64,000 bases of DNA. Source: Hericium rajendrae (taxonomy: Eukaryota > Basidiomycota > Agaricomycetes > Russulales > Hericiaceae). The notes below the pieces were generated by a model, which had not been told where the DNA came from, searched no databases, and saw only the letters and a program-made list of their open reading frames with translations. The first letter of the stretch is position 1, and the number at the start of each line of letters is the position of its first letter. The position numbers and the translations under genes were made by a program. Below, piece after piece: positions 1 to 64,000 of this stretch. The stretch spans positions 2,170,001 to 2,234,000 of the forward strand of contig CM065883.1 of assembly GCA_033439255.1 (NCBI GenBank), given 5' to 3'.

Positions 1-2079
1 GATAATACAAGTTTGCCATAGATTGTCGATCGAGGTCACGTGCATTCTTTTGGAAATGGCACATGCTGGATTTTTGCTTGGACACAAGCTCGGCAGAGTT
101 CCATCTCCTGGATCAGATCATCGAGATTAATGCCAGTGATCATGCCATGCTTGATTAGAGACTTTGCAGCATCAATTGACATATGGCCTAGCTGGTGATG
201 AAGGTCAGCAGTGGACAGCATGAGATTGGCACTATGGTCATCAATGGCCGCAATGGAAGCTAGCACATGTGCGAGTGCATCTGCAGGACTAGTAAATTTG
301 TAGAGGTTGTTGTCACGCAGGATGCATGTGATGGTTTGTCTGGCGGGACTGCAAATCTGGCAATGTCCATCACAGAACATTGTCAAAAAGCCCAATGCAT
401 TAATGCAGCTGATTGAAATCAGGGTAAACACTATGCTCAGCATGTACAGTACTGTACCATTTTGATCGTAAGCTCATGTCACAGGTCACAGGGACCCTTG
501 AGCTATGCCTAATCACCACTTTGTCACTAGTCACAAGGTCTGATGAGCCTCATCGATATCTGTGACCAAATTTTGATTATAATTAAATTAAAATCAAAAT
601 TTTCTCGGTGTAATGCAAGACCTTTGTGGAGGGCTAAAATCATCTCATTACATGTTCAAGCTGTCTGAGCATTCACAACAAGATAATATGAGATGTCTCC
701 AAGCATATGAGCCTGCAAATCCCTGAAAACATAAGGGATGAGTGAGCCTATTTTATTTTGGTCATGGGTCACAGCCCGTTGTGAGCCTAAGAGACCAAAT
801 GAGCCTACTAAGTTCTCAGTCACAGCTCAACCCCCATGAGCCTATGATCGAAATGGTACAGTACATCCTTCAGGGTGATCCTGATGACTGTGTCACCATT
901 TGGGAAGGTAATAATTACATCACCGCAGCCTGTCACGAAGAAGACATGCTTGTCAGCAGTGATGATCGGTTTAGGTGCAATCTAATGGAAGTTCAAGAAT
1001 TCTGATCAGAAAGAGGAGTAGTGGTGACTGGTGCTGATGTTGATGCATTGCATCAGCGCTGAGTCGGGAACCGTGGCAGCTAGTGCTGAGAAAGCAAAAT
1101 GGGTCTCGAGGGTGGCAGCCACATTTGCTGTACCTTTCCCATTGCTGTCCTTGTCTTTCCTGCTGCTCTTGCCCTTCCTATCAGATCCCTGCCCCTTCTT
1201 TCTGCCTCCTTTCTGCCAGCAATTAGTCGTGCTGTAAAAATGGTGTCTGCAGTTCGAGCACTTGACATTGTTCTTCGTGCCAGAGCTACTGCTATTGCTG
1301 TTGCCACACATGCCTTGGCTAGTGCCACACTTCTTTGGATCGGATCCCACGATGAGCACTGTATCAACCTTGTTGAGCTGGGCCTTGATCGCATGATGAT
1401 CAAATTTCTCATTGACGTGAGAAATGATGGTCATTGGCAGAATGGTCTTTCCAGTGATACAAGCAGCTAAGAGCATTGCTGAGAGGACAGGATTGTAGTC
1501 AGTGAGGAGCAAGGATAAAATTATGGCAGTGAAATTGATGTCAATTAGTTTAGCCCTCATGCTTGCTAATTCTTCCTTCATGCAAAGCAACAAATTGAAG
1601 TGCTCATGGACGTCACCGCTGGGTTGACAACGTGTCTCCTGGAGCCATCACCGGAGATCGATTTGGACCATTTTGGTCTTGCCCTTGTATTCATTACAAG
1701 TATTGCAGACCATACTTTGTGTGCACGATCAAGATCTTGCATGCATGAAAGGAGTGATTTGATGATTGTCAAGAAGATCTGTTGTTTGATGGTGTATTCC
1801 TGTTGGAGCCACTTGTCCCACTTTTCTTTGTAATCATCCAGTTGCTTGGTCATCAGATTGACATCCTTTTTGTCTTTATCGAGTGATGTCAATGGTTCCT
1901 TTGGTTCCTTGGCGGTGCCTCTCAGATGGTGCATCAAACCTTTTACTCTGATCATGGTCACAATGCAGGTTTTGTACATCACCCAGTTCGAGCCATTGGC
2001 TGTGAGCTTCGGAACAGTGCAAAGGTTGAATGAGTTGTTGAGCAACATTGATTCAGGACCAGGGCCCATAACCTCTTAG
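1..2079 (-). mobile_element. Ty1/copia fossil, 5' part (gag to integrase start), copy i
   Basis: Minus-strand remains of a Ty1/copia retrotransposon that runs off the left edge of the window. Reading from 2069 downward: a gag of the UBN2 type (GSNWVMYKTCIVTM region, leucine/lysine-rich middle), a basic zinc-knuckle region near 1100-1350 (CSNCRHHFYSTTNC), protease-end sequence around 850-1000, then the gag-pre-integrase domain at 36-443 (LHHQLGHMS, CRACVQAK). The same block occurs in plus orientation at 41487-43550, differing by only a few percent. It is broken, with several interruptions; reverse transcriptase is not present in the window. A fossil, not a working element. Family is secure; exact limits are not. 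Confidence 0.85.
449..864. repeat. 416-bp segment with about 30-bp inverted ends inside the copia fossil
   Basis: The two ends are inverted copies of each other (GTACTGTACCATTT, then GATC, then GCTCATG). The interior is AT-rich and contains a long near-palindrome of A/T-rich sequence around 572-602. The same segment sits at 42701-43117 in the other copia copy, so it predates the duplication of that block. It may be a fold-back insertion or an inverted duplication of copia sequence, since one end overlaps protease-like coding sequence. Confidence 0.45.
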
Positions 2080-2942
2080 AAGAACCAGGGTATGGGAGGT
2101 ATCTAAAATGATACTGAGCAGTCAGGACTCAGTGATAGAAGAATTCACTGCATTGATTATGTACCTAGAATGATACCGAGCAGTCAGGACTGCCCATGGA
2201 GTAAGTACATTAATAATCAATGAAAGAAGCATAGATCACATACCTCAGTGATAGAAGAATTCACTGAGGTAAACATCCTGCAAACTTGTGCCTACATCAA
2301 CAGCACGAGGGGCTGAAAGCAACTGTACAGTAGTGTACATAATCGATCTGGGCTCCAGGCCTGAAACATCTAATCTAAAGGTAAGGAATGAGATAAGATG
2401 AAAATCACACTTAGTGTGCTTTGGTAATGGGCATTTGCCCCAATCTCAACAAAGGTACAGGCAAGTGACACACCTGCACATGGCAACACACAATGTGTGT
2501 ATATGGTTGTGCTGACTGACATGCTCACATTCAGCTGTAGCCATCTCTGAGCTGTCACTGGCCCATCCACAAGGTACATCGAGATGTGATGAACCAGCAT
2601 AGGGTGTGGCCAGTGAACATGAAGCACAGTGGACTGGCATGAGGTGCAGCAGGCATGCACGAGGCACTGGCCCCAGCACAATGCTGCATGCCAAGTATAA
2701 GGCATGAGGTACAGGTACATGACATGCCTACACAGGTGTGCTAACTGATGTGCTTGTGCATAGCTATGATCATTTATCAGCCATACATATGCTAGCATGT
2801 GTAGCATCTGAGCCCATGCATAAGACATCAGAGGCAGGGCATGGTGTGTCTGATCTATGTGTGAGATAATTTATATACCTTCATTAATAATAATAAAAAG
2901 GAATCGTTTTGCCATGCACAGCATTGGCCCTCTTCCCCCAAG
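2080..2942 (-). repeat. Repeat block R with probable copia leader/LTR, copy i
   Basis: The copia-proximal part (about 2080-2310) holds a duplicated motif GAATTCTTCTATCACTGA and ends, on the minus strand, in TTATGGGCCC, the kind of half-tRNA primer site used by copia elements, so it is probably LTR plus primer site. The rest (2310-2942) is a CATG- and TGCA-rich, CpG-poor block. It recurs at 40619-41255 and 54399-54842. The outer end reads GGCCCTCTTCCCCCAAG followed by host T at 2943. A hairpin (CCATGC-ACA-GCATTGG) lies just inside that end. Confidence 0.6.
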
Positions 2943-3149
2943 TTTGCTGAGGCTCGAGCAACGAAGCTTCGCTCATTCGGTGGCTGAAGCACCAAGTTTA
3001 ACATGTCGAGACTTCACTCCTTTTTACCAGTCTCCCTTCTCCTCCTTCGTGTTTCCTCCTCCAGCCTCCTTCCTTCCATTTCTTTTGTTCTCTATCGGCT
3101 TTCAATACGGCTGGGATGGTTTTTTTAGCAGATACTTAGAGGGCCTTAG

Positions 3150-3195
3150 GTGAGTAAAAAAAAAAGCCTCTTATCATTTTTTCATATTAATCAAG
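3150..3195 (+). other. Conserved short intron, IHE copy A
   Basis: Starts GTGAGTAAAAAA, has a branch-like ATATTAAT, and ends CAAG directly before the stem-loop. At 46 nt it matches the introns of copies B, C, D and E (45-48 nt). Confidence 0.6.
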
Positions 3196-3227
3196 AGAGT
3201 GTCAATCGTTTTTCAAGCGACACTCTC
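3196..3227 (+). other. Stem-loop 1, IHE copy A
   Basis: AGAGTGTC and GACACTCT form the stem around an imperfect inner part. The hairpin begins at the first base after the predicted 3' splice site. Homologous hairpins sit at the same place in copies B-E. Confidence 0.65.
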
Positions 3228-3556
3228 GATATCTTTTATTCTGTTGATCCCACATCCCCGCGCTACCATCCTATGATTCTGTTGCCTTTTTTGCACTCTC
3301 ATCGCCCCTTCCTCGGCCTGTCTATGCCACATCTGTGCCCCGTGTGCAGCTCGTACACCCCATGCCTGACTCCAACAGGCTGCGACCCCTGCGCATGCCT
3401 CCGACCACCATCCTTTTCCACGTGCATCAGTGTGCACAAGGCCACAGCGTGCATGCATGCGTGTACCATGTGACGTCATCTGCGCGATGTCAACGACATG
3501 TGCGCACAGGCCACATCATCACCCATGCCCCACGTCCGTGCATGTGCATGTGCCAT

Positions 3557-3582
3557 AGTCCCATTGCCATGGCAATGGGACT
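3557..3582. other. Stem-loop 2, IHE copy A (26-bp perfect palindrome)
   Basis: Perfect palindrome centred on TTGCCATGGCAA, flanked by GGGACTCGGAC. The same GTTGCC-GGCAAC core recurs in copies B (19345) and D (34513), and in degenerate form in E. Confidence 0.65.
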
Positions 3583-4637
3583 CGGACATTGTTCATGCCT
3601 ATCAGCCATGACCCTGCACGCTTGCCTCAATCCCCGCAAGGCCTCATGCTCATGTTCAACACCGTGCAAGCTTGCAACATCCCATCTGTGTGCTCAAGCC
3701 CCCACACCCACTCACAATGCCCCGCACCTGCTCACAACACCCCAGACATGCACACCACGCCCAGTTGCGTGTATGCTCCTGCACCTGCTCAACTCAACAT
3801 GCCCCGCGTGTGTGCGCAATGACCTGCACAGGTGCATGACAACCACATGTGCATGACGTGCTGTACAGTGCCTCTTTGTGCATGCAGAATGTCCTGCATG
3901 CCTGCTCCAGGCCTCCCGCACATGCTCGACACCCACACGTGCCCGACATCCCCTGCACGTGCCCAGCTCTGCCTCCGCATGCGCACAGATGCCAGCGCAT
4001 GGTGGCACTGCAAGACCTCATCCCACAACAATGCACGCACAACACCCAGCATTTGCACTCAACATCACTTGCCTACAATGCCCTGCATGCGTGCATGCTC
4101 TCGCATGCCCACTCAACACCCCGCACCCTCCAGATGCTCTGCGTACATGTGCAACGTCCCACGTGCATGTACGCAACCTGCACGCATACATGGCAGCCCT
4201 GACCCCATTTGTGGGCATGGCCACCCACACGCAGCTACACATAGTCTGGCTTGCCATGCATGGACCATGTATGCTGTGCGCGGCCCATGCCTACTCCTGT
4301 GCCCTCCATGCTGGCATTCATGCATGCCACGCCACCTTTTGTGTGCACGTGCTGTCTTTTGTGTGCCTGCACTGTCTTTGCACCTGTGCCTGCACCCTCC
4401 ATGGTGACTTGCATGCCCTCCGCATCCTGTGCCTTATGCAATAGCTCGACTAGCTTACATATGTATGGTAGTAGATTTATTACAATTTAATATGATAAAT
4501 TCTGACTTGTAATATCTGGTGCTTATCTGACTTGTGGTAGTAATCATAGGCATCATAGTAGCCATAGCACACCTTGTTAATGATGATAACCCTATGTATA
4601 TCAGACTACAGGCTATGAAGGCTATGATAACCCTATG

Positions 4638-4848
4638 CATCAGGAACCCTTTCAGTCTTCTTAGTGACCTTGTTGGTCTGGTTTGGGTCTGGTGGATCTG
4701 GTTTTTGTCTGGTTTGTCTGGTTTTCATCTGAATTGATAGAAAACCAGACAAACCAGATGAAAACCAGACAAACCAGATGAAAACCAGATTCACCAGATC
4801 CAAACCAGACCAACAAGGTCACTAAGAAGACTGAAAGGGTTCCTGATG
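4638..4848. mobile_element. MITE M1 (211-bp palindromic element)
   Basis: Ends CATCAGGAACCC...GGGTTCCTGATG; the whole element is close to a palindrome built from TCTGGTTTGTCTGG-like units. A 2-bp target duplication TG flanks it (4636-4637, 4849-4850). Three more copies of the same 211-bp length, apparently identical or nearly so, occur in this window (M2, M3, M4), so amplification was recent. It carries no transposase. The ends are open in several frames only because of the repeat structure. Confidence 0.9.
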
Positions 4849-5052
4849 TGAATGTCACACTGTCTGCTATGTAGGCTATGATAGCTCTCATAGCTCTACA
4901 TAGCTGGATAAAGAAACTTCATAGCTCTGATAGCTCAATGATAGCACCTATAATGTAACCTGCAGCTATGTCAAATTCAAATTTCTCAGATGAAGATCTT
5001 GAAAGGAAGATCTCAATTTCAAATTTTGATTTTTGAATTCTAGATGGACTGA

Positions 5053-5470
5053 GGCCTATGTAGCATGGCTGGAAAGTGATTAATCAGTACATTTCAATGC
5101 AATTTAGAACAATTAAATTGGTGGAGAACTGCCAGACTTATCTCAAGGTCAAGATCTTGGGGGGGGGGGAGATCTCAGTTTCGAGTTTTGATTTTCGAGT
5201 TCTGGGCAGATTGGGGTCTATGTAGCATGTCTGGAAAGTGATTAATCAGTACATTCCAGCGCATTTTAGAACAATTAAATCGGTGGAGAACTGCCAGACT
5301 TACCTCAAGGTCAAGATCTTGGGGGGGAGATCTCAGTTTCGAGTTTTGATTTTCGAGTTCTGGGCAGATTGGGGTCTATGTAGCATGTCTGGAAAGCGAT
5401 TAATCAGTACTTTCCAGCCCAATTTAGAATGAGTGAATTGGTGAAGAACTGAGGGACTTACCTTAAGATC
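5053..5470. repeat. 158-bp tandem repeats, array 1 (about 2.6 units)
   Basis: Units start at GGCCTATGTAGCATG (5053), GGTCTATGTAGCATG (5215) and again at 5373. The first step is slightly longer because of a G run. Each unit has GAAAGTGATTAATCAGTAC, then AATTGGTGGAGAACTG, then AAGATCTTGGGG. The same unit plan, strongly diverged, appears at 6274-6850 and 46575-47000. Confidence 0.85.
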
Positions 5471-5961
5471 ATTCAGATGATGATGATTGGTTGATTGCTC
5501 ACCAGGAAGATAACCTATCACAGCTCAGAAGACATGAACTGGAAGCAGCTGTCAATGTGGTTTTGACAAGCTCTAATACATACTGGTTTGTGCAAGATTC
5601 AGAGACTTATAAAGAAATTAGTCTGCCGGCTCAGCAAGTGAGATACATACAAGACGACCAAGGTGAGCCACCGGGTCGAGTACCTCCTGGTTCCAAACCG
5701 TCAACCACTCAGCGGATGACTTGGAGATACCCGTCGAGCCTTGCAGCCAACATGACAAGCATGCAGGATGTAAAGCTCATAAAGAAGTAAGACTTTACTG
5801 CTGGTGCTTCAAAACTGAAATTTTGATTATATAATCAGTCTTCAAAACCATAGATTTATAGGCATTTCTGTACTTATAATATACTACAAGAGTAGACATT
5901 GTACTCATGCTAATTACTCATTGATTATATCATTTTCAGTATTAAAAAATATCAAAAAAGT

Positions 5962-6022
5962 CTGGCATGAACTGGAATTGAACTTGCAAACTCAAACTTC
6001 ACCACTGAGTTTTGATTATGTA
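5962..6022 (-). ncRNA. tRNA-like (SINE-head-like) remnant
   Basis: On the minus strand it ends AGTTTGCAAGTTCAATTCC, which resembles a T-arm with an internal B box (GGTTCRANNCC). It parallels the better-preserved tRNA-like segments at 6878-6961 and 47018-47100. No full cloverleaf. Confidence 0.35.
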
Positions 6023-6041
6023 ATCGTCATGTGATCACCAC

Positions 6042-6112
6042 CATGGTACGGCCGTACCATGGTGAACGACACGTGACCACCTTCACCATGGTACGGCCAT
6101 ACCATAGTGAAG
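6042..6112. repeat. Duplicated palindrome (CCATGGTACGGC type)
   Basis: A perfect palindrome with arms CACCATGGTACGG is followed about 45 bp later by a near copy with two changes, at about 6085-6112. Confidence 0.7.
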
Positions 6113-6273
6113 CACTGCTGCATTGAAGCTCATACTAAGACTGAATCTTTCAACAGTCATTAAATGATTTGATCACATAGTATATTGCTATATAGTATAT
6201 ATACTTATTGAGTATGCTCAATGTATACTAAAAATGATTGAGCAACATAGATCACAAAACCGAGTTTTTGTAT

Positions 6274-6850
6274 GAGTTCTACATGGATCATAACACATAA
6301 AATATGACTAGGAAGTGATGAATGAGTAGCATCTGATCCACTTGAGAACAAGTGAATCGGTGAAGGATTGACTGAGATAGCTAAGGATCAAGCATACTAG
6401 CAGGAAAAATACAGAAGTGCTTTGTGTTCTACGAGTTCTGCATGGATCAAAATGCACAAAATATGGTTCAAAAGCTATGAATGAGTAGCATCTGATCCAC
6501 ATGACAACAAGTGAATCAGTGAAGAATGAACTGAGATAACTAAGGATCAAGCATACTAGGAGGAGAAATACAGAAGTGCTTCGCATTCTACAAGTTCTGC
6601 ATGGATAAACACACATAAAATACAGCTAGAAAGTGATGAATGAGTAGATTCTCATGCACTTGAGAACAAGTGAATCGGTCAAGAACTGACTGAGCTAGCT
6701 GAGAATCAAGCATCCTAGGAAAAAAATACAGGAATGCTTTACATTCTGCAAGTTCTGCATGGATCAAGATGCATAAAATATAACTAGAAAGTGATAAATG
6801 ATCAGATTTTGATGCATTTAAGAATGAGTGAATTGGTCTGACCAAGTTAC
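6274..6850. repeat. 158-bp tandem repeats, array 2 (about 3.6 units)
   Basis: Units begin GAGTTCTACATGGATC (6274), GAGTTCTGCATGGATC (6433), AAGTTCTGCATGGAT (6592) and AAGTTCTGCATGGATC (6750); spacing is 158-159 bp. Each contains GAACAAGTGAATCGG and GATCAAGCAT. Continuous with a tRNA-like segment at the right end. Confidence 0.88.
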
Positions 6851-6877
6851 AGTAAACAAAGTGTAAAAGAAAAAGTT

Positions 6878-6961
6878 CGGCCAGAGCTGGAATTGAACCT
6901 GCAAACTCGTCAGATTGAAGATGTGTGATTATATAAGCCAACTGCCTAATGGGCATAGTCA
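6878..6961 (-). ncRNA. tRNA-derived segment (SINE-like head)
   Basis: Minus strand: an A-box-like TTAGGCAGTTGGC, a middle region that could fold as an anticodon arm, and a T-arm GCAGGTTCAATTCCAGC with a good B box. Acceptor-stem pairing is poor, so this is a derived, SINE-like head rather than a tRNA gene. A nearly identical copy at 47018-47100 also sits beside 158-bp repeats. Confidence 0.55.
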
Positions 6962-6981
6962 TCGTTTGCATGTCGTTTTCA

Positions 6982-7069
6982 CTATGAAAAGGCGGTATAG
7001 AGTAAATGATTCTAAGGAATCGTAACTATGAAAAGGCAGTATAGAGTAAACGATTCTAAAGAATCGTAA
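6982..7069. repeat. 44-bp direct duplication at an element terminus
   Basis: CTATGAAAAGGC...AATCGTAA occurs at 6982-7025 and 7026-7069. Each unit ends in a small hairpin (ACGATTC-GAATCGT). The unit occurs once at 47121-47164. In both places the repeat stops at AA and the next base is T, at the start of Ty3 coding sequence. Confidence 0.75.
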
Positions 7070-8540
7070 TGACGGTCTCCTGTGGTCGAAGACACGAGCA
7101 GGACTGGACATCCTGTGTGTTCCCCAAGCTAAGCTCAAGGGGTGCAGCCTCCACAAGATCATACTGGACACCGCGCACACAACTATCGGTCACTTCGGGA
7201 GTCAAAAGACTTCCGAGTATGTGTGCCGTTGGTATTGGTGGCCGAAGATTGGTCATGACCTGGAGAAATTCTGTGCGAGCTGTGGGTCCTGCCAAAGGAC
7301 GAAGACCCACAATCATCCTCCCGCAGGATTATTCTACAGCATGCCGATCCCAATGCATCCATGGGCATCGATCGGGATGGACTTTGTCAGCCCATTTCCC
7401 CAAGCCCATGGCAAGGACTATCTATGGGTTATCATTTGCCGACTCACATCCATGGTACATTTGCTACCAATTATGACTCAAACCAAAGCATCGGAATTGG
7501 CACATCTTTATTATAAAGAGATCATCTGACTGCATGGCATGCCAGGATCAATCATCTCCGACCGAGACGCTAAGTTCACGTCGATATTTTGGCATGAACT
7601 CCATTGTCTATTGGGCACCAAACTCCTTATGTCCACGTCGTTTCATCCTCAGACCGATGGCGCATCCAAACACATTATTTGTTCGATATTGCAGGTCCTG
7701 TGTAACTCCATGACTCCCAGCCAGGAGGACTGGGTGGACCGCATCCCAATGGTCAAATTTGCACTCAACTCCAACGTGAGTTCGAGCTCGGGCTTTGCCC
7801 CATTCGAACTCAACTATGGTTATATGCCGATGTTGGGCAGCCAGCCTGTTGCCGCAACCATGTACAAGGGGGTACAAGAGTTCGCCCAGCAGGCACACAC
7901 CAACCTGTCCATAGCTCACGATGCTATCATCGAAAGCTGCATGAATCAAGCCTATTATGCTAATTCGCACTGCATGCCCAAGGTCGAACACCAGGTCGGC
8001 GACCTGGTGTATCTCTCTACGAAGAACCTGAATATGCCCAAAGGACGAGCCGCGAAGCTCCTCCCTAAGTACATCGGCCCATTTCCGGTACTAGAGAGCA
8101 ACCCGGCCACGTCCACCTACAAGCTTGAATTGCTGGAAGAACTTCAACGACGCCGCATCCACCCTGTATTCCACACAGGGCTTTTGCGCCGTCATGAGCC
8201 CAATGATGACATACTATTCCCGTGATGGGAGACGAAGCTGTTCTACAACTTTGGACAACCCGCCGACGAGGAATGGTACGTGGATGAGATTGTCGGCCAC
8301 CAATGGGTGGGTGACGATCTACAACTCCATGTTCGCTGGTCGCTAGGCGACCACTCCTGGGAGACTCTTGCGGTCTGCCAGGAGCTCAAAGCCCTCGACC
8401 GATACCTCGAACTCCAAGGCATTGCCCAATGGCAATCCCTCTCACGCCACACTACTGCAACAGAGTCGTCTTCACGTGCTGTAGCTGCGTCGGCCGTTCG
8501 CACGTGGCAACAGCTGAGGTGGCGCACGTCTCGGAAATAA
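7070..8540 (+). mobile_element. Ty3 (Metaviridae) fossil: integrase and chromodomain
   Basis: Downstream part of a chromodomain Ty3 element. Visible parts in order: zinc-binding region (HTTIGHFG...CGSCQRTK), integrase core (GMDFVSPFP; SDRDAKFTS; HPQTDGASK), integrase C-terminal region (VGDLVYLSTKNL; PKYIGPFPVL; HPVFHTGLL), and at about 8280-8420 a chromodomain-like segment (DEIVGHQWVGDDLQLHVRW, WETLA). Reverse transcriptase, protease and gag are missing because the left end abuts the repeat block ending at 7069. It is broken, with a small number of interruptions. Its sequence is clearly different from the Ty3 element at 36181-50250, so it is a second lineage. Confidence 0.88.
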
Positions 8541-8695
8541 CCGAGAACGTGCACCGCCACTGCGCACTTTTTCCAGGGTTGCTTACTTAACCAGATTAAA
8601 CTTTTAGTCGTCATCGTGGGTGCACAACAGTGCCTGGCCAACTGACTTAGGCAGCAACCTCAAATTGCTTCACCTTTTTCTTCCAGACCACCACC
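8541..8695 (+). other. Leader between Ty3 pol and the next ORF
   Basis: About 155 bp without coding signal between the end of the chromodomain region and the ATG at 8696. It ends in a pyrimidine-rich run and CCACCACC just before the ATG, a good eukaryotic start context. Confidence 0.5.
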
Positions 8696-10228
8696 ATGTC
8701 TACCCCCGCCAATGACTCCACCACCCGCAGCCCCACGCAGTCCCTCCCGCTGCCAGCCATCGGCGCTGAGCTGTCTACGACGACTCAGCAGGAGCCCACC
8801 ATGGACTCTACAGTCATGCTCGTCGACTCTGAGGCTCCCGTGCCTCAGAGCCCACGTGGTGACCCATCGGGCACCGCCTCTGCACCCCTTCCCTCTCTGC
8901 CCCATTATGACAGGTGGGCCTATGACCCCACCATCCACACGGTCATGCATGAGGACGAGGCATGTGAGGTGTGTCGCACCTATCACACGCACCTCGTCGA
9001 TGATGACCCCTCGTTCGCCGCTGCCACATGTGCCCATTCTGCCTTTGAACAGCAGCTCATCAAGAACGGCCGCCGTATGACTTGGAGCCACATCCATCGC
9101 CACGACGTGGAAAACGAAGCACTTCATCTCCGCGTCGCTTGTGCCAAGGCCGATGTTGAGGCATACCACCTCGAGCGTGATCGTGTGCATACAGCTGAGG
9201 AGCATGCCCAGTGTGAGCTCTGCAACGTACTCATCGAAAGTACACACCTGCAGGCTGCCGCCCACATCGCTGCATTGACACGACCCGTGGACCACCTGTC
9301 GCGTGACTCCACTGCTCGCTCTGAGCCCGTCCCACATCACGGATGCACACCTCTGCACGTGCCGTCCCCATGTCGCCTGCAGTCACCTCTGCCACGCTCC
9401 CACTCTCCCTGTCACAGATTGGGGTCATCCTGCCATGGCGTGTCGGCATCCCGGTGCCCTCGCAGCTGCAAGGACACTGGGCCCTGCTCGGTCCCCGCCC
9501 CGCCCTGTCATATGACCACGCCGTCTGCCTCGTCTACCGCCGGGCGGAGCACTCGCATGACTGGCAACGATGTGCAGCACTTCAAGATGGGGGTGGATTA
9601 TGACCCACTCGAAGACGACAATCTCGCGTGGGCCGATGACGATGCGACCAAGCAGCAGCGGCACGATTCACGTGCCTGGTCCAAATCTCAAATCGACAAG
9701 GCGCAGAAATTCGACGAGGCCCGTGCAGCTGCCGAATTCGAGCACGTTGCCGCAGAATCCCGGGCACGTGTCTGGGGTGCCAGCCCTGCCGACTCTGGGT
9801 CGTGCATCTGGACTCTCACCCCAGGCGCGTGGGGACCACCTACCCCAGCCGGCCCCTCCACGCCAGCCCCGATGCCATTCGTTGAGACATTCGGCTTATC
9901 ATACCAGTCAGTGTTGCACACTGGTAGCACCATAGGCCTGCCCGCCGGCCATGCACCAACGTCGTCGCACGACCACCATGATTACTCCTGCTGTGAGGTC
10001 CACAACAAGGCCGAGGTTCTCGCTCTCATTGAAGCCTTTCGCCACAGCCCATCGGCACTCACCCGTATCCGCCGTCTGGTGTCTGAGGCGAGTGCCGTCT
10101 CTTCCGCATCCCGCACCCTTGTCCAACGCCACATCATCCGTCTGTGGGTGCACAAGGGCAATGTCTGTCTTGCAGAACGTGAAGGCCTGCCGCCCCCTGT
10201 CATGACAGGCATAAGTGTAGCCATTTAG
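8696..10228 (+). CDS. Extra ORF downstream of Ty3 integrase, 510 aa, unknown
   Basis: A long uninterrupted frame placed where some LTR elements carry an additional gene. It starts MSTPANDSTTRSPTQ in a favourable context. It has a Pro/Ser/Thr-rich N-terminus (1-75), a central part with paired cysteines (CEVC about residue 92 and CELC about 180) and alternating charged, helix-like segments, a Pro/Ser/Cys-rich linker (230-300), a second acidic/charged segment (DYDPLEDDNLAWADDD, KQQRHDSRAW), and a C-terminal helical block (ALIEAFRHSPSALTRIRRL). I see no signal peptide or transmembrane segment, so it does not look like an envelope protein. It looks whole. It could be an element-borne accessory or gag-like protein, or a captured host gene. 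Function unknown. Confidence 0.6.
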   Translation: MSTPANDSTTRSPTQSLPLPAIGAELSTTTQQEPTMDSTVMLVDSEAPVPQSPRGDPSGTASAPLPSLPHYDRWAYDPTIHTVMHEDEACEVCRTYHTHLVDDDPSFAAATCAHSAFEQQLIKNGRRMTWSHIHRHDVENEALHLRVACAKADVEAYHLERDRVHTAEEHAQCELCNVLIESTHLQAAAHIAALTRPVDHLSRDSTARSEPVPHHGCTPLHVPSPCRLQSPLPRSHSPCHRLGSSCHGVSASRCPRSCKDTGPCSVPAPPCHMTTPSASSTAGRSTRMTGNDVQHFKMGVDYDPLEDDNLAWADDDATKQQRHDSRAWSKSQIDKAQKFDEARAAAEFEHVAAESRARVWGASPADSGSCIWTLTPGAWGPPTPAGPSTPAPMPFVETFGLSYQSVLHTGSTIGLPAGHAPTSSHDHHDYSCCEVHNKAEVLALIEAFRHSPSALTRIRRLVSEASAVSSASRTLVQRHIIRLWVHKGNVCLAEREGLPPPVMTGISVAI

Positions 10229-10362
10229 CTAAATGCATCGGTAAGGGCCACCTGCCACAATGAAAAATCATCGGTGACCTACCATTGGTGACTTGCCATG
10301 CATTTAGCTAAATGTACATATGTACATTTAGCTAAATGTCCCAAGTGCCATTTAGCTAAATG
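10222..10362. repeat. Cluster of four CATTTAGCTAAATG palindromes
   Basis: The 14-bp perfect palindrome occurs at 10222, 10301, 10325 and 10349. The two middle copies together form a 38-bp perfect palindrome centred on ACATATGT. The first copy overlaps the stop codon of the preceding ORF, so the cluster forms its 3' end. Confidence 0.9.
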
Positions 10363-10692
10363 CATTCATCTTATCATACCTTCCAAATTGTAATCTAATC
10401 AGTTCATCACAACTGCTTCCCGAAACAGAACTTTCTGGCACAAATACTATGGAGGACAAATATATGAGATTGCATTCGAAAACAGGCACAACTGCTGGGT
10501 GTTACGATAAGATAAGAGGCAACAGTACGACATCATAAAACAAGCCAGAAAGTGTGCAGAGTACAGATAGAGGGGGCCAGGCATGAGGAAGATGGGATGC
10601 TTGACAGGGTGAGCGAGAAAATGGCAGGGAATAGAGGGTAGAGACAGAAGAGGAAACAGCACACCTCGTCAAACGACAAAGTCGTCCTCATC

Positions 10693-11656
10693 TCACCCCT
10701 CAACCTCAACCTCTATCTGAGTCACTGGGGGTGAGTCCAGATATTCATCCTCATTGCTCCAGTCATACGCCGTCCCGTCAAGCACAGGCTTCGACTTGCA
10801 TCTCACTGCAGCCCAACTCACGCTAAACTGAGCAGCCAGATTACGATACATCGCTGCTTGCTGAGCAGCATATGCATGAAGGCCCTTCTTCAGGGCCGGA
10901 TCGCCTGGCTCATCGATGTTACCCTCTCTGTCGAGAGCAGCATCATGCCTAGCAGACCGGTCTTCCCAAAGCGAGGCCTCAGTGGCAAACATCTCCAGGA
11001 CACGCCTCATCTCCTCCTCCACATGCTGGACTTCTTCATGCCATCGAGCAGCGCGTACCTTCGACTTCGCCCACTCCACACAAAGTGCTAGACAAAAACT
11101 ATGAGACAGCAACCAGACAAGGCAGCAGCAGGCACGACTTACCTTCCTGAAGGTCTGGGTTGGTCTCCTCTGATGTGGAAGGGATGAACTGCCAGATCCA
11201 AGACACCACGGGTGGGGCTTTTTTGCGGCTCGCCCGAGCTCCTCTCCCCTGGCTAGCCTGAGTCATTCCCCTCTGACTCCTTTGTCCCCCCCTGCCTTGA
11301 GTTCCCCCTTGACTGCCCTGTGAGTGAGTGTTGCTGTCACCTCCATCCTCTGGCAAGGCGACGACATCCAAGAGGTCTTCGTGGAGCGACCGAACATCCT
11401 TGTCGTGAAGCTTGCGGAGGTCGTTCATCCAGGCCCCTCCTCCAGTCAGGTGCATCAAGGCCTGGTGAGCATGCTGATATCGAAGCTTGTAGAGCTTCAC
11501 CCAGTTGTCGATCCGGGTTTGTGTCTGCCGAGCTCTGGTGTTGGGGCGCTGCCCTACGACATTCTTGACTTTGAAGGCGTTGAAGAACGTCCGCATGTGC
11601 AGGTGTCGCCGCAGCCCCTCCAAAGCATCCTGTGCCTCTGCTATCACTGCGGGCAA
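10693..11656 (-). pseudogene. KDZ (Kyakuja-Dileera-Zisupton) transposase, C-terminal fragment
   Basis: Two exons on the minus strand, 11656-11143 and 11087-10693, joined by an intron with GTAAGT...CTAG. Recognisable features of KDZ transposase C-termini: a helical stretch ending in a Leu-Gly-Gly-like turn (ALMHLTGGGAWMNDLRKL) followed by KDVRSLHEDLL, a low-complexity Gln/Gly/Arg linker, the WIWQF motif, and the diagnostic ALCVEWAKSKVRAARWHEE followed by EEMRRVLEM. The catalytic N-terminal and central domains are absent upstream (11657 onward has no matching frame), so this is a truncated DNA transposon; the remaining part keeps its splice sites and frame. Confidence 0.85.
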
Positions 11657-14600
11657 GGACCCATGAAACCTAGGGTTTATTGCTGATTCATGGTTGAATT
11701 CCTGGACGAAGGCTTACATAAGACAGAAATGACCAAAACCGAAATTCATGTACAATTCGCTCGAACGTGAGGTCTCGAAGGCAGAGAGTGATGCCTTTTG
11801 ATGCCATAGCTAATGACAGTCGGTATGAATTTAGAAAGATACTTTGCGCGACGTGCAGGTATAATTATGGAAGATCACATGAACTCCAAAGAGGAGATAA
11901 CATGCAGTGTCATCAAAGTGAAATGCGGAAGCACCTCTGAGGTGGGAGTCAGCATGAGGAATATGGTCCTATGGAGACATCACTGAAGTAGCATGGTCAG
12001 TAAGATACGGGCGAGATCTTAGAGCAGCCATGCACATTACTTGAGTCAAATCGGAGATGAGATTTAATGTAACTCTCTCAGATTGGGGGGATATTCATTT
12101 TCGCCCTTGTGCAGAATGTGCACGCTGAATTGAGACACATGGCCTCCACGCCTGCATAAACAATTTGAATGCGGTGAGGCACATAGAAAGACAAGATGAA
12201 CATACTGCTGCATGAATATACATGGCCTCCCGGAGCACTTTTTGGATCCCATTCGACTCGACACTCAACATCGCGACGTCGCAACACACGCCGTCTCGAT
12301 CTATAGACTCGAGATATCTGATGTCTGATCAGGATATCCCCGGCTAAGATGGCTGGGTCGCATGCATGTCGAGACACATCTCGAGCACCTTCAGGAGCTG
12401 CCCATCCCATGGCTGACCACGGACAAATCGTTCATATTTACGTGTGGTTGGTAGCGACATGGGCAAGTGCATCGAGCCTCCCGGGGTTCAGGTCCTAGCG
12501 AAATGGGTCTACCGCAGGCACGAGGATGTGATCAGGGGTTGTTGAGAGGCACACACAACAAACGAGGATCGAGTATTTACCCTACCTAGACCCTAGACCA
12601 ATCCGCATATTATGTGGCTCCTTGAACAACTAGCCTCGAACAAATACAAATGCCATCGTCTAGGTGGGCGATGCGACTGTGGCCCGACGCTCAAGTTGTC
12701 GGAGATGCACATGCTCGCACTTCTCGTCGCATCCAGCCACTCGAGATCTTCGGATACAAGTGCGCACTGCATCGCGGCTGGCCACCTTCGTCGTGGGCGG
12801 CGAGTAGGGGGTGCATCGGACAGGTGATGGAGCTTGCGTGCACAGAGGGCCCAGAGACGCATCGCAACGAGGACGGCCGTACCCTATCGTCGAGCCGGCT
12901 ATCTCCTGCTGTTGAAGGCCCTGTAACGCGAGCAGCGTCTTCGACATAGATGTCGCATTCGCCGTAGAGCACGGAGCTGTGGCTGCATGTTCCCACCTGA
13001 TATGATGTCTACACAATAAGCAACTTGTGATCCCGGGCAAAAATGTACCAGTAGATCTCCTTGACCTATCGCAATTGTTCCCGTTCAAGCGGCTTCCATG
13101 CTCTTCATGAACAATGGGACCTACTCCTTCATTGGGTCGCAGCGGCAGGTAGATAGGCCCTCGAATCGGCCTGGGTTCTAGGTGCATGCACTCCTTCATT
13201 GGTAGATCATCCCGACAAGGACCTGACCACAAATGCTGGGGCAGGGGAGAAGGCGCACAAAGATGCAGGTTAGGACGAGATGAATCGATTAGAACGTGAT
13301 CAGAATGCATACGAACTGTACAAGCTGTGCATGTGACGGCAAGAGCTTGAGGGGAGGCAGAAGGTGGGAGGGTGGCAAGAAATAGGAGGGCGGGATACAA
13401 GAATAGCGTTACACGATGGTAGCGTCGAATGCGTCGATCAACTCTGGAGGCGTTGGGTTGGGCATCGATCGTGGCTCGGCATTTAGTATTGAATTCAAAG
13501 TTTATTGTTGCAGCGATAAAGACTTGCCACACTCATCGGCGCCGAGTGGGACATAGCACCGAGCGGGACATAGCACCGAGTGGGGTGGGACATAGCGCCG
13601 AGCGGGACATACTGCTGTATAGCCCGAGACGGCCGAAGGACTCGGCAAGGGTATTCACGTGATCGACGCGACCACGTCGGTGGCTGTCCGTTGATTGTTG
13701 GTCTCGCCAGTTTATAAGGACATGGCCAGGTCTGTCATAGCGGCGTTGCTCCCCTCCCCTTCTCTTGCCCCTCCAAGCTCGCCAAAAGCGCGCCTTCGCT
13801 GAGCGAGCTTCGGGGGTGTCAACTACTCGCCGGGGCATGCCCTCCCCTAGCGAGTTGGTCGACGTCAGTGCTGCAAGATGCGCCCTCTGCCGTAACACAG
13901 CGCGTTCACGGTTTTTGCAATTGCGGGTGAGTGCGATCAAGTCCCTTTCATTGAAGAGTATAATAGCAGGGACACAATCGGCTGTGCGCTGAACACAGCA
14001 TGTCCTACCGTCCCCGCGCCCGTCAGGTTTTGCATACAAGTGCCACCAGTTCGATGGGTCTCGCCAAGGCCCTGACAACTGCTGTCACGCTAGTAGAACA
14101 TGACGTGTGCGAGGAAGTGGCCATGAGCGTGCATCCCATGCAGTCGTACGAAGTGTGCGCCTTATGCGAGCAGCGAGCAGCGCTACGTGCGGGTGTTTAT
14201 TCATGCTCACATCCCTGCCGCTGTCAGTGATGATGCGACGAGTATCCCACCCTCTGCAACCAAGGGCGCGTACCCTCGCCTTGGTTGACGAAGCATCACT
14301 GTTCAGCTCATGTGGTGTTAGGCCGAGCATGGACATATGTGGCACATGCGTTAACGTTGCAAGACTTGCCTGCATTGTGCGCGGGCACTCTTCTCAGTTT
14401 CCCGGGCTGCACAATGCCATCAACGGTGTGTGCGGTCAACAAGCTGTGCTAGCCCCGTTGTGCGACGCGTCCACTGCATTGAGAGATGTGTGCTCCGGCC
14501 ATGGTCAACGATAACGACGCGTACGCGCCTTTCGACGGGCGACGTTCAACGTCACGTGGAGTGGGTGTCGTCCATGGTTGCATGTGTGCACGGCCGTGCA

Positions 14601-15092
14601 TGGACGTCACAGGACGTGTGCATTGGACACCGCTGGGACATGGGGCATATGGATGCATGGCAGGTGGGACCTGCCGTGAGAGATCTTGGCTGACAGCCAC
14701 CCATCAATCCGGTCGAGTAAGACCCACTACCACAGGGGTAGCGGGAATACCAACGATGGAGGAACTTGATCGAAAATTAATCATATCCTTTCAGAATACA
14801 TGGCCACAAGCTAATAGAATAGGGGGAGCTAAAAGATCCAGAGAATATAAGCGAAGAACTGGAAGATATGAGAAACCTAGAAATGGGCAATGGAATGAAC
14901 AAGCCTTCAGAAACGACCCAATCCTCGAATGAAACGTATGTCAAGGCGGAATAGTACCCACGCAACGGTGACTGCCATCACCATTCCCAGCACATAAACA
15001 AAAACTGTAGCATAGTCCGTTCTGCTCCACCACGGGCCTCTATGATTGAATCCACCAGCGCAGGCATTGAGATAAGCAAGGCGGAGCTCTAC
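11657..15092. other. Gene-poor stretch, no supported gene
   Basis: Several overlapping frames exist (for example a 290-codon frame on minus at 12660-13532), but none shows a domain, intron pattern or codon signal that stands out from its shadow frames. A pyrimidine-rich segment lies near 13740-13800. The only clear repeat is the minisatellite at 13542-13614. Possibly decayed coding sequence; I cannot name it. Confidence 0.4.
13542..13614. repeat. Minisatellite, four units of 17-22 bp
   Basis: CCGAGTGGGACATAGCA and close variants occur four times in a row; the third unit is extended by 5 bp. Confidence 0.85.
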
Positions 15093-15985
15093 TCATGTGA
15101 CCTGGGCAATAAGTCGTTGCACATCCAGCCTGAGTGCGGGGGCCCCTGGAGGTGGCAGACGTGCTTGGATCACAGCAACCCTGTCGTCAAGTAAAGCTGC
15201 CAGAGTCTCGACTCTGACGAGCGACTCTGCAGTCAAATCCTCCCTAGCCTGAACTTGCTCTATCCTCTGGAAGAGCAGAACGATCATGGCTGTGATGAGG
15301 TCGTGGGCCATCGTCATGTGCCCAGCGTAGTTGCGCACAGAGTCTATGAGTTCGTGCAACAGTTGAACAAGTTCGGTGTGGTCGTCTATAAATTCTGACT
15401 GTAGAAGTGGCACTTAGTATGGAGGCGGCGAGGATATACACATTGCACACTCACATCAGTGTCAGAGCTCTCGGATGCCGCTCGCGACGTGGCGCTCCCA
15501 GATCCCCCTTCGGAGTCAACATCCATCATGTCCTCATCAATGTCCTGCACGGCGAACATAACGTGTCTCAGCACGCGAAGCATTCAGCAGCAAGGAAAAA
15601 CTGACCTGTGGATCCATTGGTGCATCCTCGATTGCCGATCCAGCGTCTGACTGACCAAATTAATTAGTGTGTGATATTCACGACAGCAAATGGACGTACC
15701 TTGTGAGCATCTGAAAAGCTTCCGCCTTCGCCGGGAAGGTTATAGTTGACCTCCTTCCCTCCAGGGTCAGAAATATGTGGGAGCTGATTAAATTTTAACA
15801 ACGTACCTCTGTTGCTTGTGAGGTATCGTCCGAGGTCACGCTATCGCTCTCTACCTGTGCATGTTGGGACGAGACATCGTCAGAAGATATACTGCTTGCT
15901 GACTCCATGTCGATGTAGAGTCCCTGATGGACATCAGCACAAAGATGACAAAGATCGCAATACATGAATATACCTGGGAGGTCAT
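15093..15985 (-). CDS. Small spliced gene, unknown acidic protein
   Basis: Exons read on the minus strand, approximate borders: 15985-15974 (MTSQ), 15923-15807 (GLYIDMESASSISSDD, Ser/Asp-rich), 15783-15701 (LPHISDPGGKEVNYNLPGEG), 15650-15606 (SDAGSAIEDAPMDPQ), 15558-15458 (DIDEDMMDVDSEGGSG) and 15397-15093, ending in a helical region (TELVQLLHELIDSVRNY...LFQRIEQVQARED...LAALLDDRVAVIQ) that could form a coiled coil. All joins use GT-AG and keep frame. The join between exons 2 and 3 can be made with a 23-nt intron, or with a normal 75-nt intron starting at GTAGAG 15858, which drops part of exon 2. Acidic N-terminus, helical C-terminus, no known domain. Probably a real gene of unknown function. 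Confidence 0.55.
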
Positions 15986-15995
15986 CGAGGCGCAG

Positions 15996-17899
15996 CTAGG
16001 GTTGTTGGATGATGGGACTGGGAGAGAAGGAATGGTATCTTAGCCAGAAAAGACTGTGTATAAATCATTTGCGAGATTGGGGAAATCAGCAGGCGTGCCA
16101 GACAGGAGACAGGCAACCACGAAAAAGGACGCAACTTTCTTTGAGCCCCGCAATCGATGGGCGTGCAGAAGTCCTCATGTTAAGGGATGAAATATCTCGA
16201 ATTCTGCTTGCAGGATCTTGGAATAATGGATTAGAGAGCTTGGGTCAAACATGATGCTGTCGGAACATTGTAACATGAAGCCACGCACCTGCCTTCCTTA
16301 TACCTGTTTGTCGCTTGGTGGATGAAAAAAAGCGATAAGAGCAGATATGATAAGTGATGTGTGACCTTTAGACTTGGACCAATCAGAAACCCACCATGTG
16401 TTACTGCTCATGCATACAATGAGGAGGGATATCCGTGCAATGAGGGATAGAGCCAAAAGATTGAATTTGAACCGCCGCAAGCAATGGGCAGCCACGTAGA
16501 GCGATTTCTTCAGATCAAAGGCACAGATATGAACTTCAGGGTGAAACAGAAATCCAGATCAACGGGCAGTACAAAGACATACAGCGGATCATGAGGTGGA
16601 GGTCGATGTAGTCGGTGCCCAGGCGATTCTCAGATATCATGTTCACCTGGCGATGTCCGTTTGGATGTCAGGCTCGTCGAGACAAGAGAAAAGTAGTTGT
16701 CAGCAACGTTTATCGCTCCCCACGATGGTAGACAATTATACAGTACGACTTTATTTAGTCCGCGAAGCAGTGCTCGAGTTCGTGAACTTGACAGTGGACC
16801 CACAAACATACATAGTCAGTGGCACTGCTTACATGTGCGACGCGTTGACTCTCGAGGCATTGCGGGAGAGTGTGGCGATCGGCCTGTTGTGTTCGTCAAC
16901 TATCAGGGCGTTTTCTAGCCAAAATCTTTCTTTCAACGTCTCAACGGTCTTTCTTTTATTGACTTGACGGACACATTCAGGGTCAGTGAAAGTGATTGAT
17001 TCTCTATTCTTTTCTCTGGTCTTATATTGTCCGTGACGCTTCCCGCTTCTCACCTCCTCTCTTGCATCTCCATTGCGGTAATCATGTCTCTCAACAGCAA
17101 TTGCAGGCCCCTGTTTCTCTGAGCACAAAGAGTGTACGATAGGCTTTAAAAGTGATGATGCAGTAATGCCTGTAATCTCTCTTGTCAGTGACCGCGAGCA
17201 AAAGACTGCCTTCGTCGTATGTCCCCCTCTCCTCCCTTTTCCCTCCATCCTGACCTGCAATGATCTGGAACAGCCCCTCATCCACCTGCTGTGGCATGCG
17301 TGCCCACCGACATCCGCGCCCATCTCGGGCACGCCATCCTTCATGCACGGCACGCCCAACCTCTCCGACGCAGCATCTGTGCGCTCCGCGCTCATCGTGC
17401 CGCCGCCGCCCGATGTGGAGAAGCCGTGCGGGACTGATGGGGTTGAATCACTGTTGAATCTCAGTATGACTAGCGCAACAACTCTTCTTATCAGTGCAGG
17501 TTTGAGTCTTATATCTCGTTTTTGCCTATACCCATACATATGGCATAGTGTGATCATCTTATATATGTCTGCCTTGGTGGCATTTTCAATACATGTACTT
17601 ATCATTATTATCCTCCGCACATACAGTCTTTCCATAAGGTCTGATCAATTCCCACATTTTGGTGAACGGGTGCCATACTCAATGAGCATCGTCAGTCCGG
17701 CTCTTTGAATGTTCTGTCAACATAACTTCGGTCTGTGGCCGACGAAATCTATGATATGGAAGCCTGTTATGCTTCATAAAGCATCACTGATCATCGGAAG
17801 GCTGGACTCCCAAAAAGAAACCTTACCTGAGCTGTCGTAGTAACTGTTATATGTATAGTCTCTGTCACCTGTCCGTCAACAAATCAATACAATCTTCGG
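15996..17899. other. No confidently supported gene
   Basis: Open stretches exist on both strands, for example plus 17166-17708, whose C-terminal half has hydrophobic segments, and minus 16829-17020, which reads protein-like. I could not connect them by splice sites or recognise a family. They may be remnants of a host gene cut by insertion of element B at 17902. Confidence 0.3.
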
Positions 17900-18591
17900 T
17901 ACATCTGAGAAAAGGACCAGTGATATGTGGCACTATATATCCTACATAGCTCTGATAGGGCCATAGGAGTCCTCTTTTCTACATAGCTCCTCCATAGTAG
18001 TGAAGTAATCTATATAGAGCTACCATAGCTATCATAGCTATCATAGTATAGAGTATGAGCTATCATAGCTATTATAGCTGCTATAGTATATAATGGCTAT
18101 CATGGCTATCATAGCTATGTCAGCTATGTGGTATATCTCTGTTATCATATCATGTCTAGCTAGTAAGACTACTATCTACTCTATATCACCTCTATCTTGT
18201 ATGGTGCTTAAGAGTGCTAAAAATATATTTAAATATTCAGATATATTATAAATCTCAATTTTGTTGCATTTAAAGCATTTAAAGCATCGAAAATTTAAAA
18301 GCATTATATTTGAAATATTAAACTACAATGCATTTAGTACAAAAGCTACAAGCATCACTATATATCTATAATACACTACAAAGACCAACACTTTAAGATA
18401 AGATAACACAATATACAAAGATAAGATAAGATTCAAAGATAAAAGATAGATATTAAAAGATAAGATAGAACTTACTTCATAAATAAGAAAAAGCGAAAAT
18501 AATCTAAAGGCAAAGTCAACAAATTAGTATACAAGACACAGATATAGAAAAACATAAGACTTACTTAAGATAATAAAAACGAAAATGTAGA

Positions 18592-18670
18592 AGTCTACAA
18601 AGAATAGTAGGGTTAATGAACAATAAAACAATATAACAACAACATGATAACTTACCGAACATGAGAGAGT
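18592..18670 (-). other. Minus-strand spliced unit, IHE copy B (5' end)
   Basis: Below the TATA box at 18751, a pyrimidine-rich leader leads to an ATG at 18662 followed after seven bases by a strong 5' splice site (GTAAGTTATC). A plausible acceptor (CTTTGTAG) lies near 18592. A further AAGTAAGT and a TTTCGCTTTTT exon follow downstream. Copy C has the same TTTCGCTTTTT exon and a GTAAGT site. This side encodes no long protein in B or C. Confidence 0.4.
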
Positions 18671-18750
18671 TGAGACAGGAGAAGAGAGAGCGACGAAAGA
18701 CGAGAGATGATAGTGGTAGGGAAGAGAGAGAGAAAGCGCGTCGCGCACGT

Positions 18751-18760
18751 CTTATATAGA
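18751..18760 (-). promoter_or_regulatory. TATA box for the minus-strand unit, IHE B
   Basis: TCTATATAAG on the minus strand, preceded on the plus strand by GCGCGTCGCGCACG. Copy C has TATATAAGG at the matching place (30240) with the same flanking GC-rich motif. It lies 46-53 bp from the shared TTGCCG block. Confidence 0.55.
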
Positions 18761-18803
18761 CGTGGCGATCGGAGCGTCAAATGTAGCCTGCCGAGACCGG
18801 GCC

Positions 18804-18985
18804 GGTCGTTGCCGGGCATCTCGTCAGAGGCTGGTTATTAGATTCCGTTAAGTAGATTGTGAAAGCAACGAGCATATTGCATAGTAAGTACACGAGTAGC
18901 TCATTCATTGTATTCTTATCGACTCGTTGTACCTTCTCACTTTTTTTGGGAGTTAATACGATTTTATTTGGTTTGTTAGAGTCGA
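18804..18985 (+). promoter_or_regulatory. Conserved divergent promoter-like block, IHE B
   Basis: GTTGCCGGGCATCTCGTCAGA at the left, and 158 bp further on TTTTATTTGGTTTGTTAGAG. The same two motifs are 155 bp apart in copy C (30286, 30441) and about 161 bp apart in block G (61549, 61710). The segment lies between diverging transcription signals. Confidence 0.6.
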
Positions 18986-19171
18986 ATCCGCGAGGCGCGG
19001 GAGCGGAGTGCTGTGGCTGAAGCACTCGTCGCGTCGACTTGTTACTCTTGCCCTTATCTCCCTTCCCCGGTCGTCTTCGTCTTCGTCTCTCTCGCTCTCT
19101 CCGTACCTCTCCGCACCCTCAAGATCTTCAATAAGTCGGGAGGGTCTGTCAGGTGTTCCGAGGACCAACAG

Positions 19172-19218
19172 GTAAGTAAAAAAAATCTTCTATTGTCTTC
19201 TCGTACTAACCACGCGAG
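19172..19218 (+). other. Conserved short intron, IHE copy B
   Basis: GTAAGTAAAAAAAATC start, perfect branch consensus TACTAAC at 19204, AG at 19217-19218 just inside stem-loop 1. About 47 nt. The best-preserved splice signals of the family. Confidence 0.7.
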
Positions 19219-19245
19219 TATCGCTCGTTCAACGAGCGATACTCG
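19215..19245 (+). other. Stem-loop 1, IHE copy B
   Basis: A 15-bp perfect stem (CGAGTATCGCTCGTT against its complement) with a single central base. The predicted 3' splice site falls at the foot of the stem. Confidence 0.85.
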
Positions 19246-19344
19246 TGTTTTCTCGCGACCGCGTACTACACCCCCTTCGCTTTCGACACCCCGAGCGTGG
19301 CCACCCCATCCCCCGATGACGCTGTCCGCGTCCGCGTCGTGTCT

Positions 19345-19360
19345 CGTTGCCGTGGCAACG
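19345..19360 (+). other. Stem-loop 2, IHE copy B
   Basis: CGTTGCC-GT-GGCAACG, followed by GGGCGCGAC. Matches the second palindrome of copies A and D. Confidence 0.65.
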
Positions 19361-20665
19361 GGGCGCGACGTCGTTCGGCCGGCCTCCTCCGCCCTCGCAT
19401 CCCACTCAACGACCCTCGCACGTCCTCAAAAGGTTCGTGCGTATCTCCGCCTCACCAGCCCCTCGCATTACCGGTCCCCCTGCCATGGACAACACGCTCG
19501 CGGCCATCTCTTCGACATCGCCGACCACCCCTGCCTCGTCAACAACGTGCTGGCGGTCACGGCACGTGGCTGTGCACGTTCGGCCATGCACGTCTGCGAG
19601 CGACCCTGCTGCGCGTGCTTGCCTTCACCATCCACGTCCACGCGAGTACGCGCACGGCCACGCATGAGCACAAGCCCGCGCGAGGTCCCGGCCGCGCGCG
19701 CACGCCCAGGACGGCGACCACGTCCGCGCCAACTCTCGCACACGACCGCGCGACCATATGAGTCGTCCGCACAAGCCGCGGCTACCACCATGCACGATGC
19801 GCAAGCCCGCACATGGCCCCAACTACGCACGTAGCCCATGCAACAATGCGCGACCCCGCGAGCTTGCGCACGGCCACGCACGGCCAACACATCGGTGGGC
19901 AAGCCCAGCACGGCGTGCGCAAGGGCATGCCAGCGCGACAGCACGCGCCTACCCGCGCACGGCGGTGCACATGTCCCAGACGGCATGCGGCAACGTCAAT
20001 GCGTGCTTGCCCTCGCACGCCGTCGCACGCTCGACAGCGCGCCCTCACCCACGCACTGTCACGAGAGTGCGCGCCTGCCCGTCCACACCCTCATATTCCT
20101 TGGATGGCGCGGGCCTGCGCGCAGTCTCCGACAGTGCACGCATGGCCCCGCGAGTGCGTGCGTATACCCTCCGACGCCTACATCGGCTGTCCGCCCCGCG
20201 CCGGTCCCGACATGTCCCCCGCGCCTGTGCGGCGATCATAATGTGCCTTTGCTGCACCATTGCCATGTCGTTGCTGTGCGGGATGCGAAGTCCATTCCGG
20301 GCCTTCATTTACTAAGTAGTTTAGTGTTAGATTTTGTAGTATCATTGCTTGTAGTAGTTTACAATTGAATATCAGAAGATTTTGACCTGATGTCTTGATT
20401 GCCTAGGTGACTTACCATAAGGCCTGTAGTAACCATAGTAGCCATAGTTCCTCTTAGTAATTATCATAGTCCTATGTATATGACACCCCTAGCTATAGAG
20501 GCTATGACATCCTATATATTTAACACTTGATGCTATAGAGGCTATCATAGGCCCCATAGCTCCACATAGCTGAACAGTCCAAGTTCATAGCTCCCATAGC
20601 TCACTGATAGGGCCCATAATAGGACTTGCTGCTATATAAAAAACACATTTCTCAGATGTATATAG

Positions 20666-22806
20666 CTATGAGATACAACACACTATCATGTCTGTAGCTG
20701 GATGCACACCTTCGGCCAGTGTTTTCTGAACATTTGCTTGAGGCGTGCTGTCCACTGCAGTTGATTCTCCCACTTTGTCAGCGCGTATCAGCACCTGCCA
20801 AAAATATGGAGTCAAGGGTAAGATCGGATTTCGCTGTGGATGCCTTACCTCCACCTCGCTCACCGGTTCAAAGATATCGTCGACCTTGGCAGGAAATAGC
20901 TGAGCTTCAGTCACGATTGGTGTCTATATATCAAAAGAAGGATACGTGAGGCTCACATGGCCATAAACGACAGTCGAAAAACACGTTACCGGAACTTTAT
21001 AACTTGAAATGGTCTCCGTGACCATCCTCCAAGAAACAACTTCCGACACCTCCCAATATGTGATGGGAGGTGGAGTGACAACGGTCGTGACTACACTGAC
21101 CATAGCCTGCACAAGCAACCATCAAGAACCGGACATGGTGGATACATTTGTGACCCACAGGTTCGCGTATGACGTGGATCGGTACCCGTGCAATGCTTGG
21201 GACAAGTGGATCATTGCCGACAAGATGTTCCTGTTCATCCGGAAGGTCTGCATTTGTGCGGGCATTATGAAAGTATACCTCATCAAGCACGCCTAGAGGA
21301 TGGTTATGAAGAAGATTGAGTAATCCACGCAGCAAGCCCCATAGCTCGGGGTGAGATATGAAGATAAGTGTTGCTATAGCGACGAATGCTACAATGTAAT
21401 TCAAGATTCTCATGAGTGCCTGTAGCTTGCCTTAGCTATAATGAATGTAGAGTGGCCAGAAAAGTACCTTCTTCATACGAGGCAGAAGGGAATTTGACGA
21501 TTTGGGAGCCTCCTCGGTACACCAGACCTTTAAAACGGTTCCGGGACCTTTCTCTGAGACTCCGGTGACTACGTGGGTGATGTTTCCAACTCGTGAGTAT
21601 GCCTATCATGATCTCAGTTCTGATTCGGGAGAAAGGTCATAGACGGTGACTTGCCACTGCTTGGAGCATATCTGACGCTGCCGAAGTTCAGCCAGAAATG
21701 TCAGTAGTAGTAACTGCGCAACGTACGATCATGAGCCAACTTGTCGTGCGTCTCCCCGCTACCGGCAGAGATGACTCGCACAATTCCCCCGGTGCCTCCA
21801 CATACGACGGATGACCCGTCGTCAGTATAGAGTAGCGGAATGATGATGTTTTCCTTGACAGGAATCATTGTCGTGTGTGTGAAGTTGTCGTGCGGCCTCA
21901 TCGGTTTCAGTGTGTACCAGTCAACGCCATTGTAGAGATTAGTTACGGCCATTGTATTGCCATTTGGGGATAGAGAAGATGTTCCGCTGGCATTCACATC
22001 AGTTTTGCATGTGGTCGAAGTGAAGGACTAGTACATCTTACAAGTTCGCGGCCGGATATGGAAGCGAGACTCGAAGGTTCCGATATGCCAGCCGCTGTTC
22101 GATACTAGGTAAGTGGAGACATCAGAAAAGAGCTTACTACTTACACGATCCCGTGGTCAAGGTAAGTTGTGATGAGCAGATTCCCGTCGGGAGAGAAATG
22201 GAGAGCCCGTGCCACTGGTCTTGGGAGCGGCACATCGAGTTCTGGGAATTTAGAAGGTTCTGGGAGAATTTTATTTTGATCCCATTGAGCTGAAGAGTGA
22301 CCGGCCGGTGGGTAAGCACTCAGAACAGAATAGACAGATGCTTACAAGGAGTTCCTTGTTTTATCAAAGACACCGAGTTCCCATATCCAATCGCAAGCCA
22401 TATTCCACTCATGACGATACAATGCACTGGACCAGAGACCGTATCAATCCATTTCTGATCTTCTTGTGAGCGCTAGTGAGCTTTGCAGCACTGTTGTGAC
22501 AGCGAAGATACATACGTGGCCCTCCTTGTCGTCTTCGTTGCGAATGCGCATGGTGAGAACATCGCCAGAGCGATCTCCAGCAATAAGTGTATATGGAAAT
22601 CTCTGATTCCATACAAGCGCAGAGATGGATGCTGTTGCCTGAAACCGACGAATCTTGTCGTAATTCTTGGCCGTAGCATATACTCGAAGAAGTCCATCAT
22701 TGCCGCCCGAAGCACAGTAGCGCCCGTCATGAGAGAATGCAAGGCAATTTACAGAGTCGACATGACCAGGGATCGTGAGTCGATTATGGTATTTCGAAGC
22801 AGACAT
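20666..22806 (-). CDS. WD40-repeat protein with C-terminal membrane segment
   Basis: Multi-exon minus-strand gene. Start MSASKYHNRLTIPGHVDSVN at 22806. WD40 blades are evident: CLAFSHDGRYCASGGNDG, VARALHFSPDGNLLITTYLDHG (about 22280-22145), SGTSSLSPNGNTMAVTNLYNG (about 21985), LLYTDDGSSVVCGGTGG. After the propeller, VLKVWCTEE is followed by a hydrophobic helix (ILNYIVAFVAIATLIFISHP, about 21410) and a cytosolic or lumenal tail (YWEVSEVVSWRMV) in short exons. Introns of 31-60 nt with GT-AG fit at most joins. Around 22040, 21735 and 21620 I could not find a clean in-frame join, so it may be decaying or the borders may be misjudged. The stop (20666-20668) is six bases from the target duplication of IHE copy B. 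Membrane-anchored WD40 proteins of this layout are common, unnamed, in agaricomycetes. Confidence 0.65.
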
Positions 22807-23107
22807 TTGCTCAAGGTAATGGACAGTACAGTTCAAAGGCTGAAGGTAAGGGGAAAGGGTAGAATTACAAGGCTTCTTCTCAAAACAGTCTCAACAGAGA
22901 AAATGTGGTCGCAGCATGACAGCCCAACATGTTCCCGCACCTAGACGTCATGTACCATCTGGCAACATAATGTTTTTTAGTCGGCATTGCTTCCTTCGAC
23001 TCACTCGACTAACACATATGCTACGTACAATCCCTAACGTCCCTTCTACGCCTGATTTTCTGGCGGTTGCTGCTTGTTCAAGATGTTATTAGTGACGAAT
23101 CTGACTT
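22807..23107. other. Intergenic, between two minus-strand genes
   Basis: AT-moderate sequence that would hold the promoter of the WD40 gene. Nothing else seen. Confidence 0.4.
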
Positions 23108-25722
23108 TCATTCAGAAGTCTGATAATTGCTGCAGATAAGAGCGATAACGTACTCATGCAAGCCAGGGTCATGTTGGAAATTGTACGCCTTCGTGTCGGA
23201 CGGTCTCAAGACCTCATCGATCCACTCGTCGGTCTGCATCGCCAACCAAGCTGGGTTGTAAGCACACAAGGGAAGACCTTTTGGTGCGGGGCTCGTCCCT
23301 TCTCGTGCAGGCGCCTTCCGAAGGTGAGGATATGCCCCGCGCCTGTCCTGCTGTACTACCTGATCACTCTTGTCAGTCTGGCAATAATAGGTATACATCA
23401 CGTCGAAGTATGAAAGCCATGCTCTCAGTTCGGGGGAACGCCAAATTGGCTTTCTGATATGATAAACTGGACCGTCTTGATCCCGGTCAGATTCATCGCT
23501 GGACATGGCGACAGAGCCTAGTTTCTCTAACATTGGCAGGTGCTTGATTAGCCATTGACACTTCTTGGCTGCAGTGCGATGATGCTGGTAGAGCTACATC
23601 GTTCGATTAGATAACACAATCAAAGAGAATTTGTTTTAAACGTTACACGGCTTTTTCGCTCTGTTCTATTATGTTGAGATCATTCTTCACGGCATTTCTG
23701 AGCCGCGAGCTTGCTCCGACGTAAGTCGCGCCGCAGGGACTTGAGTCTGGTGGTAAAAGCCAGCTCAATACTGTGGCGTGTCGCAGGGACATTGTCGTAG
23801 CCCTCAAATGCTATGAGATCTGCTGCGAAAACACGTCCAGCGGAGATGTTCCATGGACAATGTGGGGTGCCTGCGACATGGATACGGAAGTGCTCAGCAG
23901 TGCAGGCTGTGGCTGCACCATCTGTTTCCCACCACAATTGGTCGAAGGCGAGGACCTCTTCTTTAGTGACTGTAGCAGTGAGTGGTGACCGATTGTCAAG
24001 AAGGGTGAGTAGATGTTCCCGGACAGCTTTCTAGATAAGAAAGTCAGCCTCGCAAGTCACGGTGATTCGAGATGCGCACGTACCGACAGTTCCACCACGT
24101 CGGGATGACGGCGTCGAGGGCTACCATTACACCGCATCCTGGGTTCGGCTCGCAGGCGTTCGGGGGCAGATGTATCAGATTCAGAGCCCAGGTGAGACTT
24201 CTTCAGCTTCTCCGAGAGCTGGGCAAGGTTTTCGGTCATCACCATGTTCGAGTCGTGTATCTCCTGATTTGAGTCGCGTATCTCCTGATTCGAGTTGATC
24301 AGCGCCGTAAACCCTGCTTGCAATGTCTTCCGCATTTTGTGAAATTCATCATCACCGTCACCTTCATGATCACCTTCAGAGCCACTCTCGTAGTCCGCGT
24401 TCATGTCCGCGTCCTCGTCCTTGTCTCTGGGGTCGCCTTCGAACATCTCCGTGTCCTCGTCCTCGTCCTCTTCCTCGCCCACGGGTATGTCTTCCTTGCC
24501 CATGGGTATACCTTCCTCGTCCATGGGTATGCCTTGCTCATCGCCAGGTGCGTCTGCATCCGTTTGATGAGGTCCTTCATTGCCACCCAAAAGGCTTTCG
24601 AGCTCCTCGTCAGAGTCAATAGACCTGCTGTTGGATGAGCCCGACAACCGTACGCCCTCCATGGGGGTTGGGCCCAGCTCTGATGATGGGCCTGCTTTGC
24701 CTGCACTCGAAAGAGGGGCTCCTCCATCCGCAGGTTGGGTGGTAGGATCCGCTATAACAGTGCCGGCAAGCTGGAACAGATTTGTGAGAGATGGAAGTAA
24801 ACTATGCACGACCCGTGACACCTACTTCGTAATTACCGGCATCAGTACGTCTGATTGATTGCAGAACTTCCGTAATCTCCTTCTCGCTAATGAGAAGGTT
24901 GGTTGAGTGTGAGTAAAGGTACCAGCCACGCTCCGATGAATACTTGTGGTCCCAATCAGGCGGTGGCCTTTTGGCTTTCTGGCCGAAGACTCTTTTCGTG
25001 GGTGTTATCTAGGAATGAACATCGGTCCCATGAGTCCATCCACTTGGTAAGGAGGCGATTATGAAGAACTCACGTCCGGATTCTCCGTAAGCAATCGATG
25101 CTGGGCAAAGCCATCGTCATCCTTTCTACAACATCACTTCGAACCGCTCGCAGCACTGTCTGCTCCACTGCATGAGAAGATAACCATCGTGCATAAACTA
25201 CGCTTCCTTACCGTCACCATCGTCACCATCATCGCCATCATCACCATTGTCGCCACCTTTGACTGGTAATTCTAGGGCAAGTGTCAGATGTCGGAAAACT
25301 CCTTGAAGATATCTGTCTTACTGCGCTGCTCGCTTCCTCGAGCAGAGACTTGGATACTACTGGAAGACACTATGAGTAGGAGGGGCTGGGAGTCAATATT
25401 ATCGTGGTGAACAAGAATTAGGGTGGCTTACTAGCTAGTGACGGAGCAGGGCTACTTCCTCGAGACGAGAGGTGAGCCTGTAGAGCTTCTATAGAAGATT
25501 CAGGAGTCAAAAATGCACAAAACAAATTGACAGATACTGACCAGCCCTGAGCTGAACTCGATGAGCTGGTGATGCGGGTCGAGATGAGACTACTGAGCCC
25601 GCTCGAGATGCGGTGGCAGAATTCGATCGAGATACGGTGGGAGAAGTTGCGTGGACGGGGTCCAAAAGAGACGGCGTTGCATGCCTGGACCCCGCTACAG
25701 AACCAGCTTCAAATGAACTCAT
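23108..25722 (-). CDS. Dispersed agaricomycete family protein, function unknown
   Basis: Multi-exon minus-strand gene. N-terminus MSSFEAGSVAGSRHATP is Ser/Ala/Arg-rich (25722-25550), followed by several small exons with Asp/Gly runs (about 25250). Then the conserved core: PPPDWDHKYSSERGWYLYS...EKEITEVLQSI (about 25000-24830); a long acidic exon (24790-24080) with GIPMDEE-type repeats and a heptad-like SNQEIRDSNQEIHDSN stretch; REHLLTLLDN...FDQLWWETDG and CPWNISAGRVFAADLI (about 24030-23690), then a basic helix KSLRRDLRRSKLAAQK; and a C-terminal part with MSSDESD...WRSPELRAWLSYFD and GLPLCAYNPAWL (23500-23150). This order (SSER-W, SPWN-like, MSSDESE, WRS-L--WL, PxxxYxxxWL) is typical of a large uncharacterised family scattered through agaricomycete genomes. 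No enzymatic motif seen. Exon borders approximate. Confidence 0.7.
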
Positions 25723-26699
25723 GAGAAACACTTTTTGTCGATAGTATCTTGAAATTCTATGATACCAGATTGGGGGAAAAGATTGTGACGTAGAGATGGT
25801 GATGGTGCCCAACCAGAGTGTAACCTTGGGGGCATAGGAGTCGATCTCCACGAGCGGCTCATGTCGATGGGAAGACGTTGACTGAAGGACAGACAGATCG
25901 AGGGGAAGGGGGGAAGACGATAACAGGAGTATCTGATGAGGCCGTTGAGAGAAGGTTTATAAAGTGTAGATCACATGCCTTCAGACATGCAAATTTCATT
26001 TTTTGGGCACAATTGTGAGTGCGCCCATCAGGGATAACGTGTTCGCTCCTGGTTCTGCAAAGTGAGGAATATTCTAAGAGATCGATCCACATGCTCACAG
26101 AACTCGATTTCTATGGATATGGGGTCGGCGTTAACCCTATCAGATTTAAGACTTCCCTCCGAAAGATGCAGAACGAACCGAACGATTGAATGAAGTTTGA
26201 AAGCAAAGCGACAAGCCAACACCTGATGCGCTCTAGCTGGCAACCGATTGCGGCATACTTTTATGCCCCATGCGCAAGACAGTCGCTGTCTGGAAGCTTC
26301 AAAATCGCTGAGTCAAGGGGTTGACTGATTTGCATGCTGCGATCGTCAGTACTAGTCCATCGTGATGAAACGTAGCCAGTTGCGGCGGAGGCAGACTCAC
26401 TGTCAGGCCGGGCGGTACATCGGCCATATCTGATGCTGACTCAGCATCTATCTCATTTGGACTGCGCAGAAATGTGGGTCCCAGTGGGTCCTATCCATTT
26501 CAAGTTTCAAGTTACAAGAAGCCCGTATAGAAGCTCTGGGGCGCGCCGTAGGCTAGGTACATAAGTTCAACAAAAGTCAGTACAGTAAATAGTAAACAGA
26601 CATTATATTCCATCAATAAAAGCTGTTATCGCGAAACCACATCAATACCGTGACAATCCATATCATCATGCTCTTCTAAAATCTGATGGAAACGTGTAT
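25723..26699. other. Intergenic, no supported gene
   Basis: Contains the upstream region of the dispersed-family gene. Small frames only; no repeats or RNA genes recognised. Confidence 0.4.
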
Positions 26700-28640
26700 T
26701 GTGTCAAGGTGCTACGACTGAGGACACATGCGCATAGATGAGCATGGTCCCTGAATCCAGAGAAAACCAAGGACATACGCATAACGCGATGCATGCCGAT
26801 TGTAATAGATGGTGGCATTCTGAGCCCGGTATCAAGGCAGGCCAAGAATCGAATGATAAACCTTCAGTGAAGTATAGGAAGTCAGGTCGTATATCAATTA
26901 GCAACCACATGAAAGACTTACTCCATAGCGGCCCAGTTAGCTTTGCTAGCAGTTCTCGGATGCTTGAGGAAGTGTTTGACAGACCCTATCATCAGGACAG
27001 ATAGCTCTCCTCGCCATTTGAGGTGGGTAAAAGCTCGTCGCAGCGCTTCGTTCACCGGCGTGCTGTCGTTGTACCAACCGGAAACCATGAACATCTCGCC
27101 GTCGATGCTGATACGGCAGTCATGTATATGAAAGGCTGGAACCCCCGTTGGACATCGGAACGCATCTTCGAGCAGGGGATATGGTTGTTTAAGCGGCTGA
27201 TGCTCGTGATGAAGGGCATCGAATTTGTATATTCGTCGGATGTGCAGCCGAAACGACCAGAGATAACCTGTGATAGACTGACATTTACGAATCTAGCCCT
27301 CTGAGAATGAGTAATGATACCATTTATCAAAAAAAGGAGGCAACTCACAGACACGTCTGCGGACGGACGGATGCGAAGGACGACCATTATGAAGAACCCG
27401 AAGCAGAGGGAAGAGGAGGGTCAGAAGCTGGGGGAGGGCAAAGACAAGCATCAGCAAGGTTCTATATCTCCGACTCAACGCCACGCGTGTGCAGCACGTC
27501 AATATGTAGTGCTTCGACAGACAGGATGCTGCGTTGGATTGAGGCTAGAGGCACCACGCCATGAACATCTCGATCGGACATGCACAAATCAAATGAAATT
27601 GAAAAACCATACTCTTCTATGCATTTGGAGATCTTATTACGTGCTGGGCCGCACGTCCCACTGTCTGACAAGTCACACAGGCATGGATGATCCTCGGCCT
27701 TTTTCCTTCCGCCCCTCAGTCGTCTGCTTCGATGCTAAGGTAATCCAGCTTGGCTCGTCATTCGCACGAAATGAAAGGATTCTGTCATCAACAAAGGGGT
27801 GTTTATGTCCTTTGTGGACAATGACCCATTCTTGATCCGCGGTATACATCCAAGTCTGCAGGAGACCCGTGTTCATATTCTTATGAATGAAGAGGTATCC
27901 AGTCCTGCATTGCACAGTGGACGGGCAGGCAAGGCTGATGGGAGACGAGGTAAAATACCATACTGTCTCCCCACTCCCGGTAACAGAGCGGAATTGGCAC
28001 CTGTGTGGCTTCACGTTGGATGCGAATGATGTGTTGGTCAGCGGAGCAGAGCTTGCACGAGTATGTGGATGTGGCGAGGGTGAACGAACACTTTGGGAAG
28101 GACATGAATCAATTACGGTCATTAGATTTGTGGACAGACACGGGATACTCACTTGGAGATGTTCAGCATTGCCTTAAGAACAGGCGCAATGACCAACCTC
28201 TGAGATTCCGTGACATTGAGAGTATCCATGTGAGCATTGAAAATCTGATGAAAAAGCCCAGCATCCTCCTGCAAACGTGAAAGAGACTGGGCGACAAACG
28301 GCACAGATGAGGATGAGGACCACTGTCGAAGATAAGACACGATCAAGTTGATGACTATGTCGTTACTACGGGATGCCTCCACTGGCTCGGTAGAAGTTCC
28401 ACATGTGGGATCCTCAGGAAAGCGAACCTCCCTGGTCCAAATGTACATCCTTAATAGCTGTAAATAAATGAGAAGAAAAGGCGTACCTCGCCTCAGAGAA
28501 TGGATGCTCCACACGAAATGCTGAATGGATGCTAATTACATCATCTTAGAAAGGTCTCATACATGTTGCGATGAGAGAGACTTACCCAGATCCCGTCTTC
28601 GACCTTGAAACGATGTCGTGATAATGATGGGTTCCGAAGT
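26700..28640 (-). CDS. Multi-exon gene of unknown function
   Basis: Minus-strand spliced gene. The upstream exon ends KVEDGIW with GTAAGT near 28586. A helical exon about 28514-28150 contains REVRFPEDPTCG and SLSRLQEDAGLFHQIFNAHM, ending LNISK with GTGAGT. An exon from about 28000 down contains TGSGETVWYFTSSP, MNTGLLQTWMYTADQEW and PFVDDRILSFRANDEPSW. A well-formed exon at about 27235-26925 reads ALHHEHQPLKQPYP...FHIHDCRISIDGEMFMVSGW...ALRRAFTHLKWRGELSVLMI, followed by GTAAGT. The regular splice sites and amphipathic segments argue for a true protein. I recognise no domain; exon order between 27650 and 27240 is uncertain. Confidence 0.5.
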
Positions 28641-29279
28641 ATTGTTGGTATACCTCAGTAACACACTATCCTAGATACGATCAGGTTTTCCTACTTTCCC
28701 GGATGTACCTAGTTGTTCGGGAGAGGTGGATGGTGTTCTTCTTTCTTTTAATGGTGGACTATGTAGCCTAGTGAAGGATAGAAATGTGATGTTGTGGCTT
28801 CTAACTTGAAAGAAGGCTTATACAAACAAACACAAATAAACCTCGGCAGGTGAGCTAATGAATGTGATATCAACTTGGCTGAGTTGACTTGACTGGCTGG
28901 AAGATAATTGAATAACTTCGAGTGTCAATGCTGGCCTAAATAGTACTCAAAAGTGACTGTAAATTCTGTAGTAAATGTAACTGGAGTGCTGGCTAGCTAG
29001 CGTGATGGGAATAGGTGTGATGGAAGATGAACTAATATCAATGAATTTCTGGGATTTTATCGATACTGAAACTGGAGGGTTATGCTGGGGGATTCGAGCA
29101 GTGGTGCTGTGATAATGATTGAGGCTGTGTTGGTCCAAGACTTGGTCTGAGACTGGCTTATGTAATGGGACTGATGGTTCCCATGCTAAGGGGACTGAAA
29201 GCGAAATGTCCCCACAATAAGGAATGGACTGGATTGATACTGAGAGTGAACTGTAGGATGTCGGATCCTAGACTTGACT
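28641..29279. other. Non-coding, upstream of IHE copy C
   Basis: No gene or repeat recognised; GA/TG-rich sequence that probably contains the promoter of the preceding minus-strand gene. Confidence 0.4.
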
Positions 29280-30239
29280 CATCAGATAAATGTGTAAGTG
29301 GTACATAGCTCTATAAAGTCTATATAGATTTCATAGTTCCATAGCACTGCCCTTTTCTACATAGCCCACATAGCTAAAGGGAGATACTATATAGTGCTAT
29401 GGAGCTCAGGGGTTATGCTATGGAGTGCTATCATAGCTATAAGAGCTGACTATGTAGCTATGATAGTATGGCTAGCTATGAAAGCTATAACGCTTATATA
29501 TCTTACATATCTTATACTCAATATATATCTCACATATCCTATATTCAATATGTGTCTTACATATCTTATATTCAATATGTGTCTTACATATCTTATACTC
29601 AATATGTAAGCTCAATATATATATTAAAATTATAAAATCTATTAGAACTATAAATCTTTTCAACAATCATATCAGAATCAATAACATATAATCACACAAA
29701 TATAAATTATTTCAATACATCAAGATTATATTGATATTACAAACACTACTACTAACTAAAAAGCAAAGATAAAATTTAAAAAAGATAAGATAAGATATAT
29801 AAAAAGATAAGATAAAAGATACATAAGATAAGATAAAAGATTCATAAGATAAAATAAAAGATTCATAAGATAAGATAAGATATACAAAAGATAAGACAAG
29901 TAAGAAAAGATAAGAGAACATTAGTCTTAGAAGATAAAGATAACATGTACAAACTTACCAGAGTAACAAAAAGCGAAATCTAAAAAACTAACTTGAAGAT
30001 GTTAATATTAGTATAAGCAATAAGAGGCTCACAATTAAAGGTTACCTTAGAGATAGCAACAACGAGCAAAAAAGAAAAGAAAAAATGACAAACGAGCAAG
30101 AAATTATGACGAGCGAGCAAGAAATGATGACGAGCGAGTAAGAAATGACAACGAACGAGCAAAGGACGTCGACGCTTTCGTCGACGTGGTAAGAGATAGT
30201 GGGAGTTAAAGAGCAAGAGGCAACGCGCATCGCACGAGC

Positions 30240-30249
30240 CTTATATACG
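30240..30249 (-). promoter_or_regulatory. TATA box for the minus-strand unit, IHE C
   Basis: TATATAAGG on minus, with upstream-equivalent ACGCGCATCGCAC; same setting as 18751 in copy B. Confidence 0.5.
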
Positions 30250-30285
30250 AATCCCGGGCGGAGCCGGGGTTTGTGGTTGCTGGGC

Positions 30286-30462
30286 GCTTGCCGAACATCG
30301 CGTCAGAGACTGGGCGCTAGACTTTATTATGTTGATGCTGCTGCTCAGCAATTCACGGTGCAATAGATAAATAGAACCCTCATTAATTCTGATTTAATGT
30401 ATGATCTATCGTAGTGTTCTTTTTCTCTGAATTTTCACGATTTTATTTGGTTTGTTGAAGCT
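30286..30462 (+). promoter_or_regulatory. Conserved divergent promoter-like block, IHE C
   Basis: CTTGCCGAACATCGCGTCAGA and, 155 bp later, TTTTATTTGGTTTGTTGAAG. See copy B and block G for the same pair. Confidence 0.6.
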
Positions 30463-30630
30463 CAAACAACGTAGCTTCACTCGTTCGGTGGCTGAAGCAC
30501 CGAACGCGCGTCGAAGTTCGTCTTGTCCCTACCACCATCACTCCCCTGTCTCCCCCGTCCGCCATCCCTCTTCTCGCTCCCATCGGATCGAACACCGGAG
30601 GAGGATAGTAAGGTGCCAAGGGCCTCAAAG

Positions 30631-30675
30631 GTGAGTAAAACAAAAGTCTTAATTCATCTATTCATACTAATCTAG
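30631..30675 (+). other. Conserved short intron, IHE copy C
   Basis: GTGAGTAAAACAAAAG start, TACTAAT branch-like site, CTAG end, 45 nt, directly followed by stem-loop 1. Confidence 0.65.
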
Positions 30676-30707
30676 AGAGTATCGCTCGTCGAACGAGTGA
30701 TACTCTC
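30675..30707 (+). other. Stem-loop 1, IHE copy C
   Basis: GAGAGTATC and GATACTCTC form the outer stem; CTCGTCGAACGAG closes it with one wobble-type change. Confidence 0.8.
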
Positions 30708-31129
30708 GATTTACTCCCCCCTCGTGGCCCACTCCCTTCCCTTCGCCTCCCGCCGCCGTCTCCCCCCCATCGGCCCACCCCCCGACATCGCCGTCATGTC
30801 CGCAGGGCTTGGCGCGCCGTCTCCAACGACCACGACCGTGCGCTGGCGCATGCACATCGCATGGATGACACGTACGCGAGTCCGCCGCTTCGTCCACGGG
30901 CTCTGCCCTTCCCGCATGGCCCCGTCGTCCTGTCTACGGCGCTGCTGCCTGACCCGTGCACCAGGCACGCTCTGCGCAGCCTCCCTGTCTTGACTCTCGC
31001 GAACGGGCCCGCCCTGCCGTGCTGCGTGCAGCCCCAGCTGCATGTGTGCAGCCCCGCTAGCACACACGAGGCCCCGCCAGCGCACACACGGCCAGCGGAT
31101 GGCCACAGCCGTGCGGGGATGCCAGCACA

Positions 31130-31340
31130 CATCAGGAACCCTTTCAGTCTTCTTAGTGACCTTGTTGGTCTGGTTTGGGTCTGGTGGATCTGGTTTTTGT
31201 CTGGTTTGTCTGGTTTTCATCTGAATTGATAGAAAACCAGACAAACCAGATGAAAACCAGACAAACCAGATGAAAACCAGATTCACCAGATCCAAACCAG
31301 ACCAACAAGGTCACTAAGAAGACTGAAAGGGTTCCTGATG
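31130..31340. mobile_element. MITE M2 (211-bp palindromic element)
   Basis: Same element as M1, apparently identical, inserted in the CpG-rich part of IHE copy C. Target duplication CA (31128-31129, 31341-31342). Confidence 0.9.
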
Positions 31341-31479
31341 CATGCGCATGGACGGACACGCGTACATCGCGCGCGACCGATGGTGGGCATGCCAGTGCCG
31401 CATGATGCGGGACGGGCAACACACCGCATGCCAACAGCACGTACACGTGCGCACGTCGCGCATACATCAGCAAACCTTT

Positions 31480-32150
31480 CCATTTACTTGTGGATCTGGT
31501 TTGCCTTTTTTTGATCTGATTCTTATAGTTCCAGACTTTGATCTGAAAAAAGATCAACCAGATAAGTCAGAAATTGTCTGACTTCAGAGATCATTCTTTT
31601 TTCAGACAAACCAGCTGAGATGTAAAGAACCAGATAAAAATCAGAACTCAAAAAAAAAACCAGACCAGCCAGATCAGCCAGACCAGACAAACCAGACAAG
31701 TTAGATCAGATAAGTTATATCAGACCAGACAAATCAGACAAGCTAGATCAGATCAGATAAAACAGACCAGACAAACCAGACAAGTTAGATCAGATCAGAC
31801 AAATCAGATCAGACAAAATAGATAAGTTATTCAGACCAGACAAATAAGACAAGCTAGCTTAGATCAGATAAACCAGATTAGATATAAAGTTAGACCAGAT
31901 ATAAAGTCAGACCAGATAAGTCAGACCAGATATAAAGTCAGACCAGATAAGTCAGATCAAATATAAAGTCAGATCAGACAAGTCAGATCAGACATTAAGT
32001 CAGATTAGACATTAAGTCAGATCAGAAATTAAGTCAGATCAGATATTAAGCCAGACCAGACTTAGTTTCAAGATCAGACTCAAGTTTCAGATCAGATAAA
32101 TCAGAATGATAATAGCAGCTTTAGATTCTGCAAATCAGGTATAAAATCAA
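31480..32150. repeat. Degenerate CCAGACAAACCAGAC-type tandem repeat
   Basis: Long run of 10-20-bp units alternating CCAGACAAAC, TTAGATCAGAT and AAAGTCAGACC. The vocabulary resembles the interior of the 211-bp MITEs. Confidence 0.8.
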
Positions 32151-32228
32151 CCAGACCCCATACATAAGACCCAAAAGATATGCATAGCAAGAAAAAGCAT
32201 AGAAAATCATGAAGAGGTAAGAGAGAAG

Positions 32229-32354
32229 TAAGATTAAAGAGATTTAGCAAAGTAACAAAGAGGTAAGAAAGAAGGAAGATTAAAAAGATTTAGCAAAGTA
32301 ACAAAGAGGTAAGAAAGAAGGAAGATTAAAAAGATTTAGCAAAGTAACAAAAAG
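32229..32354. repeat. 46-bp tandem repeat, 2.7 units
   Basis: AAGATTAAAAAGATTTAGCA then AAGTAACAAAGAGG; repeated at steps of about 46-47 bp, 3' of the element-D gene. Confidence 0.85.
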
Positions 32355-32459
32355 AACAATTGAGAAGAGTGGTGATTCAAGGGATTATAAAAAGAGAAAT
32401 CAAAGAGGACAGACCATGAGAGACAAAATCATCGAAAATATAACAAGACAATCCTGCAT

Positions 32460-33761
32460 TTAAGAATTAACAAAACTCTTAAGACGATTGCGACGACCAG
32501 AAGCTGCTGCTGCTGAGGCATTGCTACCTGAATCAGGCTTGGGTATATGCAGATACCTAGTCAGATCACCCTTGATAAGCTCCCACTTCTCCTCTGAGAT
32601 CTCCAATGCAATCTCAGCATAGTCTTCAGTTACACCACCCCAAAGTGACTCAGAAAAGTGACCATTGATCCTGGCCTGCAAGATAGCATCATCATCATCA
32701 GGATCTGGCTGAAGCCACATGGTCAAAGCTCGCTCTACCTAAGAAAAGATCAGAAAAGCAGAAATAAAAACAAAATAAATCATACTGCAGTTGCTGCAAG
32801 TGTCAAAGCACCCACAGGAATGGCTGTCTGCCGATTCTTCTCAGAAACAGTGTTGAGGCGATTGAAGTGAGCATCTGCGACTGTGCGCAAGATCATTGGA
32901 CTCATCCACATCCCACGAAGAACCTACAAAAATAGAAATTAGCAAAACAATACTCGAAAGAATAAAAACATACCCCAGAACCATTCGGCCTCCTCTCGAG
33001 CCCTGCAAACATGAAAGGTGCAATGGAATCATTACCCTGGGTTGTCATGCCCAGCCAGTATGCGGCGAATGCCTCCTTGCTACGCTCGGTTGCACTGGCC
33101 TTGTCGCTAGCCCAATAGAGATCAGAAACTGCCTGGATCGCCTTGTTGCCAAACTCGGTCCTCCACTCGTACATTCTCTGCTTGAGCTATATTAAACACC
33201 ATGTCAGCCAAGAAACAGAGAATGAAGATACAACTTACCAAGAGAAAGATAGGATCATGCTTTGAGAAAATATGAGGATGGTCAGGAAAGAGTTTGTCCC
33301 ACAATCTCTGTGCCTTCTTAATGAAGCGGGAATCATCTAGGTCCCAGACGTTGCTGCAACAACCCCAGATAATCACGGTACATTACCGTGTACTTCTTGC
33401 GCCACTTCTCAAGGACACCATGTGGCAGAACGGCATTTGTAATCTTGATGCCACCCACCACAACACCTTTCTCATCATCAGCATCAGAGCTCTCTTGAGG
33501 GGCAGCATTTTCATCTGCAACAGTGTTCTACAATAAACAAGAGTTAATACAATAGCACAGACCTCAGATATGACTCACCGTATTGGCCTCATGGAGAGCA
33601 AGTTGCTCTAAAGGCATGCCGAAACTGACCTTGTGACGTTGTTGGTCCCGTCCTTGCCACTTTGTAGGTGAGGGTGCTGCACTGAGGGTCACGGAGCACT
33701 GGCCATTACGTGCCGTACTCAGACGCAACACTGACGGGCCTGGCGTGCGAGGGGGTTGCAT
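32460..33761 (-). CDS. Agaricomycete-specific unknown protein (DUF6532-like?), gene of IHE copy D
   Basis: Six exons on minus, approximate: 33761-33579, 33524-33390, 33356-33239, 33189-32973, 32924-32793, 32738-32460. All introns are GT-AG and short. The product is about 370 aa: a Pro/Ser-rich N-terminus, VLEKWRKKYT, VWDLDDSRFIKKAQRLWDKLFP, MYEWRTEFGNKAIQAVSDLY, AAYWLGMTTQGNDSIAPFMF, a conserved block GALTLAATAVERALTMW, ESLWGGVTEDYAEIALEI with EKWELI, and a basic C-terminus (GRRNRLKSFVNS). The WRKKY...FP, GAL-LA--AVERAL and FS-SLWG--T--Y signatures match a large agaricomycete-only family seen in many copies per genome; I tentatively relate it to DUF6532. No nuclease or transposase motif visible. 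The first ATG coincides with the end of MITE M6, so the original 5' end may be lost. Confidence 0.65.
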
Positions 33762-34031
33762 CAGGAAACCTGGAATGTTCTGATTATTGTCTGATTTAGT
33801 CTGATTTAGTCTGATTTTGCCTGATTCCAGATGATCAGACAGAAGTTAGGTAGGTCCCTATCGTCCAGGTGCTTGTCAGACAAGTCTGATATCAGACTGA
33901 AGTCTGAATCTATCTGAATTTTATATAAAAATAACCTATATAAAATTTCATCCATATGTGGGTCAGAGGTCTAGACATATCAGACAAGAGCCAGACAGTC
34001 AAAAAGTCAGACATTTCCCCTTTTCCTGATG
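33759..34031. mobile_element. MITE M6 (273 bp, CATCAGGAA ends)
   Basis: CATCAGGAAACC...TTTTCCTGATG with target duplication TG (33757-33758, 34032-34033). The interior is rich in GTCTGATTTAGTCTGA. Related to M1-M4 by its ends and duplication length, but with a different interior. It sits between the two diverging units of element D. Confidence 0.8.
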
Positions 34032-34351
34032 TGCTGAAGTACACCTACACGGGCTGTCTTAGAGTTTGAAGGACCAGCACGTGAGGTCGAGTGGGCTGTG
34101 ATTGTGCAAAAACAAACAAAATATAACTTCTGTGTTTTTTTCGTATTTTACAAGAATTAATTCGATTTGTTGCACTCGAAACTGCCAGCCGCGCGAGTCG
34201 AATGCTGTGGCTCGATGCGCGACTTGGTGCGTCTCTTCTCTCCATCTCCCACCTCGTCTCCTCTCGTTTCCCTTCCCCTCTTCCTTCACATAAGCAATGC
34301 ACGCATCGATCGATGGTCGGGAGGGTGAGCAGGAGGAGCGAGGGCCTCCAG

Positions 34352-34399
34352 GTGAGTAATTACAATACCCATTTTTTGTCTTCGTGCTAATAAAACGAG
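34352..34399 (+). other. Conserved short intron, IHE copy D
   Basis: GTGAGTAATTACAATACCC start, TGCTAAT branch-like site, ends ACGAG at the base of stem-loop 1; 48 nt. Confidence 0.65.
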
Positions 34400-34428
34400 T
34401 ATCACTTGTTTGCAACGAGCGATACTCG
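34396..34428 (+). other. Stem-loop 1, IHE copy D
   Basis: CGAGTATC and GATACTCG form the stem; the inner part pairs CACTTGTT with AACGAGC imperfectly. Confidence 0.75.
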
Positions 34429-34505
34429 TATCATTTCACAACCGGCCCACAAGCCCACCCCACCCCACGCCACTCCCTCGATGACGCCGTCGACGACGCC
34501 GACGT

Positions 34506-34535
34506 CGAGCCTCGTTGCCACGGCAACAAGACTCG
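34506..34535 (+). other. Stem-loop 2, IHE copy D
   Basis: GAGCCTCGTTGCC-AC-GGCAACAAGACTC; a longer version of the copy-B hairpin. Confidence 0.65.
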
Positions 34536-35759
34536 ACCAAGCGTCGTACGACGCGCACTCACCCTCTTCCATGCCCATGCAATACCCCTGCTTCAACACC
34601 CCCACTTCAACACCCTCACTTCAACGCCTGTGCCCACGCTCGCATCTCCGTGCGACCCCGGCCATGCACGCACGGCCACGTACGTCAGCGATTGCGTGGC
34701 CCTGCTTGCACGAGCGGGTCCATGTACACCGGTGACTGCATGCGCACGGCCGTAGCAACGTGCGGGTGCACCCTGCCCGCCTGCTCGCAGCCCCGCCTCG
34801 CCTGCTCGCAGCCCCACCCGCCTTCTTTCGGTCCCACCCCGCCTTTTCGGCCTCATCCCGCCTGCCCACGGCTGTCGATGACCGTGCCAACGCAACCACC
34901 CACGCCGGCAGACGACTGCGCCAGCACACGCGCACGCACGGGCTGTCGCGGACGATCCCGCCAGTGCACGCACGCATGGCGCAGGCAGCCGTGCACGGCT
35001 CTGCCATCGCACGGGCTGTCGCGCACGGATCCGCCCCACCTGCGCTCAGCCAGACGACCATGCCAGTGCGAGTGCGCACGCACGGTGAGGCAGCCGCGCA
35101 CGACTCTGCCGGTGCGCAGACTGCCATGCACAGCACGCATGCTCCCATTTGCCAACGCGGAGCCATGTAGGCTGGCGACTGAGCGCGCATGGCCGCGCCA
35201 GTGTGTACGCATCCACGCGTGGCATGGGCAGCCGAGCATAGCCCCGTCTGCGCGCGCAAGACCACGCATGGTGCTGTCTGTGCGCCCGAGGCCGCACACG
35301 CCGGCGACGGCGTGCGCACGCGCGTGGGCAGCTGCGGACAGTCCCATCCCGGCGATGGCGCGCGCATGGCAGTCCCGATGACGGGCACCATGTTGTCTGC
35401 GTGTGCCATCGTGTGTGCATGGGAGGTCTTTAATTGGGAACTTAGTTACTTTAATAATGTAGTGGACTGCTTGTAATGGCTCATCCTTTAAATTAAAGAA
35501 ATTTCTTTGGTGCCTATCTCATTGAACATAGCCAATATAGTAATCATAGGAGCCATAGCTCTTCTTACTATGTATTATAGCTCTATGTATTTAATACTAC
35601 TAGCTATAGAGGCTATATATTTTACACTGTCTGCTATGGAGGCTATGGCAGCTATCATAGCTCTATATAGCTTGACAAGTCAAAGTCATAGACTCTATAG
35701 CTCATCTATAGAACCCATATCTTGACCCTTTGCTATATAAAAATCAGATTTTTCAGATG

Positions 35760-36180
35760 TTGGCTGGCCCATCTCCTTATAATGTCTACTGGTCATTCAT
35801 CATTGACGGGCCCGTCCTCTGATGTCCAATGGGTCATTGGCTGGCCCTCTCGATCCTGTGGAATGTCAATTGCTCGGCCGGTTCTCTACTATCCATTGGG
35901 TCATCGATGGGCCTGTCCCCTTATAATGTCTACTGGTCATTCATCATTGACGGGCCCATCCTCTGATGTCCCATGGGTCATTGGCTGGCCTGCTCGATCT
36001 CGCAGGTTGTCAATTGCTCGGCCGATCCTCTACCATTCATTGAATCATTGACAGGCCTGTCCTCTTACAATTTCTACTAGTCATTGGGTCATTGGCTGGC
36101 CCATCCTCTTACAATACCACTGCATATTCATCATTGACTGGCCCATCCTCTGACATCCAATGGGTCATTGGCTGGCCTGT
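35760..36180. repeat. About 145-bp tandem units and outer left arm of the giant palindrome
   Basis: GGGTCATTGGCTGGCC, TCATCATTGACGGGCCC and GTCAATTGCTCGGCC recur at intervals of about 145 bp. From 36040 on, the sequence is the inverted copy of the segment ending at 54398. The Ty3 element is inserted at 36180/36181. Confidence 0.8.
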
Positions 36181-36603
36181 TGTCACGGATCGCTCCATTT
36201 CTCTCCGCCTTCTTCTCTGCCATCAAGGCATCGCGTCGGTCATGTGCTCCAGCAGCCCCATCACATGTTCACTTCCTCACATGACCTGGGGCTATCCTTC
36301 ACCCATGCCCTTGTTCTCCTTTGGGACATCCTATTGTTCTCCCTTCCATTGTTCTCCTTTTGGACACCATTGTTCTCACTCTATTGTTCGACCCGTTATG
36401 GTGTCCATTGTTCTTTTCCCATTGTCGTCCCAGTACTTATAGGCTCCCTGTCGCTCGCCTATTTCCCTAGATTGTCCATTTCGTCTGTACCGTACTGTAC
36501 CTCCAATACAGGTCACTGCGCTGCTAGTCGCTCTCTGCTCTCTCGCTCCCATCATCGCTGGTGACTTGGGTGGTTCTCTGCTGTCTACGACCGAGTCTTG
36601 ACA
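36181..36603 (+). repeat. 5' LTR of the Ty3 chromovirus
   Basis: 423 bp, TGTCACGGATCG...GAGTCTTGACA; essentially identical to 49828-50250. Confidence 0.93.
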
Positions 36604-39031
36604 CCTGGACAATCTCTCATACACCCGCCTCACCTCCCTACTATCGCCCATCATACCTCTCTTCTTTGAACCCTTCACCGCCGACATCTTCACCGTATCT
36701 CGACATCCATTCCATCAACCTCATCTCCCCTTCCCCATCGCCAACACCATCGAGGGCAGTGCACTCATTCCCCTCCTCTGCTATTGTGCTGCGAAGCGTT
36801 GGGAAGCCGAAGGAGTTTGGTTTCGATTGAGATCGTGGAAACCACGCGCAGGTGCTATCTCCATTGCATTATACGTTCAAATTCGAGTTGCTTTTGACGT
36901 CGACTTGCAAGAATTCACGTTTGGTGCCTCGGACATCGCCTACCACTGTCGCCAACCCAACCAAGGATCCCCTGCGATCATCCTGCCATCGACCCCGTTC
37001 CCCTTTTGCACACTAGGTTTCTTCACCCCAGAACCCTCACCTGAGCCTGTGTGGGCCAGAGAACGCCTCGGCCACCGATTCCTCAGAACCCCATACTCCA
37101 CCACCTTGTACCCTCGTGCCCTTGGACGTCGTCCAGTTGCGGCAGACTTCCTGTAGGTTGTCACCATTGATTCCACCGACCCCTGCTTCCAGACCACTGC
37201 ACCCTTCCCACTCGGGATCTTCGAGTCACTTGGGGACTACCACATTTACACCCTTGCTGGCATCGCCCGGATCCACTTTTCTCACCAAGACGCTGCCATC
37301 CGCCAGTGGTACTTCACTGAGCATGAAGACTTCCCCTACCTCGAACTCGTTGACTTCGACGTTGCCAGGGAGGAACACCACCGCCTACACCCAGCCACTC
37401 CACCGCTCCCCACCGTTGCTCCTCCTAGTGTCGACTCCCCTCCCACACACACCGAACCCCTCTTTGTACCAACAGGTATCATCTTCAACACCGTTACCAG
37501 GAAGTACTATGCATACCGTTCCAACTCTCGACGACTAGTCGTTGGCTGAAGACCAAACCTAGCAGAAGGAAGAGATCAGTGGTTTTGGCAGGCCAGTAGC
37601 GTCTTCATCACTGAACCTGAACTCGCTCTCTCTCACCAAGTCCTAGAAGCACGCGAGCAAGAGCGAGTCACCCGGCTCGCAGTCCTCCGCTCACTGCTGC
37701 CCCCTCGCATCCCAACCCCGATACCAATCCCCTCACCCGCTCCACCTGTTACCACTGCTACATCCTCATCCACCGTCAACGTCAAACCGATCATTGCCCC
37801 AGCTCCCCCTGTTCAGCTGCCCGACGACATGTCCAACCCCGAAATCGGCATCAACATCAGGAACCCTTTCAGTCTTCTTAGTGACCTTGTTGGTCTGGTT
37901 TGGGTCTGGTGGATCTGGTTTTTGTCTGGTTTGTCTGGTTTTCATCTGAATTGATAGAAAACCAGACAAACCAGATGAAAACCAGACAAACCAGATGAAA
38001 ACCAGATTCACCAGATCCAAACCAGACCAACAAGGTCACTAAGAAGACTGAAAGGGTTCCTGATGAAACCTGCTCCCTTTGAGGGAGATCGTTCCAAGTC
38101 CAAGGAGTTCCAGTTGCGTATTCGCTTATTCCTTCGTGCCAACTCTACCCGGTATAAAGATGATACCGCCCAGATCTCCCTCTTCCTCGACCTCTGCCAG
38201 GGCCCTATTGCCGGCCAGTGGGCCACCCAGCGTGTCGAGGAGATCCTTGAGGATGACGATCTTGTGGCTGCAAACACATCCCCAGCCCATGTCCCTCACT
38301 ACGCCAACCTCGCTGCCCTTCGAACTCGCTTCAATTTGGACTTCTCCCCCCTTGACGACTCCAAGGACGCCTCCCATGCCATCCAGACCCTCCAGATGGG
38401 TACGCGCCCGGTAGTCGACTACATCACCGAGTTCGAGTCCTTCGCTCCTCGCACCGGCTACAACGATGTGGCCCTGATCGATTGGTTCCTGCATGGCCTC
38501 AACAGCGCCTTGCGGGATGATTGCCAGCGCAGCTACCCCACGCCCACCACCCTGGATGAGTGGAAGGCAAGGGCCCGTGACAGGAATGCTGCCTACCTCA
38601 TGCGCACCCGGTTCCAGAGTCCCCGCCCTACAACTGGGCGCACCCCGGTGAGCACTCGCTCCCCTCAGTCCACATCTACTGGCCGATCCTGCACAGTTGC
38701 TGCTACAGGTGCCCCACTGCCCAAACTCTCGGAGCCTGACCGCGAGCATCTCAGGCATGAGGGTGGTTGCTTCCGCTGCCGCCAGAAGGGCCATGGCTTC
38801 CGCGACTGCCCCCTCAATGCTGACTCCAACCCCCGTGCCCCAATCCCTCGTGTCCGAGCGCTAGAAACCGACTCTGCCCCGGGAGTAGCTCCAGAAGATG
38901 CAGCCGCCGCCCTCGCTGTCCCCGCCATCAACAGGTCCATCGCCGACTTATCATCGCAGTTGAAGGACTTGAGCGAGGAAGAGAGGGAAGAGGCAAAAGC
39001 TGCATTAAAGGATATGGTTGAGGGTTTTTAA
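36604..39031 (+). mobile_element. Ty3 gag region (leader, N-terminal part, capsid, zinc knuckle)
   Basis: N-terminal part with LGIFESLGDYHIYTLAGIAR and WYFTEHEDFPYLELVDFDVA-like sequence (36830-37540), then a Pro-rich linker. A capsid-type domain (KPAPFEGDRSKSKEFQLRIR; TRFNLDFSPLDDSKDASHAI; IDWFLHGLNSALRDD) lies at 38063-38600 and a CCHC knuckle CFRCRQKGHGFRDC at about 38773. MITE M3 lies between linker and capsid. Typical of agaricomycete chromodomain Ty3 elements. Confidence 0.88.
37855..38065. mobile_element. MITE M3 (211-bp palindromic element)
   Basis: Same element as M1 and M2, inserted in the gag region of the Ty3 element; 2-bp duplication AA (37853-37854, 38066-38067). It is younger than the Ty3 insertion. 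Confidence 0.9.
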
Positions 39032-39054
39032 AGTGCCCCCCAGTCACGTCGTCT

Positions 39055-40618
39055 GTGGGTGGCAAGAAACATTTCTTTGATCCGTCGAATTGCTTCTCTG
39101 TACTATCCGACCCCTGTGAGCAATCGTATCCATCGTCTTTGCGCATGTCCGCTATCACGCCCAACCGTCAGACACCATCCATTACGCTCCAGGCCAAGAT
39201 TATCACTGCCCCGATCAAGAAACAAATCGACGCTGAGGCACTTCTCGATAGTGGTGCAGAAGGCATCATTATGCACCCCAAGTTTGCTAAGAAACACCAG
39301 TTCCCCCTCAAGAAACTCCCTAAACCCTTTCCCGTTTGCAACGTGGACAACTCCGAAAACATCATAGGCTGGGTTCGCTATTCAGTCAACCAGAACATCC
39401 GCATTTACGCCAAGGACTCGACGTCCTTCCATGAGGAGACAGCTGAGTTCTATCTCGTTGACATTGGCGACTACGACATTATCCTTGGGACCGATTGGTT
39501 ACAGGAACACAACCCTGAAATTGATTGGGTCTCTCGTCGTGTCGACATGACTCGCTGCCCTCCCTCTTGCACTCTGAATAAACCCCCGGTCAAGAACCTG
39601 TCCACTCACACTGAATGCCACCACTCAGCCCCTCGTCCACCAGTCCTCAGCGCTGCTGCAGTGCTGCTCCCCCCATCTTGCCCCCCTCCATTGCTCCCAC
39701 TGCCCCCACCATTTGTCGCTGCTCCACTTCCCAAATACGTGATCCCCGCTCGCCGAGTCCAAGGTGTCCGCCTTCGCCACATCCACCTGTCCAAAGTCCC
39801 TGCACATCTATTCACCGAGGACGATGACCCCCGACCTAATGTCGATGATGACTGGGTTGAAGAGGGCCTTCGCCTAGCTGGCGTTCTCCCTGACTGGGAC
39901 ACACCACCCCCACCAGACGACGACCCCGACTATCAACACACCATCCGTATCTGTTGCTCTTTCACCAATGCTCAGAAACTGGCTGAGCGTGTGGCCACTC
40001 ATGTTGCAGAGAAGTCCTTTGCTGAGATGGTTCCCCCTCAGTATCAGGATTTCCAACCTGTCTTCGACGAGGAATCCTCCCACCGCCTCCCCGAACGTCG
40101 CCCTTGGGATCACACCATTGACCTGAAAGATGGTTTTGAACCCCGCTCCTGCAAGGTCTATCCCATGGCTCCTACCGAGCAGGAGGACCTCGATTCATTC
40201 CTTGATGACCAGGTCAAGAAAGGCTACATCCGTCCTTCCAAATCCCCTATGGCGAGTCCCTTCTTCTTTATCAAGAAAAAAGATGGAAAACTATGCCCCA
40301 TCCAGGACTATCGCACCCTCAACAAAGGCACCATCAAGAATGAATATCCCCTGCCCCTCATCTCTGAACTCGTTGACAAGCTCAAGGGTGCCAAAGTCTT
40401 CTCCAAGATGGACGTTCGTTGGGGTTACAACAACGTTCGCATCAAGGAGGGCGACGAATGGAAAGCTGCCTTCAAAACCAACCGCGGTCTCTTTGAACCC
40501 CTGGTGATGTTTTTTGGTCTTACCAACTCCCCTGCCACATTCCAAGGAATGATGAATGAACTTTTCAAGGATCTCATCGACACGGGCAAAGTCGTCATCT
40601 ACATGGACGATATCCTCA
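39055..40618 (+). mobile_element. Ty3 pol, first part (protease and reverse transcriptase)
   Basis: Aspartic protease with the LLDSGAEG active-site motif (about 39240-39260) and ILGTDWLQEHNPEIDW; a Pro-rich linker; reverse transcriptase starting near HTIDLKDGFEPRSCKVYPM, with FSKMDVRWGYNNVRI, LTNSPATFQ and the catalytic YMDD just before the insertion at 40619. Confidence 0.92.
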
Positions 40619-41255
40619 CTTGGGGGAAGAGGGCCAATGCTGTGCATGGCAAAACGATTCATTTTTATTATTATTAATGAAGGTATATAAATTATCTCAC
40701 ACATAGATCAGACACACCATGCCCTGCCTCTGATGTCTTATGCATGGGCTCAGATGCTACACATGCTAGCATATGTATGGCTGATAAATGGTCATAGCTA
40801 TGCACAAGCACATCAGTTAGCACACCTGTGTAGGCATGTCATGTACCTGTACCTCATGCCTTATACTTGGCATGTAGCATTGTGCTAGGGCCAGTGCCTC
40901 GTGCATGCCTGCTACACCTCATGCCAGCCCACTGTGCTTCATGTTCACTGGCCACACCCTATGCTGGTTCACCACATCTCGATGTACCTTGTGGATGGGC
41001 CAGTGACAGCTCAGAGATGGCTACAGCTGAATGTGAGCATGTCAGTCAGCACAACCATATACACACATTGTGTGTTGCCATGTGCAGGTGTGTCACTTGC
41101 CTGTACCTTTGTTGAGATTGGGGCAAATGCCCATTACCAAAGCACACTAAGTGTGATTTTCATCTTATCTCGTTCCTTACCTTTAGATTAGATGTTTCAG
41201 GCCTGAAGCCCAGATTGATTATGTACACTACTGTACAGTTGCTTTCAGCCCCTCG
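40619..41255 (+). repeat. Repeat block R, copy ii
   Basis: CpG-poor, CATG- and TGCA-rich sequence, nearly the same as 2310-2942 (inverted) and 54399-54770. Contains GAAGGTATATAAATTA, a TATA-like element near its start. Confidence 0.75.
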
Positions 41256-44200
41256 TGCTGTTGATGTAGGCACAAGTTTGCAGGATGTTTACCTCAGTGA
41301 ATTCTTCTATCACTGAGGTATGTGATCTATGCTTCTTTCATTGATTATTAATGTACTTACTCCATGGGCAGTCCTGACTGCTCGGTATCATTCTAGGTAC
41401 ATAATCAATGCAGTGAATTCTTCTATCACTGAGTCCTGACTGCTCAGTATCATTTTAGATACCTCCCATACCCTGGTTCTTCTAAGAGGTTATGGGCCCT
41501 GGTCCTGAATCAATGTTGCTCAACAACTCATTCAACCTTTGCACTGTTCCGAAGCTCACAGCCAATGGCTCGAACTGGGTGACATACAAAACCTGCATTG
41601 TGACCATGATCGGAGTAAAAGGTTTGATGCACCATCTGAGAGGCACCACCAAGGAACCAAAGGAACCATTGACATCACTCGATAAAGACAAAAAGGATGT
41701 CAATCTGATGACCAAGCAACTGGATGATTACAAAGAAAAGTGGGACAAGTGGCTCCAACAGGAATACACCATCAAACAACAGATCTTCTTGACAATCATC
41801 AAATCACTCCTTTCATACATGCAAGATCTTGATTGTGCACACAAAGTATGGTCTGTCATACTTGTAATGAATACAAGGGCAAGACCAAAATGGTCCAAAT
41901 CGATCTCCGGTGATGGCTCCAGGAGACACATTGTCAACTCAGTGGTGATGTCCATGAGCACTTCAATTTGTTGCTTTGCATGAAGGAAGAATTAGCAGGC
42001 ATGGGGGCTAAACTAATTGACACCAATTTCACTGCCATAATTTTATCCTTGCTCCTCACTGACTACAATCCTGTCCTCTCAGCAATGCTCTTAGCTGCTT
42101 GTATCACTGGAAACACCATCCTGCCAATGACCATCATTTCTCATGTCGATGAAAAATTTGATCATCATGCATGCAATCAAGGCTCAGCTCAACAAGGTTG
42201 ATACAGTGCTCATCGTGGGATCTGATCCAAAGAAGTGTGGCACTAGCCAAGGCATGTGTGGCAACAGCAATAGCAGTAGCTCTGGCATGAAGAACAATGT
42301 CAAGTGCTTGAACTGCAGACATCATTTTCACAGCACCACTAATTGCTGGCAGAAAGGAGGCAGAAAAAAGGGGCAGGGATCTGATAGGAAGGGCAAGAGC
42401 AGCAGGAAAGACAAGGACAGCAATGGGAAAGGTACAGCAAATGTGGCTGTCACCCTCGAGACCCATTTTGCTTTCTCAGCACTAGCTGCCACGGTTCCCG
42501 ACTCAGCACTGATGCAATGCATCAACATCAGCACCAGTCACCACTACTCCTCTTTCTGATCAGAATTCTTGAACTTCCATCAGATTGCACCTAAACCGAT
42601 CATCATCGCTGACAAGCATGTCTTCTTCGTGACAGGCTGCGGTGATGTAATTATTACCTTCCCAAATGGTGACACAGTCACCAGGATCACCCTGAAGGAT
42701 GTACTGTATCATTTCGATCATAGGCTCATAGGGGTTGAGCTGTGACTGAGAACTTAGTAGGCTCATTTGGTCTCTTAGACTCACAACGGGCTGTGACCCA
42801 TGACCAAAATAAAATAGGCTCACTCATCCCTTATGTTTTTGGGGATTTGCAGGCTTATATGCTTGGAGACATCTCATATTATCTTGTTGTGAATGCTCAG
42901 ACAGCTTGAACATGTAATGAGATGATTTTAGCCCTCCACAAAGGTCTTGCATTACACCGAGAAAATTTTGATTTTAATTTAATTATAATCAAAATTTGGT
43001 CACAGATATTGATGAGGCTCATCAGACCTTGTGACTAGTGACAAAGTGGTGATTAGGCATAGCTCAAGGGTCCCTGTGACCTGTGACATGAGCTTACGAT
43101 CAAAATGGTACAGTACTGTACACGCTGAGCATAGTGTTTACCCTGATTTCAATCAGCCGCATTAATGCATTGAGCTTTTTGACAATGTTCTGTGATGGAC
43201 ATTGCCAGATTTGCAGTCCCACCGGACAAACCATCACATGCATCCTGCGTGACAACAACCTCTACAAATTTACTAGTCCTGCAGATGCACTCGCACATGT
43301 GCTAGCTTCCATTGCGGCTGTCAATGACCATAGTGCCAATCTCATGCTGTCCACTGCTGCTAGGCCATATGTCAATTGATGCTGCAAAGTCTCTAATCAA
43401 GCATGGCATGATCACTGGCATTAATCTCGATAATCTGATCTAGGAGATGGAACTCTGCTGAGCTTGTGTCCAAGCAAAAATCCAGCATGTGCCATTTCCA
43501 AAAGAATGCACGTGACCTCGATCGACAATCTATGGCAAACTTGTATCATCTGATCTATTCAGCCCTGCTCACGTCGCATCCCTTGCCAGACATTGGTATG
43601 CTATGACATTATTGGACGATACAACCTATGAGGTCCTCATCTCATTCCTCCAGCACAAGAGCGAAGCTTTCGACAAATATGTGAACTACGAGAAATTTGT
43701 CCAAGTTCATTGGAGGGTCTCTGTAATACAGACTTTCTGTTCTGACCAAGGTGGCAAGTACACCAGCCTCGCATTTGAAGATCATCTCATGAAGCAAGGC
43801 ACATATCATGAAAAGACGGTCCATGACTCGTCTTCACAGAATGATGCTGCAGAACTTTTTTTTCTGCATGAGTGTCACATGCATGCTCGCAATGCTATTG
43901 GCCGTGGGACTCCCTAAATTCCTCTGAGCCACTGTGATGCAACATGCCATGTGGCTTTGGAACTGCATCAGAGGAAAGATCACTGGCAACCAAACCCGAT
44001 ATGAATAGGCATTCAGCGAGAAACCAGACCTGTTGGACCTGTATGAATGGGAATGTCCCATCTGGGTCTGCATTGAGAACTGACCGAAGCTTGACGAATG
44101 TGCCGACAAAGGGAAGTTTGTTAGCTACAGCAGCAAGAGCAAAGGAATATTAGTATATTGGCCCTGCAAGCACTTGATCACTGTTGAGTGCAATGTCGTT

Positions 44201-44640
44201 TGAGATGACGTTGCACTGCTGCTGATGACTGACATGCCCATGGATGATTGGCTAATTGAACTTTTTGACGGTCGTGCTCCAGAGGAGTGGGTCACCATTG
44301 ACGGGGACAATGCTGCACTGAGAGATACTCCCACAACAGACCATACTGTCCCAGAGGCCGACCAACTGCCTCCAGACCACATGTCACCAACCGTCGCAGA
44401 GCAAGCCCTGCACGATGTGCCAGCTGACACTCTGCCTGACGTGATGAATGTGCCTGCAACTTGCCAGAGTGAGCCCCCACCTACGATAGGACATGCCGCC
44501 GCACTACAGACCCCATTGCCAGTGCATACGCACAGTGAACCACCAACTGTGCTGGATGCATCTCAAGCACGGTGCATATTGTACCTTCCTGCTACGTCTG
44601 TTTACTTCAAGCTAGTACTATGATAGGACATATAGATCAA
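41256..44640 (+). mobile_element. Ty1/copia fossil, copy ii (LTR-like leader to integrase)
   Basis: Leader with duplicated GAATTCTTCTATCACTGA and a copia-type primer site (TTATGGGCCC, about 41490), gag from 41492 (UBN2 type), zinc-knuckle region (CLNCRHHFHSTTNC, about 42310), protease end (DVLYHFDHRLIGV), gag-pre-integrase (43130-43510), integrase core pieces (FCSDQGGKY, 43730-43920) and the integrase/RT linker to about 44620. Reverse transcriptase and the 3' LTR are absent. Broken in many places. It shares its overall damage pattern with copy i at 1-2079, so it was dead before the two copies separated. Confidence 0.85.
42701..43117. repeat. 417-bp segment with inverted ends inside copia copy ii
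   Basis: Counterpart of 449-864; ends GTACTGTATCATTT and its inverted relative near GGTACAGTAC. AT-rich interior. Confidence 0.45.
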
Positions 44641-46574
44641 CACTGGACTATGTGAAATTTCAATTTTTCAGATGATATACACTACACCAACTCATATATG
44701 CACTCTTGGCTCACATTTTTTGACCTATGTATACCTTTGTTGATCTACTTACACATGTATCAACCCATGGGCATCATAGCAAACTTATGTATGCTTCTAC
44801 TACCTCATACATTTCCTGTTAGCCTGTGCACCTTCTATTGATTTGTATGCATTGCTACTAGCACCAAAGGTAGAATTTAATTTCTATATTTGGATTTTTT
44901 TCTGACTTTTACAAAAAATAACATAACTCATACTAGTTTTTTTAATAGAGCTTATATCTCTTCAATGTATAATTTAGTCAGTATTTTTCTATTTTACATG
45001 CATTAAATACTATTAAAATTGAATTCTCACTTTCAAATCATATTTTGTATACTGGCAGAAATTAGTGACCAAATATGGCAACTACTTTCTGATAAAATTG
45101 CCTGTCGACTAACATGAAGGTCCAGAGTAACAAAAAACTCATACAAATGCATGAGAGCATCAATTGTGCAAACATCACTTTAAGCATATAAAAAAACACT
45201 ATTTAATCTAATCTAATCATGAGTAGTTCAGCTCCTACCTCTGATAACTCTACATTTTCTGCTATGTCATATATCTTAGCACCTTATTTTATATATAATC
45301 TTGTGTGTTATATAGTACACACTTGTCATATATTATTCTACTCAGCTTGATATATGATATACACTATTATATATACTTATACTATAGATACTTGTAATAT
45401 CTACAATTATAGTAGTAGTCTAGTTGTATGTCTAATCAAACAAGATTCAAGATTGAATATATGATCAATGTCAAACATTGTATTGTTGAACAAAGCTAAT
45501 GGCCAATCACGTGATCAATAGCAGACCTTGTTCGGCCGCACAAGGTCTGGTGGCTGTGCTTAGCTTATGTCAGCAGTAGTTGATGTTGCGCTCTCTGCTT
45601 TCTCTTCTTTTCTTCAGATAGCTTTGAAGTCAGTGTGATACTACCAGTAGTGCACACTGACTACAAGGCTTGGACACGCCCAGTTCCCATCTACAGCGAG
45701 TTGCGGCTGAGGTGTCCAATGATGGTGTAGGGCCATCACCAACTTTCTGGATCTCTTCTGATGATGTGGCATAGAGATTGCACCATGGCCCTCTCAATAC
45801 CACATGAATCAGAATGAGTGAAAGCTTGTTGGAATCAGATTTAGAATAGCTTTAGAATAGTGCCATAAACAGCAAGATAGCATGGCAAAATGCTGATCTA
45901 TTGAACTATATGTCCGTGATGATGTGGCAGACTAATTGCTTTATAGCTCTGCTGATACTGCATCAATCATGATGTATAAGGGCTTATTGAAATTGGATTT
46001 ACAGTAGCTTTCTAACAGTATAGTTTACAACATTATAGCACCACTTGTTGTTGAGATAGGAGACAATACTGTTTTGCTGATGTGGCACATAAATCGAGAA
46101 ATATCTCTGCTTGGAGTGATCCGATTTTCATATTCTAAATTGGGTTGGAAAGATGTAATCAAAGGTATTTGAACACAATTTACTGTTTGTCGATTGATTG
46201 CTTCGTTGCAGAGCTATAAAGCAATCACTGTATACAGTGTATTGGCTCTCTAGGCGACTCATGCTTATGTAAGCGGGCGCTAAGACCTTGTTCGGCCGCA
46301 CAAGGCCTTGTAGGATCACATGACCGAGTCTCAGGACCCATTGCTACCGATAAATTGCATTGTTTTGCTCATTTTATCAATAGACAGTATGTACATTTGT
46401 TTGCTGTGTATCATTTTAGTGGCTGTATCTTTCTGTGAGCAGTAAATTGTGTTGGAGACCAGCTTTCTGATATATTAGGATGCATTTGAGAACAAGTGAA
46501 TCGGCTGAGTACTGATTAAGTTAGCTGGAGTTCAAGCATTCTAGGGGGAAAATGCAGAAACAATTCGCATTCTG
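44641..46574. other. AT-rich non-coding DNA with a small TIR element
   Basis: No coding signal. TTTTTCAGATG at 44664-44674, preceded by GACTATGTGAAATTTCAA, looks like an IHE right-end remnant. A probable TIR element lies at 45506-46325. Confidence 0.5.
45506..46325. mobile_element. Probable 0.8-kb non-autonomous TIR element
   Basis: Ends begin TCACGTGATC (left) and, inverted, TCATGTGATC (right). Just inside each end is the near-palindrome ACCTTGTTCGGCCGCACAAG (45525, 46285), followed by GCTTATGT/CTTACATAAGC. No gene inside. Confidence 0.45.
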
Positions 46575-47000
46575 CGAGTTTTGCACCGATTCTGACGCAT
46601 GAGGTACCATCAGAAAGCTATCAATAAGTAGATTCTGATGCACTTTAGAACGAGTAAATCGGTTGGGAATTGACCTAGTTAGCTAGGGTTCAAGCATTTT
46701 AAAAGAGGAAAAAAAGAAACACTTTGCATTCTGCAAGTTCTTAACCGATTTGGATGCATAAAATATGATAACAAAGCTATAAGTGAGTAGATTTAGACGC
46801 ATTTGAGAACAAGTAAATCGGTGAAGAATGGACTGAGTTAGCTCAAATTCAAGTGTTATAGAGGGGAAATGTAGAAATTTATTGCATTCCATAATTTCTG
46901 CACAGATCAGGATGCAAAAAATACTGTCAGAAAGCAATAAATGAGCAGATCCAGATGCATTTGAGAACAGGTGAATTGGTCAAGAACTGATCAATTTACA
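46575..47000. repeat. 158-bp tandem repeats, array 3
   Basis: Units start at GAGTTTTGCACCGAT (46575), AAGTTCTTAACCGAT (46735) and AATTTCTGCACAGAT (46893), spacing 158-160 bp. Contains GAACAAGTAAATCGG as in array 2. Confidence 0.85.
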
Positions 47001-47017
47001 TTAAATCAACAAAGTTT

Positions 47018-47100
47018 GGCCAGAGCTGGAGTTGAACCTGCAAACTCGTGAGATTGAAGATGTGTGATTATATAAGCCAACTGCCTAATGGGCATAGTCA
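47018..47100 (-). ncRNA. tRNA-derived segment (SINE-like head), second copy
   Basis: Minus strand TTAGGCAGTTGGC (A-box-like) and GCAGGTTCAACTCCAGC (T-arm, B box). Nearly identical to 6878-6961. Confidence 0.55.
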
Positions 47101-47164
47101 TCGTTTGCATGTCGTTTTCACTATGAAAAGGCGGTATAGAGTAAACGATTCTAAGGAATTGTAA

Positions 47165-49268
47165 TTTTCACCGAAACCCTCGAAGAACATCGCGACCTTG
47201 TGCGCAAGGTCCTCCAACGCCTCCAGGACAATGACCTCTTCCTCAAACCAGAGAAGTGCTCGTTCGAGCAGCCCTCAGTTGAGTTCCTCGGTCTCATCAT
47301 CTCCCATAACATGCTCGCCATGGACCCCGTCAAGGTTGCAGGCATTGCTGAATGGCCTGCCCCTCGTAACGTCAAGGACGTCCAGTCCTTTGTTGGCTTT
47401 GGCAACTTCTATCGACGCTTTATCCAGGACTTCTCCAAAGTCGCTCATCCCATGTTTGACCTTACCAAGAAAGACCATCCTTGGGCCTGGTCTGCTGAAT
47501 GTCAACATGCCTTTGAAGCTCTTAAAGCTGCGTTCACCTCGTCCCCAGTCCTTATCATGCCTGACCCATCCAAACCCTACCTGGTTGAGGTCAATGCCTC
47601 AGACTATGCCACAGGAGGTATCCTATCCCAGCACGGGGAGGACAAGCAATGGCACCCTGTTGCTTACATCTCCAAAGCCTTCACCGCCCCTGAACGCAAC
47701 TACGACATCTATGACAAGGAACTCCTGGCCATCATCCGCGCCCTCGAAGCCTGGCGCCATTACCTGGAAGGTTCTCCCCATACTGTGGAGATCTGGACCG
47801 ACCATAAGAACCTGGAATACTTCAAGTCTGCCCAAAAGCTGAGTCGTCGTCAAGCTCACTGGGCTCTCTTCCTCACTCGTTTCGACTTCACCCTGATCCA
47901 CAAACCCGGTATTCATCACTGGCCAGATGCCATGTCGAGACGACCTGACCATAGAGAGGGGGTGGATGACGACAACTCCGATCGTGTCCTCCTCGACCCC
48001 AAGTACTTCCAGATCCGTGCTACACGTCCAGCTGCTGTCAAGTCCATTGGCAATGCTGATCTTCGCCAATGCATTCGCAATGCCAAGACCAAGGACATTG
48101 AGGTTGTTCAAGCCCTTGATGTGATCCTGAACAATGGTCCTCGCTCCCTCGTCAAGAACCTCCAAGAATGGAACTACGAGGATGGCCTCATCCTCTTTCG
48201 TGGCAAGGTCTACATCCCTGCTGACAAGGACCTTCGTCGGGACATCGTCAAGCTGCATCATGACACCCCCATGGCTGGTCACCCAGGATGCTACAAGACC
48301 TATGAGCTCCTCAGTCGCAACTACTGGTGGCCCGGTATGTCTGTCTTCGTTCGTGATTATGTTGATGGCTGTGCTACCTGCCAGGCCACCAAGGTTCAAA
48401 ATCACCACCCTCATGTTGAAACAATTCCCAATGCCATCCCTACCCGTCCCTTCCAAGACATTACCTCGGACTTCATCGTCAAACTCCCAGAATGCCAAGG
48501 CTATGACTCCATCAATGTGGTCGTCGACCGATTTACAAAGCACGTCTCCTTCACTCCTTGTAAAGAGACCATTACCAGTGATGGCACAGTCGACATCCTT
48601 TTTGACAGGATTTATCGGAACTATGGCCTCTGGGAACGCCTCATCTCTGATCGTGGCCCACAGTACGCAGGCAAAGTCATGCGTGGCGTCTTTGACAAAC
48701 TTGGTATCAAGTCCTCCCTCAGCACCGCCTATCATCCACAGACCGACGGCGAGTCAGAACGCGTCAATCAAGAACTCGAGCAGTTCCTTCGTACCTTCTG
48801 CAACTACCGTCAGGATGATTGGGTCCAATGGCTCCCTTACGCTGAGTTCTCGCACAACCACCGTATCCACAGCGCCACTAACCAAGCTCCATTTGAAATG
48901 CTCCTTGGCTATATTCCCACTGCCATCCCCACTGTCAACCCCACATCGTCTACACCCGCTGTCGAGGATCGTTTCCGTCACCTCGAACAACTTCGCACTG
49001 AGGTCCAGGCCAGCCTTCAAACAGCTGCTGATCTCATGAAGCGCAACAACCAGGACCATATGCACGACACCATCCACTTCCAGGTTGGTGACAAGGTCTG
49101 GCTCGATGGCAAGAACATCAAAACCACGCGACCCAAAGCTAAGCTTGCTGATCGACGCCTGGGACCTTTCGAAATCACTGATGTCCTGGGCCCAGTCTCT
49201 TATCAACTGAAGCTACCGCCCACCTGGCGTATCCACCCGGTGTTCCACACGTCCCTGTTGTCCCCTTA
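47165..49268 (+). mobile_element. Ty3 pol, second part (RT end, RNase H, integrase)
   Basis: One long open stretch. RT thumb/connection (FLGLIISHNMLAMDPVKV, FVGFGNFYRRFI), RNase H (PYLVEVNASDYATGGILSQ, NYDIYDKELLAII, WTDHKNLEYF), integrase zinc finger (HHDTPMAGHPGCYKT...CATCQATK), catalytic core (DFIVKLPECQGYDSINVVVD, LISDRGPQYAG, HPQTDGESERVNQELEQ) and the integrase C-terminal region (VGDKVWLDGKNIKT, LGPFEITDVLGPVSYQLKLP, HPVFHTSLLSPY). Residue order matches Tf1/sushi-type chromoviruses. Confidence 0.93.
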
Positions 49269-49490
49269 CATCAGGAACCCTACAAACTTTCTGCTGTGTC
49301 TGATGTATCTGATTGTATCTGATTGTTCTTATAAATCTGAAATCTTACAAGTTATTTCTGATTATTTCTGACAGATGACACCCGTCTTAGGTGTCTGACT
49401 ACCTGATGAATCTGAATGTTGCTACCAGTTTCTCCAGATTTCAATCAGATTTTATAAGATTTTATAAGACAGTTTGTAGGGTTCCTGATG
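49269..49490. mobile_element. MITE M5 (222 bp, CATCAGGAACCC ends)
   Basis: CATCAGGAACCCTACAAA...TTTGTAGGGTTCCTGATG, target duplication TA (49267-49268, 49491-49492). The ends are those of M1-M4; the interior differs (TGTATCTGATTG, GATTTTATAAGATTTTATAA). Inserted between integrase and chromodomain. Confidence 0.88.
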
Positions 49491-49827
49491 TACAAGGAAA
49501 CCAATGCTTATGGTCCCAACTTCCCTGCACCACCACCTGACCTTGTGGAGGGCGAGGAAGAGTACGAAGTTGAGTCTGTCCTCGATGCTCGTCTCACCCG
49601 GAACAAACGCGGCATTGAATATCTCGTCAAATGGGCAGGCTACCCTGATTCGGAAAATCAGTGGCTTTCACGTACCTCTCTTTCCAATGCCCATGGTGCA
49701 ATCACCGACTTCTACACCCGCCATCCGCATGCACTCAAGGCTCCCAATCTTCGTGGACTCATCTACCTCGACCCCGTCCATGCTCATCACACACTCCAGG
49801 CGAAAGTGCGTCTTAGAGAGGGGGTGA
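49491..49827 (+). mobile_element. Ty3 chromodomain and 3' end
   Basis: EEEYEVESVLDARLTRN, then GIEYLVKWAGYPDSENQW: a classic chromodomain with the aromatic cage residues Y, W and W. Expected to target new insertions to heterochromatin. Confidence 0.92.
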
Positions 49828-50250
49828 TGTCACGGATCGCTCCATTTCTCTCCGCCTTCTTCTCTGCCATCAAGGCATCGCGTCGGTCATGTGCTCCAGC
49901 AGCCCCATCACATGTTCACTTCCTCACATGACCTGGGGCTATCCTTCACCCATGCCCTTGTTCTCCTTTGGGACATCCTATTGTTCTCCCTTCCATTGTT
50001 CTCCTTTTGGACACCATTGTTCTCACTCTATTGTTCGATCCGTTATGGTGTCCATTGTTCTTTTCCCATTGTCGTCCCAGTACTTATAGGCTCCCTGTCG
50101 CTCGCCTATTTCCCTAGATTGTCCATTTCGTCTGTACCGTACTGTACCTCCAATACAGGTCACTGCGCTGCTAGTCGCTCTCTGCTCTCTCGCTCCCATC
50201 ATCGCTGGTGACTTGGGTGGTTCTCTGCTGTCTACGACCGAGTCTTGACA
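49828..50250 (+). repeat. 3' LTR of the Ty3 chromovirus
   Basis: 423 bp; appears to differ from the 5' LTR at one position. Confidence 0.93.
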
Positions 50251-51861
50251 CCTGTCCTTTAACAATGTCTACTGTACATTCATCATTGACGGGCCCGTTC
50301 TCCACTGTCTAATGGGTCATCGGCTGGTCCACTTGATTCTACAGGTTGTCAATTGCTCGGCCCATCCTCTACTGTCCAATGAGATGTTATTAAATCTCAT
50401 GGAATCCTGCCAGACTCTATCTTAGATGTTTTCAGATCTCATGTGATCCCACGGGATTCTGTTTTAGACATTTTCAGATCCTATGAGATCCTGTGGGATT
50501 CTATCTTAGACATTTTTGAATCCCATGAAATTCCACAGGATTCTGTTTTAGACATTTTTGGATCCCATGGAATCCTGCAGGATTCTGTTTTAGACATTTT
50601 TGGAAATCCCACGGGATTCTCTTTTGACATTTTTGGATCCCATGGGATCCCATGGGATTTTGTTTTAGACATTTTCAGGGATCCTGTGGGATTCTGTCTT
50701 AGACATTTTCTGACTGCATGAAATCCCACAGGATTTTGTTTTAGACATTTTTAAAGATTCTGCGAGATTCTGTTTTGGATGTTTTTGGATCCCATGGGAT
50801 CCCATAGGATTTTGTTTTAGACATTTTTAGGGATCCTGTGGGATTCTGTCTTAGACATTTTCTGACTACATAAAATCTCGTGGGATTCAGTTTTAGACAG
50901 TTTTGGAAGATCCTGTGGGATTCTCTTTTGGACATTTTTGGATCCCATGAGATCCCATGGGATTTTGTTTTAGACATTTTTAGAGATCCCGCAGGAATTT
51001 GTCTTAGACATTTTCTGACTGCATGAAATCCTGCGGGATTCAGTTTTAGACATTTTCAGAGATTTTGCGGAATTCTGTCTTAGTAGACATTTTCTAACCA
51101 CATGAAATCCCACGAGATTCTGTCTTAGACATTTTTTGACTGCATAAAATCCTGCGGGATTCAGTTTTAGACATTTTTGGAGATCCCGTGGGATTCTGTC
51201 TTAGTAGACATTTTCTAACCACATAAAATCCCACAGAATTCTGTTTTAGACATTTTCAGACTACATAAAATCCTACAAGATTATGTTTTAGATGTTTTCA
51301 GATTCATAGGATCTTGTAGGACTCTATGTTAGATATTTTTTGTATTTTATAAAATCTTGTCTTAGATGCTTTTGGATTTCATGAGATCAAGTCTTGTAGG
51401 ATTTTGTCTTAGATACTTTTGAAATTTATAAGGTTTCACCTGAGTTACCATGATATTTTGCAAAATGCTGATTTAGTGTCATCTCATGAGATCCAATGGT
51501 AATTTATCAATTTGGCAATTATCCAAGAATCTCAAGCTATGCTCAGATCTGACATCCAAATTGTTCTATAAGCAATTATGCCAAGTTTAATACTTAACTA
51601 TACAATATATCTATATACATTTGCTTCATTTTGTGAGCTGAATTCAAATGTAACACTTTTTTACTTATATTAACTGCCAAATATGAAAATGTGTGCTTAA
51701 ACAACTATATGCACTCTTTGATAGATGATTTCTTAAAATCAATTTGAATATAACATGCATTAAGTTATATAAGGACTGGTTGAGGTCATGATACACATAT
51801 TATACTTAATAATTGTACAAATCAGTATATTGCAGTTTTTTATGGTTCAATTGGAGAATAT
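50251..51861. repeat. Left arm of giant inverted repeat (inner part)
   Basis: Together with 36040-36180 it is the inverted copy of 52651-54398: about 1.75 kb with apparently one single-base length difference. The outer 130 bp is the GGCTGGCC-type tandem DNA. 50400-51420 is a degenerate 35-50-bp tandem repeat of GGGATTCTGTTTTAGACATT plus GGATCCCATGGGATCC; 51430-51861 is AT-rich. Long frames in it are translation artefacts of the repeat. Confidence 0.9.
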
Positions 51862-52650
51862 GTTTAGCAATATATTGGATTAGATGCAGGTTTTTTAGGA
51901 CCTTTCATATAGTAACATTTTTATATTAATTGGATCAGAACTAACTGAGATATTTACAAATTTTTGTTTTATACAAAGCATTTTATCCAGTATTTTGCAG
52001 TTTGCAAGTGAGCCAGGACAGCTATGACAGTCAGACCACTTGTTTACTACTCAGATGACATTGTACTACACTTCAAGACACATATCACTATTTTTACATA
52101 TCACTTGTTACTTTGCTATTCTGGTATCTCAGATTGAATTTCTAGATAAATATATCTGAGATAGGCAAAGATGACCGTTTTTCTGACTCACTGACAATGG
52201 TCTGATTTGCATAAGTCAGACTACTTTCAGATGAGTCAGACCACTGTCAATGAGTCAGAAAAATGACCATGTTTGCTAATGTAAGAAGCAAAAGTCTATA
52301 GAACAGAATTCTACAGAATTCCATAAGATCCAAAAGTATCTAAGATGAGATTTCACAAGATTATCCAAAACAGAATCCTGTAATATCCCATGATAGGATC
52401 TGAAAGTGTCTAAAACAACATCTCATATAATTTGATCCTATGAAATTTAAAAGCATCTAAGACAAGATTTTATGGGATCCAAAAATGTCTAAGACAGAGT
52501 CTGTGAGATTTCATGTGATCTGAAAATATCTAAGACAGAATCTTATGGGATCTAAAAATGTCTAAAACAGAATCTTGCAAGATCCTATGGGATCTGAAAA
52601 CATCTAAAACAGAATTCTGCAAAATTTCATGTGGTCAAAAAATGTCTAAG
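51862..52650. repeat. Spacer of the giant inverted repeat
   Basis: About 790 bp. The first part is AT-rich and unique, with a local inverted pair around 52180-52265 (GACTCACTGACAATGGTCTGA against its complement). The last 350 bp consist of the same AATGTCTAAAACAGAATC units as the arms. Confidence 0.75.
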
Positions 52651-54398
52651 ATATTCTCCAATTGAACCATAAAAAACTGCAATATACTGATTTGTACAAT
52701 TATTAAGTATAATATGTGTATCATGACCTCAACCAGTCCTTATATAACTTAATGCATGTTATATTCAAATTGATTTTAAGAAATCATCTATCAAAGAGTG
52801 CATATAGTTGTTTAAGCACACATTTTCATATTTGGCAGTTAATATAAGTAAAAAAGTGTTACATTTGAATTCAGCTCACAAAATGAAGCAAATGTATATA
52901 GATATATTGTATAGTTAAGTATTAAACTTGGCATAATTGCTTATAGAACAATTTGGATGTCAGATCTGAGCATAGCTTGAGATTCTTGGATAATTGCCAA
53001 ATTGATAAATTACCATTGGATCTCATGAGATGACACTAAATCAGCATTTTGCAAAATATCATGGTAACTCAGGTGAAACCTTATAAATTTCAAAAGTATC
53101 TAAGACAAAATCCTACAAGACTTGATCTCATGAAATCCAAAAGCATCTAAGACAAGATTTTATAAAATACAAAAAATATCTAACATAGAGTCCTACAAGA
53201 TCCTATGAATCTGAAAACATCTAAAACATAATCTTGTAGGATTTTATGTAGTCTGAAAATGTCTAAAACAGAATTCTGTGGGATTTTATGTGGTTAGAAA
53301 ATGTCTACTAAGACAGAATCCCACGGGATCTCCAAAAATGTCTAAAACTGAATCCCGCAGGATTTTATGCAGTCAAAAAATGTCTAAGACAGAATCTCGT
53401 GGGATTTCATGTGGTTAGAAAATGTCTACTAAGACAGAATTCCGCAAAATCTCTGAAAATGTCTAAAACTGAATCCCGCAGGATTTCATGCAGTCAGAAA
53501 ATGTCTAAGACAAATTCCTGCGGGATCTCTAAAAATGTCTAAAACAAAATCCCATGGGATCTCATGGGATCCAAAAATGTCCAAAAGAGAATCCCACAGG
53601 ATCTTCCAAAACTGTCTAAAACTGAATCCCACGAGATTTTATGTAGTCAGAAAATGTCTAAGACAGAATCCCACAGGATCCCTAAAAATGTCTAAAACAA
53701 AATCCTATGGGATCCCATGGGATCCAAAAACATCCAAAACAGAATCTCGCAGAATCTTTAAAAATGTCTAAAACAAAATCCTGTGGGATTTCATGCAGTC
53801 AGAAAATGTCTAAGACAGAATCCCACAGGATCCCTGAAAATGTCTAAAACAAAATCCCATGGGATCCCATGGGATCCAAAAATGTCCAAAAGAGAATCCC
53901 GTGGGATTTCCAAAAATGTCTAAAACAGAATCCTGCAGGATTCCATGGGATCCAAAAATGTCTAAAACAGAATCCTGTGGAATTTCATGGGATTCAAAAA
54001 TGTCTAAGATAGAATCCCACAGGATCTCATAGGATCTGAAAATGTCTAAAACAGAATCCCGTGGGATCACATGAGATCTGAAAACATCTAAGATAGAGTC
54101 TGGCAGGATTCCATGAGATCTAATAACATCTCATTGGACAGTAGAGGATGGGCCGAGCAATTGACAACCTGTAGAATCAAGTGGACCAGCCGATGACCCA
54201 TTAGACAGTGGAGAACGGGCCCGTCAATGATGAATGTACAGTAGACATTGTTAAAGGACAGGCCAGCCAATGACCCATTGGATGTCAGAGGACGGGCCAG
54301 TCAATGATGAATATGCAGTGGTATTGTAAGAGGATGGGCCAGCCAATGACCCAATGACCAGTAGAAATTGTAAGAGGACAGGCCTGTCAATGATCCAA
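52651..54398. repeat. Right arm of giant inverted repeat
   Basis: Inverted copy of the left arm. It preserves the Ty3 insertion site without the Ty3 element (about 54263) and is bounded at 54398/54399 by repeat block R, which entered between A and T. Confidence 0.9.
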
Positions 54399-54842
54399 CT
54401 TGGTGGAAGAGGGCCAATGCTGTGCATGGCAAAACGATTCCTTTTTTTAATCATCAATGAAGGTATATAAATTACCATCATGTATAGCCATGTACAGGTA
54501 CACTGACATCTTGTATGCAGGCCTGTACCTCATGCCTTATACTTGGCATGTAGCATTGTGCTGGGGCCAGTGCCTCATGCATGCCTGCTACACCTCATGC
54601 CAGCCTACTATGCCTCATGTTCACTGATCACACCCTATGCTGGTCTACCACATCTCGATGTACCTTGTGGATGGGCCAGTAACAGCTTAGAGATGGCTAC
54701 AGCTGAATGTGAGCATGTCAGCCAGCACAACCATATACATGCATTGTGTGTTGCTATGTGCAGGTGTGCCTGTATCTTGTGCCTCATGCCTCATACACAG
54801 ACATACCGAGCTATGCATAGGCTTAGTGCCTTATGCATGCTC
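54399..54842 (+). repeat. Repeat block R, copy iii
   Basis: CTTGGTGGAAGAGGGCC start. Same as 40619-41050 with a few percent difference, then it departs from the other copies after GTGCAGGTGTG. Interrupted by the copia element at 54843. Confidence 0.75.
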
Positions 54843-55098
54843 TGTTACGAAATGAACTCAGCACAGGAAGAGAAAATGCTACATTAGTATATCTACCTGT
54901 TACGGAATGAACTAAGGTAGTGAATGAGCTAAATAGAATGAGAACGAGACATGAAAGATACTCACCTCAGCGCAGGAAGAGAAAATGCTGAGGTGCTACA
55001 GACATGCAGTATGGGCAAGTACAGTACAGTTCGGGAAAGTCCAAAAAGGGAAAACGTGCTATACAAGTGGCAGTCTGACTACAGTACTACTCTCAACA
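54843..55098 (-). repeat. 3' LTR of the copia element
   Basis: 256 bp; on the plus strand it begins TGTTACGAAATG and ends CTCTCAACA. It contains an internal near-duplication of TGTTACGGAATGAAC. Confidence 0.92.
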
Positions 55099-58000
55099 CT
55101 CCCTCTCAGACCTCCACTAAGCCTAAATGATCAGAGAAAAGATTATGCTTAGCTTTAGAAAGCCCTTTTGTAAATATATCTGCAGTATTCTCAGCTGTAG
55201 GAATGTACTTGAGCCAGATCTGTCCACGGTCAACATGTTCACGAATAAAATGATACTTAATGTCGACGTGCTTCGTCCTCACATGGAAAACCTGTTCCTT
55301 TGACATGGCCATGCTCACCTGATTATCGCAATGGATGAGGGTGGGAGAATTTTGGGGAAAATCGAGCTTGCCAAGTAAGCTACGCAGCCAAAGAGCCTCC
55401 TTTGTGGCATGCGCAATGGCAAGGTACTTGGTGACTGCTGTCGAGTCTGCCACGGTGGGTTGCTTCTTCGAGCTCCAAGAGATTGGGGTGCCAGAGAGGA
55501 AGAAGGCATATCCTGAGATTGAGCGACGGCTGTCAAGATCATTTGTGTGATCAGCATCAGCATATCCAATGGGAACCCACGGGCCATCGTCTCCCCCATA
55601 CACCAGAGCCAGATCCAATGTGCCCTTCACATATGCAGTACTCACTTTGCTGCAGCATAATGAGCAATACCTGGGTTCGAGATGAACTGGGATAAGCGCT
55701 GGATGGCATACGATAGATCGGGGCAAGTAGCTATCGTGGCATACATCAGCGCACCTACAATTGATGCGCAGTCCTTGTCATGCATCTCCTTGACCTCCTC
55801 TGGGGTCTGTGGGCACTGCGACTTTGACAGCTGGGTGTTCGGGTCGAATGGAGTAGCCACTGGCTTGCAGTCTGCCATCTGGAATCGGTCCAGGACTGTC
55901 TGCAAGTAGTGAGCCTGTGAAAGGGTCACTGTCCCTTTCTCCCGATCACACGAGACGGTCATCCCAAGCATCATCTGTGGCTCCCCCAACTCAACAACCT
56001 GGAAGGGCATGTGGCACAGCTGCTCCTTCAATCTCTCCATCTCTGCCTTGGTGCTCGCAGCCAGTAACATGTTGTCAACGTGGATCACCACTATCGAGTG
56101 GCCATCCTTGAACACATGATAATACATGCACGGGTCAGAGTTAGACTGCTTGAAGCCAATATTGAGGAGCTCACCATCGAGGACTTTGTTCCAAACATGG
56201 CCTGACTGCTTGAGCCCATAGATAGATTTCAGAAGGTGGAGAACGAGGTCGATTTCATCAGGGGAAATGAAGCCTTCGGGTTGGCACATGAAGATCTCCT
56301 TGTCAAGAGTGCCATTGAGATAAGCAGATTTGACGTCGACCTGTTCGAAGAGCCATCCGAAATGGATGACGAGAGCAAAAATGAGACAGAAAGATTTGAA
56401 GCAGGCAACGGGTGAATGGGTCTCGTTGAAATCGACACCCGGTCGCTGCGAGAAGCCTTGAGTGACAAGGCATGCCTGATAATGTACAGGATTTCCGTCA
56501 GCGTTGTGTTTGACCTTGTAGGTCCAGCGAGACCCAATGGCTTTGCATCCTGCGGGGAGTCTCACTTTCTCCCAGGTACCGGTTTTCAGCAGCATGTCGT
56601 ATTCCTCCTGCATTGCTGCCTCCCACTTCATTCGATCGGGGCCCCTCACCGCTTCATGATATGTCTTCAGCTCAGCACCTATAGTGAGCGCCGCAATCTC
56701 GTACGTGATCGCGCTCGTTGGTGGGTCACCGTCTTCGTCTTCCTTGCACTCGCTCTCACCACTCTCTCCTTCCACTATCCTCTCGACTTCACCCTCACTC
56801 TCCTCCACCTCCTCTATCCTCGCCGTAATCTCCTCTCCCCCTTCACATGCTGCTGCGACCTGTTTGTGCTCAGCTCGCTTCGCTTCGCATGTGAGTTTAA
56901 CTGTGCAATTGCCGGCGTGCTTCGCAGCTTCGACTTCATTTGCCACCTCCGCGTGTAGCTTGAGGTTGCTTGGAGCAGTGTCATGCGAACTTCGGCAAGT
57001 GGGTGGAGGTGGAGGTGGGCACAGTGCTCAGGCCTTAGCAGCAGGTAAGTGCTTGTCCTTTTGCTGCTCTGCTGACTCTTTTGCTCCCCCAGGCATGTTT
57101 TTTGCATTACCACTCCCTCCACCTTCGGTTTTCGCACCCTCGCTGGCTTGTCCACTGCTGCTCACTTGTGCGGCACTCCCGGCACCTGGCGTGCCTCCCG
57201 CGCTCACTCGCGCTGCTCCCCTGCCTGCTGGTGCTGCTCCCCCGCTCCCCTTCGCGCCCTGGCCGATCGTCCCTGGCACCGCTCCTGCAGGCATGCCAGT
57301 GTTTGTTGTCAGTTGTGGAGCAGGTGGGGCTGCGGGCTTCTGTGGTGCCATGGCGACAGGCAGCGTCGATGCGGGCAGCGTGTTGTCGATCTCGATTGCG
57401 ACATTCTCGGTGTGCTTAGGTGTGAGCGGGAAGTCATTCTCGAAGAACTCGACATTGCGCGATTTGATAATATGGTGCGTTGGGCCGTGCCATAGGTGGT
57501 ATGCCAAGTCCTCATTATAGCCAATAAGTATGCACTGGACTGACTTCGCGTCCCATTTTGTGCACTTTTGCTTAGGGATTAGCCCAAAGGCTTTGCAACC
57601 GAAAGCGCAGAGGTGACGTATGCTCAGCTTATAGCCATGCCAGACCTCAAAAGGGGTCTTGCCGTTGAGTGCTGCAGTAGGTCCCAAGTTCTTCAAATAG
57701 ACCTGCGTGCTGACAACTTCTGGCCACAGGAAACACGGGAGTCCGGTCTGGTGTATGACTGCAATACCGCGCTCAATGATAGTGCGATTTAGGTGCTCCG
57801 CAACACTGTTCTGCATGGGTGAGTACAGTGCTGTCAGCTCGAGGATGATACCTGCTTCGGCGAGGTACTTCTCCATCTCTTTACTGACATATTCTCCCCC
57901 ATTGTCAGTGCACAGCCATCTAATTGAACAGCTGGTTTGCTTCTCCACCAGTGCGCGGTACATCTTGAATTGGCTAAAGACATCACCCTTGTGCCGCATT

Positions 58001-59759
58001 CGGTACTCGTGCAAATATCATGATGCATCGTCTGTGAAGGTGACGAAATAGCACGATCCATCGTGCACTAGGGTCTTCATCGGGCCGCAGACATCTGTGT
58101 GGACACGCTCGAGGACCTTGTCTGCATGGTGATCAGCTTGCTTTGGGAACGGCTTCCTGTGCTGCTTCCCAAAGATGCAGTCCTCGCATGGTGGTGCTGG
58201 TGCCTTCGACACCAAGGTAAGCCCATCGACTATGTTCTTCGATATTAACTGATCAATATTCATAACTCCAGCATGGCCGTAGCGATGGTGCCAGAGTTCA
58301 CATGTGAGTGGGATCGTGGCGAAAGCAGCTTCGCGGGGTCGGGCTTTGGGTCTGGGGACTGACGGAGAGTCTAGGTAGTAGAGGTTTTCCCGTAGCATGC
58401 CCATCGCTATGATGTTGTGACGAGAATCAAACAGCTTGACCTGCCCGTCTCTGAATTGTGCACCCCTGCCTGTGCAATCAAGTTTGCTAATGCTAAGCAG
58501 GTTGTGTGTGGCCTCTGGAGCGTGCAGTACATTGGACAACAACACGGTGCCCGTGCCTCCACTTCCAGTGACTGTGTCAACATGAATAGAGCCTATACCT
58601 GGGCTGATGAGGTCTTTGCCTTTTGACACAGTCCCGATTGAGCGCTCTTCGGGCTTGTACTCTTTGAACAAGGCACGTTCAGAATTGACGTGTGATGACA
58701 TACCCGTGTCGATGATCCATGGGTCACCAGCTAGGAGAGATTGCTCAGGAGATCGGGCCACCGAAAAAGTAAGGAGCGACGTCTCACGATTGCCGTCTGC
58801 TATATTGGCAGAGTTCTTGTCCCTAGAATGACCACGACTATCGCTTTAATGACGATCACCTAATACCTGCGGGCAATCGAACTTGTAATGGCCCAGCTTG
58901 TGGTACTCAAAGCATTCCACCTCCGAGCTCAGCCGCATGGATCTGCAACAGTTGCCTCTGTCACTGTTCTTGCTGCCATGTGATGTGCTGTCCTCTCGCC
59001 TCTCTCTTCTGATGCCTCGACTGCTGCCTCGCTTATCGTGCCAATGGCCCTTGCCCTGTGCGCCACTGGCTTGGAGTGCGACATCACCGCTCGGACTCGC
59101 TTCGCATTCTTCGTGAGCCTTGCGCCAGTTGTATGCATCCAATAAGCACTGCATGAGCTTGGCAGAGGTGATCTTTGATGTGTCCTCGATCGAGTCGACA
59201 ACGGTCTCGTAGTTGCCATTCAGGGAGAAAAGGATGTGATCAACGAACATGGGGTCCATCAGCAAGACACTGACATTGACGGCATTGAAGTAGTATGTGC
59301 GGAGAGTGGATAGATGGGTAGCGAGGTCATCGGTGGGGGCCATCATGAGGCTGTAGAACTTGGTGGTGATGAGGGACTTGCTTGTCGTGGTCTTCGACTC
59401 GAACTGGTTGCAAACGGCAGTCCAGACCTCAGTAGACGTGTCGGCATTGAGCATGAGATTCATCTCCTCATCGGTGATATTGAGGATGATCTGGGAGAAG
59501 GCCTTCACATCCTTCTGCTCCCATGACGTAGCTGCTACTGAATCCAATGGCTTCATCTCAGTACCCTTAGCAACATCCCAGACGCCCTGAGCATGCAAGA
59601 TCGTCTGGATCTTCTTCTTTTAGATCCCGAAGTTGTCACTGCTGAGCTTTGAGTCAAGCATGATGATAGATTTGGTGACATCAGCCATAATGGAATGGAT
59701 GGGGATGAGCTAGATCAGATGTAGTAATCTGGGCCGGCGAGCGTTCTTTCTTCGGGTCT

Positions 59760-59783
59760 CAGTATCCCGCAGGGCCCATATTC
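59760..59783 (-). other. Primer binding site of the copia element
   Basis: Minus strand ATATGGGCCCTGCGGG directly after the 5' LTR; the ATGGGCCC core is the half-tRNA primer site known from Drosophila copia and relatives. Confidence 0.55.
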
Positions 59784-60039
59784 TGTTACGGAATGAACTC
59801 AGCGCAGGAAGAGAAAACACTACATTAGTATATCTACCTGTTACGGAATGAACTAAGGTAGTGAATGAGCTAAATAGAATGGGAACGAGACATGAAAGAT
59901 ACTCACCTCAGCGCAGAAAGAGAAAATGCTGAGGTGCTACAGACATGCAGTACGGGCAAGTACAGTATGGTTCGGGAAAGTCCAAAAAGGGAAAACATGC
60001 TATACAAGTGGCAGTCTGACTACAGTACTACTCTCAACA
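59784..60039 (-). repeat. 5' LTR of the copia element
   Basis: 256 bp, on plus TGTTACGGAATG...CTCTCAACA. All differences from the other LTR that I count are transitions. Confidence 0.92.
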
Positions 60040-60206
60040 AGATATCTGTGACATCACAGATCACCTGCAGGTCAATTGGTCTTGAAGTTGTGTCTCACTT
60101 TTATGATGTCCTCCTCTTTGTTTCTTCATCTTAATCCTCCCCTTTTCACCATATCTCCTCAATTCAATGGCAGGATGGGTGTTATGGAGATTCAAGAGGC
60201 TTCTAG

Positions 60207-60251
60207 GTGAGTCCAAAAGCCTTTTATTTCATTGTACTGTACTGATCTCAG
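60207..60251 (+). other. Conserved short intron, IHE copy E
   Basis: GTGAGTCCAAAAGCC start, TACTGAT branch-like site, CTCAG end, 45 nt, directly followed by stem-loop 1. Confidence 0.6.
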
Positions 60252-60279
60252 GAGTCTTGCTCGATAACAAGTGAGGCTC
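60252..60279 (+). other. Stem-loop 1, IHE copy E (degenerate)
   Basis: GAGTCTTGCTCG paired with a complementary but transition-altered arm ending GAGGCTC. Confidence 0.55.
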
Positions 60280-60544
60280 TCATTTTTCACTGTTCTTCGA
60301 CAGGTTTCATGATGTTTGACGGGTTTCACAACATCCCACCATTTTTTGACATCATCCACCATATCTCGTGCACCATCTGCACTTCTCCTATCATTCTCAT
60401 CAACAGGTCAACCAGCCAATCAGCCCTCACCCATCTTTGACAACCAGCACTCATGTGCACCAGAGATTTAATTTCCACTCACAACGATAAGAGCATGCAC
60501 AGTGCCAGTCTAATGCTGCAACTGCAAGGCCCACAATGCCTGTC

Positions 60545-60590
60545 AAGTCTTGTTGTTACAGCATTGTTGCTACAACAGCAAGGCTCGACA
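60545..60590 (+). other. Stem-loop 2, IHE copy E (degenerate)
   Basis: GTCTTGTTGTTACAGC and TTGCTACAACAGCAAGGCTC retain the palindromic plan; ends with GCTCGAC as in copies A, B and D. Confidence 0.45.
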
Positions 60591-60989
60591 TCTTTTTGCT
60601 GATCATCTGAGCAGTGCCTAGCATACCTTGACAATGCGCCACACAATACAGTGACTTTGGCCGCAACCTACGGGCCAGACAAAAGTGGCCTAAGGCCGTA
60701 AGTTACGGGCTGGTCAAACCCAGCTGGAATGAGGGTTTTTGGTCCGTAAGCTACGGGCCAGCTGGATCTGGGAATAGACCATAAGTTACGGGTCAGCTTA
60801 TATAGATGTGTACCATAGGTTACGGTGGAGCTGGCAGAGGGTATCTCTTGGGTGCCGGACTAATGGAATTAAATCAGAACCGGACTACTTTTTCTAGCTT
60901 CGGACTGCTTTTTTAGGGCTCGGACTAGTGGTTGAAAATTGAACTGGATTACATAAGATAACACAGGACTACGGACTATAGAAGATTAT

Positions 60990-61170
60990 GGAATAGGACT
61001 ATCAGACAGGACTTCGGACTTGTATTGAATAAGACTTCGGACTATTCCACAGGACTTCGGACTACTCTATAGGACTTCGGACTACTCCATAGGACTTCGG
61101 ACTACTCCATAGAACTTCGGACTACTTAATAAAACTTCGGACTACTTAATAGGACTTTGGACTACTTAAT
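60990..61170. repeat. About 20-bp tandem array (left arm)
   Basis: At least seven units of the GGACTTCGGACTACT type; mirrored at about 62325-62500 in the right arm. Confidence 0.85.
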
Positions 61171-61548
61171 AAAACTTCGAACTCTGAACTAGACTAAGGA
61201 CTCTGGACTCTGGACTTCAGATTGAGAACTTCAGATTAAGAATTATAAAATAGGACTATAGACAACAGACTTTGGACTAGGACTTAAAACTCCGGAACAT
61301 GACTCCGGACTCTAGACTACTACAGATCAAAGACTTCGGACTCCAGACTCCAGACTCCGGACTTCGGACCTCGGACCTCGGACTATAGCCTTGAGACTTC
61401 AGACTAAAGTCTAAATAATAGAATGAAACTAAGGATTATAAGCTAGCATTCTTGAGAGCTTGTTTAAAGTAGTGGCACAGTAATCCATTTGATGTGATAT
61501 AGCTGCAACACAGTGACTATACTCAGTGGAGTTACAATATTAGATGTC

Positions 61549-61825
61549 GGTGATTGCCGAGCACTACATCAGAGGCTAATTTTTAGACTTTACTAACTTA
61601 TATCTGCCATCTCATATACTATAGGTTCTTAAATATAAATCTGTTGCATTTTATAATATTATATGAGTTGAAAGTATATGCTGTTATTTTTGCTAATTTT
61701 ATAGTATTTGATTTGATTTGTTATGACTCAAATACCGAGAATCTAGATATGGGTCTTGTGGCTGTACAACTAAAGACGCGTCAACTTGAAAGTTTGATTG
61801 TTACTAGCTACTATTGTTTTGTCCT
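61549..61825 (+). promoter_or_regulatory. IHE-like promoter block G inside the inverted-arm element
   Basis: GATTGCCGAGCACTACATCAG, TTAGACTTTACTAA, then 161 bp from the first motif TTGATTTGATTTGTTATGAC, CTTGTGGCTGTACAAC and a pyrimidine-rich leader. Same motif order and spacing as copies B and C. The intron and stem-loops are absent. Confidence 0.5.
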
Positions 61826-63444
61826 GCTCTTTTTCTTTGTCCTATAATAATTTAATTCAAAACTCAAGTAGCCTTTTTTATATACAAATTAGTCTGTTGA
61901 ATAATTTTAGAATATATATTTATAGTTCTTAGTTCTATCTTATAGTCCATAGTCTGATCATAGATCTTATAGTCCTTAGGCTAATTTTCTGATTCTAAAT
62001 CTGTCTTTGTAGTCCTTAGTTCTATTTTATAGTCCTTTGTTTTATTTTGTAGTCCTTAATTTGATTTTATCATTAGATTAGTCCTGATGCTTATTTTATG
62101 GTTCAGTCTGAAGTTCGAAGGCTATAGTCCAAGGTCCGAGGTCCAAAGTCCGGAGTCCGGAGTCCGAAGTCTTTGATCTGTAGTAGTCTAGAGTCCGGAG
62201 TCATGTTCCGGAGTTTTAAGTCCTAGTCCAAAGTCTGTTGTCTATAGTCCTATTTTATAATTCTTAATCTGAAGTTCTCAATCTGAAGTCCAGAGTCCAG
62301 AGTCCTTAGTCTAGTTCAGAGTTCGAAGTTTTATTAAGTAGTCCAAAGTCCTATTAAGTAGTCCGAAGTTTTATTAAGTAGTCCGAAGTTCTATGGAGTA
62401 GTCCGAAGTCCTATGGAGTAGTCCGAAGTCCTATAGAGTAGTCTGAAGTCCTGTGGAATAGTCCGAAGTCTTATTCAATACAAGTCCGAAGTCCTGTCTG
62501 ATAGTCCTATTCCATAATCTTCTATAGTCCGTAGTCCTGTGTTATCTTATGTAATCCAGTTCAATTTTCAACCACTAGTCCGAGCCCTAAAAAAGCAGTC
62601 CGAAGCTAGAAAAAGTAGTCCGGTTCTGATTTAATTCCATTAGTCCGGCACCCAAGAGATACCCCCTGCCAGCTCCACCGTAACCTATGGTACACATCTA
62701 TATAAGCTGACCCGTAACTTATGGTCTATTCCCAGATCCAGCTGGCCCGTAGCTTACGGACCAAAAACCCTCATTCCAGCTGGGTTTGACCAGCCCGTAA
62801 CTTACGGCCTTAGGCCACTTTTGTCTGGCCCGTAGGTTGCGGCCAAAGTCACACCATTGACTGAATGCGCAGTTGTCCGCAAACAGCTTTGCATATCCTT
62901 GCATGTCTGAGACAGTGCACATCTACCAATACATGCCCTGCCAGCATACACATTTTTGACTGCATGCTTCCACCATCCTATAGTCCATTGCTCAAACTAC
63001 ATGTGTACATTCGTGCCCATGGACATCACACACGCCACTATGCATGCTGTTATATCATTCGTCTGGCAGAAGCCCAATGTGAGGCAAGTTTTATATGCCA
63101 TATTCAACAATCAAAATGCATCCTCTCTGGTCTCATTCCCATTTTCCATCCAAGCTGGTGATGTCATTTGTGTGCACATGCCCACAGCTATGCCAGTACA
63201 CCAGCACCCACACATGCTCCCCTTGCATATGTGCCAGCCCATGTGCACACACATACTCAAAGCTGTCCCACTGGCATGTGCACGCCCATGTCGATGCCAC
63301 AAGTATGTCGCATACAGCCTTTTGAATCTATGCCTTGCTTGTAGACTTCATACACTTCATGGGTATAGCGAGATATAGTGATAATGGGCATATGTGATTG
63401 GGGCTGTAAGTTAGTGTTGGCAGATGGCATATAGTATGTAGTTA

Positions 63445-63655
63445 CATCAGGAACCCTTTCAGTCTTCTTAGTGACCTTGTTGGTCTGGTTTGGATCTGGT
63501 GAATCTGGTTTTCATCTGGTTTGTCTGGTTTTCATCTGGTTTGTCTGGTTTTCTATCAATTCAGATGAAAACCAGACAAACCAGACAAAAACCAGATCCA
63601 CCAGACCCAAACCAGACCAACAAGGTCACTAAGAAGACTGAAAGGGTTCCTGATG
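63445..63655. mobile_element. MITE M4 (211-bp palindromic element, opposite orientation)
   Basis: Same element as M1-M3, inverted. 2-bp duplication TA (63443-63444, 63656-63657), within a longer chance or real match TAGTTA on both sides. Confidence 0.9.
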
Positions 63656-63785
63656 TAGTTAGGGATCACAACATATAGATTTGAACTTTGCAATATAATA
63701 TGTTAACCAAAATAAAGTTTGGATAGCAGGTTACCTGCAGGTCAATCACAGGTCAATGAGTTCGAGCATAACCTTGATCTGGATT

Positions 63786-64000
63786 CATCTGAAAAAAATA
63801 AAATTTACATAGCAAAGGGTCAAAGGTATGGTGGCTATTGGTGGGCTATGGAAGCTATAAAGTTTCATTATCAACCTATGTAGAACTATGAGAGCTATCA
63901 TAGCTTCCATAGCAGACAGTGTGAGATACATAGCCTCCATAGCTGGTAGTATGAAATACATAGTGCTATCCAACTTAGAAGGGAAGCTATGCTTCCTATG
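63786..64000 (-). mobile_element. IHE copy F, right end (runs off the window)
   Basis: CATCTGAAAAAAATAAAATT at 63786 is the inverted form of the family right end, followed by CATAGCTTCCATAGC-type subterminal DNA as at the right ends of copies B and D. The rest lies beyond the window. Confidence 0.6.

Follow-up and report, generated by a model that had tools for sequence, protein, structure and literature searches.

Introners carry, at their own ends, the splice sites of the new introns that they form in genes. A different use of splicing signals is described in the available parts of a report on S. pombe telomerase RNA, in which a branch site fully complementary to U2 and a long distance from branch to acceptor lead to processing by step one only (PMC4299874). 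Among DNA transposons, the CMCT/CACTA-like PlavakaB has been published with CATCA..TGATG inverted ends and target duplications of 2 or 3 bp, as given in the available text of PMC12730594. In this study, we describe a short module of donor, branch site and hairpin that is repeated in the genome of Hericium rajendrae. The module was not described in the portions available to us of the literature on Plavaka, on non-autonomous transposons with a hairpin and splice donor, on spliceosomal cleavage and transposons, and on introners.

A repeated donor, branch site and hairpin module

The window is the whole stretch of DNA analysed, 64,000 nucleotides. As shown in Table 1, all five copies in the original prediction (A to E) were recovered, each with a GTRAGT donor, a branch-like site and a hairpin. 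They are part of a genome-wide set, and their description as five copies of one element was too narrow, since the set comprises several subfamilies and backbones. A pattern of donor, branch site and 5' hairpin arm gave 219 matches genome-wide, and one of branch site and both arms gave 265; the reversed-pattern control gave 0 in each case. The same short splicing module recurs in hundreds of repeated copies, among them many mobile elements. A strong donor follows a loosely conserved exon end, and a consensus-like branch site lies about 35 nt later. The covarying hairpin stands a few bases past the branch site and leads into an apparently non-coding, C-rich and AG-poor tract.

Table 1. Positions of the module copies and of their elements in the window
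Feature	Position	Strand	Details
Copy A, element remnant	2943–4992	+	left cut off at 2943; right inverted end at 4992
Copy A, module	3150–3227	+	donor GTGAGT 3150; TAAT 3188–3191; hairpin about 3195–3227, GAGTGTC/GACACTC type
Copy A, nested 212-nt repeat	4637–4848
Copy B, whole element	17902–20658	+	2757 bp; CATCTGAGAAA..TTTCTCAGATG inverted ends; TA on both sides
Copy B, last part of presumed first exon	19124–19171	+	GGGAGGG..GAGG..CAG motif, downstream of pyrimidine-rich stretch
Copy B, module	19172–19246	+	donor GTAAGT 19172–19177; branch-like TAAC 19207–19210; hairpin about 19214–19246
Copy B, AG-free stretch past hairpin	19245–19293	+
Copy C, left inverted end of element	29280
Copy C, module	30631–30707	+	donor GTGAGT; TAAT 30668–30671; hairpin 30675–30707
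Copy D, module	34352–34429	+	donor GTGAGT; TAAT 34388–34391; hairpin about 34395–34429
Copy D, right inverted end of element	35759
Copy E, module	60207–60280	+	donor GTGAGT; TGAT 60243–60246; imperfect hairpin about 60251–60280

The spacing within the module was narrow. GAGT begins 5 or 3 bases past TAAY in 94 of 95 typed rows, which come from 100 listed among the 265 matches. The same spacings were found in 77 of the 82 rows of a scan that excluded A at both positions of the variable stem pair, in which at least one site was counted on both strands. A donor was present at 36 of the 39 GAGTATC-type sites listed on contigs C1 and C2, which had been collected by branch site and hairpin only, with no donor required. 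The branch site was TACTAAY or TGCTAAY in 37 of 44 rows of one alignment, many of them gathered with a pattern that itself required the branch site. Among the pairs listed, the stretch from donor to hairpin end is often the only one that aligns between distant groups. An Rfam search of the window at the gathering threshold gave no match. For a retrotransposon protein encoded in the window, the best named hit was from Dentipellis fragilis (78%), in line with a place in Agaricomycetes and perhaps Russulales.

The window copies scored 100 (B), 94 (C), 81 (A), 80 (D) and 60 (E) bits against the module model; these scores are not independent, because all five are rows of the alignment behind it. 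The exon-end motif of copy B is loosely common to other subfamilies, and two relatives of copy B have differing flanks, GT/GT and AC/AC. Similarity between copy D and its relatives starts at about 34122 and extends to the right end of the copy, with none before that point. The region of copy E, 59620–61000, had no match of at least 60 nt to the collected loci and was matched through the module model only.

Stem covariation and the loss of AG past the hairpin

The predicted covariation of the hairpin arms was borne out, and it was much stronger than in the five copies. Under patterns that require near-complementary arms at all other stem positions, the variable pair of GAGT[N]TC/GA[N]ACTC was A-U in 70, C-G in 12 and G-C in 13 of the typed rows, with no mispair (95/95), and the 82 rows gave 34 C-G, 47 G-C and one G.U (81/82 Watson-Crick). 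The covariation score was 0.182 vs 0.116 ± 0.007 in shuffles, none of 500 being as high. The number of stem pairs with a double change (3) and of stem pair types (15) did not exceed the shuffles, 221 and 94 of 500 being as high, and mispairs occur at other stem pairs in some rows. Variant cells in the stem were of G.U type in 37 cases and of A.C type in 10, an excess expected if the RNA of this strand folds.

The AG at the hairpin base, which had been proposed as the acceptor, is not conserved. Between TAAY and the end of GAG, YAG was found in a minority of rows, 26 of 95 (AAG only in 33, GAG only in 36) and 32 of 82 (15 and 35, respectively).

We then considered AG farther downstream, in 48 copies at 45 distinct places, since window copy B and locus L009 are one place, as are two pairs of loci named below. 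The first AG past the hairpin lay beyond the shuffled median in all 19 subfamily representatives, with P < 0.05 in 12 and at least 0.05 in 7 (Fisher combination about 2e-13). Two further loci had it at 195 nt (P 0.0008) and 108 nt (P 0.014). In the window copies it lies 122 nt (A), 98 nt (C), 24 nt (D) and 22 nt (E) past the arm, and the early AG of copy E is in a good-looking ACAG/G. In the first 60 nt past the hairpin, observed/expected ratios were 0.17 for AG, 0.80 for CT and 1.33 for GA. GG (0.31), AA (0.53) and TA (0.54) were depleted too, which means that general composition may account for some of the AG loss.

No acceptor common to all copies was seen in three aligned groups. CAACAG stands at about +211 in 8 of 11 aligned B-type copies and could be a real distal acceptor. 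We also considered a coding role for the C-rich body and rejected it. Among the pairs listed, substitutions follow no clear codon phase and the length of most gaps is not divisible by three. The long open frames therefore look like a product of composition, and the element body looks non-coding.

Elements that carry the module

The 58 loci read correspond to 56 distinct places, as L012 and L047 are the same place, and so are L019 and L034. A search that itself required CATCT or CATCA found such inverted ends at 29 of the loci, or 28 distinct places. These 28 DNA transposons (21 CATCT, 7 CATCA) are 2.6–2.9 kb long, and the module lies 1190–1358 bp from the left end. Identical 2-bp flanks, each with a chance of 1 in 16, were found at 26 of the 29 loci (25 of 28 distinct places); six A-type loci could go back to a single insertion event. 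The module was also found on other backbones.

None of the 132 places with PF18759, the Plavaka transposase, lay inside the 28 elements, and none lay between 22 facing CATCAGGGAAA pairs (21 of 2.6–3.0 kb and one of 5.9 kb). No autonomous partner was found among these elements and pairs when checked for Plavaka matches; such matches begin less than 1 kb outside two of the 28 elements (L006 and L026). On contigs C1 to C6, one of eight facing CATCAGGGAAA pairs encloses a strict-pattern module, so such elements can do without the module or hold a variant. KDZ elements were rejected as carriers. The module was found at one of 30 KDZ loci (L077), in an apparent separate element that ends where KDZ homology starts, and two other KDZ loci had chance-level matches only.

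Possible role of the module and comparison with known systems

The original prediction was supported in part. A structured transcript with a hairpin that takes part in its splicing agrees with the covariation, the narrow spacing from branch to stem, the surplus of G.U-type over A.C-type variants and the loss of AG past the hairpin on this strand, but the stem-base acceptor fails in most copies. On this sequence evidence, we favour, tentatively and at a little under even chances, a reading in which the module is the promoter-proximal front of a spliceosomal intron on non-autonomous mobile elements, which would allow step one and delay or block step two. The element would be transcribed, and a spliceosome capable of step one would assemble on the module. 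Step two would be delayed or blocked because the nearest AGs are in or against the stem and the others are kept far off. The 5' exon would probably be set free and a long-tailed lariat left behind, or else distant acceptors would be used slowly.

An ordinary long 5' intron, in which the hairpin masks nearby AGs and brings a distal acceptor within closer reach, and splicing completes efficiently, is somewhat unlikely. Yeast stems between branch point and acceptor have been proposed to shorten the effective distance, and they hide cryptic acceptors, in the available parts of PMC12350175, and the CAACAG of the B-type copies would suit such an intron; however, its acceptor would have to be reconciled with a first AG whose distance past the hairpin ranges between 22 nt (E) and 464 nt (L040), with the lack of a common acceptor in the three aligned groups and with a stem that begins only a few bases past TAAY. 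A simple intron that ends at the hairpin base, the earlier proposal, is very improbable. The rows with YAG would fit it, but those with GAG only do not, the AG lies about 5–9 nt past the branch A, in or against the conserved stem, and the loss of AG farther downstream is left unexplained.

The module may instead be a relic, in which the promoter and first intron of an autonomous ancestor have been kept by copying rather than selection. Bodies that look non-coding, the lack of Plavaka matches inside the 28 elements, the constant position of the module and the seven of eight CATCAGGGAAA pairs without a strict-pattern module are consistent with this, but compensatory changes in the stem and the narrow spacing are retained where the surroundings no longer align, and we consider it improbable. 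That the palindrome acts as DNA, as a site for a dimeric protein, is the least probable of all. Across types the two arms have closely similar sequences, as such a site would have them, but their spacing varies from 2 to 9 bases among typed rows, G.U-type variants exceed A.C-type ones, and a donor and branch site accompany the palindrome on one strand.

If step one without step two is the outcome, telomerase RNA would not be the only class of RNA that the spliceosome cuts and does not splice, hundreds of natural variants would be available for testing such cutting, and a DNA transposon would be using host splicing in a new manner. We regard as unlikely, though worth stating, the further proposal that transposons carry the module as a processing signal by which the spliceosome makes only one cut, so that hundreds of loci would give rise to a short capped RNA and a long non-coding RNA ending in a lariat. 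A benefit to the element, for example in transcription upkeep or in steering silencing, would then be the reason why the module is kept in, or exchanged between, unrelated backbones. Stalled spliceosomes are reportedly linked to RNAi in Cryptococcus, and for this reason the module may bear on transposon sensing in basidiomycetes. Even if splicing completes, an intron hairpin with strong covariation and narrow spacing to the branch site offers a natural series for the study of acceptor choice.

The original prediction knew of no described fungal transposon with this layout. The carriers do not look like a wholly unknown transposon type, since 28 of the 56 places have CATC-type inverted ends that resemble those of PlavakaB, in a search that itself required such ends, and 25 have 2-bp duplications like those of PlavakaB. 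The module is unmentioned for PlavakaB in the available text of PMC12730594. The elements also differ from PlavakaB in having no Plavaka match inside, in their length of 2.6–2.9 kb and in CATCT ends in 21 of 28. Introners are likewise mobile DNA with spliceosomal signals (available parts of PMC9860276 and PMC4457414), but the donor here is about 1.2–1.4 kb inside the element and not at its ends. Fungal telomerase RNA is similar in its strong donor and branch site and perhaps, copies D and E having early AGs, in acceptors kept far away, a combination that disfavours step two in S. pombe (PMC4299874, available parts). It is one gene, whereas the module occurs in hundreds of repeated copies, has a covarying hairpin directly past the branch site and showed no Sm-like site by eye upstream of the donor. 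The downstream stems of Saccharomyces also lie between branch point and acceptor and can hide AGs (PMC12350175, available parts), but the stem of the module is conserved in sequence, is narrowly spaced and resides in repeated and mobile DNA.

Module copies and pairing of the hairpin

The original prediction had named five copies (A to E) of a module consisting of a GTRAGT donor, a branch-like TAAC/TAAT/TGAT site and a hairpin, and all five were found in the window on the + strand. The genome searched comprised 46.8 Mb in 19 contigs, and the relatives of its proteins mark it as fungal. The pattern combining a donor and a branch site with the hairpin's 5' arm gave 110 + 109 matches genome-wide, and the reversed pattern gave none. 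When no donor was required, branch site and both arms gave 140 + 125 matches, some being second readings of one site. Among the matches listed on contigs C1 and C2, a GTRAGT donor stood at the right distance in 36 of 39 GAGTATC-type sites (about 1% by chance). One 3.2 kb locus carried a second strong module copy in opposite orientation (L028:139-243).

Pairing was analyzed in an alignment of 44 module sequences, where a 14-pair stem had standard pairs in 97.7% of cells. Nearly all rows had been picked out by a regular expression that covered the donor, the branch site and the 5' arm, which leaves the 3' arm as the independent element of this test. The covariation score was 0.182 compared with 0.116 in shuffles, and double-changed cells numbered 22 compared with 9.1 (0/500 shuffles as high for each). 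Pairs with a double change (3; 221/500 as high) and pair types (15; 94/500) were not above shuffles. L058 has lost its 3' arm, and the stem of L029 is shortened. G.U-type cells outnumbered A.C-type cells (37 vs 10), which points to RNA of the module strand as a tendency and not as a test, because the copies are related.

The predicted covariation of the two arms was borne out at the variable pair of GAGT[N]TC/GA[N]ACTC. This pair was A-U in 70, C-G in 12 and G-C in 13 of the 95 typed rows (95/95), and in a wider scan excluding A at both positions it was C-G in 34 and G-C in 47 of 82 rows (81/82), with one G.U. Inner pairs of the 82-row scan changed jointly from G-C to A-U in 4/82 and from C-G to U-A in 2/82 at each of two pairs. 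Mispairs were A.C at one pair (3/95 and 5/82) and C.A at another (3/95 and 3/82) and at a third (6/82).

The spacer between TAAY and GAGT was 5 in 78 and 3 in 16 of the 95 rows, and 5 in 35 and 3 in 42 of the 82 rows. Two outer pairs before GAGT were formed in 43/44 and 42/44 aligned rows, so in this alignment the stem begins some three bases downstream of TAAY. In L089, the only 3-type locus read, no outer pairs before GAGT were seen and the stem likewise begins three bases after TAAY.

Elements and backbones carrying the module

We examined 58 module loci with about 1.5 kb flanks, representing 56 distinct places, with an end search that required CATCT or CATCA. A facing 11-bp end pair (CATCTGAGAAA, CATCAGGGAAA and similar) enclosed the module in 29 loci (28 places), giving elements of 2577-2939 bp. 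Identical two bases lay on both outer sides in 26 loci (25 places), of which six A-type loci with AA flanks are possibly copies of a single insertion. None of the genome's 132 Plavaka matches falls inside the end-paired module elements, which thus look non-autonomous; judged from their ends alone, they may be assigned to PlavakaB. On contigs C1-C6, one of eight facing CATCAGGGAAA pairs encloses a listed module, with places compared by eye, GAGTATC-type modules taken from both pattern listings (branch site plus both arms to C5) and other types from the wider scan. This speaks against a tight link between ends and module; the remaining seven pairs may lack the module, or theirs may be a variant form not matched by the patterns. 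Many of the 132 Plavaka and 172 KDZ domain matches in the whole genome have internal stop codons.

Nine loci (L033, L035, L039, L040, L045, L050, L051, L053 and L054) had no CATCT/CATCA-type end pair within 1.5 kb. The two inspected, L040 and L053, contain repeats roughly 20 bp long, which are G-rich upstream of the module and C-rich downstream of it. Among the alignments listed, copies on this second backbone often align with B- and C-type copies only from about -78 to 0 from the hairpin end, roughly donor to hairpin end, and some pairs align beyond. A third backbone, in L077, adjoins a KDZ gene; it has the same altered hairpin pair as copy E, and its first-exon end resembles B-type copies. 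The L033-L054 group has a second GTAAGT about 45 nt upstream of the donor, so that the presumed first exon may hold a mini-intron.

Upstream of the module, a pyrimidine-rich stretch (82% C+T at -100 to -61) is followed by a purine-rich exon end, GGAGGG..GAGGG..CAG, loosely common to several types, with a mean column identity of 55% over 22 sequences. A promoter followed by a short first exon would be expected to look like this. The downstream body differs from subfamily to subfamily and looks non-coding.

Element and repeat coordinates in the window
Feature	Positions	Details
Copy B element (end-paired)	17902-20658	TA on both sides
212-nt repeat	4637-4848, 31129-31340, 37854-38065, 63444-63655	Three identical, fourth an inverted copy; ~89% self-complementary; one copy nested within element A
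Large inverted repeat	50251-54262	Arm pairs 1243 and 376 nt at 100%; ~42-nt repeat units; no link to module
Inverted repeat (98%)	60644-61376, 62127-62859	Just downstream of copy E; 20-nt units, recalling 20-bp repeats of second backbone
Presumed Gypsy- or Copia-like retrotransposon coding piece	37979-40677	Named from translation
Presumed Gypsy- or Copia-like retrotransposon coding piece	47155-49371	Named from translation; the only one of the three with Pfam domains of homologues obtained
Presumed Gypsy- or Copia-like retrotransposon coding piece	55106-59619	Named from translation

AG scarcity and the second splicing step

The acceptor AG that the original prediction placed at the hairpin base was not upheld, as a YAG lay between TAAY and the GAG end in only 26/95 and 32/82 rows. 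GAG was the sole AG there in 36/95 and 35/82 rows. The observed/expected ratio of AG was 0.17 in the first 60 nt after the hairpin, where the weighted count was 4.0 compared with 22.9 expected. Farther on it was 0.66 at 60-120 nt, 0.49-0.63 at 120-400 nt and 0.82 at 400-500 nt. The complement, CT, was at 0.80-0.98. GG, AA and TA were likewise low, so composition contributes to the AG scarcity. The first AG after the hairpin lay beyond the shuffled median in 19/19 cluster representatives (P < 0.05 in 12), with one representative for each of 19 clusters from 48 rows (45 distinct places), and two later loci gave the same outcome. In copies D and E, an AG comes early, 24 and 22 nt after the hairpin. 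The analyses demonstrate the anatomy of the module and its selection signature.

Judging from their splice signals, the elements would be transcribed and engage the spliceosome. Because the stem adjoins the branch site and AG is scarce, step two may be hindered after step one. The main rival is efficient splicing to a distal acceptor, and stems occupy this place in yeast introns too (PMC12350175). A hindered second step would have a parallel in S. pombe telomerase RNA, where full complementarity of the branch site to U2, together with a long distance from there to the acceptor, is described as hindering step two (PMC4299874). The CATC-type inverted ends and identical 2-bp flanks resemble PlavakaB transposons, for which the literature gives CATCA..TGATG as the ends and duplications of 2-3 bp (PMC12730594).
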